Assembly: GCF_036195045.1 (NCBI RefSeq)
Contig: NZ_CP108100.1
Location: 3,348,001 to 3,412,000, forward strand
Origin: Streptomyces sp. NBC_00236
Lineage (GTDB): Bacteria > Actinomycetota > Actinomycetes > Streptomycetales > Streptomycetaceae
Direction of reading: 5' to 3'
Length of the DNA stretch: 64,000 nucleotides
Below are positions 1 through 64,000 of this stretch, piece by piece. Position 1 is the first letter of the stretch. The number at the start of each line of letters is the position of its first letter. The notes under the pieces are model-generated. The model saw only the letters and a list, made by a program, of their open reading frames with translations, had not been told where the DNA came from and did not search any database. The position numbers and the translations under genes are program-made.

Positions 1-294
1 AGCCGCATCGACCGCCGCGGCGAGCCCACCGTCGAGGTCGAGGCCGTGCCCACCACGAAGGCCGTGGACCCCACGGGTGTCGGTGACGCGTTCCGCGCCG
101 GGTACCTGTCCGCGACCGGCCGCGGGCACGACGCGGTGGGTGCCGCCAGGGCCGGATCCGCCCTGGCCACCCTCGCCCTGCGGAACCTGGGACCGCAGAC
201 GTACGAGCCGGACCCCGGCCTGCTGGAGACCGCACCGGCCCCGGCCCGCAGCGGTCCCGGCGCGGCGGCGCCGGTCGCGGGAGCAGCGCGATGA
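1..294 (+). CDS. PfkB-family carbohydrate kinase, 3' end only
   Basis: The last 97 residues of an open frame that enters from the left edge. The stretch DPTGVGDAF near residue 23 is the PfkB/ribokinase signature 2, whose Asp is the catalytic base and whose Gly residues form the anion hole. Family members phosphorylate sugars or nucleosides with ATP; the substrate cannot be told from this fragment. An Ala/Pro-rich tail follows the kinase fold. The stop overlaps the start of metF by four bases (ATGA), so the two are probably co-transcribed and translationally coupled, as adenosine-kinase-like genes beside metF would be in methyl-cycle metabolism. That pairing is inference. Confidence 0.85.
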
Positions 295-1250
295 CCACCG
301 CCCCGGCGGCCGTTGCCCGTCCACCCGTCGTCGCATCGCCCGGGGCCCGGCCGTCCGTGGCGGAGATCCTGGCGGCCGGAGTGCGCTCGTACTCCTTCGA
401 GTTCTTCCCGCCCCGTACGGAGAAGGGCGAGCGCCTCCTGTGGGAGGCGTTACGCCGCGTCGAGGCGGTGCACCCCTCGTTCGTCTCGGTCACATACGGC
501 GCGGGCGGCTCCTCGCGCGCCCGCACCGTCCACGTCACCCGGCGCATCGCGGAGGAGACCACGCTCCGGCCGGTCGCCCACCTCACCGCCGTCGGCCACG
601 ACGTGGCCGAGCTCCGCCGGATCATCGGCGCTTACGCCGACGCCGGCATCCGGGACATCCTCGCCCTGCGCGGTGACCCTCCCGGTGACCCGCGCGGGAC
701 CTGGACACCGCACCCGCGGGGACTCCGGCACGCCGCCGACCTGGTGCGGCTGATCCGTACCTGCGGCGACTTCTCCATCGGGGTGGCGGCCTTCCCGGAG
801 CGCCACCCCCGCTCCGGGAGCTGGGACGACGACATCCGGCACTTCACCGCGAAGTGCCGGGCAGGCGCCGACTACGCCCTCACGCAGATGTTCTTCCGCG
901 CCGAGGACTACCTCCGCCTGCGCGACCGGCTCCTGGCCGCGGGCTGCGACACCCCGGTCATCCCGGCGATCATGCCCGCCACCGACGTACGCCAGATCCG
1001 CCGGTTCGCCGAACTCAGCGACGCCACGTTCCCCGACGACCTCGCCGCCCGCCTGGACGCGGCCCGCCACGATCCCGCCCTGGCCCACCGCATAGGGGTG
1101 GACCACGCCACCGGCCTCGCCCAGACCCTCCTGGAAGCGGAGGCGCCGGGGCTGCACTACATCACCCTCAACCACTCCACGGCCGCTCTGGACATCCACG
1201 GCCGACTGCGCCTGCCCGGCGCGCCGCAACCTCACACCCCTCCCGGCTGA
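291..1250 (+). CDS. metF: 5,10-methylenetetrahydrofolate reductase
   Basis: A 319-residue MetF, the usual length for a bacterial enzyme. It reduces 5,10-methylene-THF to 5-methyl-THF with an FAD cofactor, supplying the methyl group for methionine synthesis in the cytosol. The family hallmarks are visible: SFEFFPP near residue 35, SVTYGAGGS near residue 66, ALRGDPP near residue 125 and the GVAAFPE...H segment near residue 165. About 25 residues precede the conserved barrel. The ATG lies inside the stop of the upstream kinase (ATGA), implying coupling. Downstream is a hairpin and then a tRNA gene on the other strand. Confidence 0.96.
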
Positions 1251-1299
1251 TCGATCGAACCAGCGCCGGGCGCAGGGTCAGCCATCGGCGCAACGCGAA

Positions 1300-1331
1300 G
1301 ATCCCGCCCGATCTTTCGATCGGACGGGATC
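1300..1331. terminator. Hairpin terminator between metF and tRNA-Ala
   Basis: Arms GATCCCGCCCGATC (1300-1313) and GATCGGACGGGATC (1318-1331) pair at 13 of 14 positions around a TTTC loop. It lies between convergent metF and the minus-strand tRNA, so it could end transcripts from either side. No U-tract, as is common in Streptomyces. Confidence 0.65.
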
Positions 1332-1370
1332 TCGTCACCATTCCTGAGCTGACTCAAGAACAGTCGCAGG

Positions 1371-1444
1371 TGGACCTGTGGGGATTTGAACCCCAGACCC
1401 CCTCGATGCGAACGAGGTGCGCTACCAGACTGCGCCACAGGCCC
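1371..1444 (-). tRNA. tRNA-Ala (anticodon CGC)
   Basis: A 74-nt cloverleaf can be folded by eye on the minus strand: acceptor arm GGGCCTG pairing with CAGGTCC, D arm with AGTCTGGTAGC, anticodon stem CCTCG/CGAGG enclosing TTCGCAT, and T arm with GGTTCAAATCC. The anticodon CGC (1408-1410) reads the alanine codon GCG, a very common codon at this GC content. A G3:U70 wobble pair, the classical alanine identity element, is present in the acceptor stem. The 3' CCA is not complete in the genome (only the discriminator A follows the stem). Confidence 0.95.
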
Positions 1445-1542
1445 TTGCAACGAGTGAAACTTTAGCACCCCGACCGGGGTGCTCGGAAATCCATTCCGTG
1501 CTGGTCAGCCGAGTCGGCGTCGCAGCGGGCGGAGTGGCCGTC

Positions 1543-2712
1543 TCACTCGTTGGCCGCGCGGGGCCGGTCGTCCTCGTCGTACTGGTCGAAGAGCGGGGTC
1601 CGGCCCCGGTCGCGGGCGCGGCGGGACTGGGCGGAGCGCTGGCGGGGCGCCGGGTCCACCGGGGGTGCCGCGGGCTGCGGGGTGGCCGGCTGGGCGGGTT
1701 CGGCGGCGGAGGAGCGGGCCGCGCTCCAGGTCTCCGGGTTGCCGACCTCGATGCCGCCCGTGGCACGCGGGGCGACCGGGGCCGTGACGTAGGTCGGCAG
1801 CGGGACCGGAACGGGCTCCCAGCTGTCGCCCTGGACCCGGCCGCGCTCGCGCTGCTGGTCGACCCACTCCGCGTGGTCCGTCTGCTCGACCAGGGCGCGG
1901 CGGCCCGCCTCCTGCGGCGAGACCGTGGGCTCGGGCGCGGGGTGGCGGGCTTCGGGGTCCTCGTCGGCGTCGGCGGGGGCCGTCGCGGCCGGCTGGTGCC
2001 GGCGGGGGCGGCTCTCGCGGAGCCGCTGCGCGGCGACCTCCGCCCGGCGCCGGTCCATGGTGAAGGCGAACCTGCGACGCTCCTGCGCGCGCAGATGCAC
2101 GATGTACGTGCTCAGCAGCACGGCGGGGACCGCGGGCGCCCAGAGGAAGCGAAGGCCTCCCACCGCCGCGACGACCGCGCCGAGAGTGAAGCCGAGGAAG
2201 AGGACCACGGTGGTGCGTCGGCGGCGCGCGAGGACCTGGAGGCGCTGCGCACGCCGGGCGCGCTCCGCGTCGATTCCACCGGGGCGCGGGCGCCGGGCGG
2301 AGGCGGGTGCGGAGGCGGCGGAATCGAGGGAGGGCTCGGGGCGGTCGCGCGCCGGGCGCTTCTGCGCCGCGCGCTCCTGGGCGGAGTGCTCCGGCGTACG
2401 AGCCGGGTCGTGGACCCGGGCCTCGGTGTGCGCCGGAGGCGCGGAAAAGGCCCGGACGTCGACGGAATCCATTCGGTCCGTGACTTCGTCCGGGTCGGCG
2501 TCGGGCGCCGCCTCCTCGTCGGTGCGCTCCCGCAGCTCCTTGGCGTACCGGCGCTCCATCGCCGCCCGTCCGGACAGCAGCCGGATGGCGGTGCTGAAGC
2601 GTTCCGTCGGACGGGCTTCGTTGAGCTCGTCCTGCCTGCGGAGCCACATCGGTACCAAGTAGGCGGCCCAGGCCCCGACAATGACTGCGTAGATGAGGCC
2701 GCTGCTGCTCAC
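1543..2712 (-). CDS. sepX: SepX/GlpR-like actinobacterial cell-division membrane protein
   Basis: A 389-residue protein: an N-terminal membrane segment (about residues 6-24, LIYAVIVGAWAAYLVPMWL), a charged stretch, then a hydrophobic pair around residues 172-210 and a long Pro/Ala/Arg-rich, probably disordered C-terminus. From memory, this fits the actinobacterial SepX (Streptomyces) and GlpR (Corynebacterium) proteins, which sit at the divisome; GlpR is the membrane receptor of Glp, a MoeA-like gephyrin homologue. The context supports it: a MoeA paralogue, galU and a RimJ-like gene lie just upstream on the same strand, the arrangement reported for glp/glpR. A 169-bp gap separates it from the acetyltransferase, so it may have its own promoter. 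Function is assigned by context and topology, not by a catalytic motif. Confidence 0.68.
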   Translation of the reverse strand: MSSSGLIYAVIVGAWAAYLVPMWLRRQDELNEARPTERFSTAIRLLSGRAAMERRYAKELRERTDEEAAPDADPDEVTDRMDSVDVRAFSAPPAHTEARVHDPARTPEHSAQERAAQKRPARDRPEPSLDSAASAPASARRPRPGGIDAERARRAQRLQVLARRRRTTVVLFLGFTLGAVVAAVGGLRFLWAPAVPAVLLSTYIVHLRAQERRRFAFTMDRRRAEVAAQRLRESRPRRHQPAATAPADADEDPEARHPAPEPTVSPQEAGRRALVEQTDHAEWVDQQRERGRVQGDSWEPVPVPLPTYVTAPVAPRATGGIEVGNPETWSAARSSAAEPAQPATPQPAAPPVDPAPRQRSAQSRRARDRGRTPLFDQYDEDDRPRAANE

Positions 2713-2881
2713 ATCTCACACCGTAGAGGGGTTTGCGTGGAGGCATCCGCCAATTGGCACGGTGTGTCGCACGATCCGGCTGATATCACGGACTTTTTTT
2801 GTGATTGTTCGGATCAACAGTCGGTGTTTGCGCGTTCGTTAGCGGTCGCCGCCCGATCAATTTCGAACAGATATTTCATTC

Positions 2882-3499
2882 CTAGCGGTACTCCGGCCGC
2901 TCGGGGCGCTCCGGACGCGACCGGCGCCACCTCCGGAGCAGGCCGTCGGGCACCTCCTCCGCGGTGAGCGCGTAGATCAGGTGGTCCCGCCAGGCGCCGT
3001 CGATGTGCAGATAGCGGGGCCGGATCCCCTCCTCGCGGAATCCGAGTTTCTCCACGACCCGCCGGCTGGGCCCGTTCTCGGGGCGAATGCACACCTCGAT
3101 GCGGTGGAGTCCGACCACCCGGAAACAATGGTCGACGGCGAGGGCGACCGCGGTCGGCATCACACCCCGGCCCGCCACCTCCTGGTCCACCCAGTAGCCG
3201 ACGTGGCCCGAGCACATCGAGCCCCAGGTGATCCCGGCCACGGTCAACTGACCGACCAGGCGGCCCTCGTACTCGATGGCGAACGGCAGCATCCGGCCGG
3301 CGTTGGCCTCCGAACGCAGATGGCGGACCATCTGGCGGTACGTGGGGCGCTGGGCGACCGGTCCGCCGGGCGCGGGCGGGGGCACGGTCGCCTCCCAGGG
3401 GCGCAGCCAGTCCCGGTTGCGCCGGTTGACCTCGCGCCACATGCGCTGGTCGCGCATCTTTATCGGCCGGAGGGTGACGTCGCCGTCCACCAGGATCAC
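2882..3499 (-). CDS. rimJ: GNAT acetyltransferase, RimJ-like
   Basis: A 205-residue GNAT-fold enzyme. VTLRPIKMRD near residue 8 is the usual RimJ/RimL N-terminal strand, GYWVDQEVAGRGVMPTAVAL near residue 100 is motif A with the acetyl-CoA-binding loop, and NGPSRRVVEKLGFREEG near residue 145 is motif B. The RimJ group acetylates N-termini of ribosomal or other proteins; the true substrate is unknown here. The start is taken at a GTG because no ATG lies between it and the end of mogA 17 bases upstream; a CTG seven codons earlier is possible. It sits between the molybdenum-cofactor genes and sepX, and may modify a divisome protein (speculation). Confidence 0.8.
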   Translation of the reverse strand: MILVDGDVTLRPIKMRDQRMWREVNRRNRDWLRPWEATVPPPAPGGPVAQRPTYRQMVRHLRSEANAGRMLPFAIEYEGRLVGQLTVAGITWGSMCSGHVGYWVDQEVAGRGVMPTAVALAVDHCFRVVGLHRIEVCIRPENGPSRRVVEKLGFREEGIRPRYLHIDGAWRDHLIYALTAEEVPDGLLRRWRRSRPERPERPEYR

Positions 3500-3516
3500 C
3501 GGCCAGGTCGGGACGT

Positions 3517-4032
3517 TCAGCTCGGGCTCCCCGGTCGGGGGTGATCGCCGCCGCGGAGCTGGTCGACGGCGTGCACCAGGAGTCGGCTCAGGACCGCGAG
3601 TCCGTCACGCACCCCGCCGGTGGAGCCTGGCAGGTTGACGATGAGCGTACGTCCGGCCACCCCGGCCACCCCGCGTGACAGCGCGGCCGTGGGGACCTTG
3701 TCACGGCCCTCCGCGCGGATCGCCTCCGGAATGCCGGGGACCTCGTGGTCCAGGACGGCGAGAGTGGCCTCGGGGGTGCGGTCGGTGGGCGAGATGCCCG
3801 TACCGCCGGTGGTCACGATGACGTCGTACGCGGCGGCCACCCCGTCCCGCAGCGCCTGCTGGACCGGGTCGCCGTCGGGCACGACCCGCGGCCCGTCGAC
3901 GGTGAGGCCGAGCCCGGACAGCGCCTCGGCGATCAGCGGTCCGCCCTTGTCCTCGTAGACCCCGGCGGAGGCCCGGTTCGAGGCGGTCACCACGAGGGCG
4001 CGGTAGCCACGATCCGGCTGCGGGGCGCTCAT
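3517..4032 (-). CDS. mogA: Molybdopterin adenylyltransferase (MogA/MoaB family)
   Basis: A 171-residue single-domain MogA/MoaB protein. Signature stretches are ALVVTASNRASAG near residue 11, the VTTGGTGISPTDRTPEA loop near residue 73 and LPGSTGGVRDGL near residue 135. The family adenylates molybdopterin so that MoeA can insert molybdate. It overlaps the end of moaC by four bases (ATGA), showing translational coupling. It ends 17 bases before the acetyltransferase gene. A user of the cofactor, the molybdopterin oxidoreductase, lies in this window at about 18.8-21.1 kb. Confidence 0.92.
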   Translation of the reverse strand: MSAPQPDRGYRALVVTASNRASAGVYEDKGGPLIAEALSGLGLTVDGPRVVPDGDPVQQALRDGVAAAYDVIVTTGGTGISPTDRTPEATLAVLDHEVPGIPEAIRAEGRDKVPTAALSRGVAGVAGRTLIVNLPGSTGGVRDGLAVLSRLLVHAVDQLRGGDHPRPGSPS

Positions 4033-4529
4033 GCGTCGGCCCCGCCGGGCACGGTGCGCCGGTAGTCGCCGGACTTGCCGCCCGACTTCGCCTCGACCCG
4101 GACGTCCGTGATGACCGCGGACTTGTCGACGGCCTTGATCATGTCGACGACGGTGAGCGCGGCGACCGAGACCGCGGTCAGGGCCTCCATCTCCACACCC
4201 GTGCGGTCCGTCGTCTTCACGGTGGCGGTGATCTCCACCGCGTCGTCGGCGACGGCCAGATCGACCGTGACGCCGGACACGGCGAGGGGATGGCAGAGCG
4301 GGATCAGGTCCGGGGTGCGCTTGGCGCCCATGATCCCGGCGATGCGCGCGGTGGCGAGGGCGTCGCCCTTGGGGACCCCCTCGCCCCGGAGCAGCTCGAT
4401 GACACGCGGCGAGACGAGGACCCGGCCACTGGCGCGGGCGACGCGCGCGGTGACGTCCTTCGCGGAGACGTCGACCATGCGGGCGGCCCCCGCTTCGTCG
4501 ATGTGCGTCAGCCTGTTCTGCGTACTCAA
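4029..4529 (-). CDS. moaC: Cyclic pyranopterin monophosphate synthase MoaC
   Basis: A 166-residue MoaC, normal length. It converts the MoaA product into cyclic pyranopterin monophosphate, the first stable intermediate of molybdenum-cofactor synthesis. Visible family sequence: LTHIDEAGAARMVDVSAKD at the N-terminus, IPLCHPL near residue 77 (active-site His) and GVEMEALTAVSVAALTVVDM near residue 112, with the conserved MKA/IKAVDK segment after it. The gene is the first of the moaC-mogA-rimJ group and is separated from moeA by 122 bases holding two hairpins. moaA is not in the window. Confidence 0.95.
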   Translation of the reverse strand: MSTQNRLTHIDEAGAARMVDVSAKDVTARVARASGRVLVSPRVIELLRGEGVPKGDALATARIAGIMGAKRTPDLIPLCHPLAVSGVTVDLAVADDAVEITATVKTTDRTGVEMEALTAVSVAALTVVDMIKAVDKSAVITDVRVEAKSGGKSGDYRRTVPGGADA

Positions 4530-4560
4530 CTAACTCCGCCTAGCGGTAGGGCGCCGGTTG

Positions 4561-4612
4561 CCCCGGTGCTGCACCGGGGTGCAGGTCCGGGGTCCGGGGG
4601 GTGTCCCCCGGA
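4561..4612 (-). terminator. Tandem hairpins between moeA and moaC
   Basis: Two adjacent inverted repeats: CCCCGGTGC/GCACCGGGG (4561-4579) and TCCGGGGG/CCCCCGGA (4593-4612, GTGT loop). On the minus strand they follow moeA and precede moaC, so they could terminate or attenuate read-through between the galU-moeA pair and the moaC group. Confidence 0.55.
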
Positions 4613-4651
4613 AGGCACAGCGGCAGATACCGTACCGCCACCGGGCGCCGG

Positions 4652-5962
4652 TCAGCGGAGCAGGATCACCTCGGTGTCCGCGCCGGGCTCCGCGGAGGTG
4701 ACGTCCTCGGGCAGCACGATCAGCGCGTCCGCCTGGGCGAGAGCCGCGATGAGATGGGATCCGGAGCCGCCGACAGGGGTGACGGTGCCCGCTTCCGCGT
4801 CGTACGTCCCGCGCAGGAACTGCCGCTTTCCGGACGGCGAGGACAGGGGCTTGTCGGTGACCAGCGAGGCCCTGACGGTCGGGCGGTTCACGTCGGGCAG
4901 GCCCATCAGGGTGCGGATCGCCGGTCGTACGAACAGTTCGAAGGAGACGTAGCTGGAGACCGGGTTGCCCGGGAGCGCCAGGAGCGGGGTGTGGTCCGGG
5001 CCGATGGAGCCGAAGCCCTGGGGCTTGCCCGGCTGCATGGCGAGCTTGCGGAAGTCGACGCCGCCGCCGGGCTCGTCCTCGTCGCCGACGGAGGACAGGG
5101 CCTCCTTGACCACGTCGTACGCGCCCACGCTGACGCCGCCGGTGGTGACGACGATGTCCGCGCGGATCAGCTGGTCCTCGATCGTGGCCCGGAGCGTCTC
5201 GGCGTCGTCGGAGACGGCGCCGACCCGGTAGGCGATCGCTCCGGCCTCGCGCGCGGCGGCCGTCAGCGCGAAGCTGTTCGAGTCGTAGATCTGGCCGCCG
5301 GTCAGTTCCACGCCGGGCTGGACCAGTTCGCTGCCGGTGGAGATGACGACGACGCGCGGCCGGGGCCGCACCTTGACCGTCGACCGGCCGATCGCGGCGA
5401 GCAGGCCGATCTGGGGCGGCCCGATCACCGACCCCGCGCGCAGCGCGAGGTCGCCCGGCCGTACGTCGCTGCCGCGGGCCCGGACGTGGGCGCGGGCCCC
5501 GGCCGGGCGGTGGACGCGGACCTCGCCCGCCGCACCCTCGGGGGCGTCGCTGTGGGCGCGCATCGTGGCGGCGGGGCCCTCGCCCGTGCCGCCGTCGGTC
5601 CACTCCACCGGGACCACGGCCTCGGCGCCGGCCGGGAGCGGGGCGCCCGTCATGATGCGGGCGGCCTCCCCCGGCCCCACGCGCTGGTCGCCGCTCAGTC
5701 CGGCGTCGCCCGCCGCGACGTCCCCGATGACGGTGAGGACGGCGGGGAACTCCTCGGTGGCGCCCTCCACATCGGCCACGCGGACCGCGTAGCCGTCCAT
5801 CGAGCTGTTGTCGAAGGGCGGCAGGGCGATCTCCACCACGACGTCCTCGACCAGGACACAGCCCTGGGCCTCGGGCAGTTGCAGCTCGATGGGTTCGAGC
5901 GGCCTCACCGCGGCGAGGATGTCTTCCAGGTGCTCGTCCACCGACCAGATCGTGCTGCTCAA
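4652..5962 (-). CDS. moeA: MoeA/Glp molybdopterin molybdotransferase (gephyrin-like)
   Basis: A 436-residue MoeA. PFDNSSMDGYAVR near residue 41, the VVTTGGVSVGAYD loop of the MogA-like domain and LPGNPVSSYVSFELF are canonical. MoeA inserts molybdate into adenylated molybdopterin. In actinobacteria the copy linked to galU, rimJ and sepX/glpR is the Glp type, reported in Corynebacterium to bind FtsZ, so a moonlighting role is possible. The start is a TTG with a GAGGAG ribosome site ten bases upstream, four bases after the galU stop. A longer frame starting inside galU was rejected because it would overlap galU by about 120 bases. The first residues then read SSTIWSVDEHLEDIL, the normal MoeA beginning. 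Confidence 0.93.
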   Translation of the reverse strand: MSSTIWSVDEHLEDILAAVRPLEPIELQLPEAQGCVLVEDVVVEIALPPFDNSSMDGYAVRVADVEGATEEFPAVLTVIGDVAAGDAGLSGDQRVGPGEAARIMTGAPLPAGAEAVVPVEWTDGGTGEGPAATMRAHSDAPEGAAGEVRVHRPAGARAHVRARGSDVRPGDLALRAGSVIGPPQIGLLAAIGRSTVKVRPRPRVVVISTGSELVQPGVELTGGQIYDSNSFALTAAAREAGAIAYRVGAVSDDAETLRATIEDQLIRADIVVTTGGVSVGAYDVVKEALSSVGDEDEPGGGVDFRKLAMQPGKPQGFGSIGPDHTPLLALPGNPVSSYVSFELFVRPAIRTLMGLPDVNRPTVRASLVTDKPLSSPSGKRQFLRGTYDAEAGTVTPVGGSGSHLIAALAQADALIVLPEDVTSAEPGADTEVILLR

Positions 5963-5966
5963 GGTG

Positions 5967-6869
5967 CTACATCTCCTCGGTGACGTAACTGCGGAGCCAG
6001 GTCCGGAAGTCCGGGCCCAGGTCTTCACGTTCGCACGCGAGTCTGACAATGGCACGGAGGTAGTCGCTCCGGTCACCGGTGTCATAGCGGCGGCCCTTGA
6101 AGACGACGCCGTGCACCGGGCCGCCCGCCTTCTCGTCCTCGGCGAGGAGCTGGAGGGCGTCGGTCAGCTGGATCTCGTCGCCGCGGCCCGGCTCGGTCCT
6201 GCGCAGTATGCCGAAGACCGCGGGGTCCAGGACGTAGCGGCCGATGATGGCGAGATTGCTGGGCGCCTCGGCCGGTTCGGGCTTCTCGACCAGGCCGGTG
6301 ATCCGCATCACGTCGGCCTCGGCGGTCGGCTCGACGGCCGCGCAGCCGTACTGGTGGATCAGTTCGGGCGGGACCTCCATGAGCGCGATGACGCTGCCGC
6401 CCTCGCGCTCCTGGATCTCCACCATCCGGGACAGCAGCGGATCACGCGGGTCGATCAGGTCGTCGCCCAGCAGGACCGCGAACGGCTCGTCGCCGACGTG
6501 CGGTTCCGCGCACAGCACCGCGTGGCCGAGGCCTCTCGGGTCGCCCTGGCGGACGTAGTGCATGGTGGCGAGATCGCTCGACTCCTGGACCTTGCGCAGC
6601 CGTTCCGCGTCGCCCTTGCGGGTCAGCGCGGACTCCAGCTCGTAATTGCGGTCGAAGTGGTCTTCCAGGGGACGCTTGTTGCGTCCGGTGATCATCAGGA
6701 CGTCGGAGAGTCCGGCGGCGACCGCCTCCTCGACGACGTACTGGATGGCAGGCTTGTCGACGACAGGCAGCATCTCTTTGGGAGTGGCTTTGGTGGCCGG
6801 CAGGAAGCGGGTGCCGAGGCCCGCCGCCGGGATGACAGCCTTGCTGATCCCGTGGTTCGACTGAGTCAT
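5967..6869 (-). CDS. galU: UTP-glucose-1-phosphate uridylyltransferase
   Basis: A 300-residue GalU making UDP-glucose from UTP and glucose 1-phosphate, for glycolipids, trehalose and wall polymers. KAVIPAAGLGTRFLPATKATPKEM, split over residues 10-33, is the nucleotide-binding signature, followed by VDKPAIQYVVEEAV and, further on, GDDLI. The ATG preceded by TTAAGG is preferred over a GTG seven codons upstream, which lacks a ribosome site. The gene heads a leftward unit with moeA (four-base gap) and is divergent from the 5-formyl-THF cyclo-ligase gene, with 83 bases between the two starts. Confidence 0.96.
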   Translation of the reverse strand: MTQSNHGISKAVIPAAGLGTRFLPATKATPKEMLPVVDKPAIQYVVEEAVAAGLSDVLMITGRNKRPLEDHFDRNYELESALTRKGDAERLRKVQESSDLATMHYVRQGDPRGLGHAVLCAEPHVGDEPFAVLLGDDLIDPRDPLLSRMVEIQEREGGSVIALMEVPPELIHQYGCAAVEPTAEADVMRITGLVEKPEPAEAPSNLAIIGRYVLDPAVFGILRRTEPGRGDEIQLTDALQLLAEDEKAGGPVHGVVFKGRRYDTGDRSDYLRAIVRLACEREDLGPDFRTWLRSYVTEEM

Positions 6870-6921
6870 GCGCAGAACCTTAACGGTCACGCATGGGCGG
6901 AAGATGAGGCTCCGGTTAACT

Positions 6922-6945
6922 TTGTACTCAAATATGACGGTACAA
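6922..6945. promoter_or_regulatory. Inverted repeat in the galU / cyclo-ligase divergent promoter
   Basis: TTGTAC (6922-6927) and GTACAA (6940-6945) form a perfect 6+6 inverted repeat with a 12-base AT-rich spacer, midway between the divergent starts. It could be an operator or parts of back-to-back promoters. No regulator can be named. Confidence 0.35.
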
Positions 6946-6952
6946 GAGATCT

Positions 6953-7561
6953 ATGGGTGCCCCGTTGAACACCGACATGTCCGCAAAGACACTACTGAGG
7001 CGTGAACTGCTCGCCGCACGACGTCTTCTGACCGGTGAGGCCGTCGAGCGGGCCGCCACGGCTCTGGCCCGTCGCGCACTCGAACTCCCGGAGGTCGCGG
7101 GCGCCCGCACCGTCGCCGCGTACGTCTCGGTGGGGAGCGAACCGGGGACCCGCGCCCTGCTGGACGTGCTGCGCGCGCGGGGCGTTCGCGTCCTGCTGCC
7201 GGTGCTCCTGGCGGACAACGACCTGGACTGGGCGCCGTACGAGGGAGCGGAGAGCCTCAGGAAGGCCGGGCGCGGGCTGCTGGAGCCGGCCGGGACACCG
7301 CTCGGCCCCGACGCCGTCCTGGCCGCCGACGTGGTGCTGCTGCCGGGCCTCGCCGTGGACGGCCGCGGAATGCGGCTCGGCCGCGGCGGCGGAAGCTACG
7401 ACCGGGTGCTGGCCCGTCTCTCGGCGGCCGGGGCGCACCCCGCTCTGATCGTCCTGCTGTACGACGACGAGGTGACCGCGCGGGTCCCGGAGGAACCGCA
7501 CGACCACCCCGTGGACGCCGTCGTGACACCGGCCGGCCCGCGCCGCTTCGCCGACGGCTGA
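6953..7561 (+). CDS. 5-formyltetrahydrofolate cyclo-ligase
   Basis: A 202-residue protein of the 5-FCL (MTHFS, YgfA) family, which uses ATP to turn 5-formyl-THF into 5,10-methenyl-THF and so returns stored folate to the active pool. LLPGLAVDGRGMRLGRGGGSYDR, spanning about residues 124-146, carries the conserved ATP-binding GxGxGxYDR loop; the N-terminal RRELLAARR is also typical. The ATG is only 83 bases from galU on the opposite strand. The gene ends just before a very strong bidirectional hairpin. Confidence 0.92.
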   Translation: MGAPLNTDMSAKTLLRRELLAARRLLTGEAVERAATALARRALELPEVAGARTVAAYVSVGSEPGTRALLDVLRARGVRVLLPVLLADNDLDWAPYEGAESLRKAGRGLLEPAGTPLGPDAVLAADVVLLPGLAVDGRGMRLGRGGGSYDRVLARLSAAGAHPALIVLLYDDEVTARVPEEPHDHPVDAVVTPAGPRRFADG

Positions 7562-7578
7562 AGGCTGCGGACACCGGC

Positions 7579-7623
7579 CGGGCCGCGGGGCTCCGGAGCA
7601 AGCCCCCGGAGCCCCGCGGCCCG
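7579..7623. terminator. Strong bidirectional terminator, 18-bp perfect stem
   Basis: CGGGCCGCGGGGCTCCGG (7579-7596) pairs perfectly with 7606-7623 around a nine-base loop. It lies between the convergent cyclo-ligase and penicillin-acylase genes and would serve both. Confidence 0.85.
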
Positions 7624-7626
7624 CCC

Positions 7627-10377
7627 CTACGGTTTCAGCGTCAGCGTGTCCTTCGTCGCCCCGGCCACCGCGTTCGTCCCGAAGGACCAGTCGAGCAGTT
7701 CGCCGTTGACCCACTTGTCGGTCTGGTCGGTGTAGTGCGCGCTGAACGCGTGCCCGGAGGCGCCGGTGAGGTTGATCCAGCGGGACTTGTCCCAGTCCCC
7801 CACGTTGACGACCATCCGCATCGACGGGACCCAGACGACCTCGTAGCCGCCGGCCGCGTTCCAGCCGGTGGCGTTCACCGCGGCCTCGCCGCCGCCGAGG
7901 TTCCAGGGGCCGCGGTTGAGCGCCCGCTGGAGCAGTCCGGGACCTTCGGTGCCGAGGGTCTGGTTCTTCAGGGTCAGCTGGTGCAGCCGGCCCCAGCTCC
8001 ACGTGGTGATGTCCTTGCCGAGCTTGGCGGTCAGCTCCCAGCGAGCGTCCTCCATGGCGCGGGCGAAGAGCTCCTCGCGGTTGTCGGTCGCCCGGTCCTT
8101 GCGGTTCGCGGGCGCCTTCCACCAGGCGCTGTCCGGCTTGTCCATGAGGTTGGCGACCACCTGGTACCAGCGGTCACCGCCGTCCGGCTGCGCCGAGTCG
8201 GCGTCGCGCTGGCCGCATTCGCGTACCAGCCGGTCCTGCTCGTCGACCGGACCCGAGCTCTTGGCCGGGGGCACGTTCAGGCACTCGCCCTCGACGCGCA
8301 TCTCCTTGGGCAGCTTGTCACCGAAGGCCAGCTTGAGGATGTTGCGCCAGACCGCGTTGAAGTACGCGGCGGCCGCCGAGTCGGCCTCCTGGGTGTAGTC
8401 CCAGCCCTCCAGCAGCTTCTGCGCCTCGCGGATGTCCTTGTCCGAGATGTTGATCTTCATCAGCTCGGGCACCAGCAGCGCGGCGATCTCGCTGGTGTTG
8501 TCCATCTGCATCTTCTGCATGTCCTCGGTCGAGATCTTCCCGCCGCCCTTGATCTTCGACTCGATGAGGTCGTTGATCCGCTGACTGCGGCTGCCGTAGC
8601 CCCAGTCCTTGGTGAGCAGGTGCTCGTACTTGTCCTCGTCGATCACGGCCTGGTTGGCGGTGACGATGTAGCCGCGCGCCGGGTCGTACTCGTAGGGCAG
8701 CTCGTCGAACGGGATCGGGTCCTTCTTCCAGCCGTACGACGAGGACCAGCCGGGGCTGGGCATCGTGCCGTCACCGGACTTGCGGACCGGGATCTTCCCC
8801 GGCGCCTGGTAGCCGATGTGGCCCTCGGTGTCGGCGTAGATGAGGTTCTGCGAGGGAACCTCGAAGTGCTGGGCCGCGGCGCGGAAGGAGGTGAAGTCCT
8901 TGGCCCGGTTCAGCTCGAAGACGGCGTCCATGGAGTGACCCGGCTCCAGCGCGGTCCACTTCAGGGCCACTCCGTAGCCGTCCGCCCGGTCGGGGGCGGC
9001 ATTGCTGACGGGGGCCTTCTGGCCGACCTTCTCCAGCTCGCCGCTGCGGTCGGAGACCAGCGGGCCGTTGTTGGTCTCGCGCACGGTGATGTGCCGGCTG
9101 TCGCCGCCCGCGACCTTGATGGTCTCCTCGCGGACGGTGAAGGGCTTCACCTTGCCGTCGTACAGGTAGCCGTCGCCCGAGACCTTCTCCAGGAAGAGGT
9201 CGGTGACGTCGGCGCCGAGGTTGGTGAAGCCCCAGGCGATGTCCTGGTTGTGGCCGATGATCACACCGGGCATACCGGAGAACGTGTAGCCGGCGGTGTC
9301 GTACTTGCAGGTCGCCGAGACGGCGCGGCAGTGCAGCCCCATCTGGTACCAGAGCGAGGGAAGCTGCGGCGCCAGGTGCGGGTCGTTGGCGAGCAGCGGC
9401 TTGCCGGTGGTCGTGTACTTGCCCGCGACGACCCAGGAGTTCGACCCGATGCCGTTGCCGTTGGGGCCCAGCAGCGCGGGGATCTCGTCAAGGGTGTCGG
9501 AGAGCGCGCCGAGCTGGGAGGTGAGGCCCTCGGTTGCGCCCTCGGCCGTCGCCGAGCCGATGCCGTCCGACGGTGTCGCCTCCGGGTCGAACTTCCCGGT
9601 GGCCGGGGAGATCCCGCCCTCGCTGACGATCGGCTTGTGCTTGTCGTACGGGTAGGCCGGGTACAGGTCCTCGATCTGGTCCGCGTCGAGCCGGCTGGTC
9701 ATCAGCGAACGGTCGATCTCGTCCTGCATGTTGCCGCGGAGGTCCCAGGCCATGGCCTTCAGCCAGGCGACCGAGTCGACCGGGGTCCACTCGGTGGGCT
9801 TGTAGTCGTTGGTGAAGCCGAGGGCCGCGTACTCGACGGAGATGTCCTTGCCGTCGCGGCCCTTGAGGTAGGCGTTCACGCCGTCCGCGTACGACTGGAG
9901 GTTCTTCTTCGTCTCGTCCGACAGGACGGTGTCGTACTCCTCCTGCGCGACCTTGCGCCAGCCCAGCGTGCGAAGGAAGGAGTCGGTCTCGACCTGGCCG
10001 GAGCCGAACATCTCGGAGAGCCGGCCGGCCGTCATGTGGCGGCGGACGTCCATCTCCCAGAAGCGGTCCTGCGCCTGGACGAACCCCTGGGCGCGGAACA
10101 GGTCGGCGTCGGAGTCCGCGTAGATCTGCGGGATTCCGTAGCTGTCGCGCTTGACCTCGACGTTGCTGTCGAGTCCGGCGAGCTGGATCGTCCCGTTGGT
10201 CTGCGGGTACGAGGCTCGCACAGTGGATACGGACCAGTACGTTCCGTAACCGATACCCGCGACGAGCGCCAGCACCAGGACGATCACGATCAGGCGGGCG
10301 CGTCGCCCCTTCTTCTTGCGCGGCCCGCCGCCGGCGGAACCGGTGGAGCCGGAAGAGGCGGTTGTGTTGGCGGGCAT
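7627..10377 (-). CDS. Penicillin acylase family Ntn-hydrolase, membrane-anchored
   Basis: A 916-residue precursor. A KKKGRRAR basic patch precedes a single hydrophobic segment (about residues 28-46), so it is exported or anchored with the enzyme outside. NGIGSNSWVVAG, with Ser312 as the predicted N-terminal nucleophile after autocleavage, is the family hallmark; PLLANDPHLAPQLPSLWYQMG follows as in other members. These enzymes hydrolyse amides such as beta-lactam side chains, acyl-homoserine lactones or lipopeptide acyl groups; the substrate cannot be assigned. The ATG with an AAGGA site is preferred to a start 44 codons upstream. Monocistronic and divergent from the antiporter gene. Confidence 0.9.
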   Translation of the reverse strand: MPANTTASSGSTGSAGGGPRKKKGRRARLIVIVLVLALVAGIGYGTYWSVSTVRASYPQTNGTIQLAGLDSNVEVKRDSYGIPQIYADSDADLFRAQGFVQAQDRFWEMDVRRHMTAGRLSEMFGSGQVETDSFLRTLGWRKVAQEEYDTVLSDETKKNLQSYADGVNAYLKGRDGKDISVEYAALGFTNDYKPTEWTPVDSVAWLKAMAWDLRGNMQDEIDRSLMTSRLDADQIEDLYPAYPYDKHKPIVSEGGISPATGKFDPEATPSDGIGSATAEGATEGLTSQLGALSDTLDEIPALLGPNGNGIGSNSWVVAGKYTTTGKPLLANDPHLAPQLPSLWYQMGLHCRAVSATCKYDTAGYTFSGMPGVIIGHNQDIAWGFTNLGADVTDLFLEKVSGDGYLYDGKVKPFTVREETIKVAGGDSRHITVRETNNGPLVSDRSGELEKVGQKAPVSNAAPDRADGYGVALKWTALEPGHSMDAVFELNRAKDFTSFRAAAQHFEVPSQNLIYADTEGHIGYQAPGKIPVRKSGDGTMPSPGWSSSYGWKKDPIPFDELPYEYDPARGYIVTANQAVIDEDKYEHLLTKDWGYGSRSQRINDLIESKIKGGGKISTEDMQKMQMDNTSEIAALLVPELMKINISDKDIREAQKLLEGWDYTQEADSAAAAYFNAVWRNILKLAFGDKLPKEMRVEGECLNVPPAKSSGPVDEQDRLVRECGQRDADSAQPDGGDRWYQVVANLMDKPDSAWWKAPANRKDRATDNREELFARAMEDARWELTAKLGKDITTWSWGRLHQLTLKNQTLGTEGPGLLQRALNRGPWNLGGGEAAVNATGWNAAGGYEVVWVPSMRMVVNVGDWDKSRWINLTGASGHAFSAHYTDQTDKWVNGELLDWSFGTNAVAGATKDTLTLKP

Positions 10378-10597
10378 CGCTGTCCTTCGAGGGGCAGGGT
10401 GGTCCTGGGAGTGCAGGAGCAACCATAGGCGCAGCGTCGAGGCCGGTCCGACGCGGTATGGGGATCGTTCGAATTGCGTAGCGATCGCACGAACACTCGA
10501 AGGCATCAAGAAAACGTTAAAGATTAGGTAAGGTAACGAAGTACCACCGTGCTACCGGAAGTCGATCCGGCAGGCGTACGCAGGGAAGGACCGGCCA

Positions 10598-12220
10598 CTG
10601 ACTGTCCACGCGCTCAACGAACTCCTGCTCGTCTGCTCGCTTGTCCTGCTCGTCGCGGTGGCGGCGGTACGCATCTCGTCGCGCAGCGGGCTCCCCAGCC
10701 TGCTCCTGTATCTCGGCATCGGGATCGCCATGGGGCAGGACGGGTTCTTCGACGTCAAGTTCGACAACGCCGAACTGACGCAGGTGATCGGCTACGCGGC
10801 CCTGGTCGTGATCCTCGCCGAGGGCGGCCTCGGCACGAAGTGGAAAGAGATCAAACCCGCGCTGCCCGCGGCCGTCGTCCTCTCGCTCGTCGGCGTCGGC
10901 GTGAGCGTGGGCGTGACCGCGGCCGGAGCGCACTACCTGGTCGGCCTGGAATGGCGGCAGGCGCTGATCATCGGCGCGGTCGTCTCCTCCACGGACGCCG
11001 CCGCCGTCTTCTCCGTCCTGCGCAAGGTGCCGCTGCCCGCCCGGATCACCGGCGTCCTGGAGGCCGAATCCGGCTTCAACGACGCCCCCGTGGTGATCCT
11101 CGTCGTGGCCTTCTCGACCGTGGGACCGGTCGACCACTGGTACGTGCTGGTCGGCGAGATAGCCCTGGAGCTGGCGATCGGCGCCGCGATCGGCATCGCG
11201 GTCGGCTGGCTCGGCTCGTACGGACTGAGGCATGTGGCCCTGCCCGCCTCGGGGCTCTACCCGATCGCCGTGATGGCCATCGCGGTGTCCGCGTACGCGG
11301 CGGGCGCGATGCTCCACGGAAGCGGATTCCTCGCCGTCTACCTCGCCGCGATGATCCTCGGCAACGCCAAGCTGCCGCACTGGCCCGCCACCCGCGGCTT
11401 CGCCGACGGGCTCGGCTGGCTGGCCCAGATCGGCATGTTCGTCCTGCTCGGGCTGCTGGTCACCCCGCACGACCTGATCGACGACTTCTGGCCCGCCGTC
11501 GTGGTGGGACTGGTGCTGACCGTGGTGGCCCGCCCGCTGGAGGTCTTCATCTCGCTGGCGCCCTTCCGGCTGCCGTGGCAGGAGAAGGCCCTCATGTCCT
11601 GGGCCGGCCTGCGCGGCGCGGTGCCCATCATCCTGGCGACCATTCCCATGGTGTCCGGAATCGAGGGCTCCACCCGGGTCTTCAACATCGTCTTCGTCCT
11701 CGTCGTCGTCTACACCCTCATCCAGGGACCGACGCTGCCCTGGCTCGCGAAGGCCCTCAAGATCGCCGACGACCCGTCCGAGGCGGCCGACCTGGGCATC
11801 GAGTCGGCACCCCTGGAACGGCTGCGCGGTCATCTGCTCTCGGTCGCCATCCCCGCCAAGTCGAAGATGCACGGCGTCGAGGTCGGCGAACTGCGGCTGC
11901 CCGCCGGAGCGGCGGTGACGCTGATCGTCCGGGACGGCAAGAGCTTCGTGCCCGCACCCTCGACCGTGCTGCGCCGCGGCGACGAACTGCTGGTCGTGAC
12001 GACCGACCCCGTACGCGACGCGACGGAGGCCCGGCTGCGCGCGATCGGCGAGGGCGGCAAGCTGGCCGGCTGGCTGGGAACCGGCGGGAACGCCGCGGAC
12101 GAGACCCTCGCCGGACCGAACGTGGCCAACGCGCTCAAAGCGGTGAAGAAGCTGGGCAGGACGGACGACCATCGGAAGCACGACGGCCGGACCTCCCGGG
12201 ATGCCAAGGCGCACCACTGA
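10598..12220 (+). CDS. CPA1-type cation/proton antiporter with C-terminal TrkA-C-like domain
   Basis: A 540-residue membrane protein. About 12 hydrophobic segments fill residues 1-380; AVVSSTDAAAVFSVLR near residue 130 and EAESGFNDAPVVILV near residue 156 are the ion-binding motifs of the NhaP2/CvrA group (K+ or Na+ for H+). From residue 410 on a soluble TrkA-C-like region (VEVGELRLPAGAAVTLIVRDG) would sense ligand or pH. I place the start at a CTG preceded by GGAAGGA; the product would begin (M)TVHALNELLLVCSLVLLVAV and so keep the first membrane helix, whereas the first GTG (10658) cuts it off. There is no ATG or GTG earlier in this frame close by. Confidence 0.85.
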   Translation: MTVHALNELLLVCSLVLLVAVAAVRISSRSGLPSLLLYLGIGIAMGQDGFFDVKFDNAELTQVIGYAALVVILAEGGLGTKWKEIKPALPAAVVLSLVGVGVSVGVTAAGAHYLVGLEWRQALIIGAVVSSTDAAAVFSVLRKVPLPARITGVLEAESGFNDAPVVILVVAFSTVGPVDHWYVLVGEIALELAIGAAIGIAVGWLGSYGLRHVALPASGLYPIAVMAIAVSAYAAGAMLHGSGFLAVYLAAMILGNAKLPHWPATRGFADGLGWLAQIGMFVLLGLLVTPHDLIDDFWPAVVVGLVLTVVARPLEVFISLAPFRLPWQEKALMSWAGLRGAVPIILATIPMVSGIEGSTRVFNIVFVLVVVYTLIQGPTLPWLAKALKIADDPSEAADLGIESAPLERLRGHLLSVAIPAKSKMHGVEVGELRLPAGAAVTLIVRDGKSFVPAPSTVLRRGDELLVVTTDPVRDATEARLRAIGEGGKLAGWLGTGGNAADETLAGPNVANALKAVKKLGRTDDHRKHDGRTSRDAKAHH

Positions 12221-12523
12221 GGACACACCCGCGTTCACAGGTCAAAAGGGTCGAGTTGGACACAATCACAGGTGCTCCAGGGCTTTTGCCTGTAGCATAA
12301 AGAAAACCTAGATCGACCTATTTGATCCACCAACTCTGCCTGACGCAGAGCTGGCGCGACCGTATGGCGGTCGTGGCGTCCTCCGCCTTCTGCGAGCGCC
12401 CGGCATCTACCGCAGTTCCGCGCGAAGAGGACAGCTCTCGGCAGCTCCTGACCGGGTCGGCACACACGCGTGCCTGCCGGTACTACAGGGGCACGGCCAC
12501 CAGGCGGCAGAAAGGCAAGGACC
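12221..12523. other. Intergenic stretch without a recognisable gene
   Basis: About 300 bases between the antiporter and the MFS gene. The first part (to about 12330) is AT-richer than its surroundings, with TTTTGCCTGTAGCATAAAG around 12284-12302 and no credible coding frame; it probably holds the promoter of the MFS gene. No hairpin, tRNA or repeat stood out. Overlapping frames on both strands here look like GC-driven noise. Confidence 0.5.
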
Positions 12524-13807
12524 GTGGCATCCACGGTCTCCGACCGCCCCGGATACGGGCAGTTGCTGCGCACTCCGGGTGCGTGGACCTTCCTCCTGCC
12601 GGGCTTCGCCGCACGGCAGCCCTTCGCGATGCTGACCATCGGCATCGTCCTGCTCGTCCAGCACACCACCGGTTCGTACGGCAGCGCCGGCGCCGTCGCC
12701 GCCGTGACCGGGGTCTCCATGGCCCTGTTCGCTCCGCAGACCGGCAAGCTCGCCGACCGCTTCGGGCAGCGCGCCGTGCTGCTGCCCGGCGTCCTCGTGC
12801 ACACGGCGTCCGTCTCGGGCCTGACCGCGCTGGCGCTGGCGGGCGCCCCGATGTGGGCGCTGTTCGCCGCGGCCGTTCCGACGGGTGCCTCCGTCCCGCA
12901 GATCGGACCGATGGTCCGGGCCCGCTGGGCCGCCGTGCTCGGGGCGGCACCGGGCCGGGAGGCGTCGCCGCTCATGTCGACCGCGGCGGCCTTCGAATCG
13001 GTGACGGACGAGTTCACCTTCGTCATCGGTCCGGTCCTCGCCACCGCGCTGTGCACCGGAGTGCACCCGGCGGCGGGCCTGATCGCCGAAGCCGCCCTGA
13101 CCCTGTTCGGCGGCCTGTTCTTCGCCGCGCAGCGTGCCACTCAGCCCTCGGTGCGCACCACCGGCCCCGCCGGTTCGCAGCGGCACGCCTCCGCGCTCTC
13201 CATCCCCGGCGTACGCGTGCTCGCCGTGGCATTCCTCGGGATCGGCGCGGTCTTCGGCGGGATGCAGGTCTCGCTGACCGCCTTCGCCGAGGAGATCGGC
13301 AGCCCCGGGGCGAACGGTCTGCTGTACGGGATCTTCGCGGCCGGCAACATGCTGGCCGGGATCGCCTGCGGCGCCATCGCCTGGAAGACCGGCCCGCGAC
13401 GCCGGCTGATCGCCGGATACGCGGCCCTGACCCTCACCGCGTCGGGCCTGTGGGCGGTGCACTCCGTGCCCCTGCTGGCCGGGCTCGGACTGCTGGTCGG
13501 CCTCTCCATCGCACCCGCCCTGATCAGCGGCTACACCCTGGTCGAGGCCCTGGTGCCGGGCTCCGCACGGACCGAGGCGTTCACCTGGCTGACGGGTGCG
13601 GTCGCACTCGGCCAGGCGGCCGCGGTGACGGTGGCCGGGAGGCTCGCGGACGCCCATGGCGCAAGCACCGGATTCCTGGTGCCGCTGGTGGGCACGGTGC
13701 TGGCTCTGGTGACGCTGGTGGCGCTGCGCTCGCGGCTGCTCCCGAGGTCTTCGGGGCGGACCGTGGCACGTGGGATCGGTCACCGCGGACCGGTCACGGT
13801 GGACTGA
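12524..13807 (+). CDS. MFS transporter
   Basis: A 427-residue protein with about 12 hydrophobic segments. Motif-A-like GKLADRFGQRAVLLPG (near residue 73) after the second helix marks a major-facilitator permease. The substrate is unknown; the fold and the TGPAGSQRHASALSI central loop resemble actinobacterial drug-efflux-like MFS proteins. The GTG start has AAGGCAAGG a few bases upstream and gives a short cytoplasmic N-terminus (ASTVSDRPGYGQLLRTPGAW); a GTG 18 codons earlier lacks a ribosome site. It stands alone, followed by the SigR/CIRCE promoter of the next gene. Confidence 0.85.
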   Translation: MASTVSDRPGYGQLLRTPGAWTFLLPGFAARQPFAMLTIGIVLLVQHTTGSYGSAGAVAAVTGVSMALFAPQTGKLADRFGQRAVLLPGVLVHTASVSGLTALALAGAPMWALFAAAVPTGASVPQIGPMVRARWAAVLGAAPGREASPLMSTAAAFESVTDEFTFVIGPVLATALCTGVHPAAGLIAEAALTLFGGLFFAAQRATQPSVRTTGPAGSQRHASALSIPGVRVLAVAFLGIGAVFGGMQVSLTAFAEEIGSPGANGLLYGIFAAGNMLAGIACGAIAWKTGPRRRLIAGYAALTLTASGLWAVHSVPLLAGLGLLVGLSIAPALISGYTLVEALVPGSARTEAFTWLTGAVALGQAAAVTVAGRLADAHGASTGFLVPLVGTVLALVTLVALRSRLLPRSSGRTVARGIGHRGPVTVD

Positions 13808-13813
13808 TCCAGC

Positions 13814-13839
13814 GGAATACGTCAGTATGGAGCGTCGTT
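13814..13839 (+). promoter_or_regulatory. SigR-type (oxidative stress) promoter upstream of the FmdB-like gene
   Basis: GGAAT (13814-13818), an 18-base spacer and GTT (13837-13839) match the established Streptomyces SigR consensus GGAAT-N18-GTT. The -10 GTT overlaps the left half of the CIRCE element, so both controls would meet at the same start point about 35 bases before the GTG. Confidence 0.72.
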
Positions 13840-13864
13840 AGCACTCATCGAGTCAGAGTGCCAG
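13838..13864 (+). promoter_or_regulatory. CIRCE-like HrcA operator
   Basis: TTAGCACTC, a nine-base spacer and GAGTGCCAG match the CIRCE consensus (TTAGCACTC-N9-GAGTGCTAA) at 16 of 18 arm positions; the left arm is perfect. HrcA bound here would cover the transcription start and reach the ribosome site of the FmdB-like gene. Confidence 0.75.
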
Positions 13865-13873
13865 GAGGAACAA

Positions 13874-14248
13874 GTGCCGACCTATCAGTACCAGTGCACC
13901 GAGTGTGGCGAGGGCCTCGAAGCGGTGCAGAAGTTCACCGATGACGCCCTCACGGTGTGCCCGAGCTGCGATGGACGCCTGAAGAAGGTGTTCTCGGCGG
14001 TCGGCATCGTGTTCAAGGGTTCCGGTTTCTACCGGAATGACAGCCGCGGATCCTCGTCGAGCAGCACGCCGGCCCCGGCCGCTGCGAAGGCCTCGGGTTC
14101 CGGATCGTCGTCCTCGACGGGATCGGACGCGAAGTCGTCGTCCTCGTCGTCGACGTCCTCCTCCGGTTCGTCCGGCTCCTCGACGGCGTCTTCCTCGTCG
14201 TCGTCCTCTTCTTCTTCGTCCTCGTCGAGCGGTTCGTCGGCCGCCTGA
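13874..14248 (+). CDS. FmdB-family zinc-ribbon protein with long Ser-rich tail
   Basis: A 124-residue protein. Residues 1-43 are a zinc ribbon (YQCTECG with Cys8/Cys11, then VCPSCDG with a second CxxC pair) of the FmdB/CxxC_CxxC_SSSS family. From residue 52 the tail is almost only Ser, Gly, Ala and Thr, including runs of 14 serines, likely disordered. Exact role unknown; family members are small regulators or redox/zinc proteins. The GTG start has AGGAGG five bases upstream. It is directly behind a SigR-type promoter and a CIRCE element, which implies induction by disulfide and heat stress. Confidence 0.88.
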   Translation: MPTYQYQCTECGEGLEAVQKFTDDALTVCPSCDGRLKKVFSAVGIVFKGSGFYRNDSRGSSSSSTPAPAAAKASGSGSSSSTGSDAKSSSSSSTSSSGSSGSSTASSSSSSSSSSSSSSGSSAA

Positions 14249-14283
14249 GGCGCCTGTCCGACCGTCACACCTGGCTTCACCGG

Positions 14284-14310
14284 GACCCTGCCGATTCACT
14301 CGGTGGGGTC
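14284..14310 (+). terminator. Weak hairpin after the FmdB-like gene
   Basis: GACCCTGCCGA (14284-14294) and TCGGTGGGGTC (14300-14310) pair over 11 positions with two G-U wobbles around a five-base loop, 36 bases after the stop. Confidence 0.4.
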
Positions 14311-14366
14311 CTCGGCGTTTCCCGCCCGGCTGCCTCGCGCGCCGGGCGAACGCCTACTGTGACCGC

Positions 14367-15200
14367 ATGGTGAACGCAGAGATCGGTGTGATCGGCGGTT
14401 CGGGGCTGTACTCCTTCCTGGAGGACGTCACCGAGGTACGCGTGGAGACCCCTTACGGAGCGCCGAGCGACTCCGTCTTCCTGGGTGAGATCGGCGGCCG
14501 CCGGGTCGCCTTCCTCCCCCGTCACGGCCGCGGCCACCATGTGCCGCCGCACCGCATCAACTACCGCGCCAACCTGTGGGCGCTGCGCTCGGTCGGCGTA
14601 CGCCAGGTGCTCGGCCCGTGCGCGGTGGGCGGACTGCGGCCGGAGTACGGGCCGGGGACGCTGCTCGTCCCGGACCAGCTGGTCGACCGTACGAAGACCC
14701 GTGTCCAGACGTTCTACGACGGGGAGACCCGGCCGGACGGAGTGGCGCCGAAGGTGGTGCACCTGGGCTTCGCGGACCCGTACTGCCCCGAGGGGCGCAA
14801 GGCCGCCCTCGCGGCGGCTCGCGGACGGGACTGGGAAGCGGTGGACGGCGGGACGCTCGTGGTCGTCGAGGGGCCGCGGTTCTCGACCCGTGCGGAGTCG
14901 CGCTGGCATGCGGCGATGGGCTGGTCGGTGGTCGGCATGACCGGTCACCCCGAGGCCGTTCTCGCCCGTGAGCTGGGCCTCTGCTACACGACGATGACAC
15001 TGGTGACGGACCTGGACGCGGGCGCGGAGGCCGGCGAGGGCGTCTCCCACGAGGAGGTGCTCAAGGTGTTCGCGGCCAATGTCGACCGGTTGCGTTCGGT
15101 GCTCTTCGACGCGGTGGCCGCGCTGCCGGCGGAAGCGGACCGGAGCTGTCCGTGCGCGCACGCGCTGGACGGGATCGAGACGGGGATCGAGCTGCCGTAG
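14367..15200 (+). CDS. mtnP: S-methyl-5'-thioadenosine phosphorylase
   Basis: A 277-residue purine-nucleoside-phosphorylase-type enzyme of methylthioadenosine salvage. IGVIGGSGLYSFL at the N-terminus, FLPRHGRGH near residue 50 (phosphate-binding), NYRANLWALRSVGV and, near residue 165, VVVEGPRFSTRAES plus GWSVVGMTGHPEA are characteristic; the active-site Asp/Asn position near DLDAGAE is compatible with adenine specificity. The ATG is six bases after TACTGT, a -10-like hexamer, and no ribosome site is seen, so the transcript may be leaderless. Longer frames starting in the FmdB tail were rejected. Confidence 0.92.
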   Translation: MVNAEIGVIGGSGLYSFLEDVTEVRVETPYGAPSDSVFLGEIGGRRVAFLPRHGRGHHVPPHRINYRANLWALRSVGVRQVLGPCAVGGLRPEYGPGTLLVPDQLVDRTKTRVQTFYDGETRPDGVAPKVVHLGFADPYCPEGRKAALAAARGRDWEAVDGGTLVVVEGPRFSTRAESRWHAAMGWSVVGMTGHPEAVLARELGLCYTTMTLVTDLDAGAEAGEGVSHEEVLKVFAANVDRLRSVLFDAVAALPAEADRSCPCAHALDGIETGIELP

Positions 15201-15231
15201 GCGCTCGGCGCCTGGGGTCGCTCAAAGCGCC

Positions 15232-15345
15232 TGGGGTCTCGTGAGCGGGTGAGGTTCCTTGAGCGGGTGAGGTCTCGTGAGCGGGTGAGGTCTCGTGAGC
15301 GGGCGAGGTCTCGTGAGCGGGCAAGGTCGCTTGAGCGGGTGAGGG
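15232..15345. repeat. 18-bp tandem repeat, six copies
   Basis: Six head-to-tail copies of TGAGGTCTCGTGAGCGGG (15232-15339) and a partial seventh. Copies 3 and 4 are identical; copies 2 and 6 carry CTT in place of CGT. A decayed 19-base copy precedes them at 15213. There are no unique spacers, so it is not CRISPR. It fills the space between mtnP and the SAF-like gene; no coding frame through it has supporting features. Confidence 0.9.
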
Positions 15346-15512
15346 AGTTTTCCACATCGTGTGGGCCGTCCACAGGGCTCAGCGGGAATCTCGCGGGTGG
15401 TGAATCGTGGGTGCTGTGCGGCCGGTCCTCTCCGGCCGCCGGACCGCTCGATCCGATTCATCTGCACGCGTTCCCCTGTCCCTGAACTCCCCTACCGCAG
15501 GCGGTGTTTGGC

Positions 15513-16094
15513 ATGTCTCCGTACGGCTCCCCCTCTCCCCTCTCCACGCCCCCGTCCGCTCCGCCGCCCGGCGGGGTGCCGCCGTTCCCCCCGCTGCGGG
15601 TGCGCGGGGGCAGCGGCCGGCGGTTGCGGCGGGCGGTGTGGCGGCAGCGGCGGGCGATGGCCGCAGGGCTGGCCCTGACGGCTGCCGCACTGGCCGCTTC
15701 GGGGCTCGGTGGCGGAGCCGGGAGCGGGGACGGGGGCGGAGGCGGGGGCGGGGGCGGGCAGATCAGCGGGCGCGGTGCGGCCGATGCAGCCGGAACCGCC
15801 TCGCGCCGGGTGCCGCCGCCGGTCCGTCTGGTCTCCGCGCCCGTCCGGATCGCCGATGCGGAAACCGTCCGGCTGCTGCGCCCGGGAGACCGGGTCGACG
15901 TGATCGCGTCCGAAGGCACCGGAGCCGGCTCGCGGGTACTGGCGAAGGGGGCGCGGGTGACCCGGGTGCCGGCGGCGTCCGCCGAGGGCTCCACGGAGAA
16001 CGGGGCGCTGATCGTGCTCTCCGTGCCGCGGGCGACGGCCACGACGCTGGCCGGTGCGGGAATCTCAGGCGGGTTTGCGGTGATCCTGTGTTGA
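15513..16094 (+). CDS. SAF/CpaB (RcpC)-like membrane-anchored protein
   Basis: A 193-residue protein: Pro/Ser-rich N-terminus, a basic patch (RRLRRAVWRQRR), one hydrophobic segment near residues 47-65, a Gly run (about nine glycines), then a small domain with PVRIADAETVRLLRPGDRVDVIA, the SAF/CpaB-like strand seen in Flp pilus assembly proteins and in stand-alone actinobacterial homologues. Role unknown; no pilus genes are near. A GTG three codons upstream could also start it. mscL follows 123 bases later on the same strand, a neighbour pairing that suggests an envelope function (inference). Confidence 0.72.
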   Translation: MSPYGSPSPLSTPPSAPPPGGVPPFPPLRVRGGSGRRLRRAVWRQRRAMAAGLALTAAALAASGLGGGAGSGDGGGGGGGGGQISGRGAADAAGTASRRVPPPVRLVSAPVRIADAETVRLLRPGDRVDVIASEGTGAGSRVLAKGARVTRVPAASAEGSTENGALIVLSVPRATATTLAGAGISGGFAVILC

Positions 16095-16217
16095 TTCGCA
16101 CTGACGAACCATCACGTCACCTGACATCAGCCGTGGATGGGGTGGATTCCCCTTGTACTGCCGTAGGTTGCGGAACAGTTTGCTCCTCTTACGGCACATA
16201 CGAAGGACGGCTCGGGC

Positions 16218-16763
16218 GTGAGCGAGAAGAAGAAAGTCAGTCTGCTGGAGGGCTTCAAGGCCTTCCTGACGCGCGGCAACGTGATCGATCTGGCGGTGGC
16301 CGTCGTCATCGGCGCCGCGTTCACGAACATCGTGAACGCCGTCGTCAAGGGCGTCATCAACCCGCTCGTCGGTGCGTTCGGCACCCAGGATCTGGAGAAC
16401 TACAGCTCCTGTCTCAAGGGCCCCTGTGTGACGGACCCGAAGACGGGCGAGGCGACCGAGGGCATCCGGATCCTGTGGGGCTCGGTGCTCAGCGCCACCC
16501 TCAGCTTCCTGATCACCGCTGCCGTCGTCTACTTCCTGATGGTGCTCCCGATGGCGAAGTACCTCGCCAAGCGGGCTGCCATGCAGGCGGCGAAGGAAGG
16601 CGTGCAGGAGACGATGGAGGTGAGCGAGCTGGAGGTCCTGAAGGAGATCCGCGACGCTCTGGTCGCGCAGCGCAGCGGCGGCAGCAGCGGCAGCGGCGGC
16701 AGCGGCAGCGGCTCAGTGGAGGGGAACCGCGGCGAGGAGCCGGGGCGGGGCGACCTGACGTAG
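16218..16763 (+). CDS. mscL: Large-conductance mechanosensitive channel
   Basis: A 181-residue MscL. GFKAFLTRGNVIDLAVAVVIGAAF (from residue 12) is the first helix with the gate-lining segment, a periplasmic loop contains SSCLKGPCVTDPKTGEA with two cysteines that may form a disulfide, the second helix is near residues 92-115, and ELEVLKEIRDAL is the conserved C-terminal bundle. A Gly/Ser-rich tail makes it longer than the 136-residue E. coli protein. The channel opens under membrane tension to release solutes at osmotic downshift. GTG start with an AAGGACGG site. Confidence 0.95.
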   Translation: MSEKKKVSLLEGFKAFLTRGNVIDLAVAVVIGAAFTNIVNAVVKGVINPLVGAFGTQDLENYSSCLKGPCVTDPKTGEATEGIRILWGSVLSATLSFLITAAVVYFLMVLPMAKYLAKRAAMQAAKEGVQETMEVSELEVLKEIRDALVAQRSGGSSGSGGSGSGSVEGNRGEEPGRGDLT

Positions 16764-16788
16764 CGCCGCGGGCCTAGCGGGGGCGGGC

Positions 16789-16998
16789 TCAGACGTGGTG
16801 GGGCGGCTTCTCGTCGAGGAAGCGGGCCAGGTCGGCGGCGCTGCCACCGGAGGGGGCCCGCTCACCCCACCCCCGGTCCGTATCGTCCGCGGACTGCTGG
16901 TCCAGCGGATCGTCGAAGATCAGTGCCGGCTTGGGCTTCGGCCGGTCCGGCTCGCTCGGCTTCGAATCGCGCGGTCCGGGGGCGGGGGCGGTACTCAT
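16789..16998 (-). CDS. Small conserved-looking hypothetical protein
   Basis: A 69-residue hydrophilic protein rich in Pro, Asp and Lys, with PDRPKPKPALIFDDPLDQQ in the middle and ADLARFLDEKPPHHV at the end. No membrane segment or catalytic motif. I take the ATG followed by STAPAPG; GGGAGG is very close to it, so a GTG 13 codons upstream (17037) remains possible. It is convergent with mscL and lies downstream of the redox operon on the same strand, but a gap and the lack of overlap argue against membership. Function unknown. Confidence 0.55.
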   Translation of the reverse strand: MSTAPAPGPRDSKPSEPDRPKPKPALIFDDPLDQQSADDTDRGWGERAPSGGSAADLARFLDEKPPHHV

Positions 16999-17091
16999 AC
17001 CTCCCAGGGTACGGCCGCCCTGCGGAGGCGGGGACACCCTGAGCCCGCCTCCGGGCGCGGGCGGGGTGCCCTGCCCGGAGCACCGGCCCGG

Positions 17092-17469
17092 TCAGCGGTC
17101 CTTGGGGTCGAGCCACCAGAGGCCGAGCGCGACGAGGAACGACAGGCAGAGGAATCCGGCCCCCCACCAGGCGGTGCCGGTGTTGCCCTCCATGTATTCG
17201 TCGACGATGACCGTGAGCCCCCAGAGCTGCCCGATGACGACGGTCATGGCCAGGGTCAGCCGTGCCGTGAGTTTCGAGGACCGCTCCGGTTCCTGGTCGG
17301 TGCCCGCCCCCGGGCCGGGCCCGGTGTGGCGGACGCGCGGGTCGCCGTAGCCGCTGGTGGACCGGATCTGCGGGTAGCGCTCGTGGACGGGCCGGTTGAG
17401 TTCGGGCCGTGCGCTGCCCGGGTGGTACTCCGGGTAGTGCGGGCCGGGAGGCTGCTGCGCGTCGCTCAT
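17092..17469 (-). CDS. Small membrane protein, last gene of the molybdo-oxidoreductase operon
   Basis: A 125-residue protein: a polar Pro-rich N-terminal half and two hydrophobic segments in the C-terminal half (LTLAMTVVIGQLWGLTVIV and GAGFLCLSFLVALGLWWL). Its ATG overlaps the Rieske stop (ATGA), so it is coupled to it and is probably an accessory or assembly subunit of the complex. I recognise no named family. Confidence 0.7.
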   Translation of the reverse strand: MSDAQQPPGPHYPEYHPGSARPELNRPVHERYPQIRSTSGYGDPRVRHTGPGPGAGTDQEPERSSKLTARLTLAMTVVIGQLWGLTVIVDEYMEGNTGTAWWGAGFLCLSFLVALGLWWLDPKDR

Positions 17470-18179
17470 GTCCGCCTGCCGGGGGTCTCGGGCCGGGTGG
17501 CTCCGGTACGGGAGCTGCCGGCGGCCTCCGGGGCTTCGGCGCCCCCGCGGACTCCGGGGCAGCCGATCCGGGAGGCGAGGTCCGGGCGGTCGTCGCCGAG
17601 CTGGCGGCACAGCCCCTTCTCGATGCTCTCGCCGGAGCGGGTGGTGCCGACGGCCCAGATGCTGCCGTCCGTCTGCTCGGTGAGGACGACCTTGGGCAGC
17701 CCGCGGGGCGGCGGGCCGGCGGTGACCTCGCCGGTGCGGGCATCGAAGACGCCCTCGTGACAGGGGCAGTACAGCTCGCCCTCGGAACCCCGGTCCTTCC
17801 GCCACAGCACGGCGCAGGCCAGGTGGGTGCAGATCGCCGAATAGCCGACGAGGGTGCCGTCATCGAGCCGGACGGCGACGGCCTTGTCCTCCTCCTCCGG
17901 GTAGCTGAAGGCGAGGGACTCCCCGGGCAGCAGCTGGGAGCTGATCCGTTTCGGTGCCGGTGCCTTGTCGTCCTCGGGGTCACCGTGGCGCGGGAGCATG
18001 CCGGCCGCGACGCCGAGTCCGCCGACCGCGAGGCCGCCGGAGACGGTGGCGACGATGCGGAGGTAGTCCCGGCGGGTGGTCAGGGAGTCGGCGGCGATCC
18101 GGTCGTGGAGGGCCTCGCGCGGGTCCCCGGAGGACGGCTGCCGCGGGTCCCCGGGGGGCGGCTGTTCGGTGACGGTCAT
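17466..18179 (-). CDS. Rieske [2Fe-2S] protein with Tat-type signal anchor
   Basis: A 237-residue protein. LTTRRDYLRI near residue 33 followed by a hydrophobic stretch is a twin-arginine signal anchor, so the folded cluster domain is outside the membrane. ICTHLACAVLW and YCPCHEGVFD supply C-x-H...C-x-x-H, the His/Cys ligands of a Rieske cluster; flanking Cys of CTHLAC and CPCH could also form the structural disulfide. The domain lacks a cytochrome partner next door. The ATG overlaps the polyferredoxin stop. It likely passes electrons between the quinone pool and the molybdo-enzyme (inference). Confidence 0.85.
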   Translation of the reverse strand: MTVTEQPPPGDPRQPSSGDPREALHDRIAADSLTTRRDYLRIVATVSGGLAVGGLGVAAGMLPRHGDPEDDKAPAPKRISSQLLPGESLAFSYPEEEDKAVAVRLDDGTLVGYSAICTHLACAVLWRKDRGSEGELYCPCHEGVFDARTGEVTAGPPPRGLPKVVLTEQTDGSIWAVGTTRSGESIEKGLCRQLGDDRPDLASRIGCPGVRGGAEAPEAAGSSRTGATRPETPGRRT

Positions 18180-18778
18180 CGGCGGACGTCCTTCCCGTTG
18201 ATCTCCACGACGGGCAGGCCGCCCGGCACCGGCCACTGGACCCGGTCGGCGGGCACGACCATGGCGACTCCGGTGCGGACCTCGGTCTCGCCGAAGACGA
18301 AGGTGTCGGCGACCTGGACGCCGGGGCGTTCGGCCTGGAGTTCCTCGACCGTTCCGTAGAAGAGCGCCCCGGTCGGGCAGACGGTGGCGCACATGGGGGC
18401 GAGACCGTAGGCGGTGCGGTCGTAGCAGAGGTTGCACTTCATCTGCAGCTTCGCCTGGAGGTCGATCTTCGGTACGCCGAAGGGGCAGGCGTTGACGCAG
18501 TTGGCGCAGCCGATGCAGCGGGTGGTGTCCGCCTGCTGCACCACCCCGTCCGCGGTCACCAGGATCGCGTCGGCGGGACAGACCTCGGCACAGGGGGCGA
18601 CAGGGTCCTCGCAGTGCATGCAGACCGTGGGAAGGGAGGCGACGGACTGGCCCTCGTCGGTGTAGTCGAGGTGGATCATCGACTTGCCGCGGTGGGAGTC
18701 GCATTCCCGGCAGGCGGAGACACAGGCCTGGCAGCCGATGCAGCGCCCCGGGTCGATAAAGATCGTTCTGCCCATCAT
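18176..18778 (-). CDS. Polyferredoxin electron-transfer subunit (four [4Fe-4S] sites)
   Basis: A 200-residue DmsB/NrfC/NarH-type subunit. CIGCQACVSAC near residue 13, CMHCEDPVAPCAEVCP, CIGCANCVNACP and CNLCYDRT...CATVCP give the four Cys groups for four cubanes. It would wire the molybdopterin subunit to the membrane anchor. Either of two adjacent ATG codons can start it; the downstream Rieske gene overlaps its stop, and the upstream catalytic gene ends eight bases before it. Confidence 0.88.
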   Translation of the reverse strand: MMGRTIFIDPGRCIGCQACVSACRECDSHRGKSMIHLDYTDEGQSVASLPTVCMHCEDPVAPCAEVCPADAILVTADGVVQQADTTRCIGCANCVNACPFGVPKIDLQAKLQMKCNLCYDRTAYGLAPMCATVCPTGALFYGTVEELQAERPGVQVADTFVFGETEVRTGVAMVVPADRVQWPVPGGLPVVEINGKDVRR

Positions 18779-18785
18779 GCGGGCA

Positions 18786-21110
18786 TCAGCTCCTCTCCGA
18801 GGTGCCACGGCCCTGCGGGGACGTGGGGGGCAGCGGGTCGGTGCGGGAGACCTGGGTCTCCGGGTAGGCGACGTGGCCCGGCGCGACCGGGGGCGCGGGT
18901 ACCTCGTCGATCTTCTCGGCGTGCTCGATGCGGCAGGCGCACACCTTGTACTCGGGGATCTTGGAGCGGGGGTCCAGGGCGTCGATGGTCAGCGCGTTGG
19001 CGGCGGTGGGGACCGGCCAGTGGTACGGGATGAAGACGGTGTCGGGGCGGATCGCCTCGGTGACCAGGGCGGGGAAGACCTCGCTGCCGCGCCGGGTGAC
19101 GACGCGGACCGGTTCGCCGTTGCGGAAGCCGTGGGAGGGGTGGACCTCGGCCCAGGGGCGTGGGGTCTGTTCGACGAGGGCGCCCAGGCGGCGGGTCTGA
19201 TTGCCGGAGAGGAAGTGCGCGACGGTACGGCCGGTGGTGAGGGACATGGGGTGGTCGTCGTCGTACGGGTCCATCGGCAGGTGCCATTCGACGACCTGCA
19301 TGTGGATCTTGCCGTCGGGGTGGTAGGTCCTGCCGTCCTCGAACAGCCGGGGGGTGCCGGGGTGATCGGTGGAGGGGCAGGGCCAGGCGATTCCGCCGGT
19401 CTCCTCCAGGCGTTCGTAGGTGATGCCGTAGTAGTCGTTGACGGTGCCGGCGGAGGCGGTCCGCAGTTCGTCGAAGACCTCGCGGGAGTCGGCGAAGGCG
19501 AACTTGTCGCCCGCGCCGAGACGCCTGGCGAGTTCGCACATCACCCAGGTGTCGGTCCGTACGCCGGGGGGCGGGTCCTGGGCCTTGTTGTGCTTGACCA
19601 CCCGGGCCTCGGCATTGGCCATCACGCCTTCGTCCTCGGCCCAGGTGGTGACGGGGAAGACCACATGCGCGTTGGCCGCTGTCTCGGAGAGGAAGAAGTC
19701 GAATTGAGCGTGGAACTCAGCTGTGTCGTATCCCTCCTTGACCACCTTGTAGTTGGGCAGGGAGACGAAGGGGTTGTTGCAGATGCCGATCAGGCCGCGG
19801 ATCTCGCGGCGCTGCATCTGCCAGACCATTTCCATCATCGAGGTGCCGGCGCGCGGGAGTTCGGACTCCTCGATGCCCCAGATCTCGCAGATCTGCCGGC
19901 GGTGCTCGTCGTTCATGATCGAGCGGCCGCCGGGCAGGAGGTCGGACTTCTGACCGTGCTCGCGGCCGCCCTGTCCGTTGCCCTGTCCGGTGATGGTGCC
20001 GTAGCCGGAGCCGGGCTTGCCGATGTGTCCGGTGGCGGTGCAGAGGTTGATCACGGTGAGGCAGTTCTCGACGCCCTGCGAGTGGTGCTCGATGCCGCGG
20101 GCGTGCCAGGCCATGGCCTTGGGCGCGCGGGCGAAGGTGCGGGCGACCTGGACGACCTGTTCGGCGGGGATTCCGCAGATCTCGGCGGCCCGGGACGGTG
20201 GGTACTCCGCGACCTTGGCCTTCACCTCCTCCCAGCCGGTGGCGTGGGCGGCGAGGTACGCCTCGTCGGTGAGGCCCTCCTCGATGATCACGTGGAGCAC
20301 GGAGTTGAAGAACGCCGCGTCGGTCCCGGGCTTGAGGGCGACATGGATGTCGGCGGTCCGCGCGATGGCCGTCTCGCGCGGGTCGATGACGATCAGGCTG
20401 GCGCCGCGGTCCCGGGCGCCCCACACGTACTGGGTCATCACGGGGAAGCACTCGCCGACGTTGGAGCCCGCGATGAGCAGGCAGTCGGTGAGCAGGATGT
20501 CGGAGAAGGGGTTGCCGGCCCGGTCGATGCCGAAGGCGAGCTTGTTGGCGCCCGCCGCGCTGACCATGCAGAGCCGGCCGTTGTAGTCGACGTGCCGGGT
20601 CTTGAGGGCGACCCGGGCGAACTTGCCGACCAGATAGGTCTTCTCGGAGAAGAGGCTCGCCCCGCCGAGCAGCCCGAAGGCGTCGTTGCCGTAGGTCTGC
20701 TGGATGCGCTTGATCTCGGCGACGGTGAAGTCGAGCGCCTCGTCCCAGGAGACCTCCCGGAACTCCTCGTCGCGGGAGCGGCGCATGAGCGGGGCGGTGA
20801 GCCGGTCGGGGTGGTTGACCTGCTGGTACGCGTTGATGCCCTTGGGGCACAGGCGCATCCGGTTGATGTCGTGGTTGCGGGGTTCGACGCCGAAGACCTT
20901 GCCGCCGCGGTCGACGCGCAGATACATCCCGCACTGCACTCCGCAGAAGCAGCAGTGAGTGGGGACGAGCGTCTCGCCGTTCTGGTCGGCGTGCCACTTG
21001 TCGGCGGGGATGCCGCCGGCGTCCCGGAAGGCGCGGGTGCCGGGCGGGGCGAGGGAGGGGTCGAGGGGGACGACCGCACGGGTGTCGGCTGCTCGCGGGT
21101 CCGCGGTCAC
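18786..21110 (-). CDS. Molybdopterin oxidoreductase, nitrate-reductase-type catalytic subunit
   Basis: A 774-residue protein of the DMSO-reductase superfamily. HCCFCGVQCGMYL (Cys53, Cys56, Cys60) and Cys88 in RLCPKG bind one [4Fe-4S]; AMAWHARGIEHHSQG and GQGNGQGGREHGQKSDLLPG resemble the cofactor-binding loops of NasC/NarB/NapA nitrate reductases more than formate dehydrogenases. No Tat signal, so the subunit is probably cytoplasmic. The actual substrate is not provable from sequence. The GTG start overlaps the anchor stop (GTGA); a reading starting 26 codons earlier was rejected. Second subunit of a five-gene operon. Confidence 0.85.
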   Translation of the reverse strand: MTADPRAADTRAVVPLDPSLAPPGTRAFRDAGGIPADKWHADQNGETLVPTHCCFCGVQCGMYLRVDRGGKVFGVEPRNHDINRMRLCPKGINAYQQVNHPDRLTAPLMRRSRDEEFREVSWDEALDFTVAEIKRIQQTYGNDAFGLLGGASLFSEKTYLVGKFARVALKTRHVDYNGRLCMVSAAGANKLAFGIDRAGNPFSDILLTDCLLIAGSNVGECFPVMTQYVWGARDRGASLIVIDPRETAIARTADIHVALKPGTDAAFFNSVLHVIIEEGLTDEAYLAAHATGWEEVKAKVAEYPPSRAAEICGIPAEQVVQVARTFARAPKAMAWHARGIEHHSQGVENCLTVINLCTATGHIGKPGSGYGTITGQGNGQGGREHGQKSDLLPGGRSIMNDEHRRQICEIWGIEESELPRAGTSMMEMVWQMQRREIRGLIGICNNPFVSLPNYKVVKEGYDTAEFHAQFDFFLSETAANAHVVFPVTTWAEDEGVMANAEARVVKHNKAQDPPPGVRTDTWVMCELARRLGAGDKFAFADSREVFDELRTASAGTVNDYYGITYERLEETGGIAWPCPSTDHPGTPRLFEDGRTYHPDGKIHMQVVEWHLPMDPYDDDHPMSLTTGRTVAHFLSGNQTRRLGALVEQTPRPWAEVHPSHGFRNGEPVRVVTRRGSEVFPALVTEAIRPDTVFIPYHWPVPTAANALTIDALDPRSKIPEYKVCACRIEHAEKIDEVPAPPVAPGHVAYPETQVSRTDPLPPTSPQGRGTSERS

Positions 21111-22261
21111 TTGAAGCCCTTCTTCACCTGGGAGAGATAGGCGCTGCCGCGCAGCACCCGCTTGCAGCGCGGGCAGTACTCGGCCCACTCGTCGAAGTCG
21201 AGGCTGAGGTCACGCATGGTGCCGCGGAGGTTCTCGACGTACGGGGTGGTGTCGATGGGTTCCTCGCAGCGGCGGCAGCTGAAGACCTCCTGGTCCTGCC
21301 GGCCGGTGTACTTGAACAGCTGCATGCCCACGGCGGCGGGGCGCTGGACGATGTGGAAGAACTTCCCGAACGGGATGTAGATGAGGGTGAAGACCACCGA
21401 GACCATGTGGAGGATCGCCAGGAACTCGTAGCCGCCGCCGTGCAGGAAGATCGACGAGAAGGTGAGGAGCAGGCCCGTCACGGAGATGACGATCAGCGCG
21501 ATCAGCGGCACGAGGTCGTAGCCGAACCGCTGGCCGGTGATGGCGCCGCGGTCCTTCATCCGGCGCCACAGGAAGTAGGAGGCGCCGGGAATGACGAGGA
21601 CGGCGGCGATGTCCAGGCCGTGGAACATCAGCCAGCCGAGGATGTCCAGGGAGTCGAAGCCGATGATCTTGAAGCCCCAGATACGCATCTCGTAACCGGG
21701 TCCGGATCCGGTGCCCGAGGTGAAGGTGAACCAGCCCCAGGTCAGCGGGAAGGTGATCAGGGACGCGAGGATGCACCCCCAGAAGATCAGCTGGTGGGCG
21801 GCCCAGCGGGCGTGGGAGCGGGCGCCGAGGAACTTCTGGAAGCCGAGGTAGGTGGCGATCATCTTCGGCAGGGCGGTGGGCGCCTTACGGAAGTTCTCGG
21901 CCGAGAAGAGGCTCCCCCAGCCCTTCTTGAACAGCCGTCGGGCGCCGGGTGCGGAGACCCAGACCGTGTAGCGGTAGGCGACGCCGAAGGCGAGGAAAAC
22001 CGTGGCCACGGCGTACGGCAGCAGCGCGGAGTCGAAGTTCTCCAGGAATCTGCTGCCCAGCACGATGGCCACGATCAGCAGGAGGGAGACGATCACACCG
22101 GCCGCTGTCGCGCGGGCGGTGACGGACCGGGGGACGGCGGCGCCGGAGCGGGCGGATCCGCCGGCGGGCGGCGGGTCGACGGCCGCGCCGGCGGAACCGG
22201 TGGGGTCACCGGGGGCGGGCTGCGCTGCTGCGGCAGAGGCTTCTGGTGGCTCGGTCACCAC
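21107..22261 (-). CDS. Membrane anchor subunit, NarI/cytochrome-b-like with C-terminal Cys pairs
   Basis: A 384-residue protein: low-complexity N-terminus (Ala/Pro/Gly), then about six hydrophobic segments from residue 54 on, with His residues in and near helices (AAHQLIFWGC, LMFHGLDIAA, AILHMVSVVF) that could ligate b-haem. The cytoplasmic tail carries CRRCEEPIDTT and YCPRCKRVL, two CxxC pairs that look like a zinc or iron-sulfur site. It would connect the molybdo-enzyme to quinone. First gene of the operon, 100 bases from pflA, with a hairpin in between. Confidence 0.78.
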   Translation of the reverse strand: MVTEPPEASAAAAQPAPGDPTGSAGAAVDPPPAGGSARSGAAVPRSVTARATAAGVIVSLLLIVAIVLGSRFLENFDSALLPYAVATVFLAFGVAYRYTVWVSAPGARRLFKKGWGSLFSAENFRKAPTALPKMIATYLGFQKFLGARSHARWAAHQLIFWGCILASLITFPLTWGWFTFTSGTGSGPGYEMRIWGFKIIGFDSLDILGWLMFHGLDIAAVLVIPGASYFLWRRMKDRGAITGQRFGYDLVPLIALIVISVTGLLLTFSSIFLHGGGYEFLAILHMVSVVFTLIYIPFGKFFHIVQRPAAVGMQLFKYTGRQDQEVFSCRRCEEPIDTTPYVENLRGTMRDLSLDFDEWAEYCPRCKRVLRGSAYLSQVKKGFK

Positions 22262-22325
22262 GTCAGCGTAGGACCGTATGGGGATATTAGTCCTGTTTTA
22301 TGTCCTTACGGGGTGAGCGCGTCGT

Positions 22326-22351
22326 GGCTCGTCGGTCTCCGGCGACGAGCC
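22326..22351 (-). terminator. Hairpin downstream of pflA
   Basis: GGCTCGTCG (22326-22334) and CGACGAGCC (22343-22351) pair perfectly around eight bases, just after the pflA stop and before the anchor-subunit start on the same strand. Confidence 0.6.
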
Positions 22352-22361
22352 GGACGATCAC

Positions 22362-23174
22362 TCACACGGCGTACAAGCCGTGCGAGGTGAAGATCTTGCG
22401 GGCGGCAGCGACCTGCCCGGGAGTGGGTGACGGGGTGCCGGAGAGGGTGAACGGTCTGCCCAGCGCCTGCCACTTCGCCTCGCCGAGCTTGTGGAAGGGG
22501 AGGACGTCGACGCGCGAGACGTTGCCGAGGGAGGCGGCGAAGGACGCGACACCGTCGACGTTGGCCGGGTCGTCGGTCAGTCCGGGGACCAGCACGAAGC
22601 GGACATGCACCTCCTTGCCGAGAGCGGCGAGGCGGTGGGCGAAGTCCAGGGTGGGCTCCAGCGGCCGGCCCGTGACCTCGCGGTAGGTGGCACGGTCCCA
22701 GGACTTGATGTCGAGCAGGACCAGATCGGCGTCGCGCAGCAGTGCGTCGGTGGCGCGCGCACCGAGGAAGCCGGAGGTGTCCAGTGCGGTGTGCAGCCCG
22801 AGCTCGTGCTTGTAGCGGTGCAGGAGCTCACCGGCGAAGACGGGCTGGAGCAGGGGTTCGCCGCCGCTGATGGTCGCTCCGCCGCCGGCCGCACGGATGA
22901 ACGTCGTGTACTTGGCCGCCTCGGCGACCATGTCGTCGGCCGAGGTCCGGGTGCCGCTGCGCATCCGCATGGTGTCGGGGTTGTGGCAGTAGAGGCAGGT
23001 CAGCGGGCAGCCGGCCAGGAAGGTGACGAAGCGGGTGCCGGGACCGTCGACACCCGTCGACAGGTCCCACGAGTGGACCGAGCCGGAGACCGCCCGCTGT
23101 GTGACCGCGCCCGCCGGAGTGGCGGGGGCGACCGGGGAGGCAGGAGTGTCGGTGAGGTCGAGGAGGACGGCCAT
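22362..23174 (-). CDS. pflA: Pyruvate formate-lyase activating enzyme (radical SAM)
   Basis: A 270-residue activase. GCPLTCLYCHNPDTM contains CxxxCxxC for the [4Fe-4S] that cleaves S-adenosylmethionine; ATISGGEPLLQP and DTSGF are the SAM-binding strands and LDIKSWDRATYREVTG is typical of PflA. It would install the glycyl radical on PflB. Residues 1-35 form a Pro/Ala-rich extension before SGSVHSWDLSTGVDGPG. The ATG with GAAGAAGG upstream is preferred to a start 24 codons earlier. No lesion is visible in this gene although its substrate gene pflB is broken next door. Confidence 0.93.
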   Translation of the reverse strand: MAVLLDLTDTPASPVAPATPAGAVTQRAVSGSVHSWDLSTGVDGPGTRFVTFLAGCPLTCLYCHNPDTMRMRSGTRTSADDMVAEAAKYTTFIRAAGGGATISGGEPLLQPVFAGELLHRYKHELGLHTALDTSGFLGARATDALLRDADLVLLDIKSWDRATYREVTGRPLEPTLDFAHRLAALGKEVHVRFVLVPGLTDDPANVDGVASFAASLGNVSRVDVLPFHKLGEAKWQALGRPFTLSGTPSPTPGQVAAARKIFTSHGLYAV

Positions 23175-23282
23175 GACGGGACCTTCTTCGCGGAGGGTCT
23201 GCGGCCGGCTGGGGCCGCCGAGGGGAGCGCGCGACGCCGGGGCCATTACGGGGGGTGGGCACCCGGCGCCGCGCGGTTCAGG

Positions 23283-23317
23283 GGCTCGGGGGCCGCCGCT
23301 TCGGCGGTCCCCGAGCC
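23283..23317 (-). terminator. Strong hairpin terminator after pflB
   Basis: A 16-bp stem (23283-23298 with 23302-23317; one G-U pair) with a three-base loop, beginning five bases past the old pflB stop. Confidence 0.75.
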
Positions 23318-23321
23318 GGGT

Positions 23322-24097
23322 TCAGAGTGAGCTGTGGAAGGTGCGGTTGATGACGTCGAGCTGCTGCTCGCGGGTCAGCCGCGTGAAGTTGACCGCGTAT
23401 CCGGAGAACCCGGACGGTCAGCTGCGGGTAGTTCTCCGGGTGCTCCATGGCGTCCTGGAGGGTGGCCCGGTCGAGGACGTTGACGTTCATGTGGAAGCCG
23501 TCGCTCGCCGTGAATCCGTCCAGCACACCGGCGAGGTTGCGGACGCGCTCCTGCGGGGTCCGGCCGAGCGCGTCGGGCGTGATGGTGTGGGTCAGCGAGA
23601 TGCCGTCCTCCGCGTCGTCGTACGGCAGCTTGGCGACCGAGAGGGCGGAGGCGATGTAACCGTGTTCGTCGCGCCCGTTCATCGGGTTGGCGCCGGGGGC
23701 GAACGGGGCGCCGGAACGGCGGCCGTCCGGGGTGTTGCCGGTCTTCTTGCCGTAGACCACGTTGGAGGTGATCGTCAGGACCGACTGGGTGTGCACGGCG
23801 TCGCGGTAGGTGGGGTGCTTGCGGATCTTCTCCATGAAGTCGCGGACGATGCCTCGCGCCAGGGCGTCGGCCCGTTCGTCGTTGTTCCCGTACGCCGGGT
23901 GGTCGCCCTCGATCTCGTAGTCCGTCGCCAGGCCGGTCTCGTCGCGGATCACCTTCACCCGGGCGTACTTGACGGCGGAGAGCGAGTCGGCGGCGACCGA
24001 GAGACCGGCGATGCTCGATCGCGTCGCGCCACAGTCCGCCCCTGAAGCCGTCCCAGGCTCCGCTGTCCGTGGTCGCCTCTGCCGCAGTCGCCGTCAT
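23322..24097 (-). pseudogene. pflB: Pyruvate formate-lyase, internally deleted and frameshifted
   Basis: Only the two ends of a roughly 750-residue PflB remain. The first 26 codons (ATG with GGAAGG upstream) read [15 protein letters not shown], then GLWRDAI as expected. At about 24012-24018 the sequence jumps, out of frame, to [20 protein letters not shown], which belongs near residue 530 of the full enzyme. Some 500 residues, including the catalytic Cys-Cys pair, are missing. The C-terminal part continues to [11 protein letters not shown], where one extra base (A on the plus strand at 23407/23408) shifts the frame. Without it the text would read [19 protein letters not shown], the glycyl-radical loop, and end at FHSSL. 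Two independent lesions argue for decay rather than a single sequencing slip. Confidence 0.88.
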
Positions 24098-24262
24098 GGC
24101 CCGCACCTTCCGCTGTCGTCCGCGCGTCTTCTTCGCCGCTGCGTCCATTGCACTCCCGATCAGCACGTCCGGCGGCCCGCATTGGTCCTCAGCGAAGTGT
24201 CGTTGGTCCCGTCGGCAGCCGGCAGGCGGCACGCGTACACCGTCCGAGCTGGGACTTCTTCC

Positions 24263-24275
24263 GGGACTTTGGACC
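24263..24275. promoter_or_regulatory. Possible DosR/DevR-like hypoxia box
   Basis: GGGACTTTGGACC resembles the left half of the DosR consensus (GGGACT-WW-AGTCCC), but the right half fits poorly. It is ten bases from the Rex-type operator and upstream of pflB. Tentative. Confidence 0.25.
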
Positions 24276-24284
24276 ATCGTTCGC

Positions 24285-24302
24285 TTGTGAATGCATTCAC
24301 AA
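24285..24302. promoter_or_regulatory. Rex-type redox operator upstream of pflB
   Basis: TTGTGAATGCATTCACAA is a perfect 18-base palindrome and fits the Rex operator TTGTGAA-N4-TTCACAA of Streptomyces (NADH/NAD+-sensing repressor). It also contains TGTGA-N6-TCACA, the Crp consensus, so a Crp/Fnr protein cannot be excluded. It is 188 bases before the pflB start and 90 before the divergent P1-peptidase start. Confidence 0.72.
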
Positions 24303-24391
24303 ATATTTCGGTCCGTCCTGCTTCCCCTCACCGTCCGGCGGGTACGTTCACGATGCGCGCCCCCGAGAAGAGTCACCCCGAGGAGCACCGG

Positions 24392-25537
24392 ATGACCGGC
24401 CAGGACACCCCAGCCCCCGCATCACCGCCTTCACCCGCACCGCACCGGCGGGACGCGCTGACCGATGTCGCCGGGATCCGCGTCGGGCACGCGCGGGTCG
24501 CGGGCGAAGGGGCGCTCAGCGGCACCACCGTGGTCCTCGCGCCCGAGGGCGGCGCGGTCGCGGCCGTCGACGTACGCGGCGGCGGACCGGGCACCCGCGA
24601 GACGGACGCGCTGGATCCGCGCAATCTGGTGCAGCGCATCGACGCCGTGGTCCTCACCGGCGGCAGCGCGTTCGGCCTGGACGCGGCGTCCGGGGTGATG
24701 GCCTGGCTGGAGGAACAGGGGCGCGGCGTGCGGGTCGGCGCCGATCCGTCCCAGGTGGTTCCGGTGGTCCCCGCCGCCTGCGTCTTCGACCTGGGAAGGG
24801 GCGGCGACTGGCGGGCCCGCCCGGACGCCTCGACGGGCCGGGCCGCGGTGGAGGACGCGGCGCGCACGGAGGCCGGGGCCGCGGTCGCGGAGGGCTGCGT
24901 CGGCGCGGGCACGGGTGCGGTCGCCGGGCAGTTGAAGGGCGGGGTGGGCACGGCGAGCGTCCGGCTGCCGTCCGGGATCACGGTGGCCGCCCTGGCGGTG
25001 GTGAACGCGGCGGGCTCCGTGCTCGATCCCCGCACCGGGGTGCTGTACGGGGAGTACGGGGGCGCCGAGCCGGCCCTCGCACCCGCGCCGGAGATCCACC
25101 AGGAGGCGCAACGGCGCCTGGCGCAGGCGCACGACGCGAACACGCGCCCCCCGCTCAACACCACGCTCGCCGTCGTCGCCACGGACGCCGACCTCGGCCG
25201 CGCGCAGGCGCAGAAGCTCGCGGGGACGGCCCACGACGGGCTGGCGCGCGCCGTCCGGCCCGTCCACCTGATGAATGACGGGGACACCGTCTTCGCCCTG
25301 GCCACCGGCGTCCGCACACTGGATCCGGCGAACCCGCTCGCCGTCAACGACCTGCTGGCGGCGGGTGCGGAGGCCGTGACGCGGGCCGTCGTGAAGGCGG
25401 TACGGGCGGCCACGGGCGTCAACGGCCGTGCCGGCGGCGGCACATACCTCGCGTACGGCGACCTCTACGACACACCACGGCAATCGGCGCGGCCACCGGA
25501 CAATACGGGGCGCGGAGCCGACTCGCCGTCCAGTTAG
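24392..25537 (+). CDS. P1 (DmpA/NylC-type) family N-terminal-nucleophile peptidase
   Basis: A 381-residue protein. LTDVAGIRVGHARV, VLTGGSAFGLDAASGVMAWL and PLNTTLAVVATDADL are family landmarks. In NylC-type members the precursor cleaves itself between Asn and Thr and the new N-terminal Thr is the nucleophile; the equivalent here is Asn256-Thr257. The family includes DmpA aminopeptidase, beta-aminopeptidases and nylon-oligomer hydrolase; substrate unknown. The ATG with GAGGAG six bases before it is chosen over in-frame upstream starts that would run into the pflB promoter. Pro-rich residues 7-18 precede the domain. Confidence 0.88.
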   Translation: MTGQDTPAPASPPSPAPHRRDALTDVAGIRVGHARVAGEGALSGTTVVLAPEGGAVAAVDVRGGGPGTRETDALDPRNLVQRIDAVVLTGGSAFGLDAASGVMAWLEEQGRGVRVGADPSQVVPVVPAACVFDLGRGGDWRARPDASTGRAAVEDAARTEAGAAVAEGCVGAGTGAVAGQLKGGVGTASVRLPSGITVAALAVVNAAGSVLDPRTGVLYGEYGGAEPALAPAPEIHQEAQRRLAQAHDANTRPPLNTTLAVVATDADLGRAQAQKLAGTAHDGLARAVRPVHLMNDGDTVFALATGVRTLDPANPLAVNDLLAAGAEAVTRAVVKAVRAATGVNGRAGGGTYLAYGDLYDTPRQSARPPDNTGRGADSPSS

Positions 25538-25670
25538 GGAAGTTCGGGCGAACAGCGGGAACCTTCTGCGTGCACCGTACGTTTTTCCCAACCCCGGTCA
25601 CGATGTCAGACCCAGGGACTACGTTGAGCACGCACCAAGTCACACGCGGCGACGGCCTGGAGACAGCACC

Positions 25671-26450
25671 TTGAGCGATCCGTACGAGACAACCGAGCAG
25701 CACCTCGAGCGAATCCTGCGACGGGCTCTCAATTCGTTCGACCTGCCCGACCGCACGGTCGAGCGGCTCGGCACCGCACTCGCCCACAGCAGTTCCCTGC
25801 ACTCCTCGCACCACAGTCCCTCCCTGCACCGCGAGACCTACCGGCACACCTATCTGCTGGCCGACGGCACGCCGCTCGCCGTGTGGGAGCTTGTGCACAG
25901 CGGCCCGCGCCAGGCCGCCGCCCCGCGCGGCCCGGGGCACGGCGCGGAGCCGGGCCCGCTCCAGCACGAGCTGTACGACGACGAGGCGGACGCCCACATC
26001 GCGGCGGCCCGGCTGACCGGCGGCTTCTGCGACGGCCCGGTCTTCGGGCACGACGGACCGCAGGCCGACCTGGAGATCATCGACGCCCTGTTGGCCGCAC
26101 CCCCCGCCCCGCTGCCCCGGATGTACGCCCCGGACAATTCCGCGGACCACGCCCGCCGGGTGCTGCGCCGGGCGGAGAACCGGAACGGGCCGGGCGAAGA
26201 GACGGCCCTCCTGCTGCGGGCGGCCTTCGCTCACCACATCACCCAGATCTTCGGCCGGCAGTGCCAGGTGGACGGGCGCGACGCGGGGTTCACGCTGTAC
26301 GAGCACGCCTTCCTGCTGCTCGACGGCAGCGAGACGAGCCTGTGGGAGGTCGAGCACACGGCGACGCCGGACGGCCGTCACATGTGCGAGGTGTACGGCG
26401 ACGAGGAGGCCGCGCGCGGCGCGATGGAGAGCCGCACGCGCATCTGCTGA
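25671..26450 (+). CDS. DUF6227 family protein
   Basis: A 259-residue hydrophilic protein starting with TTG (GGAG eight bases upstream). SDPYETTEQHLERILRRALNSF and ALAHSSSLHSSHHSPSLHRETYRHTY are, from memory, the beginning of the Streptomyces-specific DUF6227 family. Two similar halves are visible: TYRHTYLLADGTPLAVWELVH near residue 57 and TLYEHAFLLLDGSETSLWEVEH near residue 209, which suggests an internal duplication. No catalytic motif or membrane segment. Function unknown. It ends before a 46-bp perfect palindrome. Confidence 0.8.
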   Translation: MSDPYETTEQHLERILRRALNSFDLPDRTVERLGTALAHSSSLHSSHHSPSLHRETYRHTYLLADGTPLAVWELVHSGPRQAAAPRGPGHGAEPGPLQHELYDDEADAHIAAARLTGGFCDGPVFGHDGPQADLEIIDALLAAPPAPLPRMYAPDNSADHARRVLRRAENRNGPGEETALLLRAAFAHHITQIFGRQCQVDGRDAGFTLYEHAFLLLDGSETSLWEVEHTATPDGRHMCEVYGDEEAARGAMESRTRIC

Positions 26451-26497
26451 CGCGCGCGGCCCGGCCCCCGTATGACGGGCGGCCCGGGCCCGTCCGG

Positions 26498-26543
26498 ACA
26501 TGACGGTGCCCGCACCCCGGCCGGGGTGCGGGCACCGTCATGT
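26498..26543. terminator. 46-bp perfect palindrome, bidirectional terminator
   Basis: Bases 26498-26520 are the exact reverse complement of 26521-26543, with no unpaired centre (the core reads CACCCCGGCCGGGGTG). It lies between convergent DUF6227 and the EmrB-type exporter and would fold into an unusually long hairpin. Confidence 0.85.
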
Positions 26544-26566
26544 TCTTCCGCTTCCGCTCCGCCCGC

Positions 26567-28108
26567 TCAGTGCGTCAGCACCGGCTCCTTGGCCGGCTCC
26601 TCGAACGGCTCGGCGCTCTCGTCGCCACCCTCCACGTGCTGCTTCGGACGGGCCGGCAGCGCGAACATCACCAGGAAGATCACCGCGAGCACACCGGCCA
26701 CCCACCACAGCGACTGCTCGAAGGCGTCGGCGAACGCCGGACCGATCTCCGGCGGCGTCAGCTTGTCGCCCATCGCCCCGAAGAAGACGACCGAGACCAG
26801 GGCGAGCCCCAGCGCGTTGCCCATCTGCTGCACCGTGTTGAACAGTCCGGAGGCCGATCCCGCGTGCTCCTTCGGCACCTCGGACAGCACCGCGTCGGCC
26901 AGCGGGGCGACGATCAGCCCCATCCCGACACCCATGACCACCAGCGGCAGCGCCATCTGCCAGGACGTGATCGCCATGCCGTAGCGGCCGGACTCCCAGA
27001 TGTAGAGCAGCAGACCGGCGATCATGAGCAGCGCCCCCGCCTGGAGCACCTTGCGACCGAAGCGCGGCACCAGTTTCTGCACGGAGATACCGGCGGCGAA
27101 CGAGACGGCGATCGAGAACGGGATACCGGTCGTACCGGCCCGCAGCGCGCTCCAGCCGAGCCCCTCCTGCATGTACAGCGTCCAGACCAGGAAGAAGATC
27201 CCGAGGCCGATGCCGAAGGTCAGCTGCACGGCGATGCCCGCGGCGAAGCTCTTGACCCGGAACAGCGACAGCTCGACCAGCGGCGAACCGTCCCGGCGCG
27301 CCTTCACCCGCTCGAACAGCACGAGGCCGGCGAAGACCACGATGCTGCCGGCCATCGACAGGTAGCCCCAGAGCGGCCAGCCCAGTTCCTCGCCGCGGGT
27401 CAGCGGGTAGATGAGCATGAGCATCCCCAGCGTCACCAGCACCACACCGACCAGGTCGAGGCGGAGCGCCTGCGGCGCCTTGGACTCGGTGATGAACTTG
27501 CGGCCCAGGATCAGACCCGCGATGCCGACCGGCAGGTTGATCAGGAAGATCGGGCGCCATTCCAGACCGGCGATGTTCCACTCGGTGAGCAGTGCGCCGA
27601 GCAGCGGGCCGGACACGGCGCCGAGGCCGACGATCGCGCCGAAGAGGCCGAAGACCTTGCCGCGCTCGTGCGCCGGGAACGTGGCGTGCACGATGGACAG
27701 CACCTGCGGCACCATCAGTGCGGCCGTGCCGCCCTGGAGGATGCGCGAGGCGACGAGCATCTCCGGGTTGGCGGCGAATCCGCAGAGCGCGGAGGCCACG
27801 GTGAAGCCGCCGATCCCGATGAGGAAGAGCCGCTTGCGACCGTAGATGTCACCGAGCCGGCCACCGGTGATCAGACCGGCGGCGAAGGCCAGGGCGTACC
27901 CGGCGGTGATCCACTGGATCGAGCTGAACGAGGCTCCGGTGTCCGCCTTGATGCTCGGGATGGCGATGTTGACGATCGTGACGTCGACCAGGTCCATGAA
28001 GGCCGCGGTCATCACGATGGCCAGCGCGAACCACCGTCGGCGGTCCGACGGGTCCGGGGACGCCGTGGGAACGGCCGTCGGCGACGGCTGGGATGCGGAA
28101 GAAGTCAT
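26567..28108 (-). CDS. EmrB/QacA-type (DHA2) MFS drug exporter
   Basis: A 513-residue protein with about 14 hydrophobic segments. FMDLVDVTIVNIAIPSI in helix 1 is the DHA2 motif D1, GGRLGDIYGRKRLFLIG is motif A and LGAVSGPLLGALLTE is motif C of drug:H+ antiporters. The C-terminal tail is acidic and cytoplasmic. The ATG is divergent from a WYL regulator with a long inverted repeat between them, so the regulator probably controls it. Substrate unknown. Confidence 0.92.
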   Translation of the reverse strand: MTSSASQPSPTAVPTASPDPSDRRRWFALAIVMTAAFMDLVDVTIVNIAIPSIKADTGASFSSIQWITAGYALAFAAGLITGGRLGDIYGRKRLFLIGIGGFTVASALCGFAANPEMLVASRILQGGTAALMVPQVLSIVHATFPAHERGKVFGLFGAIVGLGAVSGPLLGALLTEWNIAGLEWRPIFLINLPVGIAGLILGRKFITESKAPQALRLDLVGVVLVTLGMLMLIYPLTRGEELGWPLWGYLSMAGSIVVFAGLVLFERVKARRDGSPLVELSLFRVKSFAAGIAVQLTFGIGLGIFFLVWTLYMQEGLGWSALRAGTTGIPFSIAVSFAAGISVQKLVPRFGRKVLQAGALLMIAGLLLYIWESGRYGMAITSWQMALPLVVMGVGMGLIVAPLADAVLSEVPKEHAGSASGLFNTVQQMGNALGLALVSVVFFGAMGDKLTPPEIGPAFADAFEQSLWWVAGVLAVIFLVMFALPARPKQHVEGGDESAEPFEEPAKEPVLTH

Positions 28109-28123
28109 ATGAAGAAGTTAAAC

Positions 28124-28154
28124 GTCCATTAGGTCAGGTCATGACCCAATGGAC
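28124..28154. promoter_or_regulatory. Long inverted repeat between exporter and WYL regulator
   Basis: GTCCATTAGGTCA (28124-28136) and TGACCCAATGGAC (28142-28154) form a 13+13 inverted repeat with one mismatch and a five-base spacer; inside it GGTCATGACC is a perfect decamer palindrome. It sits 15 bases before the exporter ATG and 16 before the regulator ATG, a good operator position for both. Confidence 0.7.
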
Positions 28155-28170
28155 GGGCATCCTGGGTGAC

Positions 28171-29139
28171 ATGACCGACACCCCGGCACGACTGCTGAAT
28201 CTGCTGTCACTGCTCCAGACGCCGCGCGAGTGGCCGGGCAGTGAACTCGCCGACCGCCTCGACGTCAGCGCCCGCACCATCCGCCGCGACATCGACCGGC
28301 TCCGTGACCTGGGCTATCCCGTCGAGGCTTCGCGCGGCTCGGTCGGCGGCTACCGCCTCGTGGCCGGTACGGCGATGCCGCCGCTGCTGCTGGACGACGA
28401 GGAGGCGGTGGCCATCGCGGTGGGACTGCGGGCCGGGGCCGGCCACGCCATCGAGGGCGTCGACGAGGCCTCCGTACGGGCGCTGGCCAAGCTGGAACAG
28501 GTGCTGCCCTCACGGCTGCGCCACCGGGTCTCCACCCTGCAGAACGCGACGATGCCGCTGGCCCGGGGCGACGGCTCGACCATCGACCCGCAGACGCTGA
28601 CCGTGATGGCGTCGGCGGTCACCGGGCGGGAGCGGCTGCGGTTCGGGTACCGGGCGGGGGACGGCGCGGAGACGCGACGGCAGGTGGAGCCGTACCGCCT
28701 GGTCAGCACGGGGTGGCGCTGGTATCTCGTCGCGTACGACCTGGAGCGGGAGGACTGGCGCACGTTCCGGGTCGACCGGGTGAGCGACCCGTTCGCAACA
28801 GGAGCCCGTTTCACACCGCGTGAGCTGCCCACCGGCGATGCGGCGGAGTTCCTCAGCCGCTCCATGGCGCGCCTCCAGCCGGAGCTGGAGGTCGACGTGA
28901 GCTTCGCGGCCCCCGCCGAGTTCGTCGCCTCACGGCTGCCCGCCTCGATGGGTCCGCTGGAGCAGAACGGCGAGCACGGCTGCCGGCTGCGGGCGGTGCT
29001 GACCGACTCGCTGGAATGGGTGGCCCTGCGCCTCGCACTGGTGGACTGCGAGTTCACCGCGCACCGGCCGCCTCAGCTGGTGACGTATCTGAACGACCTG
29101 GGCGGCAGGCTCACCCGCGCGGCGGCGCCCGGCTCATAG
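28171..29139 (+). CDS. HTH/WYL-domain transcriptional regulator (YafY-like)
   Basis: A 322-residue regulator: DeoR-like winged helix at residues 1-60 (ELADRLDVSARTIRRDIDRLRDLGYPVEA), then a WYL domain around residues 140-215 (VEPYRLVSTGWRWYLVAYDLEREDWRTFRVDRV) and a C-terminal WCX-like part. WYL domains bind ligands or nucleic acid. It starts divergently from the DHA2 exporter, and the shared inverted repeat suggests it controls both. The ATG nearest the operator is chosen; an earlier frame start overlaps the exporter gene. Confidence 0.9.
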   Translation: MTDTPARLLNLLSLLQTPREWPGSELADRLDVSARTIRRDIDRLRDLGYPVEASRGSVGGYRLVAGTAMPPLLLDDEEAVAIAVGLRAGAGHAIEGVDEASVRALAKLEQVLPSRLRHRVSTLQNATMPLARGDGSTIDPQTLTVMASAVTGRERLRFGYRAGDGAETRRQVEPYRLVSTGWRWYLVAYDLEREDWRTFRVDRVSDPFATGARFTPRELPTGDAAEFLSRSMARLQPELEVDVSFAAPAEFVASRLPASMGPLEQNGEHGCRLRAVLTDSLEWVALRLALVDCEFTAHRPPQLVTYLNDLGGRLTRAAAPGS

Positions 29140-29171
29140 GGGCCCGCGCTCTCGCGGTCCGGAAAAAGGAT

Positions 29172-29208
29172 GAGCCCCGGCGCCAGGGGGGGGTGGGCGC
29201 CGGGACTC
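29172..29208. terminator. Hairpin between WYL regulator and hrdD
   Basis: GAGCCCCGGCGCC (29172-29184) and GGCGCCGGGACTC (29196-29208) pair with one mismatch around an 11-base G-rich loop, between convergent genes. Confidence 0.7.
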
Positions 29209-29265
29209 AGCTTCAGGGGGCCGCCGATGTGAAGCGGCCCAATTCGGAGGTTACTGGACTCGGGC

Positions 29266-30264
29266 TCACGCCGCAGCGTCAAAGCCCGTGTCGTGAGCCA
29301 TTCGCTTCAGTTCGAGCAGTGCGTGCTTCTCGATCTGGCGGATCCGCTCGCGGGTGAGCCCGTGCTGCTTGCCCACCTCGGTCAGGGTCCGCTCACGGCC
29401 GTCCTCGATGCCGTACCGCATACGGATGATCGATGCGGTGCGGTGGTCGAGCTTGCCGATCAGCTCCTCCAGCTCCTCACTGCGCAGCAGCGTCATCACG
29501 GACTGCTCGGGCGACACCGCGGAGGTGTCCTCCAGGAGGTCACCGAACTGTGTGTCGCCGGCGTCGTCCACCGACATGTTCAGACTGACCGGGTCACGGG
29601 CCCAGTCCAGGACGTCGCTGACCCGCGACGTGGTCGAGTCCAGCTCGGCGGCGATCTCCGAGTGCTCGGGATCGCGACCGTTCTCACGGTTGAACTCGCG
29701 CTGGACACGACGGATCCGGCCGAGCTCCTCCACCAGGTGGACGGGGAGCCGGATCGTGCGGGACTGGTCGGCTATGGAACGGGTGATGGCCTGCCGGATC
29801 CACCACGTCGCATACGTGGAGAACTTGAAGCCCTTGGCGTAGTCGAACTTCTCGACCGCGCGCACCAGGCCCGCGTTGCCCTCCTGGATCAGGTCGAGCA
29901 GGGGCAGCCCGGCCCTCGGATAGCGGCGGGCGACGGCAACGACGAGTCGGAGGTTGGAACGGATGAATATGTCCTTGGCGCGCTCGCCCTCGGCGACCAG
30001 CGCCTCCAGCTCCTCGCGCGAGGCCCCGCCGGCTTCGCTCTCCACCGCACCGTCGAGGACCTGCTGCGCGAAAACGCCTGCTTCCAGCGTCTGCGACAGC
30101 TCGACCTCCTTGGCGGCATCGAGCAGCGGCGTGCGCGCGATCTCGTCCAGGTACATGCCGACCAGGTCGCGATCGGCGATCTCCCCGCCCGCGGCGCGAA
30201 CACTGCTTGCCCGGTTGGTCCCGCCGGTGGCGGACGAACGTCGGGCGACGGCACGGGTTGCCAT
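29266..30264 (-). CDS. hrdD: Group 2 sigma factor HrdD
   Basis: A 332-residue sigma-70 factor. Region 1.2 near residue 35 (DRDLVGMYLDEIARTPLLDA), region 2 (NLRLVVAVARRYP, LDLIQEGNAGLVRAVEKFDY, YATWWIRQAITRSIADQ), region 3 and region 4 (LTEVGKQHGLTRERIRQIEK) are all present; region 1.1 of HrdB is lacking. The N-terminus MATRAVARRSSATG and the overall length match S. coelicolor HrdD as I remember it. HrdD is dispensable and stress-linked in S. coelicolor. The ATG with AAGGGAGC upstream is preferred over an earlier frame start. A perfect SigR consensus promoter lies 62 bases upstream. Confidence 0.93.
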   Translation of the reverse strand: MATRAVARRSSATGGTNRASSVRAAGGEIADRDLVGMYLDEIARTPLLDAAKEVELSQTLEAGVFAQQVLDGAVESEAGGASREELEALVAEGERAKDIFIRSNLRLVVAVARRYPRAGLPLLDLIQEGNAGLVRAVEKFDYAKGFKFSTYATWWIRQAITRSIADQSRTIRLPVHLVEELGRIRRVQREFNRENGRDPEHSEIAAELDSTTSRVSDVLDWARDPVSLNMSVDDAGDTQFGDLLEDTSAVSPEQSVMTLLRSEELEELIGKLDHRTASIIRMRYGIEDGRERTLTEVGKQHGLTRERIRQIEKHALLELKRMAHDTGFDAAA

Positions 30265-30325
30265 GCGTGCTCCCTTGCTGAGTAGGTCGCGACACCCTTT
30301 CGGGTGCCCTGCATCCGATGGAAAC

Positions 30326-30352
30326 AACGACTGGAATCCGGACAGAATTCCC
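30326..30352 (-). promoter_or_regulatory. SigR promoter of hrdD
   Basis: On the minus strand, GGGAAT (30347-30352), exactly 18 bases, then GTT (30326-30328): a full match to the SigR consensus. Transcription of hrdD by SigR is established in S. coelicolor, which supports the call. Confidence 0.85.
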
Positions 30353-30412
30353 ATGACCGGCATTCATTTTCGCGATCATGCAGTACCCTGTCGCGCCGAC
30401 AGGGGAGGGCAC

Positions 30413-30961
30413 ATGACACAGCTGGGCACGGAAGTGCAGGTCAGGCCGGGCGTCGAGAGCGATCTGGGCGCTCTGACGGACATCTACAACCATTACGTAC
30501 GTGAGACCGCCCTCACATTCGACGTAACCCCCTTCACCCCCGAGCAGCGCCTGCCGTGGCTGCGCTCCCATCCTGAAGACGGCCCGCACCGGCTTCTGGT
30601 TGCCCAGGACGTCCGCCATGCGGACGGAGGGGCCGGGGCCCGGATCCTGGGCTACGCGACCAGCAGCGCGTTCCGCCCCAAGGCGGCGTACTCCACCTCC
30701 GTCGAGGTGAGCGTCTACTGCTCCCCCGACGCCACGGGCCGCGGCATCGGCACTCTCCTCTACACGGCACTCTTCGAGGCCCTCGCCGGTGAGGACCTGC
30801 GTCGCGCGTACGCGGGCATCACCCAGCCCAACGACTCCTCGGTCCGGCTGCACGAACGCTTCGGGTTCCGTCCCATCGGCACGTACACGGAGGTCGGCCG
30901 GAAGTTCGACCGGTACTGGGACGTGGCCTGGTACGAGAAACAACTGGGACCGCAGACCTAG
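30413..30961 (+). CDS. GNAT acetyltransferase, phosphinothricin-acetyltransferase-like
   Basis: A 182-residue GNAT protein. VRPGVESDLGALTDIYNHYV at the start, VEVSVYCSPDATGRGIGTLLYTALF (motif A, acetyl-CoA loop GRGIG near residue 107), AGITQPNDSSVRLHERFGFRPIGTY and the final KFDRYWDVAWYEK are the Pat/Bar/YncA pattern; such enzymes acetylate phosphinothricin, methionine sulfone or similar amines. The true substrate is unknown. ATG with GGGGAGGG upstream; divergent from hrdD. Confidence 0.9.
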   Translation: MTQLGTEVQVRPGVESDLGALTDIYNHYVRETALTFDVTPFTPEQRLPWLRSHPEDGPHRLLVAQDVRHADGGAGARILGYATSSAFRPKAAYSTSVEVSVYCSPDATGRGIGTLLYTALFEALAGEDLRRAYAGITQPNDSSVRLHERFGFRPIGTYTEVGRKFDRYWDVAWYEKQLGPQT

Positions 30962-31018
30962 TCCCGGCGCCCGCCCCGTCCGGGACCGCAGCCCGTTACC
31001 GGACGCCCGTGACCCGCC

Positions 31019-31032
31019 TAGTGTGACGGGGC
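31019..31032 (+). promoter_or_regulatory. Possible leaderless promoter -10 (questin-oxidase-like gene)
   Basis: TAGTGT (31019-31024) ends eight bases before the ATG, GTTACC lies 18 bases upstream of it as a poor -35, and there is no ribosome site. This is the layout of leaderless Streptomyces transcripts. Confidence 0.35.
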
Positions 31033-32073
31033 ATGGACCTCACGAGGCACACCCCGCCCGACACCTCAGGAACCCTCGACGAAGCACTGGAGCGGCTTCA
31101 CGCCTTCGGCCCCGAGCGCGGCGGCTGGCTGAGCAACCACGCCCCGATGGCCGTCGAGGCGCTGGTGCGCCACGGCGGGGCGCCCGGAGTGCACCGCTGG
31201 CTGGACCACTACCGGGCGAAGCTGGAGGACATGCCGGACCGGGTCGCCGAGGTGACCCCGGACAACTGGCGGCAGGCGCTGGGCGACCCGCGGCGCATCG
31301 CCGACTGGGCGGTGTACTTCGAGCGGGAGACGGCGGACCGGCCCTGGCGCGAGGTCCTCGCCGAGTGGTGGCCGCGGCTGCTGCCCGGCATCGCCGCCGG
31401 GGCCACGCACCCGGTGATCCGGGTCGGTCACAGCGTGCGCACCCTGCTGGGCGCGCCGGAGACCGCGCCCCGGGTGACCGAGCTGGCCCACGCGCTCGGC
31501 TACTGGGCGGCCCGCTACCAGCCGCTGCCCCCGCTGTCCCCGCTCGCCCCGGCAGCCAACGCCGCCGGCGCACTGGACGCCGTGGCACCGGTCCCCGATC
31601 AGAGCGGCGGCATCCGGCACCGGCTGGACCAGCTGACCGCGTTCCCGGCGTGGCCGGGGCAGCTCGTGGACGGCCCCGAAGCCGCTCGTGCCCGGCTGGA
31701 GGAACTGGTGCGGGCCGCCACCCACCGCTACGCGGCGTACGGATACGGCGAGCCGATCATGCTGGTGCACGCCGCCACCGCACCCAACGCCGTGCTGCGG
31801 GCCCTGCCCGCGCTCCCCCGCGAGCTGTGGACGCCGAGCCTGGCGGCCGCCTGGGCGGCGAGCGCGGCGGTCACGGCCGCGTACTCCCCGGCCCGGCCCG
31901 CCGAGCGCGCGGCCGTGTCCGGCGGGCTGTCCCCGGAAGAGGTCTTCGCGCGGGCGGCCGCGCACGGCGACGACCACACCATCAAGTTCACCGACACCGC
32001 CCTGGACGTCGGTGACGCGACCGCGCTGGCCGCCGCGCTCCGGTCGGTGGAGCTGAACCCGTCGGCATTCTGA
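31033..32073 (+). CDS. Questin-oxidase-like (DUF4243) protein
   Basis: A 346-residue protein. GGWLSNHAPMAVEALVRHG near residue 34, HRWLDHYRAKLE near residue 55, HPVIRVGHSVRTLL near residue 131 and HGDDHTIKFTDTAL near residue 313 are conserved in the questin oxidase family, whose fungal members cleave anthraquinone rings by a Baeyer-Villiger-like oxidation without a flavin. The bacterial role is unknown. Several conserved His residues (in SNH, RVGH, GDDH) could form the active site. Probably leaderless. Monocistronic; convergent with the dioxygenase gene. Confidence 0.75.
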   Translation: MDLTRHTPPDTSGTLDEALERLHAFGPERGGWLSNHAPMAVEALVRHGGAPGVHRWLDHYRAKLEDMPDRVAEVTPDNWRQALGDPRRIADWAVYFERETADRPWREVLAEWWPRLLPGIAAGATHPVIRVGHSVRTLLGAPETAPRVTELAHALGYWAARYQPLPPLSPLAPAANAAGALDAVAPVPDQSGGIRHRLDQLTAFPAWPGQLVDGPEAARARLEELVRAATHRYAAYGYGEPIMLVHAATAPNAVLRALPALPRELWTPSLAAAWAASAAVTAAYSPARPAERAAVSGGLSPEEVFARAAAHGDDHTIKFTDTALDVGDATALAAALRSVELNPSAF

Positions 32074-32084
32074 GCGGGGGGCGT

Positions 32085-32124
32085 GTACGGGTGGGCGCGC
32101 CTCAGTACGGGAGCGCGCGCCTCA
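32085..32124. repeat. Two tandem 20-bp units over the dioxygenase stop codon
   Basis: Units 32085-32104 and 32105-32124 match at 18 of 20 positions (GTACGGG, then ...GCGCGCCTCA). The second unit ends in the stop codon of the minus-strand dioxygenase gene, so the duplication added a copy of the stop. Confidence 0.8.
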
Positions 32125-32904
32125 GCCGAACTGCACCGAGCGCTTGGCCAGCCCCATCCAGAACCCGTCGATGACGCTGCGTCCCTGCCCCAGCTCCTCC
32201 TCCGCCGCCCCGAGCGTGACGAAGAGGGGGGCGAAGTGCTCGGTGCGCGGGTGGGCGAGGCGGCCGGCCGGGGACTTGTGCTCGAAGTCCAGCAGCGCGT
32301 CGATGTCCTGCGCCTGGAGCGCGCGCTGTCCCCAGTCGTCGAACTCCGCGGACCAGCCGGGCACGCCGCCGCCCGTGTGCCGCAGCGCGGCCAGGTTGTG
32401 TGTGAAGAAGCCGCTGCCGACGATCAGGACGCCCTCGTCGCGCAGCGGCGCGAGCTTGCGCCCGATGTCCATCAGCTTCTGCGGGTCCAGCGTCGGCATG
32501 GAAATCTGCAGGACCGGGATGTCGGCCCCGGGGAACATCTCCACCAGGGGGACGTACGCCCCGTGGTCGAGCCCGCGGTCCGGGATGTCCTGGACCGGCG
32601 TACCGGCGCCGCGCAGCAGCTTGCGGACGCTCTCGGCCAGTGCGGGGGCGCCCGGCGCGGCGTACCGCACCTGGTAGTAGTGCTCGGGGAAGCCCCAGAA
32701 GTCGTAGACCAGCGGGACCGTCTCGGTGGCTCCCAGCGCGAGCGGGGCCTCCTCCCAGTGGGCGGAGACCATGAGGATCGCGGTGGGGCGCGGCAGCCCG
32801 GCGGACCAGGCGGCCAGTTCGCCGGGCCAGACGGGGTCGTCGGCCAGCGGCGGTGCGCCGTGGGAGAGATAGAGGGCGGGCATGCGCTCCGCTGTGACTG
32901 TCAT
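32122..32904 (-). CDS. DODA-type class III extradiol ring-cleavage dioxygenase (YgiD-like)
   Basis: A 260-residue enzyme. ALYLSHGAPPLADD near the N-terminus and ILMVSAHWEE near residue 45 supply the metal-binding His residues; DHGAYVPLVEMFPGADIPVLQ and GSGFFTHNLAAL carry the catalytic His and oxygen site. The family (4,5-DOPA dioxygenase) opens catechol rings with a non-haem iron or zinc. The ATG with GGGGAGT five bases upstream is preferred to one four codons earlier. Divergent from a MarR regulator, a common pairing for aromatic-stress sensors. Confidence 0.9.
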   Translation of the reverse strand: MTVTAERMPALYLSHGAPPLADDPVWPGELAAWSAGLPRPTAILMVSAHWEEAPLALGATETVPLVYDFWGFPEHYYQVRYAAPGAPALAESVRKLLRGAGTPVQDIPDRGLDHGAYVPLVEMFPGADIPVLQISMPTLDPQKLMDIGRKLAPLRDEGVLIVGSGFFTHNLAALRHTGGGVPGWSAEFDDWGQRALQAQDIDALLDFEHKSPAGRLAHPRTEHFAPLFVTLGAAEEELGQGRSVIDGFWMGLAKRSVQFG

Positions 32905-32980
32905 GACACTCCCCATCCACTGCTACTCAAGGTAAGTCTTCTACCGGGATCCACCGGGCCTTCGACGGAGCTTTTCTTTA

Positions 32981-33028
32981 AACTTCAAGTTCCGATCCCT
33001 GGAGACCTTAGCTCTATCTAGTTCAACT
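32981..33028. promoter_or_regulatory. Candidate MarR boxes
   Basis: Two short inverted repeats, AACTTCAAGTT (32981-32991) and AGTTCAACT (33020-33028), lie in the AT-rich divergent space between the dioxygenase and the MarR gene, 20 bases before the regulator start. Confidence 0.45.
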
Positions 33029-33047
33029 TTCAAGAAAAGGTCGTACA

Positions 33048-33560
33048 GTGGAGTACATGACCACGGCATCCACCGGTGGGCCGCGCTGGCTCACCGACGA
33101 AGAACGGCGCGTCTGGCGTGCGTATCTCCACGCCACCACGCTCCTGGAGGATCACCTCGACCGCCAGTTGCAACGTGATGCCGGCATGCCGCACATCTAC
33201 TACGGGCTGCTCGTCCAGCTCGCCCAGGCACCCCGCCGCCGACTGCGGATGACCGAACTGGCCAGGAACGCCAAGATCACCCGCTCCCGGCTCTCGCACG
33301 CCGTCGCCCGGCTGGAGAAGAGCGGCTGGGTGCGCCGCGAGGACTGCCCCTCCGACAAGCGCGGCCAGAACGCGGTCCTCACCCAGGAGGGCTACGAGAT
33401 GCTCCGCCGCTCCGCCCCCGGGCACGTCAGCGCCGTACGCCAGGCGATGTTCGACCGGCTCACCCCCGAGCAGGTACACACGCTCGGCGAGATCATGCAG
33501 GTCATGGCGGCCGGGCTCCAGCCGGAGGGCACCGACGCGGACCTTCCCTGGCTCCGCTGA
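33048..33560 (+). CDS. MarR-family transcriptional regulator
   Basis: A 170-residue winged-helix protein. RMTELARNAKITRSRLSHAVARLEKSGWVRREDCPSDKRGQNAVLT, spanning about residues 66-111, is the MarR recognition helix and wing; flanking helices form the dimer interface. The GTG has AAAGG seven bases upstream; an ATG three codons later is possible. It probably represses the divergent dioxygenase gene and itself, with a phenolic ligand (inference). Confidence 0.9.
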   Translation: MEYMTTASTGGPRWLTDEERRVWRAYLHATTLLEDHLDRQLQRDAGMPHIYYGLLVQLAQAPRRRLRMTELARNAKITRSRLSHAVARLEKSGWVRREDCPSDKRGQNAVLTQEGYEMLRRSAPGHVSAVRQAMFDRLTPEQVHTLGEIMQVMAAGLQPEGTDADLPWLR

Positions 33561-33588
33561 CCACACCCCCGCACACCCCGCACACGCC

Positions 33589-33624
33589 TCTGCCCCGGCT
33601 CCGTGGACACGGAACCGGGGCAGA
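33589..33624. terminator. Hairpin between MarR and exporter genes
   Basis: 16-base arms (33589-33604 and 33609-33624) pair at 15 positions around GGAC, between convergent genes. Confidence 0.75.
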
Positions 33625-33674
33625 ACTCGCTTCACGCCCCGTCACGGCAGTGACAGAACCTCACGGACGGGCGC

Positions 33675-35207
33675 TCAGTGCGCGACGACCGGGATCCTGA
33701 ACTCGTCCTCGACGCCCTCGGCGTCACCGGAGCCGGTGCCCCCGGACGTCGTGGTGGCCGACGGACGGCCGGCGTTGATGAAGGTCCCCGCGATCGCGGC
33801 GGCCACCACCAGGATGCCGACGGCCCACCAGATGGCGCCGGTGAAGCCGTGCACCATCGACTGGAGCTTCAGCTGCTCCGGGTCGGTGGCACCGAGAGCG
33901 GCGTGCGAGGTGGCGTACGCCGTGGCGGCCGAGGCGGCGATGGTGTTGAGCAGCGCCGTACCGATCGCACCGCCGACCTGCTGCGAGGTGTTGACCATCG
34001 CGGAGGCGACTCCCGAGTCACGCGGCTCGATGCCGTGCGTGGCCAGGGACATGGCCGGCATGAACGCCGTGCCCATGCCCAGACCCAGCAGGAGCTGACC
34101 GGGCAGGATGACCGCCGCGTAGGACGTGTCGATCTCCAGTTGGGTGAGCAGCAGCATGCCGACGCCGGCGACCAGGAAGCCGGGAGCCATGAGCATGCGG
34201 GCCGGGACCCGCGTCATCAGCCGGGCGCCGATCTGCGTCGAACCGGTGATCATGCCGACGATCATCGGCATGAAGGCGAAGCCCGTCTTGATCGGCGAGT
34301 AGCCCTTGACGACCTGCAGGTAGTACGTGAGGAACAGGAACAGGCCGAACATCGCGATGATGGCCAGACCCAGCGAGAGGTAGACGCCACCGCGGTTGCG
34401 GTCCATCACGACGCGCAGCGGGAGCAGCGGCGACTTGACCTTGGACTCGACCAGGACGAAGGCGAGCAGCAGCACGGCGGAGGCGACGAACGTGCCGATG
34501 GTCAGCGTGTCCGACCAGCCGCTGGACTCGGCGCGGGTGAACCCGTAGACCAGCGCGACCAGACCCAGCGCGGACAGGACGACACCGGGGATGTCGAGCG
34601 ACGAGCGGTTACGGCTGCCGGCCGGCTCGCGGATCACGAAGTACGCACCGGCTGCGGCGACGATCGCGAACGGGATGTTGACGAAGAACGTCCAGCGCCA
34701 GTTCAGCGTCTGGGTGAGGAAACCGCCGAGGATCAGGCCGACGGCGCCACCGCCACCGGCGATCGCCCCGTAGATGCCGAACGCCTTGGCGCGCTCCTTG
34801 GCATCGGTGAACATCACCGCGAGCAGCGAGAGGGCCGCCGGGGCGAGCAGCGCGCCGAACACACCCTGAAGGGCGCGGGAGCCGAACAGCATGCCCTGGT
34901 TCTGCGCCGCGCCACCGAGGGCGGACGCCAGCGCGAAGCCGATCAGACCGACGACGAAGGTGCGCTTGCGGCCCCAGAGGTCGGCGATCCGGCCCCCGAA
35001 GAGCAGCAGACCGCCGAAGGCGAGGGCATAGGCCGTGATGACCCACTGCTTGTTGGCATCGGTGATGCCGAGGTCCGTCTGGGCGTGCGGAAGCGCGATG
35101 TTCACGATGGTGGCATCGAGCACGACCATCAACTGCGCGAGCGCGATGAACGCCAGCGCTTTCCAGCGACTGGGGTCCGGGAGTCGGATATCAGCTGTTT
35201 TTGACAT
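33675..35207 (-). CDS. EmrB/QacA-type (DHA2) MFS drug exporter
   Basis: A 510-residue protein with about 14 hydrophobic segments. LMVVLDATIVNIALPHAQ (helix 1, motif D1), GGRIADLWGRKRTFVVG (motif A) and GAVGLILGGFLTQ (motif C) mark a proton-driven multidrug exporter. C-terminal tail Thr/Gly-rich then acidic. ATG chosen for its AGGTGG site eight bases upstream, four codons after another possible start. Downstream of, and co-directional with, a TetR gene (198-base gap), which probably controls it. It resembles the other DHA2 gene at 26.6-28.1 kb only at family level. Confidence 0.92.
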   Translation of the reverse strand: MSKTADIRLPDPSRWKALAFIALAQLMVVLDATIVNIALPHAQTDLGITDANKQWVITAYALAFGGLLLFGGRIADLWGRKRTFVVGLIGFALASALGGAAQNQGMLFGSRALQGVFGALLAPAALSLLAVMFTDAKERAKAFGIYGAIAGGGGAVGLILGGFLTQTLNWRWTFFVNIPFAIVAAAGAYFVIREPAGSRNRSSLDIPGVVLSALGLVALVYGFTRAESSGWSDTLTIGTFVASAVLLLAFVLVESKVKSPLLPLRVVMDRNRGGVYLSLGLAIIAMFGLFLFLTYYLQVVKGYSPIKTGFAFMPMIVGMITGSTQIGARLMTRVPARMLMAPGFLVAGVGMLLLTQLEIDTSYAAVILPGQLLLGLGMGTAFMPAMSLATHGIEPRDSGVASAMVNTSQQVGGAIGTALLNTIAASAATAYATSHAALGATDPEQLKLQSMVHGFTGAIWWAVGILVVAAAIAGTFINAGRPSATTTSGGTGSGDAEGVEDEFRIPVVAH

Positions 35208-35404
35208 GGGAGTAGCCACCTAAGGACGCGCGAGAGCGCGCGAGGTCGTGAACCGTGCGTTCGGTGAAGGCCGGGCGGAAGCGAGGGTCGGACCGGCTGG
35301 ACTGTGGTCGGGAAGAGAACTGTGGTCAGGAAGAAAGGGGAGGAGGGGGTCGCGGTGTCGCGGACACGCGGCCGGGCATCCCGTTCAGGAGCCCGGTGCG
35401 CTGG

Positions 35405-36067
35405 TCAGGTCCGGCGCCGCAGGTCCTCCAACGTCGCCGCCGTTCCGGGGAGTACGGACCGGGCCGGGGTCTCCAGTCCGTCCAGGAACAGCTGGATGTG
35501 GCGGTGGGTGAACCGGTCGATGTTCAGACAGGCTGTGCCCGGCAGCGGCCGGGTGAGCTGGGAGAGGGCGACCAGTACGTCGCCGACGGCGATGTCGGTA
35601 CGCAGGCGCCCCGCGGACATGGCGCGCTCGACGAGCCCTTCGACGGCCTCTTCGAGGCGCCGGCGCTCGGCGAGCAGTTCGGGATGGTCGTTGTCGAAGC
35701 CGCCGGACAGCATGGGGCACAGGGCCCCGATCCGTTCGTCGGCCGCCGCGTGCACGAAGCGGCTGAGCGCGACGAAGGGATCCTGCTCCTCGTTCGCGGC
35801 CTCCTCGGCACGTTCGGTGGTGCGGGAGGTGACCGCGAGGACGACCTCATGGGTCAGTGCGGCCCGGTCGGGGAAGTTCCGGTAGAGGGTGGCGTTGCCG
35901 ACGCCGGCGCGGCGGGCGACCTCGTCGAGCGGCACATCGGGGCCGAACTCGACGAACATCTCGCGCGCCGCCGTCACGATCCGCTCCCGGTTGCGCAGTG
36001 CGTCGGCCCTCGGTCGGGGCGTACGCGGCTGCGCGGTTCCGGCTGCGGTGCGGGTGACGGTGTCCAC
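35405..36067 (-). CDS. TetR-family transcriptional regulator
   Basis: A 220-residue regulator: an N-terminal helix-turn-helix (DEVARRAGVGNATLYRNFPDRAALTHEVV, about residues 48-76) and a ligand domain. GTG start with AGGAG seven bases upstream; longer upstream frames would cover the twin operators and were rejected. It is followed by an EmrB-type exporter on the same strand and preceded by two matching operator-like repeats, so autoregulation and control of efflux are likely (inference). Confidence 0.9.
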   Translation of the reverse strand: MDTVTRTAAGTAQPRTPRPRADALRNRERIVTAAREMFVEFGPDVPLDEVARRAGVGNATLYRNFPDRAALTHEVVLAVTSRTTERAEEAANEEQDPFVALSRFVHAAADERIGALCPMLSGGFDNDHPELLAERRRLEEAVEGLVERAMSAGRLRTDIAVGDVLVALSQLTRPLPGTACLNIDRFTHRHIQLFLDGLETPARSVLPGTAATLEDLRRRT

Positions 36068-36118
36068 GGCGGCGCTCCTTCTCTTCCGGTGTTCGTAACT
36101 CCGGCGACCCCTCCGTGT

Positions 36119-36181
36119 AACCGGGGACCGCCTCCCCGTTTCGCGGGGACACCGGTGCAAACGGGGAAACGATCCCCGGTT
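36119..36181. promoter_or_regulatory. Twin 23-bp operators upstream of the TetR gene
   Basis: 36119-36141 begins AACCGGGGA and ends TCCCCGTTT; 36159-36181 is the same element on the other strand (20 of 23 positions agree). Each is itself an imperfect inverted repeat, and the centres are 40 bases apart, about four helical turns, so two TetR dimers could bind the same face. Confidence 0.7.
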
Positions 36182-36336
36182 ATTTCCCGGGCCGATGTGA
36201 CCTGCGCCACAGGCCCTGAAGAGGGAAAAACCAACCGATCGGCGCACCCAACGCGCGGCCCCGCACCGCCCGGCCAATGCTGATCGACAGAGCGCAGTCA
36301 GGGTCGGCCGGCTGCCGCGGACCCGAAGGCGCCTCT

Positions 36337-37614
36337 ATGCAGCAGCCCCGCCACCGGATACGCAAGCACCGCCACCCGGTCGCACTCGGCGCGGCAACAG
36401 CCCTGGTCATCGCCTCCCTCGCCTCGGCGAGCAGCACCCTCCCCCTGCCCAGCCGGGCCTCCGCCGGCCCGATGACCACCAGCCAGGCGGCGGGGCTCGG
36501 CCCGTGCCGGATAGCGGCGACCATGGGGGTGCAGATGTCGGAGGGCATGCCCACGCAGCCGGGCTACGCCCGTTCCACCGGCCAGGTCCACGCGTTGAAC
36601 CTGATGATCGACTTCCCCGACGCGCAGGGGGAGGAGCCGGCCATGGACCGGCTCGCGGAGTTCTTCCCGCAGACCACGGACTGGTTCCGCACCAGCTCGT
36701 ACGGGCGGCTCACCTATGTGCCCGAAGCGCCGGTGAAGACCTGGCTGCGGATGCCGCTGCCGTTCGCGGAGTACGGGATCGAGCGCGGGTCACCCTATGA
36801 ACCGGGCTACCGCCACCTCGTCCGGGACATCGTCGCCGCCGCCGACCCGAAGGTGGACTTCACCGCATACGACCTGGTCAACGTCCTGGTCACGCCGAAC
36901 GCCGGCCCTTCGGCCCTGGACACGGTGCTGTCCGTGACCTTCTCCGGCAACGACGACGCCCCGTACGCGGACGGCGTCCCGCTCTCCAACACGTCCTTCG
37001 TCTACAGCCGCCAGGACGACGGCTCGGGCTCGTACCCCCAGACCGGCTACCGCGTGCTGCCGCACGAGAACGGCCATGTGTTCGGCCTGCCCGACCTCTA
37101 CACGATGGAGGGCGGTGGCTCGGTCGGGCACTGGGACATCATGTCCGAGGACTGGGGCGCCAACAACGACCTGCTGGGCTGGCACAAGTGGAAGCTCGGC
37201 TGGCTGGACAACAACCAGATCAGCTGCGCCTCCCGGCCCGGCACCAGCGACCACGTCCTGGAGCCGCTGGCCACCCACGGCGGCACGAAGCTGGCCTTCG
37301 TCCCGCTGACCGCGGAGTCCGGCTACGCGGTGGAGGTGCGGACCCAGGCCGGCAACGACCAGGAGGTGTGCCGGCCCGGCGTGCTGATCTACAAGGTGAG
37401 CTCGGACGTCGACACCGGCCAGGGGCCCGTGTCGGTCACGGACAGCACGAAGGACAGCAGCGGCTGCACCCGGCTGCCCAACGTCCACGCCGAACTCTCC
37501 GACGCCCCGTTCCGGCCCGGCCAGTCCTTCACCGACCGGGCCAACGGGATCAGCATCTCGGTGCTCGACAAGGACTCCAAGGGCGACTACCGGGTACGCA
37601 TCACTCGCCTCTGA
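36337..37614 (+). CDS. Secreted M6-family metalloprotease
   Basis: A 425-residue protein: a basic N-terminus and hydrophobic core (residues 14-32) form a signal peptide, cut perhaps after SRASA. LPHENGHVFGLPDLY contains HExxH (His243, Glu244, His247) for zinc, and the FGLPDLY continuation is typical of the immune-inhibitor-A M6 family; GHWDIMS is the Met-turn region. Cys residues in the C-terminal domain may form disulfides. ATG with GAAGG upstream. Its last 14 bases overlap the end of the convergent ligase gene. Confidence 0.9.
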   Translation: MQQPRHRIRKHRHPVALGAATALVIASLASASSTLPLPSRASAGPMTTSQAAGLGPCRIAATMGVQMSEGMPTQPGYARSTGQVHALNLMIDFPDAQGEEPAMDRLAEFFPQTTDWFRTSSYGRLTYVPEAPVKTWLRMPLPFAEYGIERGSPYEPGYRHLVRDIVAAADPKVDFTAYDLVNVLVTPNAGPSALDTVLSVTFSGNDDAPYADGVPLSNTSFVYSRQDDGSGSYPQTGYRVLPHENGHVFGLPDLYTMEGGGSVGHWDIMSEDWGANNDLLGWHKWKLGWLDNNQISCASRPGTSDHVLEPLATHGGTKLAFVPLTAESGYAVEVRTQAGNDQEVCRPGVLIYKVSSDVDTGQGPVSVTDSTKDSSGCTRLPNVHAELSDAPFRPGQSFTDRANGISISVLDKDSKGDYRVRITRL

Positions 37615-39130
37615 CCACGCGCGCCCCGGTCGGGGTACCAGCGTCCCGGCCGACCGGATCGATCCGCCCGTCACGGATCACCGCCGGCTCCCCGGTACGG
37701 AACCAGCCGCCGGCGAACGCCTGCGCCGTGGCCTCCTCGTCCTGCCAGTACCCACGGGCCAGCGCCTGGCCACGGAGCCAGAGCTCGCCGGTCTCCCCGT
37801 CGGGCAGCGCCTCCCCCGCCGGACCGGCGATCCGCACCTCGGTGCTCGGCGTCGGGCGCCCCGCGCTGCCCGGATGGAGCCGGTACTCGGCGCCGGTGTT
37901 CGCCATGACGCCGCCGCCGGTCTCGGCCGTCCCGTACCCGCCGTGCGGCTCGATCCGCTCCCCGTGACCGGCGGCCAGCCGCGCGATCAGGGCCTGCGAC
38001 GGCGCGGACCCGCCGGTGTCGAGCATCCGCAGGCTCGTCGGCCGGTCTCCCGTCCGGTCGGCCTCGGCCAGCAGGTCCAGGGCGGTTTCCGGCGTCCCGG
38101 CGTAGCTCGTGACGTGGTGTTCCCGGATCAGCCGCAGCGCCTCCCGCACGTCCCACTCGCCCATCAGGACGACGGCGCCGCCTGCCGACATCGCGGCATG
38201 GAGGCAGCTGAGCGCGGCGACGTGGAAGAACGGGAACGTCAGCAGCGTGACGGGCGCGGGCTCCTGCCCGGGGACGGCTCCCCGGGCGAGTGCGGAGGCG
38301 GCCGCGTGGAACCGCGGGTTGCGCGCGGCGCCCGCCTGGGCGAGCTGGGTGGCGACGACGCCCCGGGGCCTGCCGGTGACGCCCGGGGGGTAGAGGATCG
38401 TCGCGTCGTCCTCGGGCCGGACCTCGACGTCGGGCGGCGCGGCGAGCGGATCGGGCGCCGGCAGGTCCTCGTACCGCTCGACGCGGTCCTCCTGAGCGCG
38501 GGGGTGGTCCTCGCCGTGGAAGACGATCACGCGCGCCCCGGCCTTCCGCGCCCAGTCCGCGACCGGCGGCAGCCGTTCGCCGTCCACCAGCAGCACCCGG
38601 GGTCCGGAGTCGTCGAGCGCGTACGCGAACTCGGCCTCCGTCCACCGCGGGTCCAGCGGAACGGCGACCAGCCCGGCCAGCTGGGCGGCCCAGAACGCGA
38701 TCTGCCACTCCGGACGGTTGCGCATCGCCACCACGGCCCGGTCGCCCGGACGGAGCCCGTACGTATCACTCAGCCGGCACGCCAGCGCGGACGCGGCGGC
38801 GAAGAACTCCCCGTACGCATAGCCGCGTTCCCCCGCGATCCCCGCGATCAGGAACGGCCGGTCCCCGAACGCCCACGTGGTCTCCACGAACTCACGGAGC
38901 GTCCTGGGCCCGTCCGCGTACATCAGTGAGCCCGCCTGCGGTCCGTCCTCGGCGCGCACCACGGCGAACGGGCCGCCGGGACCGGCCAGTGCGGCATGCA
39001 CACGGGCCGCAGCCCCGGCCGCCGCCTCGGATTCGGTCTCGGACGAGGGAGACGAGGAAGGCGAGGGAGGCGAGGAAGGTGTGACCGGGGTCCGACCGGG
39101 ATGAGGCACGAACGGCCTTTCTGGGCGCAT
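37601..39130 (-). CDS. AMP-dependent acyl ligase lacking the C-terminal domain
   Basis: A 509-residue ANL-superfamily protein. The N-terminal 65 residues are Pro/Ser-rich. The adenylation core is recognisable (FGDRPFLIAG, GDRAVVAMRNRPEWQIAFWA, TFPFFHVAALSCL, YGTAETGGGVMANTG), but the P-loop reads LYPPGVTGRPRGVV instead of TSGTTGxPKG, with the usual Thr/Ser/Lys replaced. The frame ends about 14 residues after GWFRTGEPAVIRDGRIDPVGR, so the C-terminal subdomain with the catalytic lysine is absent. It may be a degenerate or repurposed ligase. The end overlaps the M6 protease stop. ATG followed by RPERPFVP is the likely start. Confidence 0.78.
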   Translation of the reverse strand: MRPERPFVPHPGRTPVTPSSPPSPSSSPSSETESEAAAGAAARVHAALAGPGGPFAVVRAEDGPQAGSLMYADGPRTLREFVETTWAFGDRPFLIAGIAGERGYAYGEFFAAASALACRLSDTYGLRPGDRAVVAMRNRPEWQIAFWAAQLAGLVAVPLDPRWTEAEFAYALDDSGPRVLLVDGERLPPVADWARKAGARVIVFHGEDHPRAQEDRVERYEDLPAPDPLAAPPDVEVRPEDDATILYPPGVTGRPRGVVATQLAQAGAARNPRFHAAASALARGAVPGQEPAPVTLLTFPFFHVAALSCLHAAMSAGGAVVLMGEWDVREALRLIREHHVTSYAGTPETALDLLAEADRTGDRPTSLRMLDTGGSAPSQALIARLAAGHGERIEPHGGYGTAETGGGVMANTGAEYRLHPGSAGRPTPSTEVRIAGPAGEALPDGETGELWLRGQALARGYWQDEEATAQAFAGGWFRTGEPAVIRDGRIDPVGRDAGTPTGARVVRGE

Positions 39131-39342
39131 GCTCACGATCTTGGCGACGTTAGGCCCGCCCTCACACCCCGTCAAGGCACCGCCCGCCGGCCCCTCATCG
39201 GCTCCGTAAGCCGAGGAGTACGCGACGGGCACGGTCGGCGCCGCTCCCCCGTCACCATCGGCGACGTGCCCGCGAGGCCGGCGGGCGAACCGGTCAGGAA
39301 TCGAGAAGCACCGGTGGCGGAGCCGCCCATAACGTGAAGCAC

Positions 39343-39966
39343 ATGACCTTCATCGAAGCCCTCACCATCGAGGTGGCCGACACCGCCGCCGCCCACCGCT
39401 TCTACACCGCCCTCGGCCTGGACACCCGGGTGGGCCTGCGCGCCTCGGACGCGCCCACCACCGGATTCCGCGGTTTCTCGCTGTCGCTCACGGTCTCCCA
39501 GCCGGCCGACGTCCGCGGCTTCGTCGACGCCGCCGTCGACGCCGGCGCCACCGCGCTCAAGCCCGCCTCGAAGTCCTTCTGGGGCTACGGCGGCGTCGTC
39601 CGGTCCCCGGACGGAACGATCTGGAAGATCGCGACCTCCGCGAAGAAGGACACCGCCCCGGCCACCGGACGGATCGACCAGCTGATTCTCCTGCTGGGCG
39701 TCGACAGTGTGACCGCGAGCAAGCGTTTCTACGTCGGGCGCGGCCTCACCGTGGCCAAGAGCTTCGGCAGCAAGTACGTCGAGTTCGACACCCAGGACGG
39801 CCCCGTCAAGCTCGCCCTCTACGGGCGCCGCGCCCTGGCCAAGGACGTCGGCGTCCCCGTCGACGGCACGGGCTCCCACCGCCTGGCCCTCGTGGGCGAC
39901 TCCGGCGCCTTCACCGACCCGGACGGATTCGGCTGGGAGGCCGCCTCCCTGACGACCGCGCCCTGA
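39343..39966 (+). CDS. VOC-family (glyoxalase-like) protein
   Basis: A 207-residue protein with two betaalphabetabetabeta modules: TFIEALTIEVADTAAAHRFYTALGL at the start and IDQLILLLGVDSVTASKRFYVGRGL near residue 110. VOC proteins include dioxygenases, glyoxalases and resistance proteins; the metal ligands are not clear, so the role is unknown. TAACGT seven bases before the ATG and no ribosome site suggest a leaderless transcript; a GTG three codons earlier is the alternative. Confidence 0.82.
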   Translation: MTFIEALTIEVADTAAAHRFYTALGLDTRVGLRASDAPTTGFRGFSLSLTVSQPADVRGFVDAAVDAGATALKPASKSFWGYGGVVRSPDGTIWKIATSAKKDTAPATGRIDQLILLLGVDSVTASKRFYVGRGLTVAKSFGSKYVEFDTQDGPVKLALYGRRALAKDVGVPVDGTGSHRLALVGDSGAFTDPDGFGWEAASLTTAP

Positions 39967-40003
39967 TCGCACCGAGCGTGCGCGCGGGGCGCCGGGCCTG
40001 GCG

Positions 40004-40414
40004 TCAGTCGGGCCACGCGGAGCGGCCGGAGAGCAGGGCCCGGGCGGCTTCCCGGGTGGCGTCCATGTCGAAGCCGTCGGTCCGCCAGGTGGTCGCGCGC
40101 ATGCTGCCCCGGTCCCGGTAGGAGCGCACGATCCGCATGTGGTCGCGGCGCGCCACGAAGGCGTGCAGATCCCGCTCCGTACGCCAGACGGAGACCGAAC
40201 CCGACCGCGGTCGGAACGGATCGGGATCCACCCACAGCCACAGACCGACCGCGCCCTCCAGGTCCTGCCAGATCCGCCGGAGGGCGATCCCCTCGACGGT
40301 GACGCCGAACGCGGTCAACGGCCGGTGCGGGGTGAACTCGGTGACGCTGACGACGGCCGCGCCGTCCGCCGCGGGACCGGGCTTCCACGGTGTGAACCAG
40401 AGGGTGGCCGACAT
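40004..40414 (-). CDS. Small alpha/beta-barrel (monooxygenase-like) protein of unknown function
   Basis: A 136-residue protein. SVSVWRTERDLHAFVARRDHMRIVRSYRDRGSMRATTW resembles the dimeric alpha-beta barrels of antibiotic-biosynthesis-monooxygenase or spheroidene-monooxygenase-like proteins, with several Trp and His. No cofactor site is visible. ATG with GAGGAG seven bases upstream. It is divergent from a hydrolase gene, and the shared 108 bases carry a copy of the cluster operator, so it may belong to the lipid cluster regulon. Confidence 0.6.
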   Translation of the reverse strand: MSATLWFTPWKPGPAADGAAVVSVTEFTPHRPLTAFGVTVEGIALRRIWQDLEGAVGLWLWVDPDPFRPRSGSVSVWRTERDLHAFVARRDHMRIVRSYRDRGSMRATTWRTDGFDMDATREAARALLSGRSAWPD

Positions 40415-40463
40415 GGTGTTTCTCCTCGTGAGAGCGGAGCGGCGGACTCCCCCCACCTATAAA

Positions 40464-40481
40464 AGCACGGTCGTTCGTGCT
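40464..40481. promoter_or_regulatory. Cluster TetR operator, site A
   Basis: AGCACGGTCGTTCGTGCT: outer AGCACG/CGTGCT arms are perfectly inverted. It is 41 bases before the hydrolase ATG. The same motif recurs at 55.75, 55.79, 58.25 and 58.30 kb. Confidence 0.75.
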
Positions 40482-40521
40482 AACTTATCATGCTCCGGAT
40501 ACCTATCGAGGAGTACTGGGC

Positions 40522-41433
40522 ATGGTCCACACCGAGACACTCGCCAGCGCCGCGCTCAACACCGTGTCCCGGGTCTCGGGCGGACTCGCGGGTGCGGGCA
40601 CCTACACGCTGTTCCACATGCCACTGGCCCGGAGCAGAATGCGGAACTCGGAACGGGAGCTGTTCGGCAAGGCCGACACCGGGCGGCTGAAGGTCAACGG
40701 CAAACTCGCGGTGACCTACCGGTGGGGCGACGGCGAACGGCCCGTCCTCCTGGTGCACGGCTGGCAGTCGCGCGGCTCGCGCCTCGCGGACTTCGTCCCC
40801 GGCCTCCTCGACCGGGGCTACAGCGTCATCACCTTCGACGCGCCCGGCCACGGCGACGCCACCGGGCGCAGCACCACGATTCTCGAGTACCGCGACATCA
40901 TCACCGGACTCCAGAACGAGTACGGCGAGTTCGAGGCCGTGATCGCACACTCGCTGGGCGCCCTCGGCTCGTTCTTCGCGTTGCAGGGCGGGGTGACGGC
41001 GAAGAGGATCGTCACCATCAGCGGGGTCTGCGACTACGACTACCTGATCGAGGAGTTCTCCTCCGCGCTCAAGCTGCGCGGCCCGCTGAAGGCTCAGCTG
41101 CACCAGCGTGTCGCGAAGAACCTCTTCCCCGGCATGCCGGCCGAGCTGACGCCGTTCTCCGCCGTGAACACGGTGACGGACCTGGAGCCCCCGCTCCTGG
41201 TCATCCATGACGAGGACGACACCAGGATCAGCGTGAAGCAGGGGCGCCGGCTCGCCGCCGCGTTCGGCGGTCAGGCGCGGCTGATCATCACGAGCGGACT
41301 CGGGCACCGCCGGATCCTGGGCGATGCGGACGTCGTGCGCACCGTGCTGGACTTCGTCGAGCACGGACCGGACCGCTCCGCGGACGCGCCCACCGAGGCG
41401 GAAGCGGCCAGCGAGGCGGCCGCCACCCAGTGA
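40522..41433 (+). CDS. Alpha/beta hydrolase (paralogue of the 57.4-58.2 kb gene)
   Basis: A 303-residue hydrolase. VLLVHGWQSRGS near residue 75 is the oxyanion-hole strand, AHSLG gives nucleophile Ser144, FDAPGHG precedes it, and GLGHRRIL near residue 253 supplies the His. It is closely similar to the hydrolase at the other side of the cluster: KLAVTYRWGDGERPVLLVHGW and LEYRDIIT recur almost unchanged. It has about 55 extra N-terminal residues. Lipid or thioester substrate is a guess. Preceded by operator site A. Confidence 0.87.
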   Translation: MVHTETLASAALNTVSRVSGGLAGAGTYTLFHMPLARSRMRNSERELFGKADTGRLKVNGKLAVTYRWGDGERPVLLVHGWQSRGSRLADFVPGLLDRGYSVITFDAPGHGDATGRSTTILEYRDIITGLQNEYGEFEAVIAHSLGALGSFFALQGGVTAKRIVTISGVCDYDYLIEEFSSALKLRGPLKAQLHQRVAKNLFPGMPAELTPFSAVNTVTDLEPPLLVIHDEDDTRISVKQGRRLAAAFGGQARLIITSGLGHRRILGDADVVRTVLDFVEHGPDRSADAPTEAEAASEAAATQ

Positions 41434-41435
41434 TC

Positions 41436-41480
41436 GCGGCCGTGCGGGCCGGCCCCTGACGCCGCCGCCCGCACGGCCGC
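41436..41480. terminator. Bidirectional terminator, 14-bp perfect stem
   Basis: GCGGCCGTGCGGGC (41436-41449) pairs with 41467-41480 around a 17-base loop, between two convergent hydrolase genes. Confidence 0.75.
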
Positions 41481-41498
41481 CGGGGCCCGCGCCCGCCG

Positions 41499-42575
41499 TT
41501 ACGCGTGCGCGTCGAGGAAGTCCACGATGTGCCCGAACACGTCCAGTGCGGCGCCCCGGCCGACGAACGCGTCGAAGTGGCCGTAGCCCGGGATCTCCTC
41601 GTACCGCACGTCCAGTTGGGGCTGCCGGGCGGCGAGCACCTCGTGGCAGAGCTTCTGGGAGTCCAGCCACATGCCGTTCTCGCTGCCGGAGACCAGCAGG
41701 ACGGGGCAGTCGATCCGGCCGGCCCGGTCCAGGGCGTTCTCGGGCAGTGCCCGGTAACGGTCGTCGCCCTGATTCCAGCGCACCACGCTGCGGGCCAGCG
41801 CGACCCGCCGCAGATGCGGCAGGATCCACAGCGGTGCCGGGCCGAGGAGCTGCGCCAGGCGTTCATGGGTGGCGTCCGACAGGTTCTCGTGCACGAACAG
41901 TGAAGCACCCACACACCAGGCCGAGTTGGACAGGATCTGACAGGTGGGGTCGGGGCAGCTCGCCCCCTTCGACGCCAGGGCGAACAGCGGGGTGTAGCGC
42001 GACCAGAACCCGACCTTGCGGAAGTCCACCGGGATGTGGTCGAAGCGGGACCGGAACAGTTCGCCGGCCATCGTCATCTTCAGCGAGGTCCGGGCCGCCA
42101 GCTTGGGCGTCAGGAACACCCCCTGCGCGACCACGCCCGCCAGGCCCGGCACGAGTCCCGCGGTCATGCTCATCGAGAGCGAGAGCGCGCCGATGCAGTG
42201 CGCCACGACGAACAGCGGTCGGCCGCCCAGCCGTTGACGGATGTACGTGACCGCTGCGGGGATGTCGTACAGCGCGACGTCGTCGTACGTGTAGCGGCGA
42301 CCGGTCTCGTTGTACGGCAGCCGGCAGCTGCCCCGCCAGTCGAGCAGCCACGGCTCGTACCCCTCGTCGAGGAGCACGTCGACGAGATTGCGGGTCTCCG
42401 GTTGCAGGAACATGTCCGACGAGGCCGTGTGGCCGTGCAGGAGCAGCACGGCGGGCCGGTCCCCGCGGCCGGTCCCGACCCGGGTGAGCCCCAGCCGGGT
42501 GCCGTCGCCCGCCCGGAAGGGGATCTCCTCGACGACGGTCTCGTCGAGGCGTGTGTACAGGGGCCGCAGGATCAT
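41499..42575 (-). CDS. Alpha/beta hydrolase with a Cys nucleophile
   Basis: A 358-residue protein. VLLLHGHTASSDMFL near residue 43 is the oxyanion strand; the nucleophile elbow reads VVAHCIGALSL, placing Cys127 where Ser is usual, as in PHA synthases and in the hydrolase halves of GMC-oxidoreductase fusions. GYGHFDAFVG near the end supplies the His. It starts inside the stop of the thioester-reductase gene (ATGA), so it is coupled to it and probably acts on its product. A Cys nucleophile favours acyl transfer over hydrolysis (inference). Confidence 0.87.
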   Translation of the reverse strand: MILRPLYTRLDETVVEEIPFRAGDGTRLGLTRVGTGRGDRPAVLLLHGHTASSDMFLQPETRNLVDVLLDEGYEPWLLDWRGSCRLPYNETGRRYTYDDVALYDIPAAVTYIRQRLGGRPLFVVAHCIGALSLSMSMTAGLVPGLAGVVAQGVFLTPKLAARTSLKMTMAGELFRSRFDHIPVDFRKVGFWSRYTPLFALASKGASCPDPTCQILSNSAWCVGASLFVHENLSDATHERLAQLLGPAPLWILPHLRRVALARSVVRWNQGDDRYRALPENALDRAGRIDCPVLLVSGSENGMWLDSQKLCHEVLAARQPQLDVRYEEIPGYGHFDAFVGRGAALDVFGHIVDFLDAHA

Positions 42576-44881
42576 CGCTTGCGCTCCGTCAGGGTCGGGT
42601 GCCGGCGTAGGTCGAGCAGGTCCGCGCCGACCCGGGCGAACGGGCCGAGCAGTCCGCGGCCGATCTCCAGGCCGAACCAGGCGAGCCAGCTCAGCTTGGC
42701 GAGCCGCTTCTCCTGGCCGGACAGGCGTGGATCGACGCGGATGCCGTCGACCTGGTCCCGTACGTAACTGTCGGAGGGCACGACGATCTCGCCCTCCAGC
42801 GTCGCGGGTTCGCCCTCGCGCCCGAGCTCGACCGTCAGCGCGCGCGTCTGGCGCCACAGGTCACGCCGCGCGTGGGCGGACTTCCTGCCCTCCAGCCACC
42901 ACCCGCCGCCGTCGGCGTCACGCAGCCGCAGCCGGTATCGCAGCAGCGGATGGTGCACCCCGTGCTCCAGCGGGATGCCTTCCTCGGGGCGGACCCACAC
43001 ATCGCCCTGCTCGACCACGAGGGGGTCGGGGTGCAGGAGGGTGCAGGAGAGCTCGCCCCGCACGTCCACCCGGCGCTCCTTGACCAGTTGGTACATGCTC
43101 ACGATGGACAGGGTGAACGAAGCGGCGCACGGGGTGTCTGCGGGGCCGCCGGCCGGGCCCAGGCCGCCCCGCATCGTCTCGGGGAACCACAGATAGGGCT
43201 GGTCGGTGCGCTGCGGGAGCCGGGCAAGGCCGTCCCCGGCCAGCCGTTCGAAGGTCTTCAGCTGCTCCTGCATGCCGTACCGGGTCGAGGCGGGCAGGTT
43301 CTGTGCGGCGACGAACGCCTCGGTGCGCTCACCGGTGGCCGCCGGGCCCATCAGGGTCGCCTCGCACAGTTTCACGGCGGTGGGGCTCGCCAGGACCCGT
43401 GCCAGGAAGTCGAGTTCGGCGACCGGCTCGTCCCGCAGCCGGGCCATGACGTCGAGCCGCCACTCCTCCCAGTCCTGGACGCGCACGTTCATGCCGCCGA
43501 GCTTCATGTCATGGACCACGTCCGGCAGGGAGTTCGGCGTACCGCTGAGGTGGTAGTTGTAGCCCCAGGCCTCGGGCTCGCAGATCGCGGCCACCGCCAC
43601 CCGGCTCACCCAGTCCACCGGTGCGGCGTTGAGGTGGCGGAACGCGGGCACCGTACGGAACCGGCTGAACACCGACATCATGCCGCTGCTGAGGTCCTGC
43701 GGGTTGCTCGCCCCCGTCCTGGTGTGCCCACCGATGCCGCCCGGCCGCAGCAGGGTGACCACCAGACCGTGTTCGCGGGCCCGCCGGAGCACGGCCTCCG
43801 CGGCCCACTTCGACTTGTCGTACCCGGCGACCAGGCCGTCGATGTGGGCGACGGGGTCGTCCTCGCCCATGGACTCGATGCCGATCTCGTTGAAGACCGC
43901 GATCGAGGAGATGTGGTGCAGCGGCTTCGGCCGTCCGGTGGCCGCCAGTTCCGCGAGCGTCAGCGGCCCGATCACGTTGCTCTGCCGCAACGACGGATAG
44001 CCGCGCAGGAAGTCGACCGCCGCGGCCACGCTCACGACGGAGTCCAGCTCCCCGGCCAGCTCGTTCCAGCGCTCGTCCACCAGTCCGAGGCGCGGCAGGC
44101 GGAGGTCGCCCGGCAGGACCGTCACCCTTCTGCGGATCTCACCGGACCAGGGCAGGGAGAACCGCTTGAGCGCCGCGCCGAGCCGTTCGGTGCCTTCGTC
44201 CGCGTCGTCCGCGCGCACCAGGCAGAACACGTGCGCGTCGCTGTGGCGCAGCAGATCGAGCAGCATGTGGCCGCCGAGGAAGCCGGTCGCCCCGGTCAGC
44301 AGGACCTTGCGGGGCGGGGCGGCCTCCGGCCGGCGGGCCCAGGGCAGCCCGTCGGCGCGGGCGAGGTCGGCCAGGATGAGTTCGAGGTCGGTGTCAGCGG
44401 TCGCTGCGACACCGGTTCCGGCACCGCGGTGCGGGGCGGGCACCGCCTGTGGCCGGCCCCCGTCCGCCGCGAGCGCGCGTGCGGCGAGGCGGCGCGGTCT
44501 GGCGTCGGCGAACACGTCGTCGAGGCTGAGCTCCAGGCCGGAGTCCCGGGCCAGGTTGGCGACGAGCGCCACCGCGTCGACCGACGTTCCTCCGGCGTCG
44601 AAGAAGTCGGTGTCGGGCCCCATCGACCCGCCCGGCAGCAGACGGGCTGCCTCGGCCGCGATGATCTCGGCCAGCCGGGCCGGCTCCCCGCCGACCGCCT
44701 CCCCACCGGCTTCCGGCCCGGCGGCCGTCGGCCCCGAGGCGGCCGGGGCCGTCGCCGGCCGGACCCTGGCCAGCAGGCCCGACACCGTCAGCCGGCCTCC
44801 GCCCCGCTCGGCCGCCTCACCCGCCCGCTGCTGCCCGGTACTCGGGCGGCTCGGCGGCACGTCCTCGTTCACTTCGCCCAT
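42572..44881 (-). CDS. Carrier protein-thioester reductase with GMC-fusion-like C-terminal domain
   Basis: A 769-residue protein. Residues 66-135 are an acyl/peptidyl carrier (DFFDAGGTS, pantetheine Ser100). Residues 190-500 are an NAD(P)-dependent thioester reductase (VLLTGATGFLGGH near 193, Tyr354-x3-Lys358, PVDWVSRVAV), which would release the chain as aldehyde or alcohol. Residues about 565-745 (YLWFPETMRGGLGP, LLRYRLRLRDADG, DLWRQTRALTVELG) resemble the domain that links GMC oxidoreductases to hydrolases. ATG with GAGAGG upstream. It follows the PKS by 66 bases and overlaps the Cys-hydrolase gene. Confidence 0.85.
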   Translation of the reverse strand: MGEVNEDVPPSRPSTGQQRAGEAAERGGGRLTVSGLLARVRPATAPAASGPTAAGPEAGGEAVGGEPARLAEIIAAEAARLLPGGSMGPDTDFFDAGGTSVDAVALVANLARDSGLELSLDDVFADARPRRLAARALAADGGRPQAVPAPHRGAGTGVAATADTDLELILADLARADGLPWARRPEAAPPRKVLLTGATGFLGGHMLLDLLRHSDAHVFCLVRADDADEGTERLGAALKRFSLPWSGEIRRRVTVLPGDLRLPRLGLVDERWNELAGELDSVVSVAAAVDFLRGYPSLRQSNVIGPLTLAELAATGRPKPLHHISSIAVFNEIGIESMGEDDPVAHIDGLVAGYDKSKWAAEAVLRRAREHGLVVTLLRPGGIGGHTRTGASNPQDLSSGMMSVFSRFRTVPAFRHLNAAPVDWVSRVAVAAICEPEAWGYNYHLSGTPNSLPDVVHDMKLGGMNVRVQDWEEWRLDVMARLRDEPVAELDFLARVLASPTAVKLCEATLMGPAATGERTEAFVAAQNLPASTRYGMQEQLKTFERLAGDGLARLPQRTDQPYLWFPETMRGGLGPAGGPADTPCAASFTLSIVSMYQLVKERRVDVRGELSCTLLHPDPLVVEQGDVWVRPEEGIPLEHGVHHPLLRYRLRLRDADGGGWWLEGRKSAHARRDLWRQTRALTVELGREGEPATLEGEIVVPSDSYVRDQVDGIRVDPRLSGQEKRLAKLSWLAWFGLEIGRGLLGPFARVGADLLDLRRHPTLTERKR

Positions 44882-44918
44882 GGTGCGCCTCTCAGATGTG
44901 CACTGGCTCGGGTCATCA

Positions 44919-44966
44919 CTGCCGCCATGACTCGCTGCCGCCACGACTCACTGCCGCCACGACCGG
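44919..44966. repeat. 16-bp unit, three copies, across the PKS stop codon
   Basis: Units at 44919, 44935 and 44951 share CTGCCGCCA(C/T)GAC. The middle copy carries the PKS stop and the repeated unit adds further stops in the spacer before the thioester-reductase gene. Confidence 0.75.
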
Positions 44967-47900
44967 AACGTCCGCAGCCGCTCCGGGGTCGTTCGGGCCT
45001 CCGGGTGGCCGTCCGGGTCGCCTCCGCCCAGCGCCGCGACCAGGCGGCGCGCCGGTACGTTGCGCGGGGTGCGGTCCGCCGCCATGCCGACGGTGGTGCA
45101 GCCGAGCCCCTCGGCACGGCCGGCCAGCCACTGGAGCACCCGTTCCTCCACTCCGCGGCCGAGCACCCGGCAACTGAGCAGCCAGGCCAGGACCTCCAGC
45201 CGGTCGCCGTCCGGGCGCAGGGCCAGCAGACCGATCTGGCCGTAGTCGCCGAACCGGTCGCGGGCCGCGACGGTCCAGACCTCGCCCTGCTCCCGCCACC
45301 GCCCGAGGTCGCCCCCGTCCGCCGACCGCGCGCGCAGGGTGAACTGGTTGGTACGGCGGATGAGCTGGGCGGCCCGCAGGCCGTCGGGCTCTTCCAGGGG
45401 CCGGATGTCGAGGTCCAGCTCCAGCTGGTCGAGGAACTCCTCGAAGCCCGCTTGCTCCCGGGCAGCGTCCCGGGCCCGCTCCTGCTCGTAGAAGCCCGCC
45501 CGCAACGCGTCCTCCGCCGTGGCCGCCGCGGGCACCAGGGGCCACAACTCGGCGAGGAACGCCTCCAGTTCGCCGGCGGCGGGGCAGGAGACGGAGAGCA
45601 CCTCGGGCAGGGCGGAGCGCACGGCGGCGATCTCGGCCGGGTTGTCGTCGAGGTAGAGGAAGCTGTCGAGGCCGAGGTTCAGGGACCGTGCCGCCGCCGC
45701 CAGCCGGTCTGCCTTGCGGCCCCATCCGGCGTCGAGCACGCTGAAGTGCTCCGCCCGCAGCACGCTGTCCGGCCGTTCGAGCACGGCACGCACGGTGTCC
45801 TCGTCGTTGTTGCTGACCAGGACGAGCAGGACCCCTGCCGCCCGCCACCGGAGCAGTCTGCGGGCCAGGAGCGCGCGGGCGCCGCCGAGGTCCACGCTCT
45901 CCGGTCCGCCCTCCCCGGCCACCCCGCCCCACAGCGTCTCGTCGCCGTCCACCGCGATCACCTTGGGCGGTGGGCGGCGGACCGCGGTGGCGACGTCGGC
46001 CACGGTGAGGGCCACGGCCGCCTGGAACTCGGGGCTGAACGGCAGGTGGGCCAGCTCGTCGGTCCTGTCGTCGAACCGGTCCTCGACGGCATGGTGGCGG
46101 GTCCAGTCGTCGGGGTGCAGGACCGCGATGCCGGGCAGGTCCGACAGCAGGGCGGCGACCTCGCGCTGCCACCGCTCGTGGCGGTCGTCCGGCCGGGCGG
46201 ACGGCAGGAACCCGACGATCAACGGCAGCCTCGTCCGCTCGGACAGTGCCCGCAGGGCGGCCGCGTACTCCGTGCGGAGCTCGTCGAGCAGCGCGTCGTT
46301 CACCGGCCCGAACCGTTCCAGGTCGGCTGCCCGCAGCAGCACGGCACCGATCTCCGTCGAGGCCTCCGTGAAGACGCCGGAAGGGTCCTTGAGGGCTGCC
46401 AGCACATGGTGGTACGGCGCCTCGGCGACGCGGGGCGCGGTGGCCTGCGGGGCGTCGGACACACAGTCGGCCAGGGCCGCCTCGCACAGCAGCGGCAGGT
46501 CGCCGAGGGCGAAGGTGGCCGCGACGGCGAGCGAGCCGGGCCGCACCGGCGGCGGGCCCTCGGGCAAGGACCCGGCTCCGTTCCCGGTCGCTTCCCCCGC
46601 CCGGTTCCCGGTCTCGTCCCCGGTCTCGTCCCCGGCCTCCGTCGGTGCTGCCGCGTGCGCGTGGGGTGCGGAGGCGGCCGGCGCCGGGAGCGCTGCCCGG
46701 GCCGGAGCGGCAGGGTCGTCGGCCGCCTCGTCGAGCAGCCGGAGGAAGTCGGCGGCGAGCCCGGCGCAGGCCGCCCCGTCGATGATGTCCAGGTTGTGGT
46801 CGAAGCGGAGCCGGCCGGCGTCCGGCATCATGATGATCATGAGGTCGAGGTCGGAGTGGCCGGTGCCGGCCGGAAGGACTTCGAGGCGGCCGAGTTCCGC
46901 CGTGGACCGTACGTAGTTGAAGTAGACCTCGACCATCGGGGCGTTCTCCCGGTGCAGTCCCTGCGCGGCGAGCACCGGCAGGGTGTCGGAGAACATGGCG
47001 CCCTTCGCGAGGACCCGTTCGAGCCGGCCGTCGGTGCGGCGCAGCACCTCGTCGATCCGCTCACCCGGCAGGGCCTCGGCCGGGAACGGCACCGGCACGC
47101 CGAAGAAGCCGACCGCGCCGGCCGCGTCGACGTGGATGCGGGTGTCGACCGGGACGGCCAGCACGAACCGGTCCTGCTGCTGCTTGCGGGCGAGGAGCAC
47201 CGTCAGGGCGCCCAGGCAGAAGGCGGCCGGAGTGATCCCGAGCCGTCGCGCCCCGGATCCCACCCGGTCCATGAGGCCCTCGGGGATCGCCAGGGTCAGA
47301 CTGCCCGCCCGGAAGGAGCGCGCATCCGGCCGGGCCCGGGTGAGCGTCAGATCGAGCCGGCGGCTGCCGTCGAACGCGTCCCGCCAGGCCGCCGCCGCAC
47401 CGTCCGGGCGGGCACCGGACCGCGACGCGTCCGGGGGTGCCGGCTGCGCAGCGAGCAGCAGGTCGACATCGCGATTGGAGACCTCGTCGCCGAGCGGCGT
47501 ACCGGACAGTTCGGCATCGATCTCGGCGGCCACGAGCAGCAGCGACTGCAGATCGCTCACCGCGTGGTGGGCCCCGATGAGCAGGGTCTGCTCCGCGCCG
47601 GCACGATCGATCAGCTCGAACCGCCACAGCGGGGCGGCCGTCAGATCGAAGGGAGGAGCGAGCAACTCGTGCAGCCGCTCCCCGGCTTCCCCCTCCTCTC
47701 CGGGCGCCTGCTCCGACCATCGCAGCAGGGGACGGTCCGGGGCCCGCTCCACCCGCAACCGCCGCTCGGAACCAGGTCCGTTGACGATGGCGGTACGCAG
47801 CGCGGCATGGCGTCCCGCGAGGCGCGCGAGGATGTCCGTGAGCTGCCGGCGGGTGGTCGGCCCGGTGAGCCGGAACGCGAGGCCTATGGAGTGCGCCGCG

Positions 47901-50900
47901 CTCGGGGTGCCGTGCCGGCCCGCGCGCAGCAGCCGGACCACATCACGGGTGACCGGCTTCAGTTCGGCCTCGGGCACCGCCTGTCCCATGCCTGCCGGCG
48001 TCCGCCCGGCGGGCTCCGGGGAGGTGGTCCGCCCGGCCAGCGCCGCGTACAGCTCCTTGGCGAGACCGTGACTGTCGGCCGCGGAGAACACCGCCGAGGC
48101 GGACAGTTCGACACCCGCCTCACGGCTGAGCGTGTTGCGCAGCCGTACGATCATGAGGGAGTCGAGCCCGAGTTCCTTCAGGCCTTCAGCCGGGACGTCC
48201 GCCGGGGCGTGGCCGGTCAACTCGCCGATTCTGGAGCGCACATGGGATTCGAGGAGGGCGATCCGCTCCTCCTCAGTCCCGGCGGCCATCACCTGGCCGA
48301 ACAGCCCGGAGGCGGTTTGCGCGCCCGTGGGACGCGCGACGAGGCCGTGCAGGAGCGGACGTGAGCGGGCCAGGTCCGGGTCACGGACGAACGCCTCTCG
48401 GTCGAGCGAGAGCGGCACGAGCTGACGCCGGGCCGTGGGCAGCACCCGGTCGAACAGCTCGCCGCCCTGCTGCGAGGTGAAGGCGACGAGCCCCGACCCG
48501 CCGGCCGCGGCCGTGCGCGTCGTCGATGCGGCGACCAGGCCGGCCTCCGCCCAGGTGCCCCAGTCGAGGCTCAGGGCCGGACGGCCGGCGAGCGCGAGAT
48601 GGTGCGCCCAGGCGTCCATGAAGGCGTTCGCCGCGGAGTACGGGCCCTGCCCGGCCGAGCCGAGCAGGCCGGCGGCCGAGGAGAACAGGACCAACGACTC
48701 CACCTCGGGAACCAGCTCGGTCAGCAGCACGGTGCCGAGCACCTTGGGGGCCAGCACGCGCCCGATGCGCTCCGGCGTCAGCCCCGGCAGCGTGGCGTCG
48801 TCGAGCACGCCGGCGGCATGGATGACACCGGTGACCGGACCGCAGGCCGTGCGCAGCGCGTCGAGAGCCGCCCGCAGGCCCTCCCGGTCGGCGACATCGG
48901 CCCGTACGAGCCGGACGGTGACCCCGTCCTCCCGCAACGCGGCGATCCACCGTGCCGCCTCCGCATCGGGTGCGCCACGGCTCAACAGGGCCAGCCGGCG
49001 CACCCCTTGACGCACCAGGCGGCCCGCCACGACCCGGCCGAGGCCGCCGAGACCACCGGTGATCAGATACGTGCCGTCGGGCCGGACCGCTCCCGGGCCC
49101 GACCGGTCGGGGCTCGTGTGCACCAGCCTCGGCACGAACCGGCCGCTGTCCCGCAGGGCGACGAGACGTTCGTCGTCGGCGTGCCACAGCTGGGTCCACA
49201 GCGCGTCCTCGCCCCCGGCGGCCGGCAGGTCGATCAGCGTGGTGTCCAGCTCCGGATGCTCCTGGGCCACGGTCGCGCCGAAACCCCAGCCGAGCCCCTG
49301 CTGAGGGTGGGTCACGTCCTCGCTGCCGGTGGCGGGCCGGCTGCCGCGGGTCACTATGAAGAGGCGCGGGGACCGGCCGTGCGAACGGTCGACGAGCGCC
49401 CGCACCAGGTTCAGGGTGCTGACACAGCACAGCCGGGCGGCCTCCGCCGCCGCTTCGGCCGAGTCGACCGACGGTGCGTCCAGGCCGGACAGATGGACCA
49501 CCCGCTCCGGCGGCCCCGCGGCGAAGGCCTCGTCGAGCAGGCGCGCCAGCTGCCGCGGATCCTGCGGGTCGGCCGTGTAGCGTCCCGGCGCGTCGACGGC
49601 ATAGGTCCGGCCCGTACGAGCGACCACGTGCGGGGTCGTACCGAGGCGGCGGGAGAGGTCGTCCGCCACGCCCGAGTCGTCGGCCAGGATCAGCCAGCTT
49701 CCCTTGACCGGCTGCTCCTGAGCGGCGGGCCGGGGCTGCCAGCACACCTCGAAGAGCGCCCCGTCCAGCGGGGAGAGTGCGGCCAGCTCGAACTCCTCGA
49801 TCTCCAGGACGGGTTGCCCGTCCCGGTCGAGGAGGTGCAGATCGAGCGTGACGGTGTCCCCGTCCACGGCACGCAGCCGGCAGGCCGCCCATACGGGCGC
49901 GGTACGCCGTCCGGTGAAGCGCAGCCGCCCGGTCCTGCGCGGTACGAAGGCCCGGCCCGAGGGGGCGTCCCCCACCAGGGCGGCGGTGTGGAAGGCCGCG
50001 TCCAGGAGCGTGGGGTGCAGCAGATGCCCCGCGCCGGGTGTCCTCGCCAGCCGGCCGAGCGCCCGGGACCGTCCGCTCCAGCCCTCCTCCAGAAGGCGGA
50101 AGGCCGGCCCGTAGTCGATCCCGAGAGCCGCCAGACCCGTGTAGGCGCCGGGTACGTCCGCCGGGTCGGTGCAGTGTTCCCGCAGCTCGGACAGGGGCAC
50201 GGCGGCGTCCGCCCCGTCCCCGGCGGTCAGGGGGACGGCCCGGCCGACGGCGTGCCGGACCCAGGGCGTCCGCCGGTCACCGGTCCGCCGCGATGCGATG
50301 GTGAAGCTCCGGACGCCGTGCGCGTCGGCGGGTCGCAGGACCAGTTGCAGCCGGACGGGGAGGTCGGCGGGCAACGGGAGCGGCTCCTCGAACACGACGT
50401 CCGCCAGATGGAGTTCATCCGTCTCCTGGAGCGAGGACACCGCTTCGAGCGCCATCTCCAGGAAGGCGGCAGCGGGCAGCCGGACCGTCCCGGCGACCCG
50501 GTGATCGGTCAGATAGGCGAACCGCGGGTCGCGCAGGTCGACCAGGGTGTCGAAGAGGTGCCGGTCCGGTTCGTCACTGGACTCGACGTGTACGTCGACG
50601 AGTGGCGTCCCGCTCCGGCCGGCCGGCCCGGACGGTGCGGCCTCGGTCCAGTGGCGCCGCGCGTCCCATGCGTACGTCGGCAGGTCCAACGGGGCACCGC
50701 CGCCCGGCACGAGGCGCCGCCAGTTGATCTCCCCGCCCGCCGCGTGGAGTTCGGCCGCGGCCCGGTCCAGGCAGGCGGGTCCGTCCTCGTCACGCAGCAG
50801 GGAGCCGACGGCGAGCAGGTCGCGGCCGGTCTCCTCGACGACGGCCCGGGTGGCGGTGATCAGCGCCGGGTGCGGGCTCAGCTCGACGAAGTGGCGGTAT

Positions 50901-53860
50901 CCGTCGGCCGCCATGCGCGCGACGGTGCGGGCGTACTGGACGGGCTCGCGCAGGTTGCGGTACCAGTAGTCGGCTTCCAGCGGCTCGTCGGGGACGGGTC
51001 CGGCCAGGACCGTGGAGTACCAGGCGACGGGCGTGGCATGGGTGGTGATGCCTTCCAGATCGGCGAGGAGGGACGCGCGCACGGGCTCGACCCGCGCGCT
51101 GTGCGAGGCGTAGTCGACGGCCAGCCGGCGGACGAACACCCGCTCCCGTTCCAGCCCGGCGAGGAGGGCCTCCAGCGGCTCCGTGTCACCGGCCACCACC
51201 GTCGACGTACCGCTGTTGACCGCGGCCACGGACAGCCGCCCGGCCCACTCCGCCAGGCGCGCCTCGACGTCTGCCTGCGGCAGGGTCACCACGGCCATCC
51301 CGCCCGTCCCCGCGAGCGAGGTCAGCGCCCGGGCGCGCAGCGCCACCACGGCCGCGGCGTCGTTCAGGCCGATCGCTCCGGCGACGCAGGCCGCGGCCGC
51401 CTCGCCCTGACTGTGGCCGATGACGGCGTCCGGCCGTACCCCCCGGGCCCGCCACACCGCCGCGAGCGACACCATGACGGCGAACAGCGTCGGCTGGACG
51501 ACATCGACCCGGTCCACGGACGGCGCCCCGGCGTCACCGCGCAGCACCGCGAGGACGGACCACCCGGCGTGCGGGCGCAGCGCGGCGTCGCAGCGGTCGA
51601 TCTCGTCGGCGAACAGCGGGGACCGGTCGAGCAGATCGCGTGCCATCCCGGTCCACTGGCTGCCCTGCCCGGGGAAGACGAAGGCCACCTTGCCCCGGGT
51701 GAGCGGCTGCCGGGGCGCGCTGACCAGTTCCGGCGCGGGCTCTCCGGCGGCCAGGGCACGCAGCCCGCTCAGCAGCTCCTCCCGCCGTCGGGCGACGACG
51801 ACCGCGCGCTGCTCGAAGTGCGTGCGGTGGTGCGCGAGGGTCCGGGCGAGGGCAGGCAACGGCAGTCGGGGATCGGCCGTCAGCGCGTCGAGGAGCCGCT
51901 CGGCCTGTCCGCGCAGCGCGGGCATGGTGCGGGCCGACAGCGGGAACAGCGCGACGGACGGCTCAAGGGCCTGCGAGTCGTCACCGTCCAGGGCGGCCGG
52001 GGTGCCCGGGTCCTCACCGAACGGGGCCGGGGTGCCCGGGGCCTCGCCGGACAGGGCCGGGGTACCCGGGGCCTCACCGGACAGGGCCGGGGCGTCCGGC
52101 GCTTCTTCGAGGATCACGTGGGCGTTGGTGCCGCTGATCCCGAAGGCGCTGACCCCCGCGCGGCGGGTCCGGGCACCGCGCGGCCAGGGCCGTGGACGGC
52201 TGCACAGTTCGAGGCCACCGGCCGCCCAGTCGATCTGCTCGGTCGGGGTTTCGGCGTGCAGCGAGGCCGGCAGCCGTTCGTGCTGCAGCGACAGCACCGC
52301 CTTGATGACCCCGCCGATGCCGGCGGCGGCCTGCGCATGGCCGATCTGGGACTTCAGCGACCCCACGGCGAGCGGCCGGTCCGCGGGGCGGCCGGGCCCG
52401 AAGACCCGGGCCAGCGCCCGGCCCTCGATGGGGTCGCCCAGCGCGGTGCCCGTGCCGTGCGCCTCGACGTAGTCCAGGTCACCGGGGAGCAGACCGGCGG
52501 CGTCGAGCGCGGCCCGGACCACTCGCTCCTGCGCCGGCCCGCTGGGGGCGCTCAGCCCCTGGCTGCGGCCGTCCTGGTTGACGGCGGAGCCCCTGATGAC
52601 CGCGAGCACCCGGTCGCCGTCGCGTCGCGCGTCACCGAGCCGCTTCAGCAGCACCAGGCCGCAGCCCTCGCCCCACACGACGCCGTCGGCGTCCTGGGCG
52701 AACGGCCGGCACTGCCCGGACGCCGACAGCCCGCCGAGCCGGCTGAACTCGACATGGCCACGCGGGCTGACCATCAGCGTCGCACCGCCGGCCAGGGCCA
52801 GGTCGCACGAGCCGTCGAGCAGCGCCCGCGCTGCCAGATGCAGGGCCACGAGCGAGGAGGAACAGGCGGTGTCGACCGTGAGGGCCGGCCCCCGCAGGCC
52901 GAGTTGGTACGCGATCCGGCCGGAGGCCACGGCGGACGACGTACCGGTGCCGACGTACCCGTCCAGTTGTTCCATCCGGGCCGCGCCCAGATATCCGCTC
53001 CCGTACAGGCCGACGTAGACGCCGGTGGAGCTGCCGCTCAGGGACGCGGGCAGTATCCCGGCCCGTTCGAGCGTCTCCCAGGCGGTCTGCAGCAGCAGCC
53101 GCTGCTGCGGGTCCATCGCGGCCGCCTCCTGCGACGGGATGCCGAAGAACTCCGCGTCGAAGCGGTCGATGTCGGTGAGGAAGCCACCCCGCAGCGAGTA
53201 CGCCTTGCCCACGGCCTCCGGGTCGGGGTCGTGGAGCGCCTCGGTGTCCCATCGGCCGGCGGGGGCATCCGAGAGGGCGTCCGCACCGGAGTCCAGCAGC
53301 CGCCACAGCGCCTGCGGATCCTCGGCGCCGGGAAAGCGGCAGGCCATCGAGACGACCGCCACCGCGTCGGCCTCCGAGGACGCCCGCCCGGCAGACTCGC
53401 GCGCGGCGGCCGGCCCGGCTGCGGAGGTCTCCCGTGCGGGCACCGGCCCGGCTGCGGACGGCAGGCCGGGGCCGGTCTGCGACACCGCCCGGGCGATCGA
53501 CGTGATGGTGGGGTGGTCGTAGACGAGTGTCGGGTCCAGCTTTCGGCCGAGAGCCCGGGAGAGGCGCACGCCCAGTGTCATCAACGCGCGTGAGCCGAGG
53601 CCGAAGTCGGCCACCGGCCGGTCCAGCCCGATCTGGGCCGGCTCGATGCCGGCCGTGCGGGAGACGGCCTCCGCCAGCCATGCCTCGACGTCCTCGGGCG
53701 TGGGGTCGGTGAGAGGGCGTACGTCCGTGTCGGCCGAGGTATCGGCCGAGGTATCGGCCGAAGCGCTGGCCGAAGCGTCGGACACGCTGCCGGCCGAGGT
53801 GCCGGGCGGTGTCCCCGGCGGTGCTCCGGCCGGGGATTCGACAGACTCGTTCGCAGGCAT
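44948..53860 (-). CDS. Polyketide synthase ACP-KS-AT-DH-KR-ACP-condensation-FkbH
   Basis: A 2970-residue megasynthase. ACP1 about 53-128 (Ser90 in GLGSRAL); KS 165-585 (Cys333 in DTACSSS, His468, His508); AT 726-1010 (GHSQG Ser817; YASH at 917, the methylmalonyl type); DH 1085-1360 (His1120 in DHRVAGTVRLP, Asp1287); KR 1596-1775 (GGLGGLG, Ser1728, Tyr1741, Asn1745) after a structural KR half; no ER; ACP2 1868-1943 (Ser1901); condensation domain 1965-2380 (HHAVSD at 2098); FkbH-like HAD/GNAT region 2435-2970 (DGDET at 2638, SNNDED). FkbH enzymes load glyceryl from 1,3-bisphosphoglycerate onto a carrier. All key residues look intact. An adjacent FAAL could load ACP1. Confidence 0.93.
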   Translation of the reverse strand: MPANESVESPAGAPPGTPPGTSAGSVSDASASASADTSADTSADTDVRPLTDPTPEDVEAWLAEAVSRTAGIEPAQIGLDRPVADFGLGSRALMTLGVRLSRALGRKLDPTLVYDHPTITSIARAVSQTGPGLPSAAGPVPARETSAAGPAAARESAGRASSEADAVAVVSMACRFPGAEDPQALWRLLDSGADALSDAPAGRWDTEALHDPDPEAVGKAYSLRGGFLTDIDRFDAEFFGIPSQEAAAMDPQQRLLLQTAWETLERAGILPASLSGSSTGVYVGLYGSGYLGAARMEQLDGYVGTGTSSAVASGRIAYQLGLRGPALTVDTACSSSLVALHLAARALLDGSCDLALAGGATLMVSPRGHVEFSRLGGLSASGQCRPFAQDADGVVWGEGCGLVLLKRLGDARRDGDRVLAVIRGSAVNQDGRSQGLSAPSGPAQERVVRAALDAAGLLPGDLDYVEAHGTGTALGDPIEGRALARVFGPGRPADRPLAVGSLKSQIGHAQAAAGIGGVIKAVLSLQHERLPASLHAETPTEQIDWAAGGLELCSRPRPWPRGARTRRAGVSAFGISGTNAHVILEEAPDAPALSGEAPGTPALSGEAPGTPAPFGEDPGTPAALDGDDSQALEPSVALFPLSARTMPALRGQAERLLDALTADPRLPLPALARTLAHHRTHFEQRAVVVARRREELLSGLRALAAGEPAPELVSAPRQPLTRGKVAFVFPGQGSQWTGMARDLLDRSPLFADEIDRCDAALRPHAGWSVLAVLRGDAGAPSVDRVDVVQPTLFAVMVSLAAVWRARGVRPDAVIGHSQGEAAAACVAGAIGLNDAAAVVALRARALTSLAGTGGMAVVTLPQADVEARLAEWAGRLSVAAVNSGTSTVVAGDTEPLEALLAGLERERVFVRRLAVDYASHSARVEPVRASLLADLEGITTHATPVAWYSTVLAGPVPDEPLEADYWYRNLREPVQYARTVARMAADGYRHFVELSPHPALITATRAVVEETGRDLLAVGSLLRDEDGPACLDRAAAELHAAGGEINWRRLVPGGGAPLDLPTYAWDARRHWTEAAPSGPAGRSGTPLVDVHVESSDEPDRHLFDTLVDLRDPRFAYLTDHRVAGTVRLPAAAFLEMALEAVSSLQETDELHLADVVFEEPLPLPADLPVRLQLVLRPADAHGVRSFTIASRRTGDRRTPWVRHAVGRAVPLTAGDGADAAVPLSELREHCTDPADVPGAYTGLAALGIDYGPAFRLLEEGWSGRSRALGRLARTPGAGHLLHPTLLDAAFHTAALVGDAPSGRAFVPRRTGRLRFTGRRTAPVWAACRLRAVDGDTVTLDLHLLDRDGQPVLEIEEFELAALSPLDGALFEVCWQPRPAAQEQPVKGSWLILADDSGVADDLSRRLGTTPHVVARTGRTYAVDAPGRYTADPQDPRQLARLLDEAFAAGPPERVVHLSGLDAPSVDSAEAAAEAARLCCVSTLNLVRALVDRSHGRSPRLFIVTRGSRPATGSEDVTHPQQGLGWGFGATVAQEHPELDTTLIDLPAAGGEDALWTQLWHADDERLVALRDSGRFVPRLVHTSPDRSGPGAVRPDGTYLITGGLGGLGRVVAGRLVRQGVRRLALLSRGAPDAEAARWIAALREDGVTVRLVRADVADREGLRAALDALRTACGPVTGVIHAAGVLDDATLPGLTPERIGRVLAPKVLGTVLLTELVPEVESLVLFSSAAGLLGSAGQGPYSAANAFMDAWAHHLALAGRPALSLDWGTWAEAGLVAASTTRTAAAGGSGLVAFTSQQGGELFDRVLPTARRQLVPLSLDREAFVRDPDLARSRPLLHGLVARPTGAQTASGLFGQVMAAGTEEERIALLESHVRSRIGELTGHAPADVPAEGLKELGLDSLMIVRLRNTLSREAGVELSASAVFSAADSHGLAKELYAALAGRTTSPEPAGRTPAGMGQAVPEAELKPVTRDVVRLLRAGRHGTPSAAHSIGLAFRLTGPTTRRQLTDILARLAGRHAALRTAIVNGPGSERRLRVERAPDRPLLRWSEQAPGEEGEAGERLHELLAPPFDLTAAPLWRFELIDRAGAEQTLLIGAHHAVSDLQSLLLVAAEIDAELSGTPLGDEVSNRDVDLLLAAQPAPPDASRSGARPDGAAAAWRDAFDGSRRLDLTLTRARPDARSFRAGSLTLAIPEGLMDRVGSGARRLGITPAAFCLGALTVLLARKQQQDRFVLAVPVDTRIHVDAAGAVGFFGVPVPFPAEALPGERIDEVLRRTDGRLERVLAKGAMFSDTLPVLAAQGLHRENAPMVEVYFNYVRSTAELGRLEVLPAGTGHSDLDLMIIMMPDAGRLRFDHNLDIIDGAACAGLAADFLRLLDEAADDPAAPARAALPAPAASAPHAHAAAPTEAGDETGDETGNRAGEATGNGAGSLPEGPPPVRPGSLAVAATFALGDLPLLCEAALADCVSDAPQATAPRVAEAPYHHVLAALKDPSGVFTEASTEIGAVLLRAADLERFGPVNDALLDELRTEYAAALRALSERTRLPLIVGFLPSARPDDRHERWQREVAALLSDLPGIAVLHPDDWTRHHAVEDRFDDRTDELAHLPFSPEFQAAVALTVADVATAVRRPPPKVIAVDGDETLWGGVAGEGGPESVDLGGARALLARRLLRWRAAGVLLVLVSNNDEDTVRAVLERPDSVLRAEHFSVLDAGWGRKADRLAAAARSLNLGLDSFLYLDDNPAEIAAVRSALPEVLSVSCPAAGELEAFLAELWPLVPAAATAEDALRAGFYEQERARDAAREQAGFEEFLDQLELDLDIRPLEEPDGLRAAQLIRRTNQFTLRARSADGGDLGRWREQGEVWTVAARDRFGDYGQIGLLALRPDGDRLEVLAWLLSCRVLGRGVEERVLQWLAGRAEGLGCTTVGMAADRTPRNVPARRLVAALGGGDPDGHPEARTTPERLRTFRSWRQ
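51986..52096 (-). repeat. In-frame 30-bp repeat in the KS-AT linker
   Basis: Residues about 589-625 repeat a ten-residue unit (GEAPGTPALS, GEAPGTPAPF, GEDPGTPAAL), from 30-bp DNA repeats. It lengthens the linker by roughly 40 residues of Pro/Gly-rich sequence. Confidence 0.75.
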
Positions 53861-53947
53861 CTGGGCACCCGTCTTCGCAGGCTCGGTCTCGGGACTTCTT
53901 CAGTGCGTGCCGGCGCCGCGGGCCGGACAGGAGCTCACGGACACCGG

Positions 53948-55708
53948 TCAGGACACCGGGCCGGCCGGGCCCGCGGCCGGCAGCGGCTCACCGACGGTGT
54001 CCAGGGTTCCGTCGAGGTAGGCCGTCCTGCAGACCTTGCGCTGGATCTTGCCGCTGGACGTCTTGGGGATGGTGCCGGGACGGATCAGGACGGCCTGCCG
54101 GAGCGAGAGGCCGTGGGCCGCACCGATGGCACCCCGTACCGCCGCCTCGATCTCGGCGTACCGGGACGCTGTCGTCGCCGTCGTCTCCGCCACGACGACG
54201 GGGCGTTCGCCGCCCGTCCCGTCCTCGACGGAGAACGCCGCGATGCAGCCCGGCCGGATCGCGGGATGGGCCGTCTCCACCGACAGCTCCAGGTCCTGCG
54301 GGTAGTGATTGCGCCCGTCGATCACCAGGAGGTCCTTGAGCCGCCCGGTGACGTACAGCTCCCCGTCCCGCACGAAGCCCAGGTCACCGGTGCGCAGGAA
54401 GCCGCCCCTGCCGTCCTTCAGGGAGGCTCCGAACACCTCGCGGGTCGCCCGGGCGTTGCGCCAGTAGCCGCCGGTGACGCTCTCCCCGGCGACCCAGATC
54501 TCTCCGATCTCGCCCTCGGGGCACTCCCGTTGCCGCTCGCCGTCGGCGATCACCACCGTCAGGCCCGCGCCCGGCGGGCCGCAGCTCACCAGGTCCCCGC
54601 CCGTCGCACCGCCCGACGGCGCCTCGGACCCGGGCCGCCCGGCCGTCCTCGGCTCCCGCCCCACCGGCCCGCCGCTCACCATCAGGGTCGCCTCGGCGAG
54701 CCCGTAGCCGGGGTGCAGCGCCTCACGGCGGAACCCGGCCGCGGCGAAGGTGCCGACGAACCGGCGCAGCGTCGTGGCCCGCACCGGCTCGGCCGCGTTG
54801 AGCGCCACCCGCCAGCGGCTCAGATCGAGGCGGTCGAGAAGCTCGGGGGTGGCATCGCGCAGGCACAGTTCGTACGCGAAGTTGGGGCCGCCGCTGGTGT
54901 GTGCCCGGTACCGCGATATCGCGGTCAGCCAGCGCTCGGGCTGCTGGAGGAAGTGCAGCGGGGAGAAGAGCGTCGAAGTCCCGCCCATGTAGAGGTTGTT
55001 CAGCACGGGAGCGATGAGCCCGAGGTCGTGGTAGACGGGAAGCCAGCTGACATAGAGCTCGCCTCCCCACTCCTCGACCGTCTCGGGCGTGTGCCCCATG
55101 CCCCGGGACAGGACGCGCTGGTTGTCCATCAGGTTCCGGTGGGTCACCATCACCCCGCGCGGCGCGGAGGTGGAGCCCGACGTGTACTGCAGGAAGGCCA
55201 CCGAGTCCGGTGCGATGTCGCACTCCCGCCAGGACGCCTCGGCCTCGTCCGGGATGTCCTCCGTCGCGATGCGGAACGCGGTGTCGAGCTCCGGCAGTTG
55301 CTCGGCCATGGCGCCGAGCGCCGAGAGGATCTGTCCGGTGCCCAGGATCACCTTGGCGTCCGCGTCGGCGATCAGCCGCCGAATCCGCCCGAGGGCACGC
55401 CGGCTCTGCGACCGGCCCTGCGGTGGCAGCCCGGGCACCGCGACGACCCCGGCCGACAGACAGCCCAGGTAGGCGGCGATGAACTCGAGGCCCGGCGGGT
55501 AGAGCAGGACGGCCCGGGTGCCGGCGAGGCCACGCTCCTGAAGCCGGCCGCCGATGGCCCGGGAACGCCGGGCCAGCCGGCCGTAGGTCCATTCCTCGGT
55601 CCTGCCGTCGCAGTCCCCGTCGGCCAGAAAGCGAAAGGCGACCCTCTCGGGCTGCGCAGCCGCCTGCGCCAGCAGCACGTCGACCATGGAACGGACCGGC
55701 CCGGCCAT
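53948..55708 (-). CDS. Fatty acyl-AMP ligase (FAAL), PKS loading
   Basis: A 586-residue ANL enzyme. LQYTSGSTSAPRGVMVTH (P-loop), SWLPVYHDLGLIAPVL, GGPNFAYELC, GYGLAEATLMVSGG and TIPKTSSGKIQRK (catalytic Lys) are the FAAL pattern; YHDLGLI and the insertion type separate FAAL from CoA ligases. FAALs activate fatty acids as AMP esters and pass them to a carrier, probably ACP1 of the downstream PKS, 87 bases away. A start 20 codons upstream would put operator site D1 inside the gene, so the ATG with GAAGGA upstream is used. Confidence 0.92.
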   Translation of the reverse strand: MAGPVRSMVDVLLAQAAAQPERVAFRFLADGDCDGRTEEWTYGRLARRSRAIGGRLQERGLAGTRAVLLYPPGLEFIAAYLGCLSAGVVAVPGLPPQGRSQSRRALGRIRRLIADADAKVILGTGQILSALGAMAEQLPELDTAFRIATEDIPDEAEASWRECDIAPDSVAFLQYTSGSTSAPRGVMVTHRNLMDNQRVLSRGMGHTPETVEEWGGELYVSWLPVYHDLGLIAPVLNNLYMGGTSTLFSPLHFLQQPERWLTAISRYRAHTSGGPNFAYELCLRDATPELLDRLDLSRWRVALNAAEPVRATTLRRFVGTFAAAGFRREALHPGYGLAEATLMVSGGPVGREPRTAGRPGSEAPSGGATGGDLVSCGPPGAGLTVVIADGERQRECPEGEIGEIWVAGESVTGGYWRNARATREVFGASLKDGRGGFLRTGDLGFVRDGELYVTGRLKDLLVIDGRNHYPQDLELSVETAHPAIRPGCIAAFSVEDGTGGERPVVVAETTATTASRYAEIEAAVRGAIGAAHGLSLRQAVLIRPGTIPKTSSGKIQRKVCRTAYLDGTLDTVGEPLPAAGPAGPVS

Positions 55709-55750
55709 CCTTTGTCCTTCCCCCAGCACGGCACGGACAGTGAACTGATC

Positions 55751-55766
55751 GCACGATCGTTCGTCC
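55751..55766. promoter_or_regulatory. Cluster TetR operator, site D1
   Basis: GCACGATCGTTCGTCC, 43 bases before the FAAL ATG; matches sites A-C over the GCACGATCGTTCGT core. Confidence 0.65.
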
Positions 55767-55789
55767 ATCTACACCCTTACATACTGACC

Positions 55790-55801
55790 GCACGATCGTC
55801 T
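55790..55801. promoter_or_regulatory. Cluster TetR operator, site D2
   Basis: GCACGATCGTCT, 70 bases before the TetR ATG in the same divergent spacer; a shorter match to the operator family. Confidence 0.5.
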
Positions 55802-55870
55802 ACTTAATCGGTACAATGGACTCTCGGCGGCGGCACCAAGAGGGTCTGGCCCAGGGGATTGGCAGAGGGC

Positions 55871-56512
55871 ATGGCAGAGACACACACCGACGGGCGGATC
55901 GCGCGCGGTAACCAGACACGTCAGCTGGTCCTCAAGCGTGCCGTGGAGATCGCCTCCGTCGAAGGCCTGGAGGGCCTCTCGCTGGGACGGCTCTCCACCG
56001 AACTGAAGCTCAGCAAGAGCGGGGTGTTCGCCCTGTTCGGCTCCAAGGAGGACCTGCAGCTCGCCACGGTCCGGGCGGCCATCAAGGTCTACCTGGAGCA
56101 CGTCGTCCAGCCCGCCCGCGACCTGCCCCCGGGGCTCGACCGCCTGTGGCAGGTGTGCACCGGCTGGCTCGACTACTCACGGCGGCGGGTGTTCCCCGGT
56201 GGCTGCTTCTTCTACTCGGTCACGGCCGAGTACGACGCCCGCGAGGGCAAGGTCCACGACACGCTCGCCTCGGCCCGCGCCAACTGGTTCGCCTTCGTCG
56301 AACAGACCGTGCGCGAAGCACAGCAGTCGGGCGAGGTCGAGGAGGGGACCGACGCGGCCCAGCTCACGTTCGAGCTCGTCGCGCTGATGGAGATGGCGAA
56401 CGCCGAATCCGTCCTGCACAACGAGTTCACCTGCTACGACAAGGCGTCCAAGGGCATCCTGAACCGTCTGCGCGTCGCGGCCACCGACGCATCGGTGCTT
56501 CCCGCCTCCTGA
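55871..56512 (+). CDS. TetR-family regulator of the lipid cluster
   Basis: A 213-residue regulator. GRLSTELKLSKSGVFALFGSKEDLQLATV (about residues 41-69) is the helix-turn-helix; the rest matches the TetR_C type with GCFFYSVTAEYDAREG (residues near 112). Divergent from FAAL/PKS and convergent with fabI. Five related palindromes in the promoters around it support this protein as their reader, but the link is not proven. ATG used; a TTG four codons earlier is the alternative, with an ill-spaced ribosome site. Confidence 0.88.
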   Translation: MAETHTDGRIARGNQTRQLVLKRAVEIASVEGLEGLSLGRLSTELKLSKSGVFALFGSKEDLQLATVRAAIKVYLEHVVQPARDLPPGLDRLWQVCTGWLDYSRRRVFPGGCFFYSVTAEYDAREGKVHDTLASARANWFAFVEQTVREAQQSGEVEEGTDAAQLTFELVALMEMANAESVLHNEFTCYDKASKGILNRLRVAATDASVLPAS

Positions 56513-56514
56513 TG

Positions 56515-56539
56515 CCACGGCGGCCCTCCCCCGCCGTGG
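56515..56539. terminator. Hairpin between TetR and fabI
   Basis: CCACGGCGG (56515-56523) and CCGCCGTGG (56531-56539), perfect, seven-base loop, between convergent genes. Confidence 0.7.
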
Positions 56540-56575
56540 CGGCGGCGGGGCGAGGAGGGGCCGCCGCGGGCGGCC

Positions 56576-57355
56576 TCATGCCCCGATGGCGTGCACCCCG
56601 CCATCGACGTGCACGATCTCGCCCGTCGTCCGGGGAAACCAGTCCGAGAGCAGCGCGACGACCCCACGGGCGGCCGGCTCCGGGTCGGACAGGTCCCAGC
56701 CGATGGGCGAGCGCGTGTTCCACACCTCGCGGAACGTCTCGAACCCCGGGATGGACTTGGCCGCCATCGTCTTGATCGGCCCCGCCGCGACCAGGTTGCA
56801 ACGGATGCCGCGCGGCCCGAGATCCCGGGCGACATAGCGCGAGGTGGACTCCAGGGCCGCCTTGGCCACCCCCATCCAGTCGTACGCGGGCCAGGCCGTC
56901 TGCGCGTCGAAGTCCAGCCCCACGATCGACCCGCCCCGCTCCTCCATGAGCGGCAGACAGGCCACGGCCAACGCCTTCAGCGAGTACGCGGACACCTCGA
57001 CGGCCGTCGCGACGGAATCCCAGCCGGTCTCCAGGAAGTTGCCCCCGAGCGCGTCCTGCGGCGCGAAGGCGATGGAGTGCACCACACCGTCGAGGCGGGC
57101 ATCCTGACCGACGCTCTCCCTGATCCGGTCCGCGAGGCTGTCGAGATGCCCCTTGTCCTGGACGTCGAGCTCGACCAGCGGCGCCGGCCGGGGCAGCCGC
57201 TTGGCGATGCGTTCGACCAGGCTCAGCCGGCCGTACCCGGTGAGGACCACCTCGGCGCCCTGCTCCTGGGCGAGCCGGGCGGTGTGAAAGGCGATCGAGG
57301 ACTCCATCAGGACTCCGGTCACCAGAACGCGCTTGCCCGCGAGTATTCCGCTCAT
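56576..57355 (-). CDS. InhA/FabI-type enoyl-[acyl-carrier-protein] reductase
   Basis: A 259-residue SDR. TGVLMESSIAFHTARLAQEQG, VVHSIAFAPQ, GLDFDAQTAWPAYDWMGVAKAALES (catalytic Tyr and Lys in YDWMGVAK) and NLVAAGPIKTMAA match mycobacterial InhA almost segment by segment, more so than E. coli FabI. It reduces trans-2-enoyl thioesters with NADH. As the PKS has DH but no ER, this may act in trans, or it may be a dedicated or resistant copy of the housekeeping reductase. The ATG overlaps the upstream hydrolase stop. Confidence 0.9.
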   Translation of the reverse strand: MSGILAGKRVLVTGVLMESSIAFHTARLAQEQGAEVVLTGYGRLSLVERIAKRLPRPAPLVELDVQDKGHLDSLADRIRESVGQDARLDGVVHSIAFAPQDALGGNFLETGWDSVATAVEVSAYSLKALAVACLPLMEERGGSIVGLDFDAQTAWPAYDWMGVAKAALESTSRYVARDLGPRGIRCNLVAAGPIKTMAAKSIPGFETFREVWNTRSPIGWDLSDPEPAARGVVALLSDWFPRTTGEIVHVDGGVHAIGA

Positions 57356-58209
57356 CCCGCTGCCACCTCGGTCTTCCGTCCGGCCTCCGTGACATCGGAG
57401 GTCATGAAGTTCGCTATTTCGTCGACGACTTGGGGCGAGCCGAGAATGCGCCGGTGCCCGAACCTGCGGGTGGTGACCAGGCGGGCGCGGTCACCGAAGG
57501 CCTCGGCGACCCGTCTCCCCTGACCGGCGTCGACCATGCCGTCCTCCTCGTCATGGATGACGAGGAGCGGGATCTGCACGTTCGCCGCCTCGTGGAAGAC
57601 CGAGAAGCGGGTCCACATGTCCGCCTCGCCCGGGTACACATCCCGTTCGATACGCCCCCGGAGCTCCTCCTTGAGCCGCGGTTCGAGGCCCATCCCGGCA
57701 CTGAACGCGTCGACGAGGTACGTGAAGTCGGGGACCGTGCTGATCGCCACGATCCGGCCGGTCCGCACCCCGTACCGCAGGGAGAAGAAGGTCGCGGTGA
57801 CACCGAAGGAGTGCGCCACGACAGCCTCGAAATCCCCGTGCACACGGTGGAGTTCGGTGATGATGTCGCGGTACTCCAGCAGGGTCGTGGAGTCTCCGGT
57901 GGCCTCCCCGTGGCCCGGCGCGTCGAAGGACACCGGGCTGTAGCCCAGCTCCACCAGCCGGGCGACGGCCTTCGCGTAGCGCGATGCCCGCGACTCCCAG
58001 CCGTGGACGAGGAGCACCGGGCGCTCGCCGCCGCCCCAGCGGTAGACCACCGCCACCTTGCCGTTGACGGTCAGCTCGCTCGTCCGTGCGCTCTCGATGG
58101 CCGCACGCTCGTCGGGCCGGGTCCTGCTGCGCCCTTTCGGCCGCCGGAAGAGGTCGAAGACCTCCTCACCCCTGTCGCTCAGGGCCGCGCCTACGGCTGC
58201 GGGATCCAT
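57352..58209 (-). CDS. Alpha/beta hydrolase (paralogue of the 40.5-41.4 kb gene)
   Basis: A 285-residue hydrolase. VLLVHGWESRAS near residue 65, FDAPGHGEATGDSTTLLEYRDIIT near 95 and AHSFG (Ser134) repeat the pattern of its paralogue across the cluster; FGHRRIL near the end gives the His. First gene of a two-gene leftward operon with fabI. The start lies 40 bases from operator site B. Confidence 0.87.
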   Translation of the reverse strand: MDPAAVGAALSDRGEEVFDLFRRPKGRSRTRPDERAAIESARTSELTVNGKVAVVYRWGGGERPVLLVHGWESRASRYAKAVARLVELGYSPVSFDAPGHGEATGDSTTLLEYRDIITELHRVHGDFEAVVAHSFGVTATFFSLRYGVRTGRIVAISTVPDFTYLVDAFSAGMGLEPRLKEELRGRIERDVYPGEADMWTRFSVFHEAANVQIPLLVIHDEEDGMVDAGQGRRVAEAFGDRARLVTTRRFGHRRILGSPQVVDEIANFMTSDVTEAGRKTEVAAG

Positions 58210-58248
58210 TCCACGCCCTCCAGATCGGTCATCGTGCGGCGAGATGTT

Positions 58249-58262
58249 AGCACGATCGTTCG
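58249..58262. promoter_or_regulatory. Cluster TetR operator, site B
   Basis: AGCACGATCGTTCG, preceded by TT, 40 bases before the hydrolase ATG; left arm identical to site A apart from one base. Confidence 0.7.
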
Positions 58263-58302
58263 CTCACATTTAGCACCAATGCCTTCGCGGGACTAGAAAA
58301 CT

Positions 58303-58319
58303 GCACGGACGGTCGTGCT
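58303..58319. promoter_or_regulatory. Cluster TetR operator, site C
   Basis: GCACGGACGGTCGTGCT; read on the minus strand it is AGCACGACCGTCCGTGC, the same consensus. It is 38 bases before the start of the 57-residue gene that opens the rightward operon. Confidence 0.7.
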
Positions 58320-58357
58320 AACGTCTGCTCCGTCCACTCCCCCTCCTGGAGGCCGGT

Positions 58358-58531
58358 ATGACGCTCCCGCACCCCTCTCCCCGCACGGGCGAAGTGATCG
58401 ACACGGGCCCCGGCCCGAACCAGTGGATCAAGGACCATCTGGACGGCCTGATCGACGCGCAGCTCCTCAAGGACTGTCCCGCGCCCGTCCCCGCCACCAC
58501 ACCGGAGCTCGAGAAGGGGCTGCTGCCATGA
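58358..58531 (+). CDS. 57-residue small protein, first gene of the rightward lipid operon
   Basis: ATG preceded by GGAGG at five bases. The product is MTLPHPSPRTGEVI, then DTGPGPNQWIKDHLDGLIDA, then a Pro-rich end. It stops in ATGA, overlapping the patatin-like gene start, so the two are coupled. Hydrophilic, Trp/His-containing centre likely helical; no known family recognised. Its excellent ribosome site, operator-linked promoter and coupling make it a probable real gene despite its size. Confidence 0.65.
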   Translation: MTLPHPSPRTGEVIDTGPGPNQWIKDHLDGLIDAQLLKDCPAPVPATTPELEKGLLP

Positions 58532-59478
58532 CCGGCACGGACACCACGGAGCGCATCGGCATCGCCGTCGCCTCGGGCATGCTCAAGGGCGTGTACAGCC
58601 ACGGAGTGCTGTCCGCCTTCGAGGCACGCGGGCTGCGCGCGGACGTGTACGGCACCGCCTCGTCCTCCGGCCTGTCCGGTGGTCTCGCCGCGACCGGCCG
58701 GGCGGTGGAGGTCGGCGTGGACTACTGGCTCGGCGCCGCCCGGGCGGCCACCGAGAAGGGCATGAGCAGCGTCGCGCTCGACAGCATCAAGGAGCACGGC
58801 CCCGCGATGCGCGAAGGGCTCTTCCGCCCCGGGGCCCCCGAGTTCCTCCTCGCCACCAGCAAGGTCACCACCGCGGAGGCGGCGGAGGTCACCCAGGGCC
58901 CGGAGGCCAAGGCACTCGGCAAGCAGCTCCTGCGCAACATCTTCACCGGGGACCGGAGCTGGGTCGAGAAGAACCTGGCCGCCGCCGTGTTCTCCTCCCA
59001 CGCGGCGCCCGGCGGCGAGGAGTTCCGGCTGACGGCCGACAACTACGAAGCCGTCTCCTACGCCTCGACGCGCATGCTGCACGCCTGGGCCGTGCCCGCC
59101 GAGGTCGACGGTGAGGCCTACGTCGACGCGTCGTACACGTGCGCCTGTCCGGCCCGGGAGGTCGCGGCCAAGGGCGTCGACGTGCTCATCGCGATCGGCA
59201 GCGACCCGTTCCCGCTCTTCCGCGACCTCTACGCCTCCGAGGAGATCGCCGACGGCTCCGTCCTGGACGAGGCCCGGGTCCTGGTGATCAAACCGGACGA
59301 CGACCTCAAGCTGCTGGGTGTCGACTACGCCGCGGCGACCCCGGAGGGCCTGGTCAAGGCCTATGAACTCGGTCTCGACGCCGGGCACCTCTTCCTGGAC
59401 CGGCATGCCGGACTGCTCACTCGGGCGGCCACGGGGCAGGCCGGCATACCGGGCGCGAACGTGAAGGACCTGCCGTGA
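58528..59478 (+). CDS. Divergent patatin-like acyl hydrolase
   Basis: A 316-residue protein. SGMLKGVYSHGVLSAFEARG near residue 15 looks like the patatin oxyanion-hole loop and first helix; VYGTASSSGLSGGLAATG near 38 takes the place of the GxSxG nucleophile elbow; YVDASYTCACP near 210 may correspond to the D-G/A catalytic Asp. All are altered from the classical patatin (GTSAGA, DGG). Probably a phospholipase or acyltransferase fold, though a non-catalytic role is possible. Coupled at both ends: it overlaps the small upstream gene and the ferredoxin (GTGA). Confidence 0.72.
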   Translation: MTGTDTTERIGIAVASGMLKGVYSHGVLSAFEARGLRADVYGTASSSGLSGGLAATGRAVEVGVDYWLGAARAATEKGMSSVALDSIKEHGPAMREGLFRPGAPEFLLATSKVTTAEAAEVTQGPEAKALGKQLLRNIFTGDRSWVEKNLAAAVFSSHAAPGGEEFRLTADNYEAVSYASTRMLHAWAVPAEVDGEAYVDASYTCACPAREVAAKGVDVLIAIGSDPFPLFRDLYASEEIADGSVLDEARVLVIKPDDDLKLLGVDYAAATPEGLVKAYELGLDAGHLFLDRHAGLLTRAATGQAGIPGANVKDLP

Positions 59479-59825
59479 CACACGTGGTCACCGAGGAGTG
59501 CGTCCACTGCAAGTTCACGGAGTGCATCACCTACTGTCCCGTCGCCTGCTTCCGTGAAGGCGGGACGTTCCTCGTCATCGACCCCGAGGAGTGCATCGAC
59601 TGCGGGAACTGCGTGGAGGCGTGTCCCGCCGACGCGATCTACCCGGAGGACGAACTGCCCCCCGAGCTCATGCCGGCCCTGGAGTGGAACGCCCGGCTCT
59701 CGGCCGAACTCCCCCTGGCCACCACGCGCGTGGAACCTCTGCCCGACGGCGAGGAGTGGCTGGGGAGGCCCGGCAAGTGGGCGTCGCTCCCGGCGGAACA
59801 GGCTCCCGGTGTTCCCGGCCGGTGA
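59475..59825 (+). CDS. 7Fe/8Fe ferredoxin (FdxA-like)
   Basis: A 116-residue protein. ECVHCKFTECITYCPVACF supplies C-x2-C-x4-C-x3-CP and EECIDCGNCVEACPADAIY the second cluster, as in Azotobacter-type ferredoxin I with one [3Fe-4S] and one [4Fe-4S]. It could feed a desaturase or mixed-function enzyme of the pathway. GTG start overlaps the patatin-like stop by four bases; the next FAAL begins 17 bases before its stop. Confidence 0.9.
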   Translation: MTHVVTEECVHCKFTECITYCPVACFREGGTFLVIDPEECIDCGNCVEACPADAIYPEDELPPELMPALEWNARLSAELPLATTRVEPLPDGEEWLGRPGKWASLPAEQAPGVPGR

Positions 59826-61599
59826 CCACGACCTCGCCTCGCTGCTCCGCGAACGGGCACGGCAGCAACCCGATGCCGTCGCCTACCGGTTCGTCGCCGA
59901 GGACGAATCGGCCGAGGAGATCACCTACGGCGAGCTCCACCGGCGGGCCCTGGGGGTCTCGGCACGCCTTCTGGAGGCCACCCGGGGGCGGCCCGACCCG
60001 GCGCTGCTGCTCTTCGCACCGGGCCTCGACTACCTCGCGGGCCTGTTCGGCTGCTTCTGCTCGGGCGTGCCCGCGGTGCCCGCGTTCCCGCCGGACCCGG
60101 CCCGCCTGGCACGTACGCTGCCGCGGCTCGCCGCGATCGTCCGGGACACCGGATCCGATGTCGTCCTGACCACCTCGGACATCGCACCGCTGATGACGGA
60201 CTGGCTCGCGACGACGCTCGACGGCCGCGCCCCCCGGCTGATCACGACCGACGCACCGGCCGGAGCGGACGCCGGAACCGGCGCCGAAGGGCCGCAGCCG
60301 GTGATCCCTCCGGACCGCCTCGCACTGCTTCAGTACACCTCCGGCTCGACGGCGCTCCCGCGTGGCGTCATGCTCAGCCACGCCCGGCTGCTGGCCAACT
60401 GCCGGGACATCGAGCGCGGGTTCGGAATCCACCCGGGCAGCTCGGGAGGCCTCTGGCTGCCGCCGTACCACGACATGGGACTGATCGGCGGCCTCCTCAC
60501 CCCGCTGTACGCCGGGATACCCGTGACGCTCATGTCGCCCGTGACCTTTCTGCGCCGTCCACTGGCCTGGCTGCGCATGCTGTCCCGGTACGGCGCGACG
60601 ATCACCGGCGCCCCGAACTTCGCGTACGACCTCTGTGTCCGCCGGGCGACGGACGCCGATGTGGCGGGCCTCGATCTGTCCGGTGTCGAGCTCTCCTTCA
60701 CGGGTGCCGAACCGGTGCGCCCCGAGACGCTGGCACGGTTCACGGAGCGTTTCGGACCGAGCGGCTTCCGGGGCGAGTCCTTCTACCCCTGCTACGGCCT
60801 CGCCGAGGCGACCCTGTTCGTGACCGGCGGCAAGCCGCTGGACGGCTGGCGCTCGGTGGAGGTCGACCGCGACGCACTGGAGACACGGGGCACGGCCACA
60901 CCTGCCGGGCCGGCGCAGAGTTCCCGTCCGCTGGTCGGCTGCGGTCACCCCGGCCCCGACACCCGGCTGCTGATCGCCGACCCGGCCACCCGGGAACCGC
61001 TGCCGGACGGCGCGGTGGGCGAGATCTGGGTCGACTCACCCGGTGTCGCCGACGGCTACTGGCGGCGCCCGCAGGAGAGCGCCGAGACCTTCGGCGCGAC
61101 GACGGCGGCCGGGGACGGCCCGTACCTGCGCACCGGCGACCTCGGGTTCGTCCGCAGCGGCGAGCTCTTCGTGGCGGGACGCCTGAAGGACCTGGTCATC
61201 GTCAACGGCCGCAACCTCGACCCGGTCGACATCGAGCGGGTCTGCGAATCCGAGGTCCCCGGCATCCGCCGCAACTGCGGAGCCGCCTTCGCTGTGGAGG
61301 ACACCGCGGGAGGCACCGAGCGGCTGGTGGTGGTCTACGAGGCCGACGCCGGCGACGAGGCGGGGTACCGGGCGGCCGTCGACGGCATCCGGCGGGCGGT
61401 GTCACGGGAGTTGAGCGTCCCGCCGCACGCCGTCGTCCTGACGGCGCCGCGCAGCATCCCCAAGACCTCCAGCGGAAAGGTACAGCGCTGGCTGGCCCGC
61501 CGGGCCTACCTCGCCGGTGAACTCCAGGAACTCGCCCGCTGGCAGGCCCCCGCCCGCAACAGCGACAGCAACCACACCCACGAAGGGACCGGCCGGTGA
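59809..61599 (+). CDS. Second fatty acyl-AMP ligase
   Basis: A 596-residue FAAL. LQYTSGSTALPRGVMLSHARLL, LWLPPYHDMGLIGGLLTPLY, GAPNFAYDLCVRRAT, CYGLAEATLFVTGG and SIPKTSSGKVQRWL are present. It is only a moderate match to the FAAL beside the PKS, so it probably charges another carrier or chain. GTG start chosen because the conserved text begins at FPAGDHDLASLL; it overlaps the ferredoxin end. It is followed by the ThiS-like gene with a four-base overlap (GTGA). Confidence 0.9.
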   Translation: MFPAGDHDLASLLRERARQQPDAVAYRFVAEDESAEEITYGELHRRALGVSARLLEATRGRPDPALLLFAPGLDYLAGLFGCFCSGVPAVPAFPPDPARLARTLPRLAAIVRDTGSDVVLTTSDIAPLMTDWLATTLDGRAPRLITTDAPAGADAGTGAEGPQPVIPPDRLALLQYTSGSTALPRGVMLSHARLLANCRDIERGFGIHPGSSGGLWLPPYHDMGLIGGLLTPLYAGIPVTLMSPVTFLRRPLAWLRMLSRYGATITGAPNFAYDLCVRRATDADVAGLDLSGVELSFTGAEPVRPETLARFTERFGPSGFRGESFYPCYGLAEATLFVTGGKPLDGWRSVEVDRDALETRGTATPAGPAQSSRPLVGCGHPGPDTRLLIADPATREPLPDGAVGEIWVDSPGVADGYWRRPQESAETFGATTAAGDGPYLRTGDLGFVRSGELFVAGRLKDLVIVNGRNLDPVDIERVCESEVPGIRRNCGAAFAVEDTAGGTERLVVVYEADAGDEAGYRAAVDGIRRAVSRELSVPPHAVVLTAPRSIPKTSSGKVQRWLARRAYLAGELQELARWQAPARNSDSNHTHEGTGR

Positions 61600-61862
61600 T
61601 CATCAAGGTCAGGGGCGTCCTGCTCCGCTTCACGGAGTACGAGAACGAGATCGAGGTCGGCGGCGGGACCGTGCGGGCCGGTCTGACCGCGCTGACCGAG
61701 CGCTATCCCCGCCTCGGCGAGGTGCTGCTCGACCGGACGGGAGAGGTACGCCCGACGCATCTGATCGCCCTCAACGGCGAACGGCTCACCAGGAACGAAC
61801 TGGAGCGCGCCGCCGCCGAGGACGACCGGGTCGACATCGTCACCGCGGTCTCCGGAGGCTAG
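61596..61862 (+). CDS. ThiS/MoaD-like beta-grasp protein ending in Gly-Gly
   Basis: An 88-residue ubiquitin-fold protein. IKVRGVLLRFTEYENEIEVGG starts the beta-grasp fold and DRVDIVTAVSGG ends it with a free diglycine, the site that ThiF/MoeB-type enzymes adenylate and thiolate in ThiS, MoaD and CysO. No activating enzyme is in the window; a housekeeping one could serve. Overlapped by the FAAL stop, so made with it. A sulfur carrier would imply a sulfur-containing product or a carrier role for acyl groups. Confidence 0.82.
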   Translation: MIIKVRGVLLRFTEYENEIEVGGGTVRAGLTALTERYPRLGEVLLDRTGEVRPTHLIALNGERLTRNELERAAAEDDRVDIVTAVSGG

Positions 61863-61866
61863 CGCC

Positions 61867-62721
61867 TTGCCACGCAGCTCCTCGTACGAGGCCGTTCTCG
61901 ACGCGAGCCTCTTCACCCCGGCCCAGTTGCAGCCCACCGCCGTCGGACGGCTCGCCTTCCAGGCGGGCACCCGCTGGATGCGCGACCACGTGTGCAGCCA
62001 CCGCACCCTGGTGCACGAGCACCGGGTCGGATTCGTGCTGTGGTCCTGGCAGTTGGAGTACGTCCACCCGCTGCGGTTCCTCGACGCCGACGAGGCACGC
62101 GTCGAGGTGACCGCGCGCGTCCGCGGCCCGCGCGCCTCGCAGCTGGAGGTGGAGATGACCCTCGAAGGCCCGGCCGGTGTCGCGGTGCGCACCCGGGCCG
62201 CCTCCGTGCCGCTGCGGCTCAGCGGCGACGAGGCGCTCTCCGGCGCACCCGGGCCGCTGCCGGGCGCGCTCGCCGGTGCCTTCCACGAGGACGAGACCGA
62301 GCTCACCCCGCACCGTTCGCGGATCCGCGCCATGCGCGCCGGGTTCGCCCGGGACGGCGAGCAGCTCGCCTCGGGAAGCGCGCGCTTCCGGGTGCACCGG
62401 CACCACTGCGAAGTCGCCGACCAGTGGTACTGGGCCGAGACGCTCGGGTTCGCCGCCGGCGCCCGCGAGGAGCTCGTGATGCGGCACGGCAGGACGCTTC
62501 CCGGGCTGCGCCGCGCACTGGCCGCGCCGCTCCGCCGGGTGGACGTGACCTGGCTGCGCGCCGGCCAGTTCCGGGATCTGTTCGAGGTCCGCACGAGCGC
62601 CCATCAGGTCGGGGACGAGCTCGCGTTCGTCCATGAGCTGTGGCTCGCGGGGAACGAGGGCGAGGGCGGGCACGTGAACGAGGACGGCGGGCCGTACGCC
62701 GTCGTGGTGGAGCGCATATGA
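61867..62721 (+). CDS. Double-hotdog-fold protein (thioesterase/dehydratase-like)
   Basis: A 284-residue protein with two similar halves: VHEHRVGFVLWSWQLEYVHPLRFLDADEARVEVTARV (first) and WYWAETLGFAAGAREELVM to LRRVDVTWLRAGQFRDLFEVRTSAHQVGDELAF (second), each looking like a hotdog with a long helix. No clear acid/His pair is certain. Acts on acyl thioesters by family habit. TTG start with GGAGG nine bases upstream; its stop overlaps the next ATG. Confidence 0.6.
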   Translation: MPRSSSYEAVLDASLFTPAQLQPTAVGRLAFQAGTRWMRDHVCSHRTLVHEHRVGFVLWSWQLEYVHPLRFLDADEARVEVTARVRGPRASQLEVEMTLEGPAGVAVRTRAASVPLRLSGDEALSGAPGPLPGALAGAFHEDETELTPHRSRIRAMRAGFARDGEQLASGSARFRVHRHHCEVADQWYWAETLGFAAGAREELVMRHGRTLPGLRRALAAPLRRVDVTWLRAGQFRDLFEVRTSAHQVGDELAFVHELWLAGNEGEGGHVNEDGGPYAVVVERI

Positions 62722-64000
62722 CCTCCCCGGCCGGACCCACGGGCACACCGTCCACGTTCGACGCCGCGGCACGCCTGGAGCAGGCGCTCGGCTGCCCCTT
62801 CGACCCGGACAGCGGTATATCGCTCGCCGGAGGTGTCCGGGCCGACGAGCTGGAGGCGGAGCCCACCGCCGCCTACGAGGCCGCCTGGTCGGCCGGCCTG
62901 CACGAACATCTGGTCCCCGTGTCCGAGGGCGGCCGGCTCGGCTCGTTCGAGTCGCTGACGGGCGTGGTGCGCGCGACCTCGCGGCGCGACCTGGCGGTCT
63001 CCGTCGGTCTCGGGTCGACGCTCCTCGCCGCGACCCCGGTATGGGCCTGGGGCGACGACACCCAGCGGAGCAGGGTCGCCGAGCTCGTCCTCGGCCGTGC
63101 CTGGGGCACCGCCGGCATCAGCGAGGAGGCGGCGGGCAGCGACCTGCTCGCCACCGGCACCCGCGCCGTCCCGGCCCCCGGCGGGTATGTGCTCGACGGA
63201 GAGAAGTGGCTGGTCGGCAACGGCCGCCGCTCCTCGTTCGCCACCGTCCTCGCCGCATCCGATCCCTCGTACGGACTGTTCCTGCTCGACTTCGACGCCC
63301 TCGACGGCAGCACCGTGAAGCGGCTCGACAAGGTACGCACCCACGGGCTGCGCGGCCATGATCTCAGCGGCTTCGCCCTCAGCGGCTGCCCGGTCGGCGC
63401 CGAGGCCGTGCTCGGCCGGCCCGGCCGCGGCATCGAGATGGTCTCCGGCATGCTGCAGTTCACCCGGACCCTGGTCGGCGCGAGCAGCCTCGGCGCGGCC
63501 GACACCGCATTGCGGATCGCGCTGCGCCACGCCCGTGGGCGGATGCTCTACGGCCGGCCGGCCCTCGCCATGGCCCCGGTCCGCTCCCTGCTCGCCCGCG
63601 GCTTCGCCGATCTGCTGGTCGCGGAGTGCACCGAGCTGTCCGCCGCGCGCGGGCTCGACGTGGCGCGGCAGCGCATGGCGCTCTGGTCCGCGGTGGCCAA
63701 GTACGTGGTGCCGCAGCTGTCCGTGGACACCGTGACCGCCTGCGCGGAGGTGCTCAGCGCACGCGCCCACCTGCGCCGGGGAGTCGCGGACGGCGCGTTC
63801 CAGAAGCTGCTGCGCGATGTCGCGGTCACCCCGGTCTTCGAGGGCACCGAACTGGTCCAGCTGGACACGGTCCGGGCCCAGCTGAGCGGTGCGGCCCGAC
63901 GCCGCCGGGCGCCGGCGACGCTGCCGCTCCCGCTGCTCTTCGGGTTCGGCGAGCCGGTGGTGTCGCCCGCACCGCGGGACCTGCGCCCCTCGCTCACCTT
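62718..64000 (+). CDS. Acyl-CoA dehydrogenase-like flavoenzyme, runs off the right edge
   Basis: About 427 residues are visible and the frame is still open at the window end. YVLDGEKWLVGNG, KRLDKVRTHGLRGHDLSGF, FTRTLVGASSLGAADTALR and TPVFEGTELVQ match the middle and C-terminal parts of acyl-CoA dehydrogenases; the Glu in FEGTE sits where the catalytic base of medium-chain enzymes lies. It would desaturate an acyl thioester with FAD. The start is the ATG overlapping the hotdog stop (ATGA). Last visible member of the rightward operon. Confidence 0.85.
   Translation, partial: MTSPAGPTGTPSTFDAAARLEQALGCPFDPDSGISLAGGVRADELEAEPTAAYEAAWSAGLHEHLVPVSEGGRLGSFESLTGVVRATSRRDLAVSVGLGSTLLAATPVWAWGDDTQRSRVAELVLGRAWGTAGISEEAAGSDLLATGTRAVPAPGGYVLDGEKWLVGNGRRSSFATVLAASDPSYGLFLLDFDALDGSTVKRLDKVRTHGLRGHDLSGFALSGCPVGAEAVLGRPGRGIEMVSGMLQFTRTLVGASSLGAADTALRIALRHARGRMLYGRPALAMAPVRSLLARGFADLLVAECTELSAARGLDVARQRMALWSAVAKYVVPQLSVDTVTACAEVLSARAHLRRGVADGAFQKLLRDVAVTPVFEGTELVQLDTVRAQLSGAARRRRAPATLPLPLLFGFGEPVVSPAPRDLRPSLT

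Follow-up and report, generated by a model that had tools for sequence, protein, structure and literature searches.

A shortened foxicin-type assembly line in a putative composite biosynthetic cluster of Streptomyces sp. NBC_00236

The fox assembly line, known from the foxicin cluster of Streptomyces Tue6028 and its published product (PMC5318452; BGC0001598, as cited in PMC13391507), is widespread yet poorly understood, and our analysis of a 64,000-nucleotide stretch of Streptomyces sp. NBC_00236 DNA (the window) revealed a shortened version of it within a larger cluster. We consider it reasonably probable that the genes from position 40004 onwards (Table 1) represent a single-module foxicin-type core within a composite biosynthetic cluster of about 59 kb, operating by the mechanism proposed below. 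The identities and order of the genes, their catalytic motifs, the conserved operator and the extent of the block can be read directly from the sequence.

The original prediction had described a lipid pathway confined to this part of the window. Its gene calls were essentially right: two FAALs, the C-FkbH PKS, the ACP-thioester reductase and the FabI/InhA-like reductase are among the calls confirmed, and the MoaD/ThiS-like protein, 7Fe ferredoxin, acyl-CoA dehydrogenase, alpha/beta hydrolases and TetR_C_13 regulator are present as called. The proteins called patatin-like and hotdog are also there, with family matches that are weak and sub-threshold. The view that no described pathway has these genes was wrong for the core, which corresponds to the foxBI-foxBIII and foxEI set with a published product (PMC5318452); literature searches on FkbH, FAAL and thioester reductases listed no pathway that combines all of these genes.

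Table 1. Features of the conserved block within the window
Feature	Position	Strand	Comment
Small conserved protein, no family assigned	40004..40414	-	left end of conserved block; only a sub-threshold DUF3291 match
Operator palindrome 1 (GCACGGTCGTTCGTGC)	40465..40480		0 mismatches
AbhA, alpha/beta hydrolase, Ser nucleophile	40522..41433	+	paralogue of AbhC (52%)
AbhB (FoxEI orthologue), lipase-like alpha/beta hydrolase, Cys in nucleophile elbow	41499..42575	-	gastric lipase match; start inferred
ACP-thioester reductase (FoxBIII orthologue)	42572..44881	-	TIGR01746, 232 bits; start inferred
PKS ACP-KS-AT-DH-KR-ACP-C-FkbH (FoxBII orthologue)	44948..53860	-	one module shorter than FoxBII
FAAL1 (FoxBI orthologue)	53948..55708	-	FAAL models; start inferred at second Met, ORF can start at 55768
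Operator palindrome 2	55751..55766		1 mismatch; further partial copy from about 55790
TetR1 (TetR_C_13)	55859..56512	+	
FabI/InhA-like enoyl-ACP reductase	56576..57355	-	second copy in genome; other copy 72% identical
AbhC, alpha/beta hydrolase	57352..58209	-	paralogue of AbhA
Operator palindrome 3	58250..58265		2 mismatches
Operator palindrome 4	58303..58318		1 mismatch
Patatin-like protein (weak match)	58528..59478	+	22.8 bits, below cut-off 27.7
7Fe ferredoxin	59475..59825	+	ferredoxin I, E=2.2e-31
FAAL2	59800..61599	+	start approximate
MoaD/ThiS-like protein, Gly-Gly end	61596..61862	+	PF02597
Hotdog-like protein (weak)	61867..62721	+	sub-threshold YbgC-type matches, no Pfam match
Acyl-CoA dehydrogenase 1	62718..64000, continuing to 64445 outside window	+	start inferred

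Relation to the foxicin cluster

The gene order foxBI-BII-BIII-EI and the C-FkbH end of the PKS are the same in the window as in fox. Compared with the contig of the foxicin producer itself, FAAL1 is 66% identical to FoxBI (a 583-aa protein), the PKS 60% to FoxBII (in an alignment covering the second module of FoxBII plus C and FkbH), the reductase 72% to the 945-aa FoxBIII (over residues 156-790) and AbhB 80% to FoxEI. The Tue6028 ORFs of 583, 945 and 259 aa agree with Table 1 of PMC5318452, and the database record names the 945-aa protein FoxBIII, with PP-binding and NAD_binding_4 domains. FoxBI looks like a fatty acyl-AMP ligase and the C-terminal release domain of FoxBIII like a thioester reductase, not a thioesterase; both published labels look wrong. 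Should FoxBI prove to be a starter ligase, with FoxBIII acting as a reductase and FoxEI as a cysteine enzyme, the scheme cannot be upheld in its published form, and four purified proteins would suffice to test the chemistry of the family.

The two systems also differ. FoxBII has two modules, whereas the PKS of the window has one, whose DH, unlike that of fox, carries the canonical motif; further single-module members exist among the listed fox-type proteins. In fox, the 259-aa carboxylesterase FoxEII lies next to FoxEI, but a search of the extended 115-kb region for a relative of it gave no match with an E value of up to 1. A protein family with a median length of 259 aa is found downstream of AbhB in 33 of the scanned loci (75 core loci and 9 upstream stretches). 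The neighbours are likewise unlike those of fox: TetR1 with its operator, FabI, the FAAL2 cassette and an NRPS half.

Core assembly line and proposed mechanism

All expected motifs were found in the PKS (KS Cys, AT GHSQG/YASH, DH HxxxGxxxxP, KR YxxxN, C HHxxxD and FkbH DxDxT), and those of KR and DH are intact in its single extension module. The AT motifs presumably mark methylmalonyl-type extension, in line with the one such extension predicted originally. Across the PKS and the next protein, the domain order C, FkbH, ACP (T), reductase was confirmed. The reductase YxxxK and the ACP Ser are invariant in 28 aligned sequences; the C-terminal 269-aa part of the reductase is conserved, with no Pfam family and no meaningful sequence match in our searches. 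In 9 of 12 relatives tested, a FAAL is immediately upstream of the PKS or fused to it, and in the other three genomes a close FAAL1 beside the PKS is absent. Domain logic supports FAAL loading and reductive release, as had been suggested, with C-FkbH and the ACP-reductase as the terminal module. The proposed "fatty acid" substrate of FAAL1 fared worse: the foxicin authors propose isobutyryl as the starter (PMC5318452), and a long-chain substrate is therefore not required for FAAL1.

We infer the substrates, the bond formed, the product and the control by TetR1 as follows. FAAL1 would activate the starter acid and load the N-terminal ACP of the PKS, whose module would add one methylmalonyl unit, with KR and DH giving a 2-methyl-2-enoyl thioester. 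The C and FkbH domains together with the ACP of the next protein may constitute one split termination module, in which FkbH would load an acyl phosphate of three carbons (in the canonical case glyceryl, supplied by 1,3-bisphosphoglycerate) and C would join the chain to this unit. The reductase with NAD(P)H would then release the chain as an aldehyde or alcohol, and AbhB could transfer the acyl or acyl-glyceryl group onward. Through a single type of operator, TetR1 is expected to control four units: the core operon, the operon of FabI and AbhC, the pair AbhA/orf40004, and the FAAL2 cassette.

The transferase role given to AbhB rests on one residue. Its Cys aligns with the lipase Ser, is kept in all 84 distinct homologues of at least 65% identity and is also carried by Tue6028 FoxEI. 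With this Cys nucleophile, AbhB most likely transfers an acyl or acyl-glyceryl group rather than hydrolysing it.

The FkbH domain and the three-carbon unit

The FkbH domain scores above the cut-off of its family model (TIGR01686, 369 bits vs 146.65), but it has SNND where all five other FkbH proteins compared have S/T-K/R-N. Of 464 proteins of the family, 120 were listed; the FkbH motif was located in 101 of these 120, and every one of the 101 carries SNND. Since N stands where other FkbH proteins have K/R, the substrate of the fox-type FkbH may differ. A cysteine near the HAD motifs that had appeared to be lost is no distinction, as other FkbH proteins also lack it.

Foxicin A, as published (PMC5318452), is a short-chain acyl amide attached to an aminobenzoquinone, in which neither a glyceryl ester nor a reduced end can be seen. 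Therefore, either C makes an amide, or the glyceryl is lost, or the product of the core differs. On one reading, fox-type FkbH proteins form a subclass whose C3/C4 acyl phosphate is amino-bearing or different in some other way, C makes an amide, and the reductase releases an N-acyl amino aldehyde that becomes, in foxicin, part of the aminoquinone. The SNND signature and the chain held as an amide both fit, but the phosphatase DxDxT and the transferase LSCR Cys are kept (the latter in 7/7 FkbH proteins compared), the DGDETLW form is not special in itself, being seen with TKNE in a proteobacterial FkbH (L081), and the foxicin authors themselves propose glyceryl (PMC5318452). We regard this reading as distinctly unlikely. 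The glyceryl thioester originally predicted is still plausible, although the altered FkbH signature of the listed family and the amide of foxicin A (PMC5318452) weigh against it.

Distribution

The fox core, with the AbhB gene as a marker, is common in Streptomyces: AbhB-type genes at a level of at least 66% were detected in 46 of the 392 congeners sampled, a count that includes the genome of the window. The order PKS-reductase-AbhB is kept in 64 of the 66 loci with enough downstream sequence (76 loci in all). When the foxicin paper appeared in 2017, its authors were aware of no related compound from another strain (PMC5318452). A phylum-wide sample gave AbhB matches at E up to 1e-90 in 3 of 396 genomes, all in the genus of the window; named matches in other genera stand against this.

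Cores are also present in Nocardia and on Rhodococcus plasmids, two of which carry two glycosyltransferase-type genes and a PF00756-family esterase next to the core. These neighbours, along with membership in the FAAL family, speak for a lipid reading, in which a long fatty acid is extended once by methylmalonyl, esterified to glyceryl and reductively released as an acylglycerol-type membrane or signal lipid. Given that the characterised relative has an isobutyryl starter according to its authors and a short-chain amide product (PMC5318452), we see this as a possible but rather unlikely outcome. Somewhat less likely still is the idea that actinobacterial assembly lines use C-FkbH/T-reductase-X/Cys-hydrolase as a portable cassette for ending chains, one with an FkbH subclass of its own (SNND). 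This cassette would load a three-carbon acyl phosphate in place of, or in addition to, glyceryl, release an acylated aldehyde and pass the chain on via a cysteine acyltransferase. Were this true, the published foxicin aminoquinone scheme would need redrawing and the family would include mycolata envelope lipids.

Extent of the cluster and shared operators

The conserved collinear block runs from 40004 to about 99435 in extended numbering, roughly 59 kb, past the window edge at 64000. The coordinates predicted originally are therefore incomplete, and a self-standing lipid cluster ending at 64000 is ruled out. Beyond the edge, acyl-CoA dehydrogenase 1 is followed by genes for an ACP and for another dehydrogenase, whose C-terminal part is long, and the block adds an NRPS, a hydroxyphenylglycine-like gene trio and, at its far end, a second TetR (TetR2), 73% identical to TetR1. 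In Streptomyces sp. WZ.A104 the block is conserved, while the flanks on both sides are not. The protein at the left end (40004..40414) matches at 78% in WZ.A104 and at 77% in S. poriferorum.

The shared palindrome is real. At up to two mismatches it is found at four places (40465, 55751, 58250 and 58303), all within the cluster, and nowhere in window positions 1-36000; the same four places hold it in S. poriferorum (0-2 mismatches) and WZ.A104 (1-3 mismatches, three of them in the counterpart of palindrome 2). Allowing up to three mismatches on both strands gives 13 matches, whereas 100 shuffles averaged 5.46 and reached 12 at most. The four sites are spread over three divergent intergenic regions, so the earlier figure of at least four promoters is reasonable when both directions are counted. 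A looser operator pattern shows no enrichment genome-wide, with 168 matches on the forward and 161 on the reverse strand vs 210 and 230 for the control, but two of its three exact matches fall in the cluster. The NRPS side has no operator at up to two mismatches and, before gene starts, only one three-mismatch place (93614). Two repeats before TetR2, seen by eye, have five mismatches each and thus only suggest a shared operator there.

These data bear on whether the block is one cluster. Contrary to the prediction of a single pathway inside 40004-64000, the block includes the NRPS half, and in one further genome (G003), where FAAL2 matches at 76-77%, the FAAL2 cassette and the PKS are on different contigs. 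The fox-type core, the FAAL2 cassette and the NRPS might be two or three independent clusters side by side, joined only by inheritance in one lineage. The cassette occurs with no PKS nearby, its marker is found in only 3 of 392 genomes vs 46 for AbhB-type genes, and the NRPS side has no operator at up to two mismatches. However, the core and the cassette share the operator at the same places in two relatives, the second TetR lies at the far end, and in WZ.A104 conservation stops at the borders of the block, which makes separate clusters seem unlikely to us. Matches to the hotdog-like protein exist in 5 of 392 congeners and reach 70% or more in three, among them the genome of the window itself.

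This genome and the two relatives that have the complete cluster each carry a second FabI copy, whereas G003 has only one FabI. In WZ.A104 the copy is conserved at 93%, more than any other protein encoded in the window part (two proteins outside the window equal it), and no FabI match was found inside the fetched flanks of 74 of 76 core loci. It could be a drug-tolerant duplicate that protects the producer, in which case the cluster would make an enoyl-ACP reductase inhibitor and FabI would not be the missing ER of the PKS. Yet the same facts fit a dedicated ER of the FAAL2/dehydrogenase branch, and we find the protective role doubtful. On the preferred reading of a single-module foxicin-type core in a composite cluster, the shortened line with its own repressor-type sites offers a simple test system for fox chemistry.

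Comparison with known systems

Besides foxicin, several systems resemble parts of the core. In mycobacterial FadD32/Pks13, as here, a FAAL feeds an ACP-KS-AT type I synthase, but the model matches are partial, both being far below cut-off, and the PKS of the window has DH/KR and the C-FkbH-reductase end. In the vioprolide synthetase the chain continues after the FkbH/C step, whereas here the reductase comes immediately after. FAAL loading, an FkbH replacing the A domain and an ester-forming C are common to both (PMC8949500). The tetronate glycerate operon (tetromadurin, PMC7489565) likewise pairs an FkbH with an ACP for glyceryl loading, but release here would be by the reductase; tetronate formation was rejected, as the genes run in 40004-64000 include none for a FabH-like enzyme of ring formation. 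The end of the line also resembles the malleicyprol synthase BurF (PMC12304814), which has a PKS chain, an ester-forming C, an FkbH-like domain, T and a reductase. BurF retains only the N-terminal extension of FkbH, which is complete here, and ends by Knoevenagel ring closure (PMC12304814). Because the window PKS has a single module with intact KR and DH motifs, no beta-keto group is expected at the C domain, and these motifs would rule out a butenolide formed by a BurF-like closure. For the arrangement itself, BurF provides a demonstrated ester-then-reduce route through C, an FkbH-like domain, T and Red (PMC12304814).

Relationship to the foxicin cluster

According to the original prediction, no described pathway combined this set of genes. 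We found that the core in fact matches foxBI-BII-BIII-EI of the foxicin cluster. A database search returned a record named FoxBIII that matches the C-terminus of the window reductase, and on the contig of the foxicin producer Tue6028 gene order is kept, with identities of 66% for FAAL1, 60% for the PKS, 72% for the reductase and 80% for AbhB. The same contig has ORFs of 583, 945 and 259 aa at the expected places. In the published account (PMC5318452), foxBI (583 aa) is labelled an A domain, foxBII is given as ACP-KS-AT-DH-KR-ACP-KS-AT-DH-KR-ACP with C and FkbH, foxBIII (945 aa) is labelled PCP-TE, and foxEI (378 aa) and foxEII (259 aa) are an esterase and a carboxylesterase; foxicins were absent from a foxBII mutant, and the cluster had previously been found in Streptomyces only. 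Since the window orthologues of FoxBI and FoxBIII are a FAAL and an ACP-reductase, both labels look wrong. Excerpts from four later papers name foxicin clusters as antiSMASH matches (three papers) or as a cluster type activated by yeast (one). Compared with the foxicin cluster, the window core has one PKS module, whereas FoxBII has two, and no relative of FoxEII is present in the extended 115-kb region. We therefore class the core as a one-module version of a known type.

Gene content and extent of the cluster

The host genome is a single contig of 8.33 Mb, of which the window is the stretch 3348001-3412000. Gene finding by third-position GC, together with family searches, confirmed the predicted gene list, the patatin and hotdog identifications being only weak matches. 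The PKS, whose end has its closest named relatives in Streptomyces, is ordered ACP-KS-AT-DH-KR-ACP-C-FkbH. All of its catalytic motifs are intact: the KS Cys (DTACSSS), DH HRVAGTVRLP, KR YSAAN, C HHAVSDL, FkbH DGDETLW, and AT GHSQG and YASH, which we take to denote the methylmalonyl type. The following protein combines an ACP with a thioester reductase, whose nearest relative of solved structure is MxaA (E=4e-55), and ends in 269 conserved residues that family searches assigned to no known family. Between the FAAL2 and hotdog genes lies a Gly-Gly-ending MoaD/ThiS-like protein (61596-61862), also present in S. poriferorum (98%), WZ.A104 (86%) and the genome G003 (78%); no ThiF/MoeB partner was found among the cluster genes run. 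The genome's other FabI is 72% identical to the cluster FabI; there are two copies in each relative with the whole cluster (S. poriferorum, WZ.A104) and one in G003. The cluster copy may be an enoyl reductase acting in trans or a tolerant target copy.

The predicted limits, 40004..64000, were too short: against WZ.A104, the collinear block spans 40004 to ~99435, and because its gene content continues well past 64000, the window contains less than half of it. The original observation stands, its coordinates apart, and the interpretation built on it is supported in part. The WZ.A104 contig was read beyond both block ends, and there it has no in-place homologue of the genes adjoining on the left (to 39966) or right (from 99721); inside the block, two doubtful ORFs (88715-88927, 93400-95100) had no match in this comparison. 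In S. poriferorum, a closer relative, matching also extends left of 40004 and rightward to the end of its contig. The HPPD-like, dehydrogenase and aminotransferase genes past the window, judged only by their families, look like a hydroxyphenylglycine set. The second acyl-CoA dehydrogenase has an extension of ~400 residues that belongs to no Pfam family and is methyltransferase-like by eye.

Features past the right edge of the window (window numbering carried past 64000; locus handles in brackets)
Feature	Position	Remark
ACP	past right edge	within block
Acyl-CoA dehydrogenase 2 with long C-terminal part	64883-67273 (L004:1883-4273)	past window
SnoaL-like and FAD-binding genes	past window	within block
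NRPS: two condensation, two adenylation, two carrier domains and thioesterase	past window	family searches
MFS pump	past window	within block
HPPD-like protein, FMN-dependent dehydrogenase, aminotransferase	within 82000-93202 (L151)	near two-module NRPS
Ketosynthase, three AMP ligases, carrier protein, two phosphopantetheinyl transferases	past window	within block
TetR2 (second TetR; TetR_C_13)	~90130-90867 (L151:12130-12867)	73% identical to TetR1

Operator and regulators

The predicted shared operator family was borne out. With at most two mismatches, the palindrome occurs in just four places within 1-82000 of the extended region, distributed over three divergent intergenic regions of the cluster, and all four sites are kept in S. 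poriferorum (0-2 mismatches) and Streptomyces sp. WZ.A104 (1-3). A looser pattern showed no enrichment across the genome; two of its three exact genome-wide matches fall in the cluster. Upstream of TetR2, two tandem repeats (90105, 90143) resemble the operator by eye and are spaced much like those before TetR1, yet have five mismatches to the pattern, and scanning 64000-115000 with up to three mismatches returned a single place, 93614; use of one common operator by TetR1 and TetR2 is therefore only suggested.

Distribution

Scanning named genomes turned up 76 loci, mostly in Streptomyces, with five in Nocardia and one each in Amycolatopsis, Catenuloplanes, Kitasatospora, Actinacidiphila and an actinobacterium; a proteobacterial locus (L081) has an FkbH relative only. 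Where 4.5 kb or more of sequence follows the PKS (66 loci), the order PKS, reductase, AbhB holds in 64, the exceptions being L071 and L081. Of 12 genomes tested, nine have a FAAL1 relative beside the PKS or fused with it. With AbhB as the sole marker gene, 52 of 392 congeners match, 46 at ≥66% (the window's own included) and six at ~40%; in a phylum sample it occurs in 3/396, all from the window's genus. Two AbhB-type genes occur in the congener G087 (79% and 68%; loci L155, L156), which possibly has two fox-type cores, and likewise in the genome G302 (80% and 70%).

Five of 392 congeners have a match to the hotdog gene from the FAAL2 cassette, three of them at ≥70%, and in G003 cassette and PKS lie on different contigs. 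Beside the G003 cassette is a divergent set (L095:7753-15683) encoding an AMP ligase, a hydrolase, a 4HBT thioesterase, a phosphopantetheinyl transferase, a desaturase-like protein, a protein of 98 aa and an MFS protein. The desaturase and phosphopantetheinyl transferase of this set share ~39% identity with their counterparts at the block's far end.

Relatives of C-FkbH (52-53%) occur on five Rhodococcus plasmid records. On the two plasmids read (L144, L145), crotonyl-CoA carboxylase/reductase comes after the core, together with two glycosyltransferase-type genes and an alpha/beta hydrolase; on L145 (24373-29916), where families were run, the first two of these three read as PMT_2-type and GT28-type and the hydrolase as an esterase of family PF00756. 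This gene set suggests a glycosylated envelope product.

Proposed mechanism and comparison with known systems

AbhB has Cys at the position of the lipase Ser, as does its Tue6028 orthologue, and this Cys is kept in all 84 distinct homologues of at least 65% identity. Because PHA synthases transfer acyl groups by means of a Cys of this kind, transfer seems more likely than hydrolysis for AbhB.

Judged by domain order, C-FkbH and the ACP-reductase after it are a predicted NRPS-like termination module split over two proteins, with FkbH replacing the A domain. The chain would comprise the starter acid and one methylmalonyl unit, would next be attached to a three-carbon unit, and would be reduced in the last step. 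Three-carbon attachment, originally predicted as a glyceryl unit, is kept as the best reading. Two points speak against a plain glyceryl ester: foxicin A as published is an amide (PMC5318452), and fox-type FkbH has SNND in 101/101 proteins where the motif was found, among 120 listed, whereas K/R occupies the N position in all five other FkbH proteins compared.

There are precedents for the proposed termination. In BurF, the C domain makes an ester and the reductase releases an aldehyde. Ring closure there is of the Knoevenagel type and requires a beta-keto group, which should be gone from the window chain since the KR and DH motifs are intact; we therefore rejected such closure here. In vioprolide, FkbH and an ester-forming C domain work after a FAAL.
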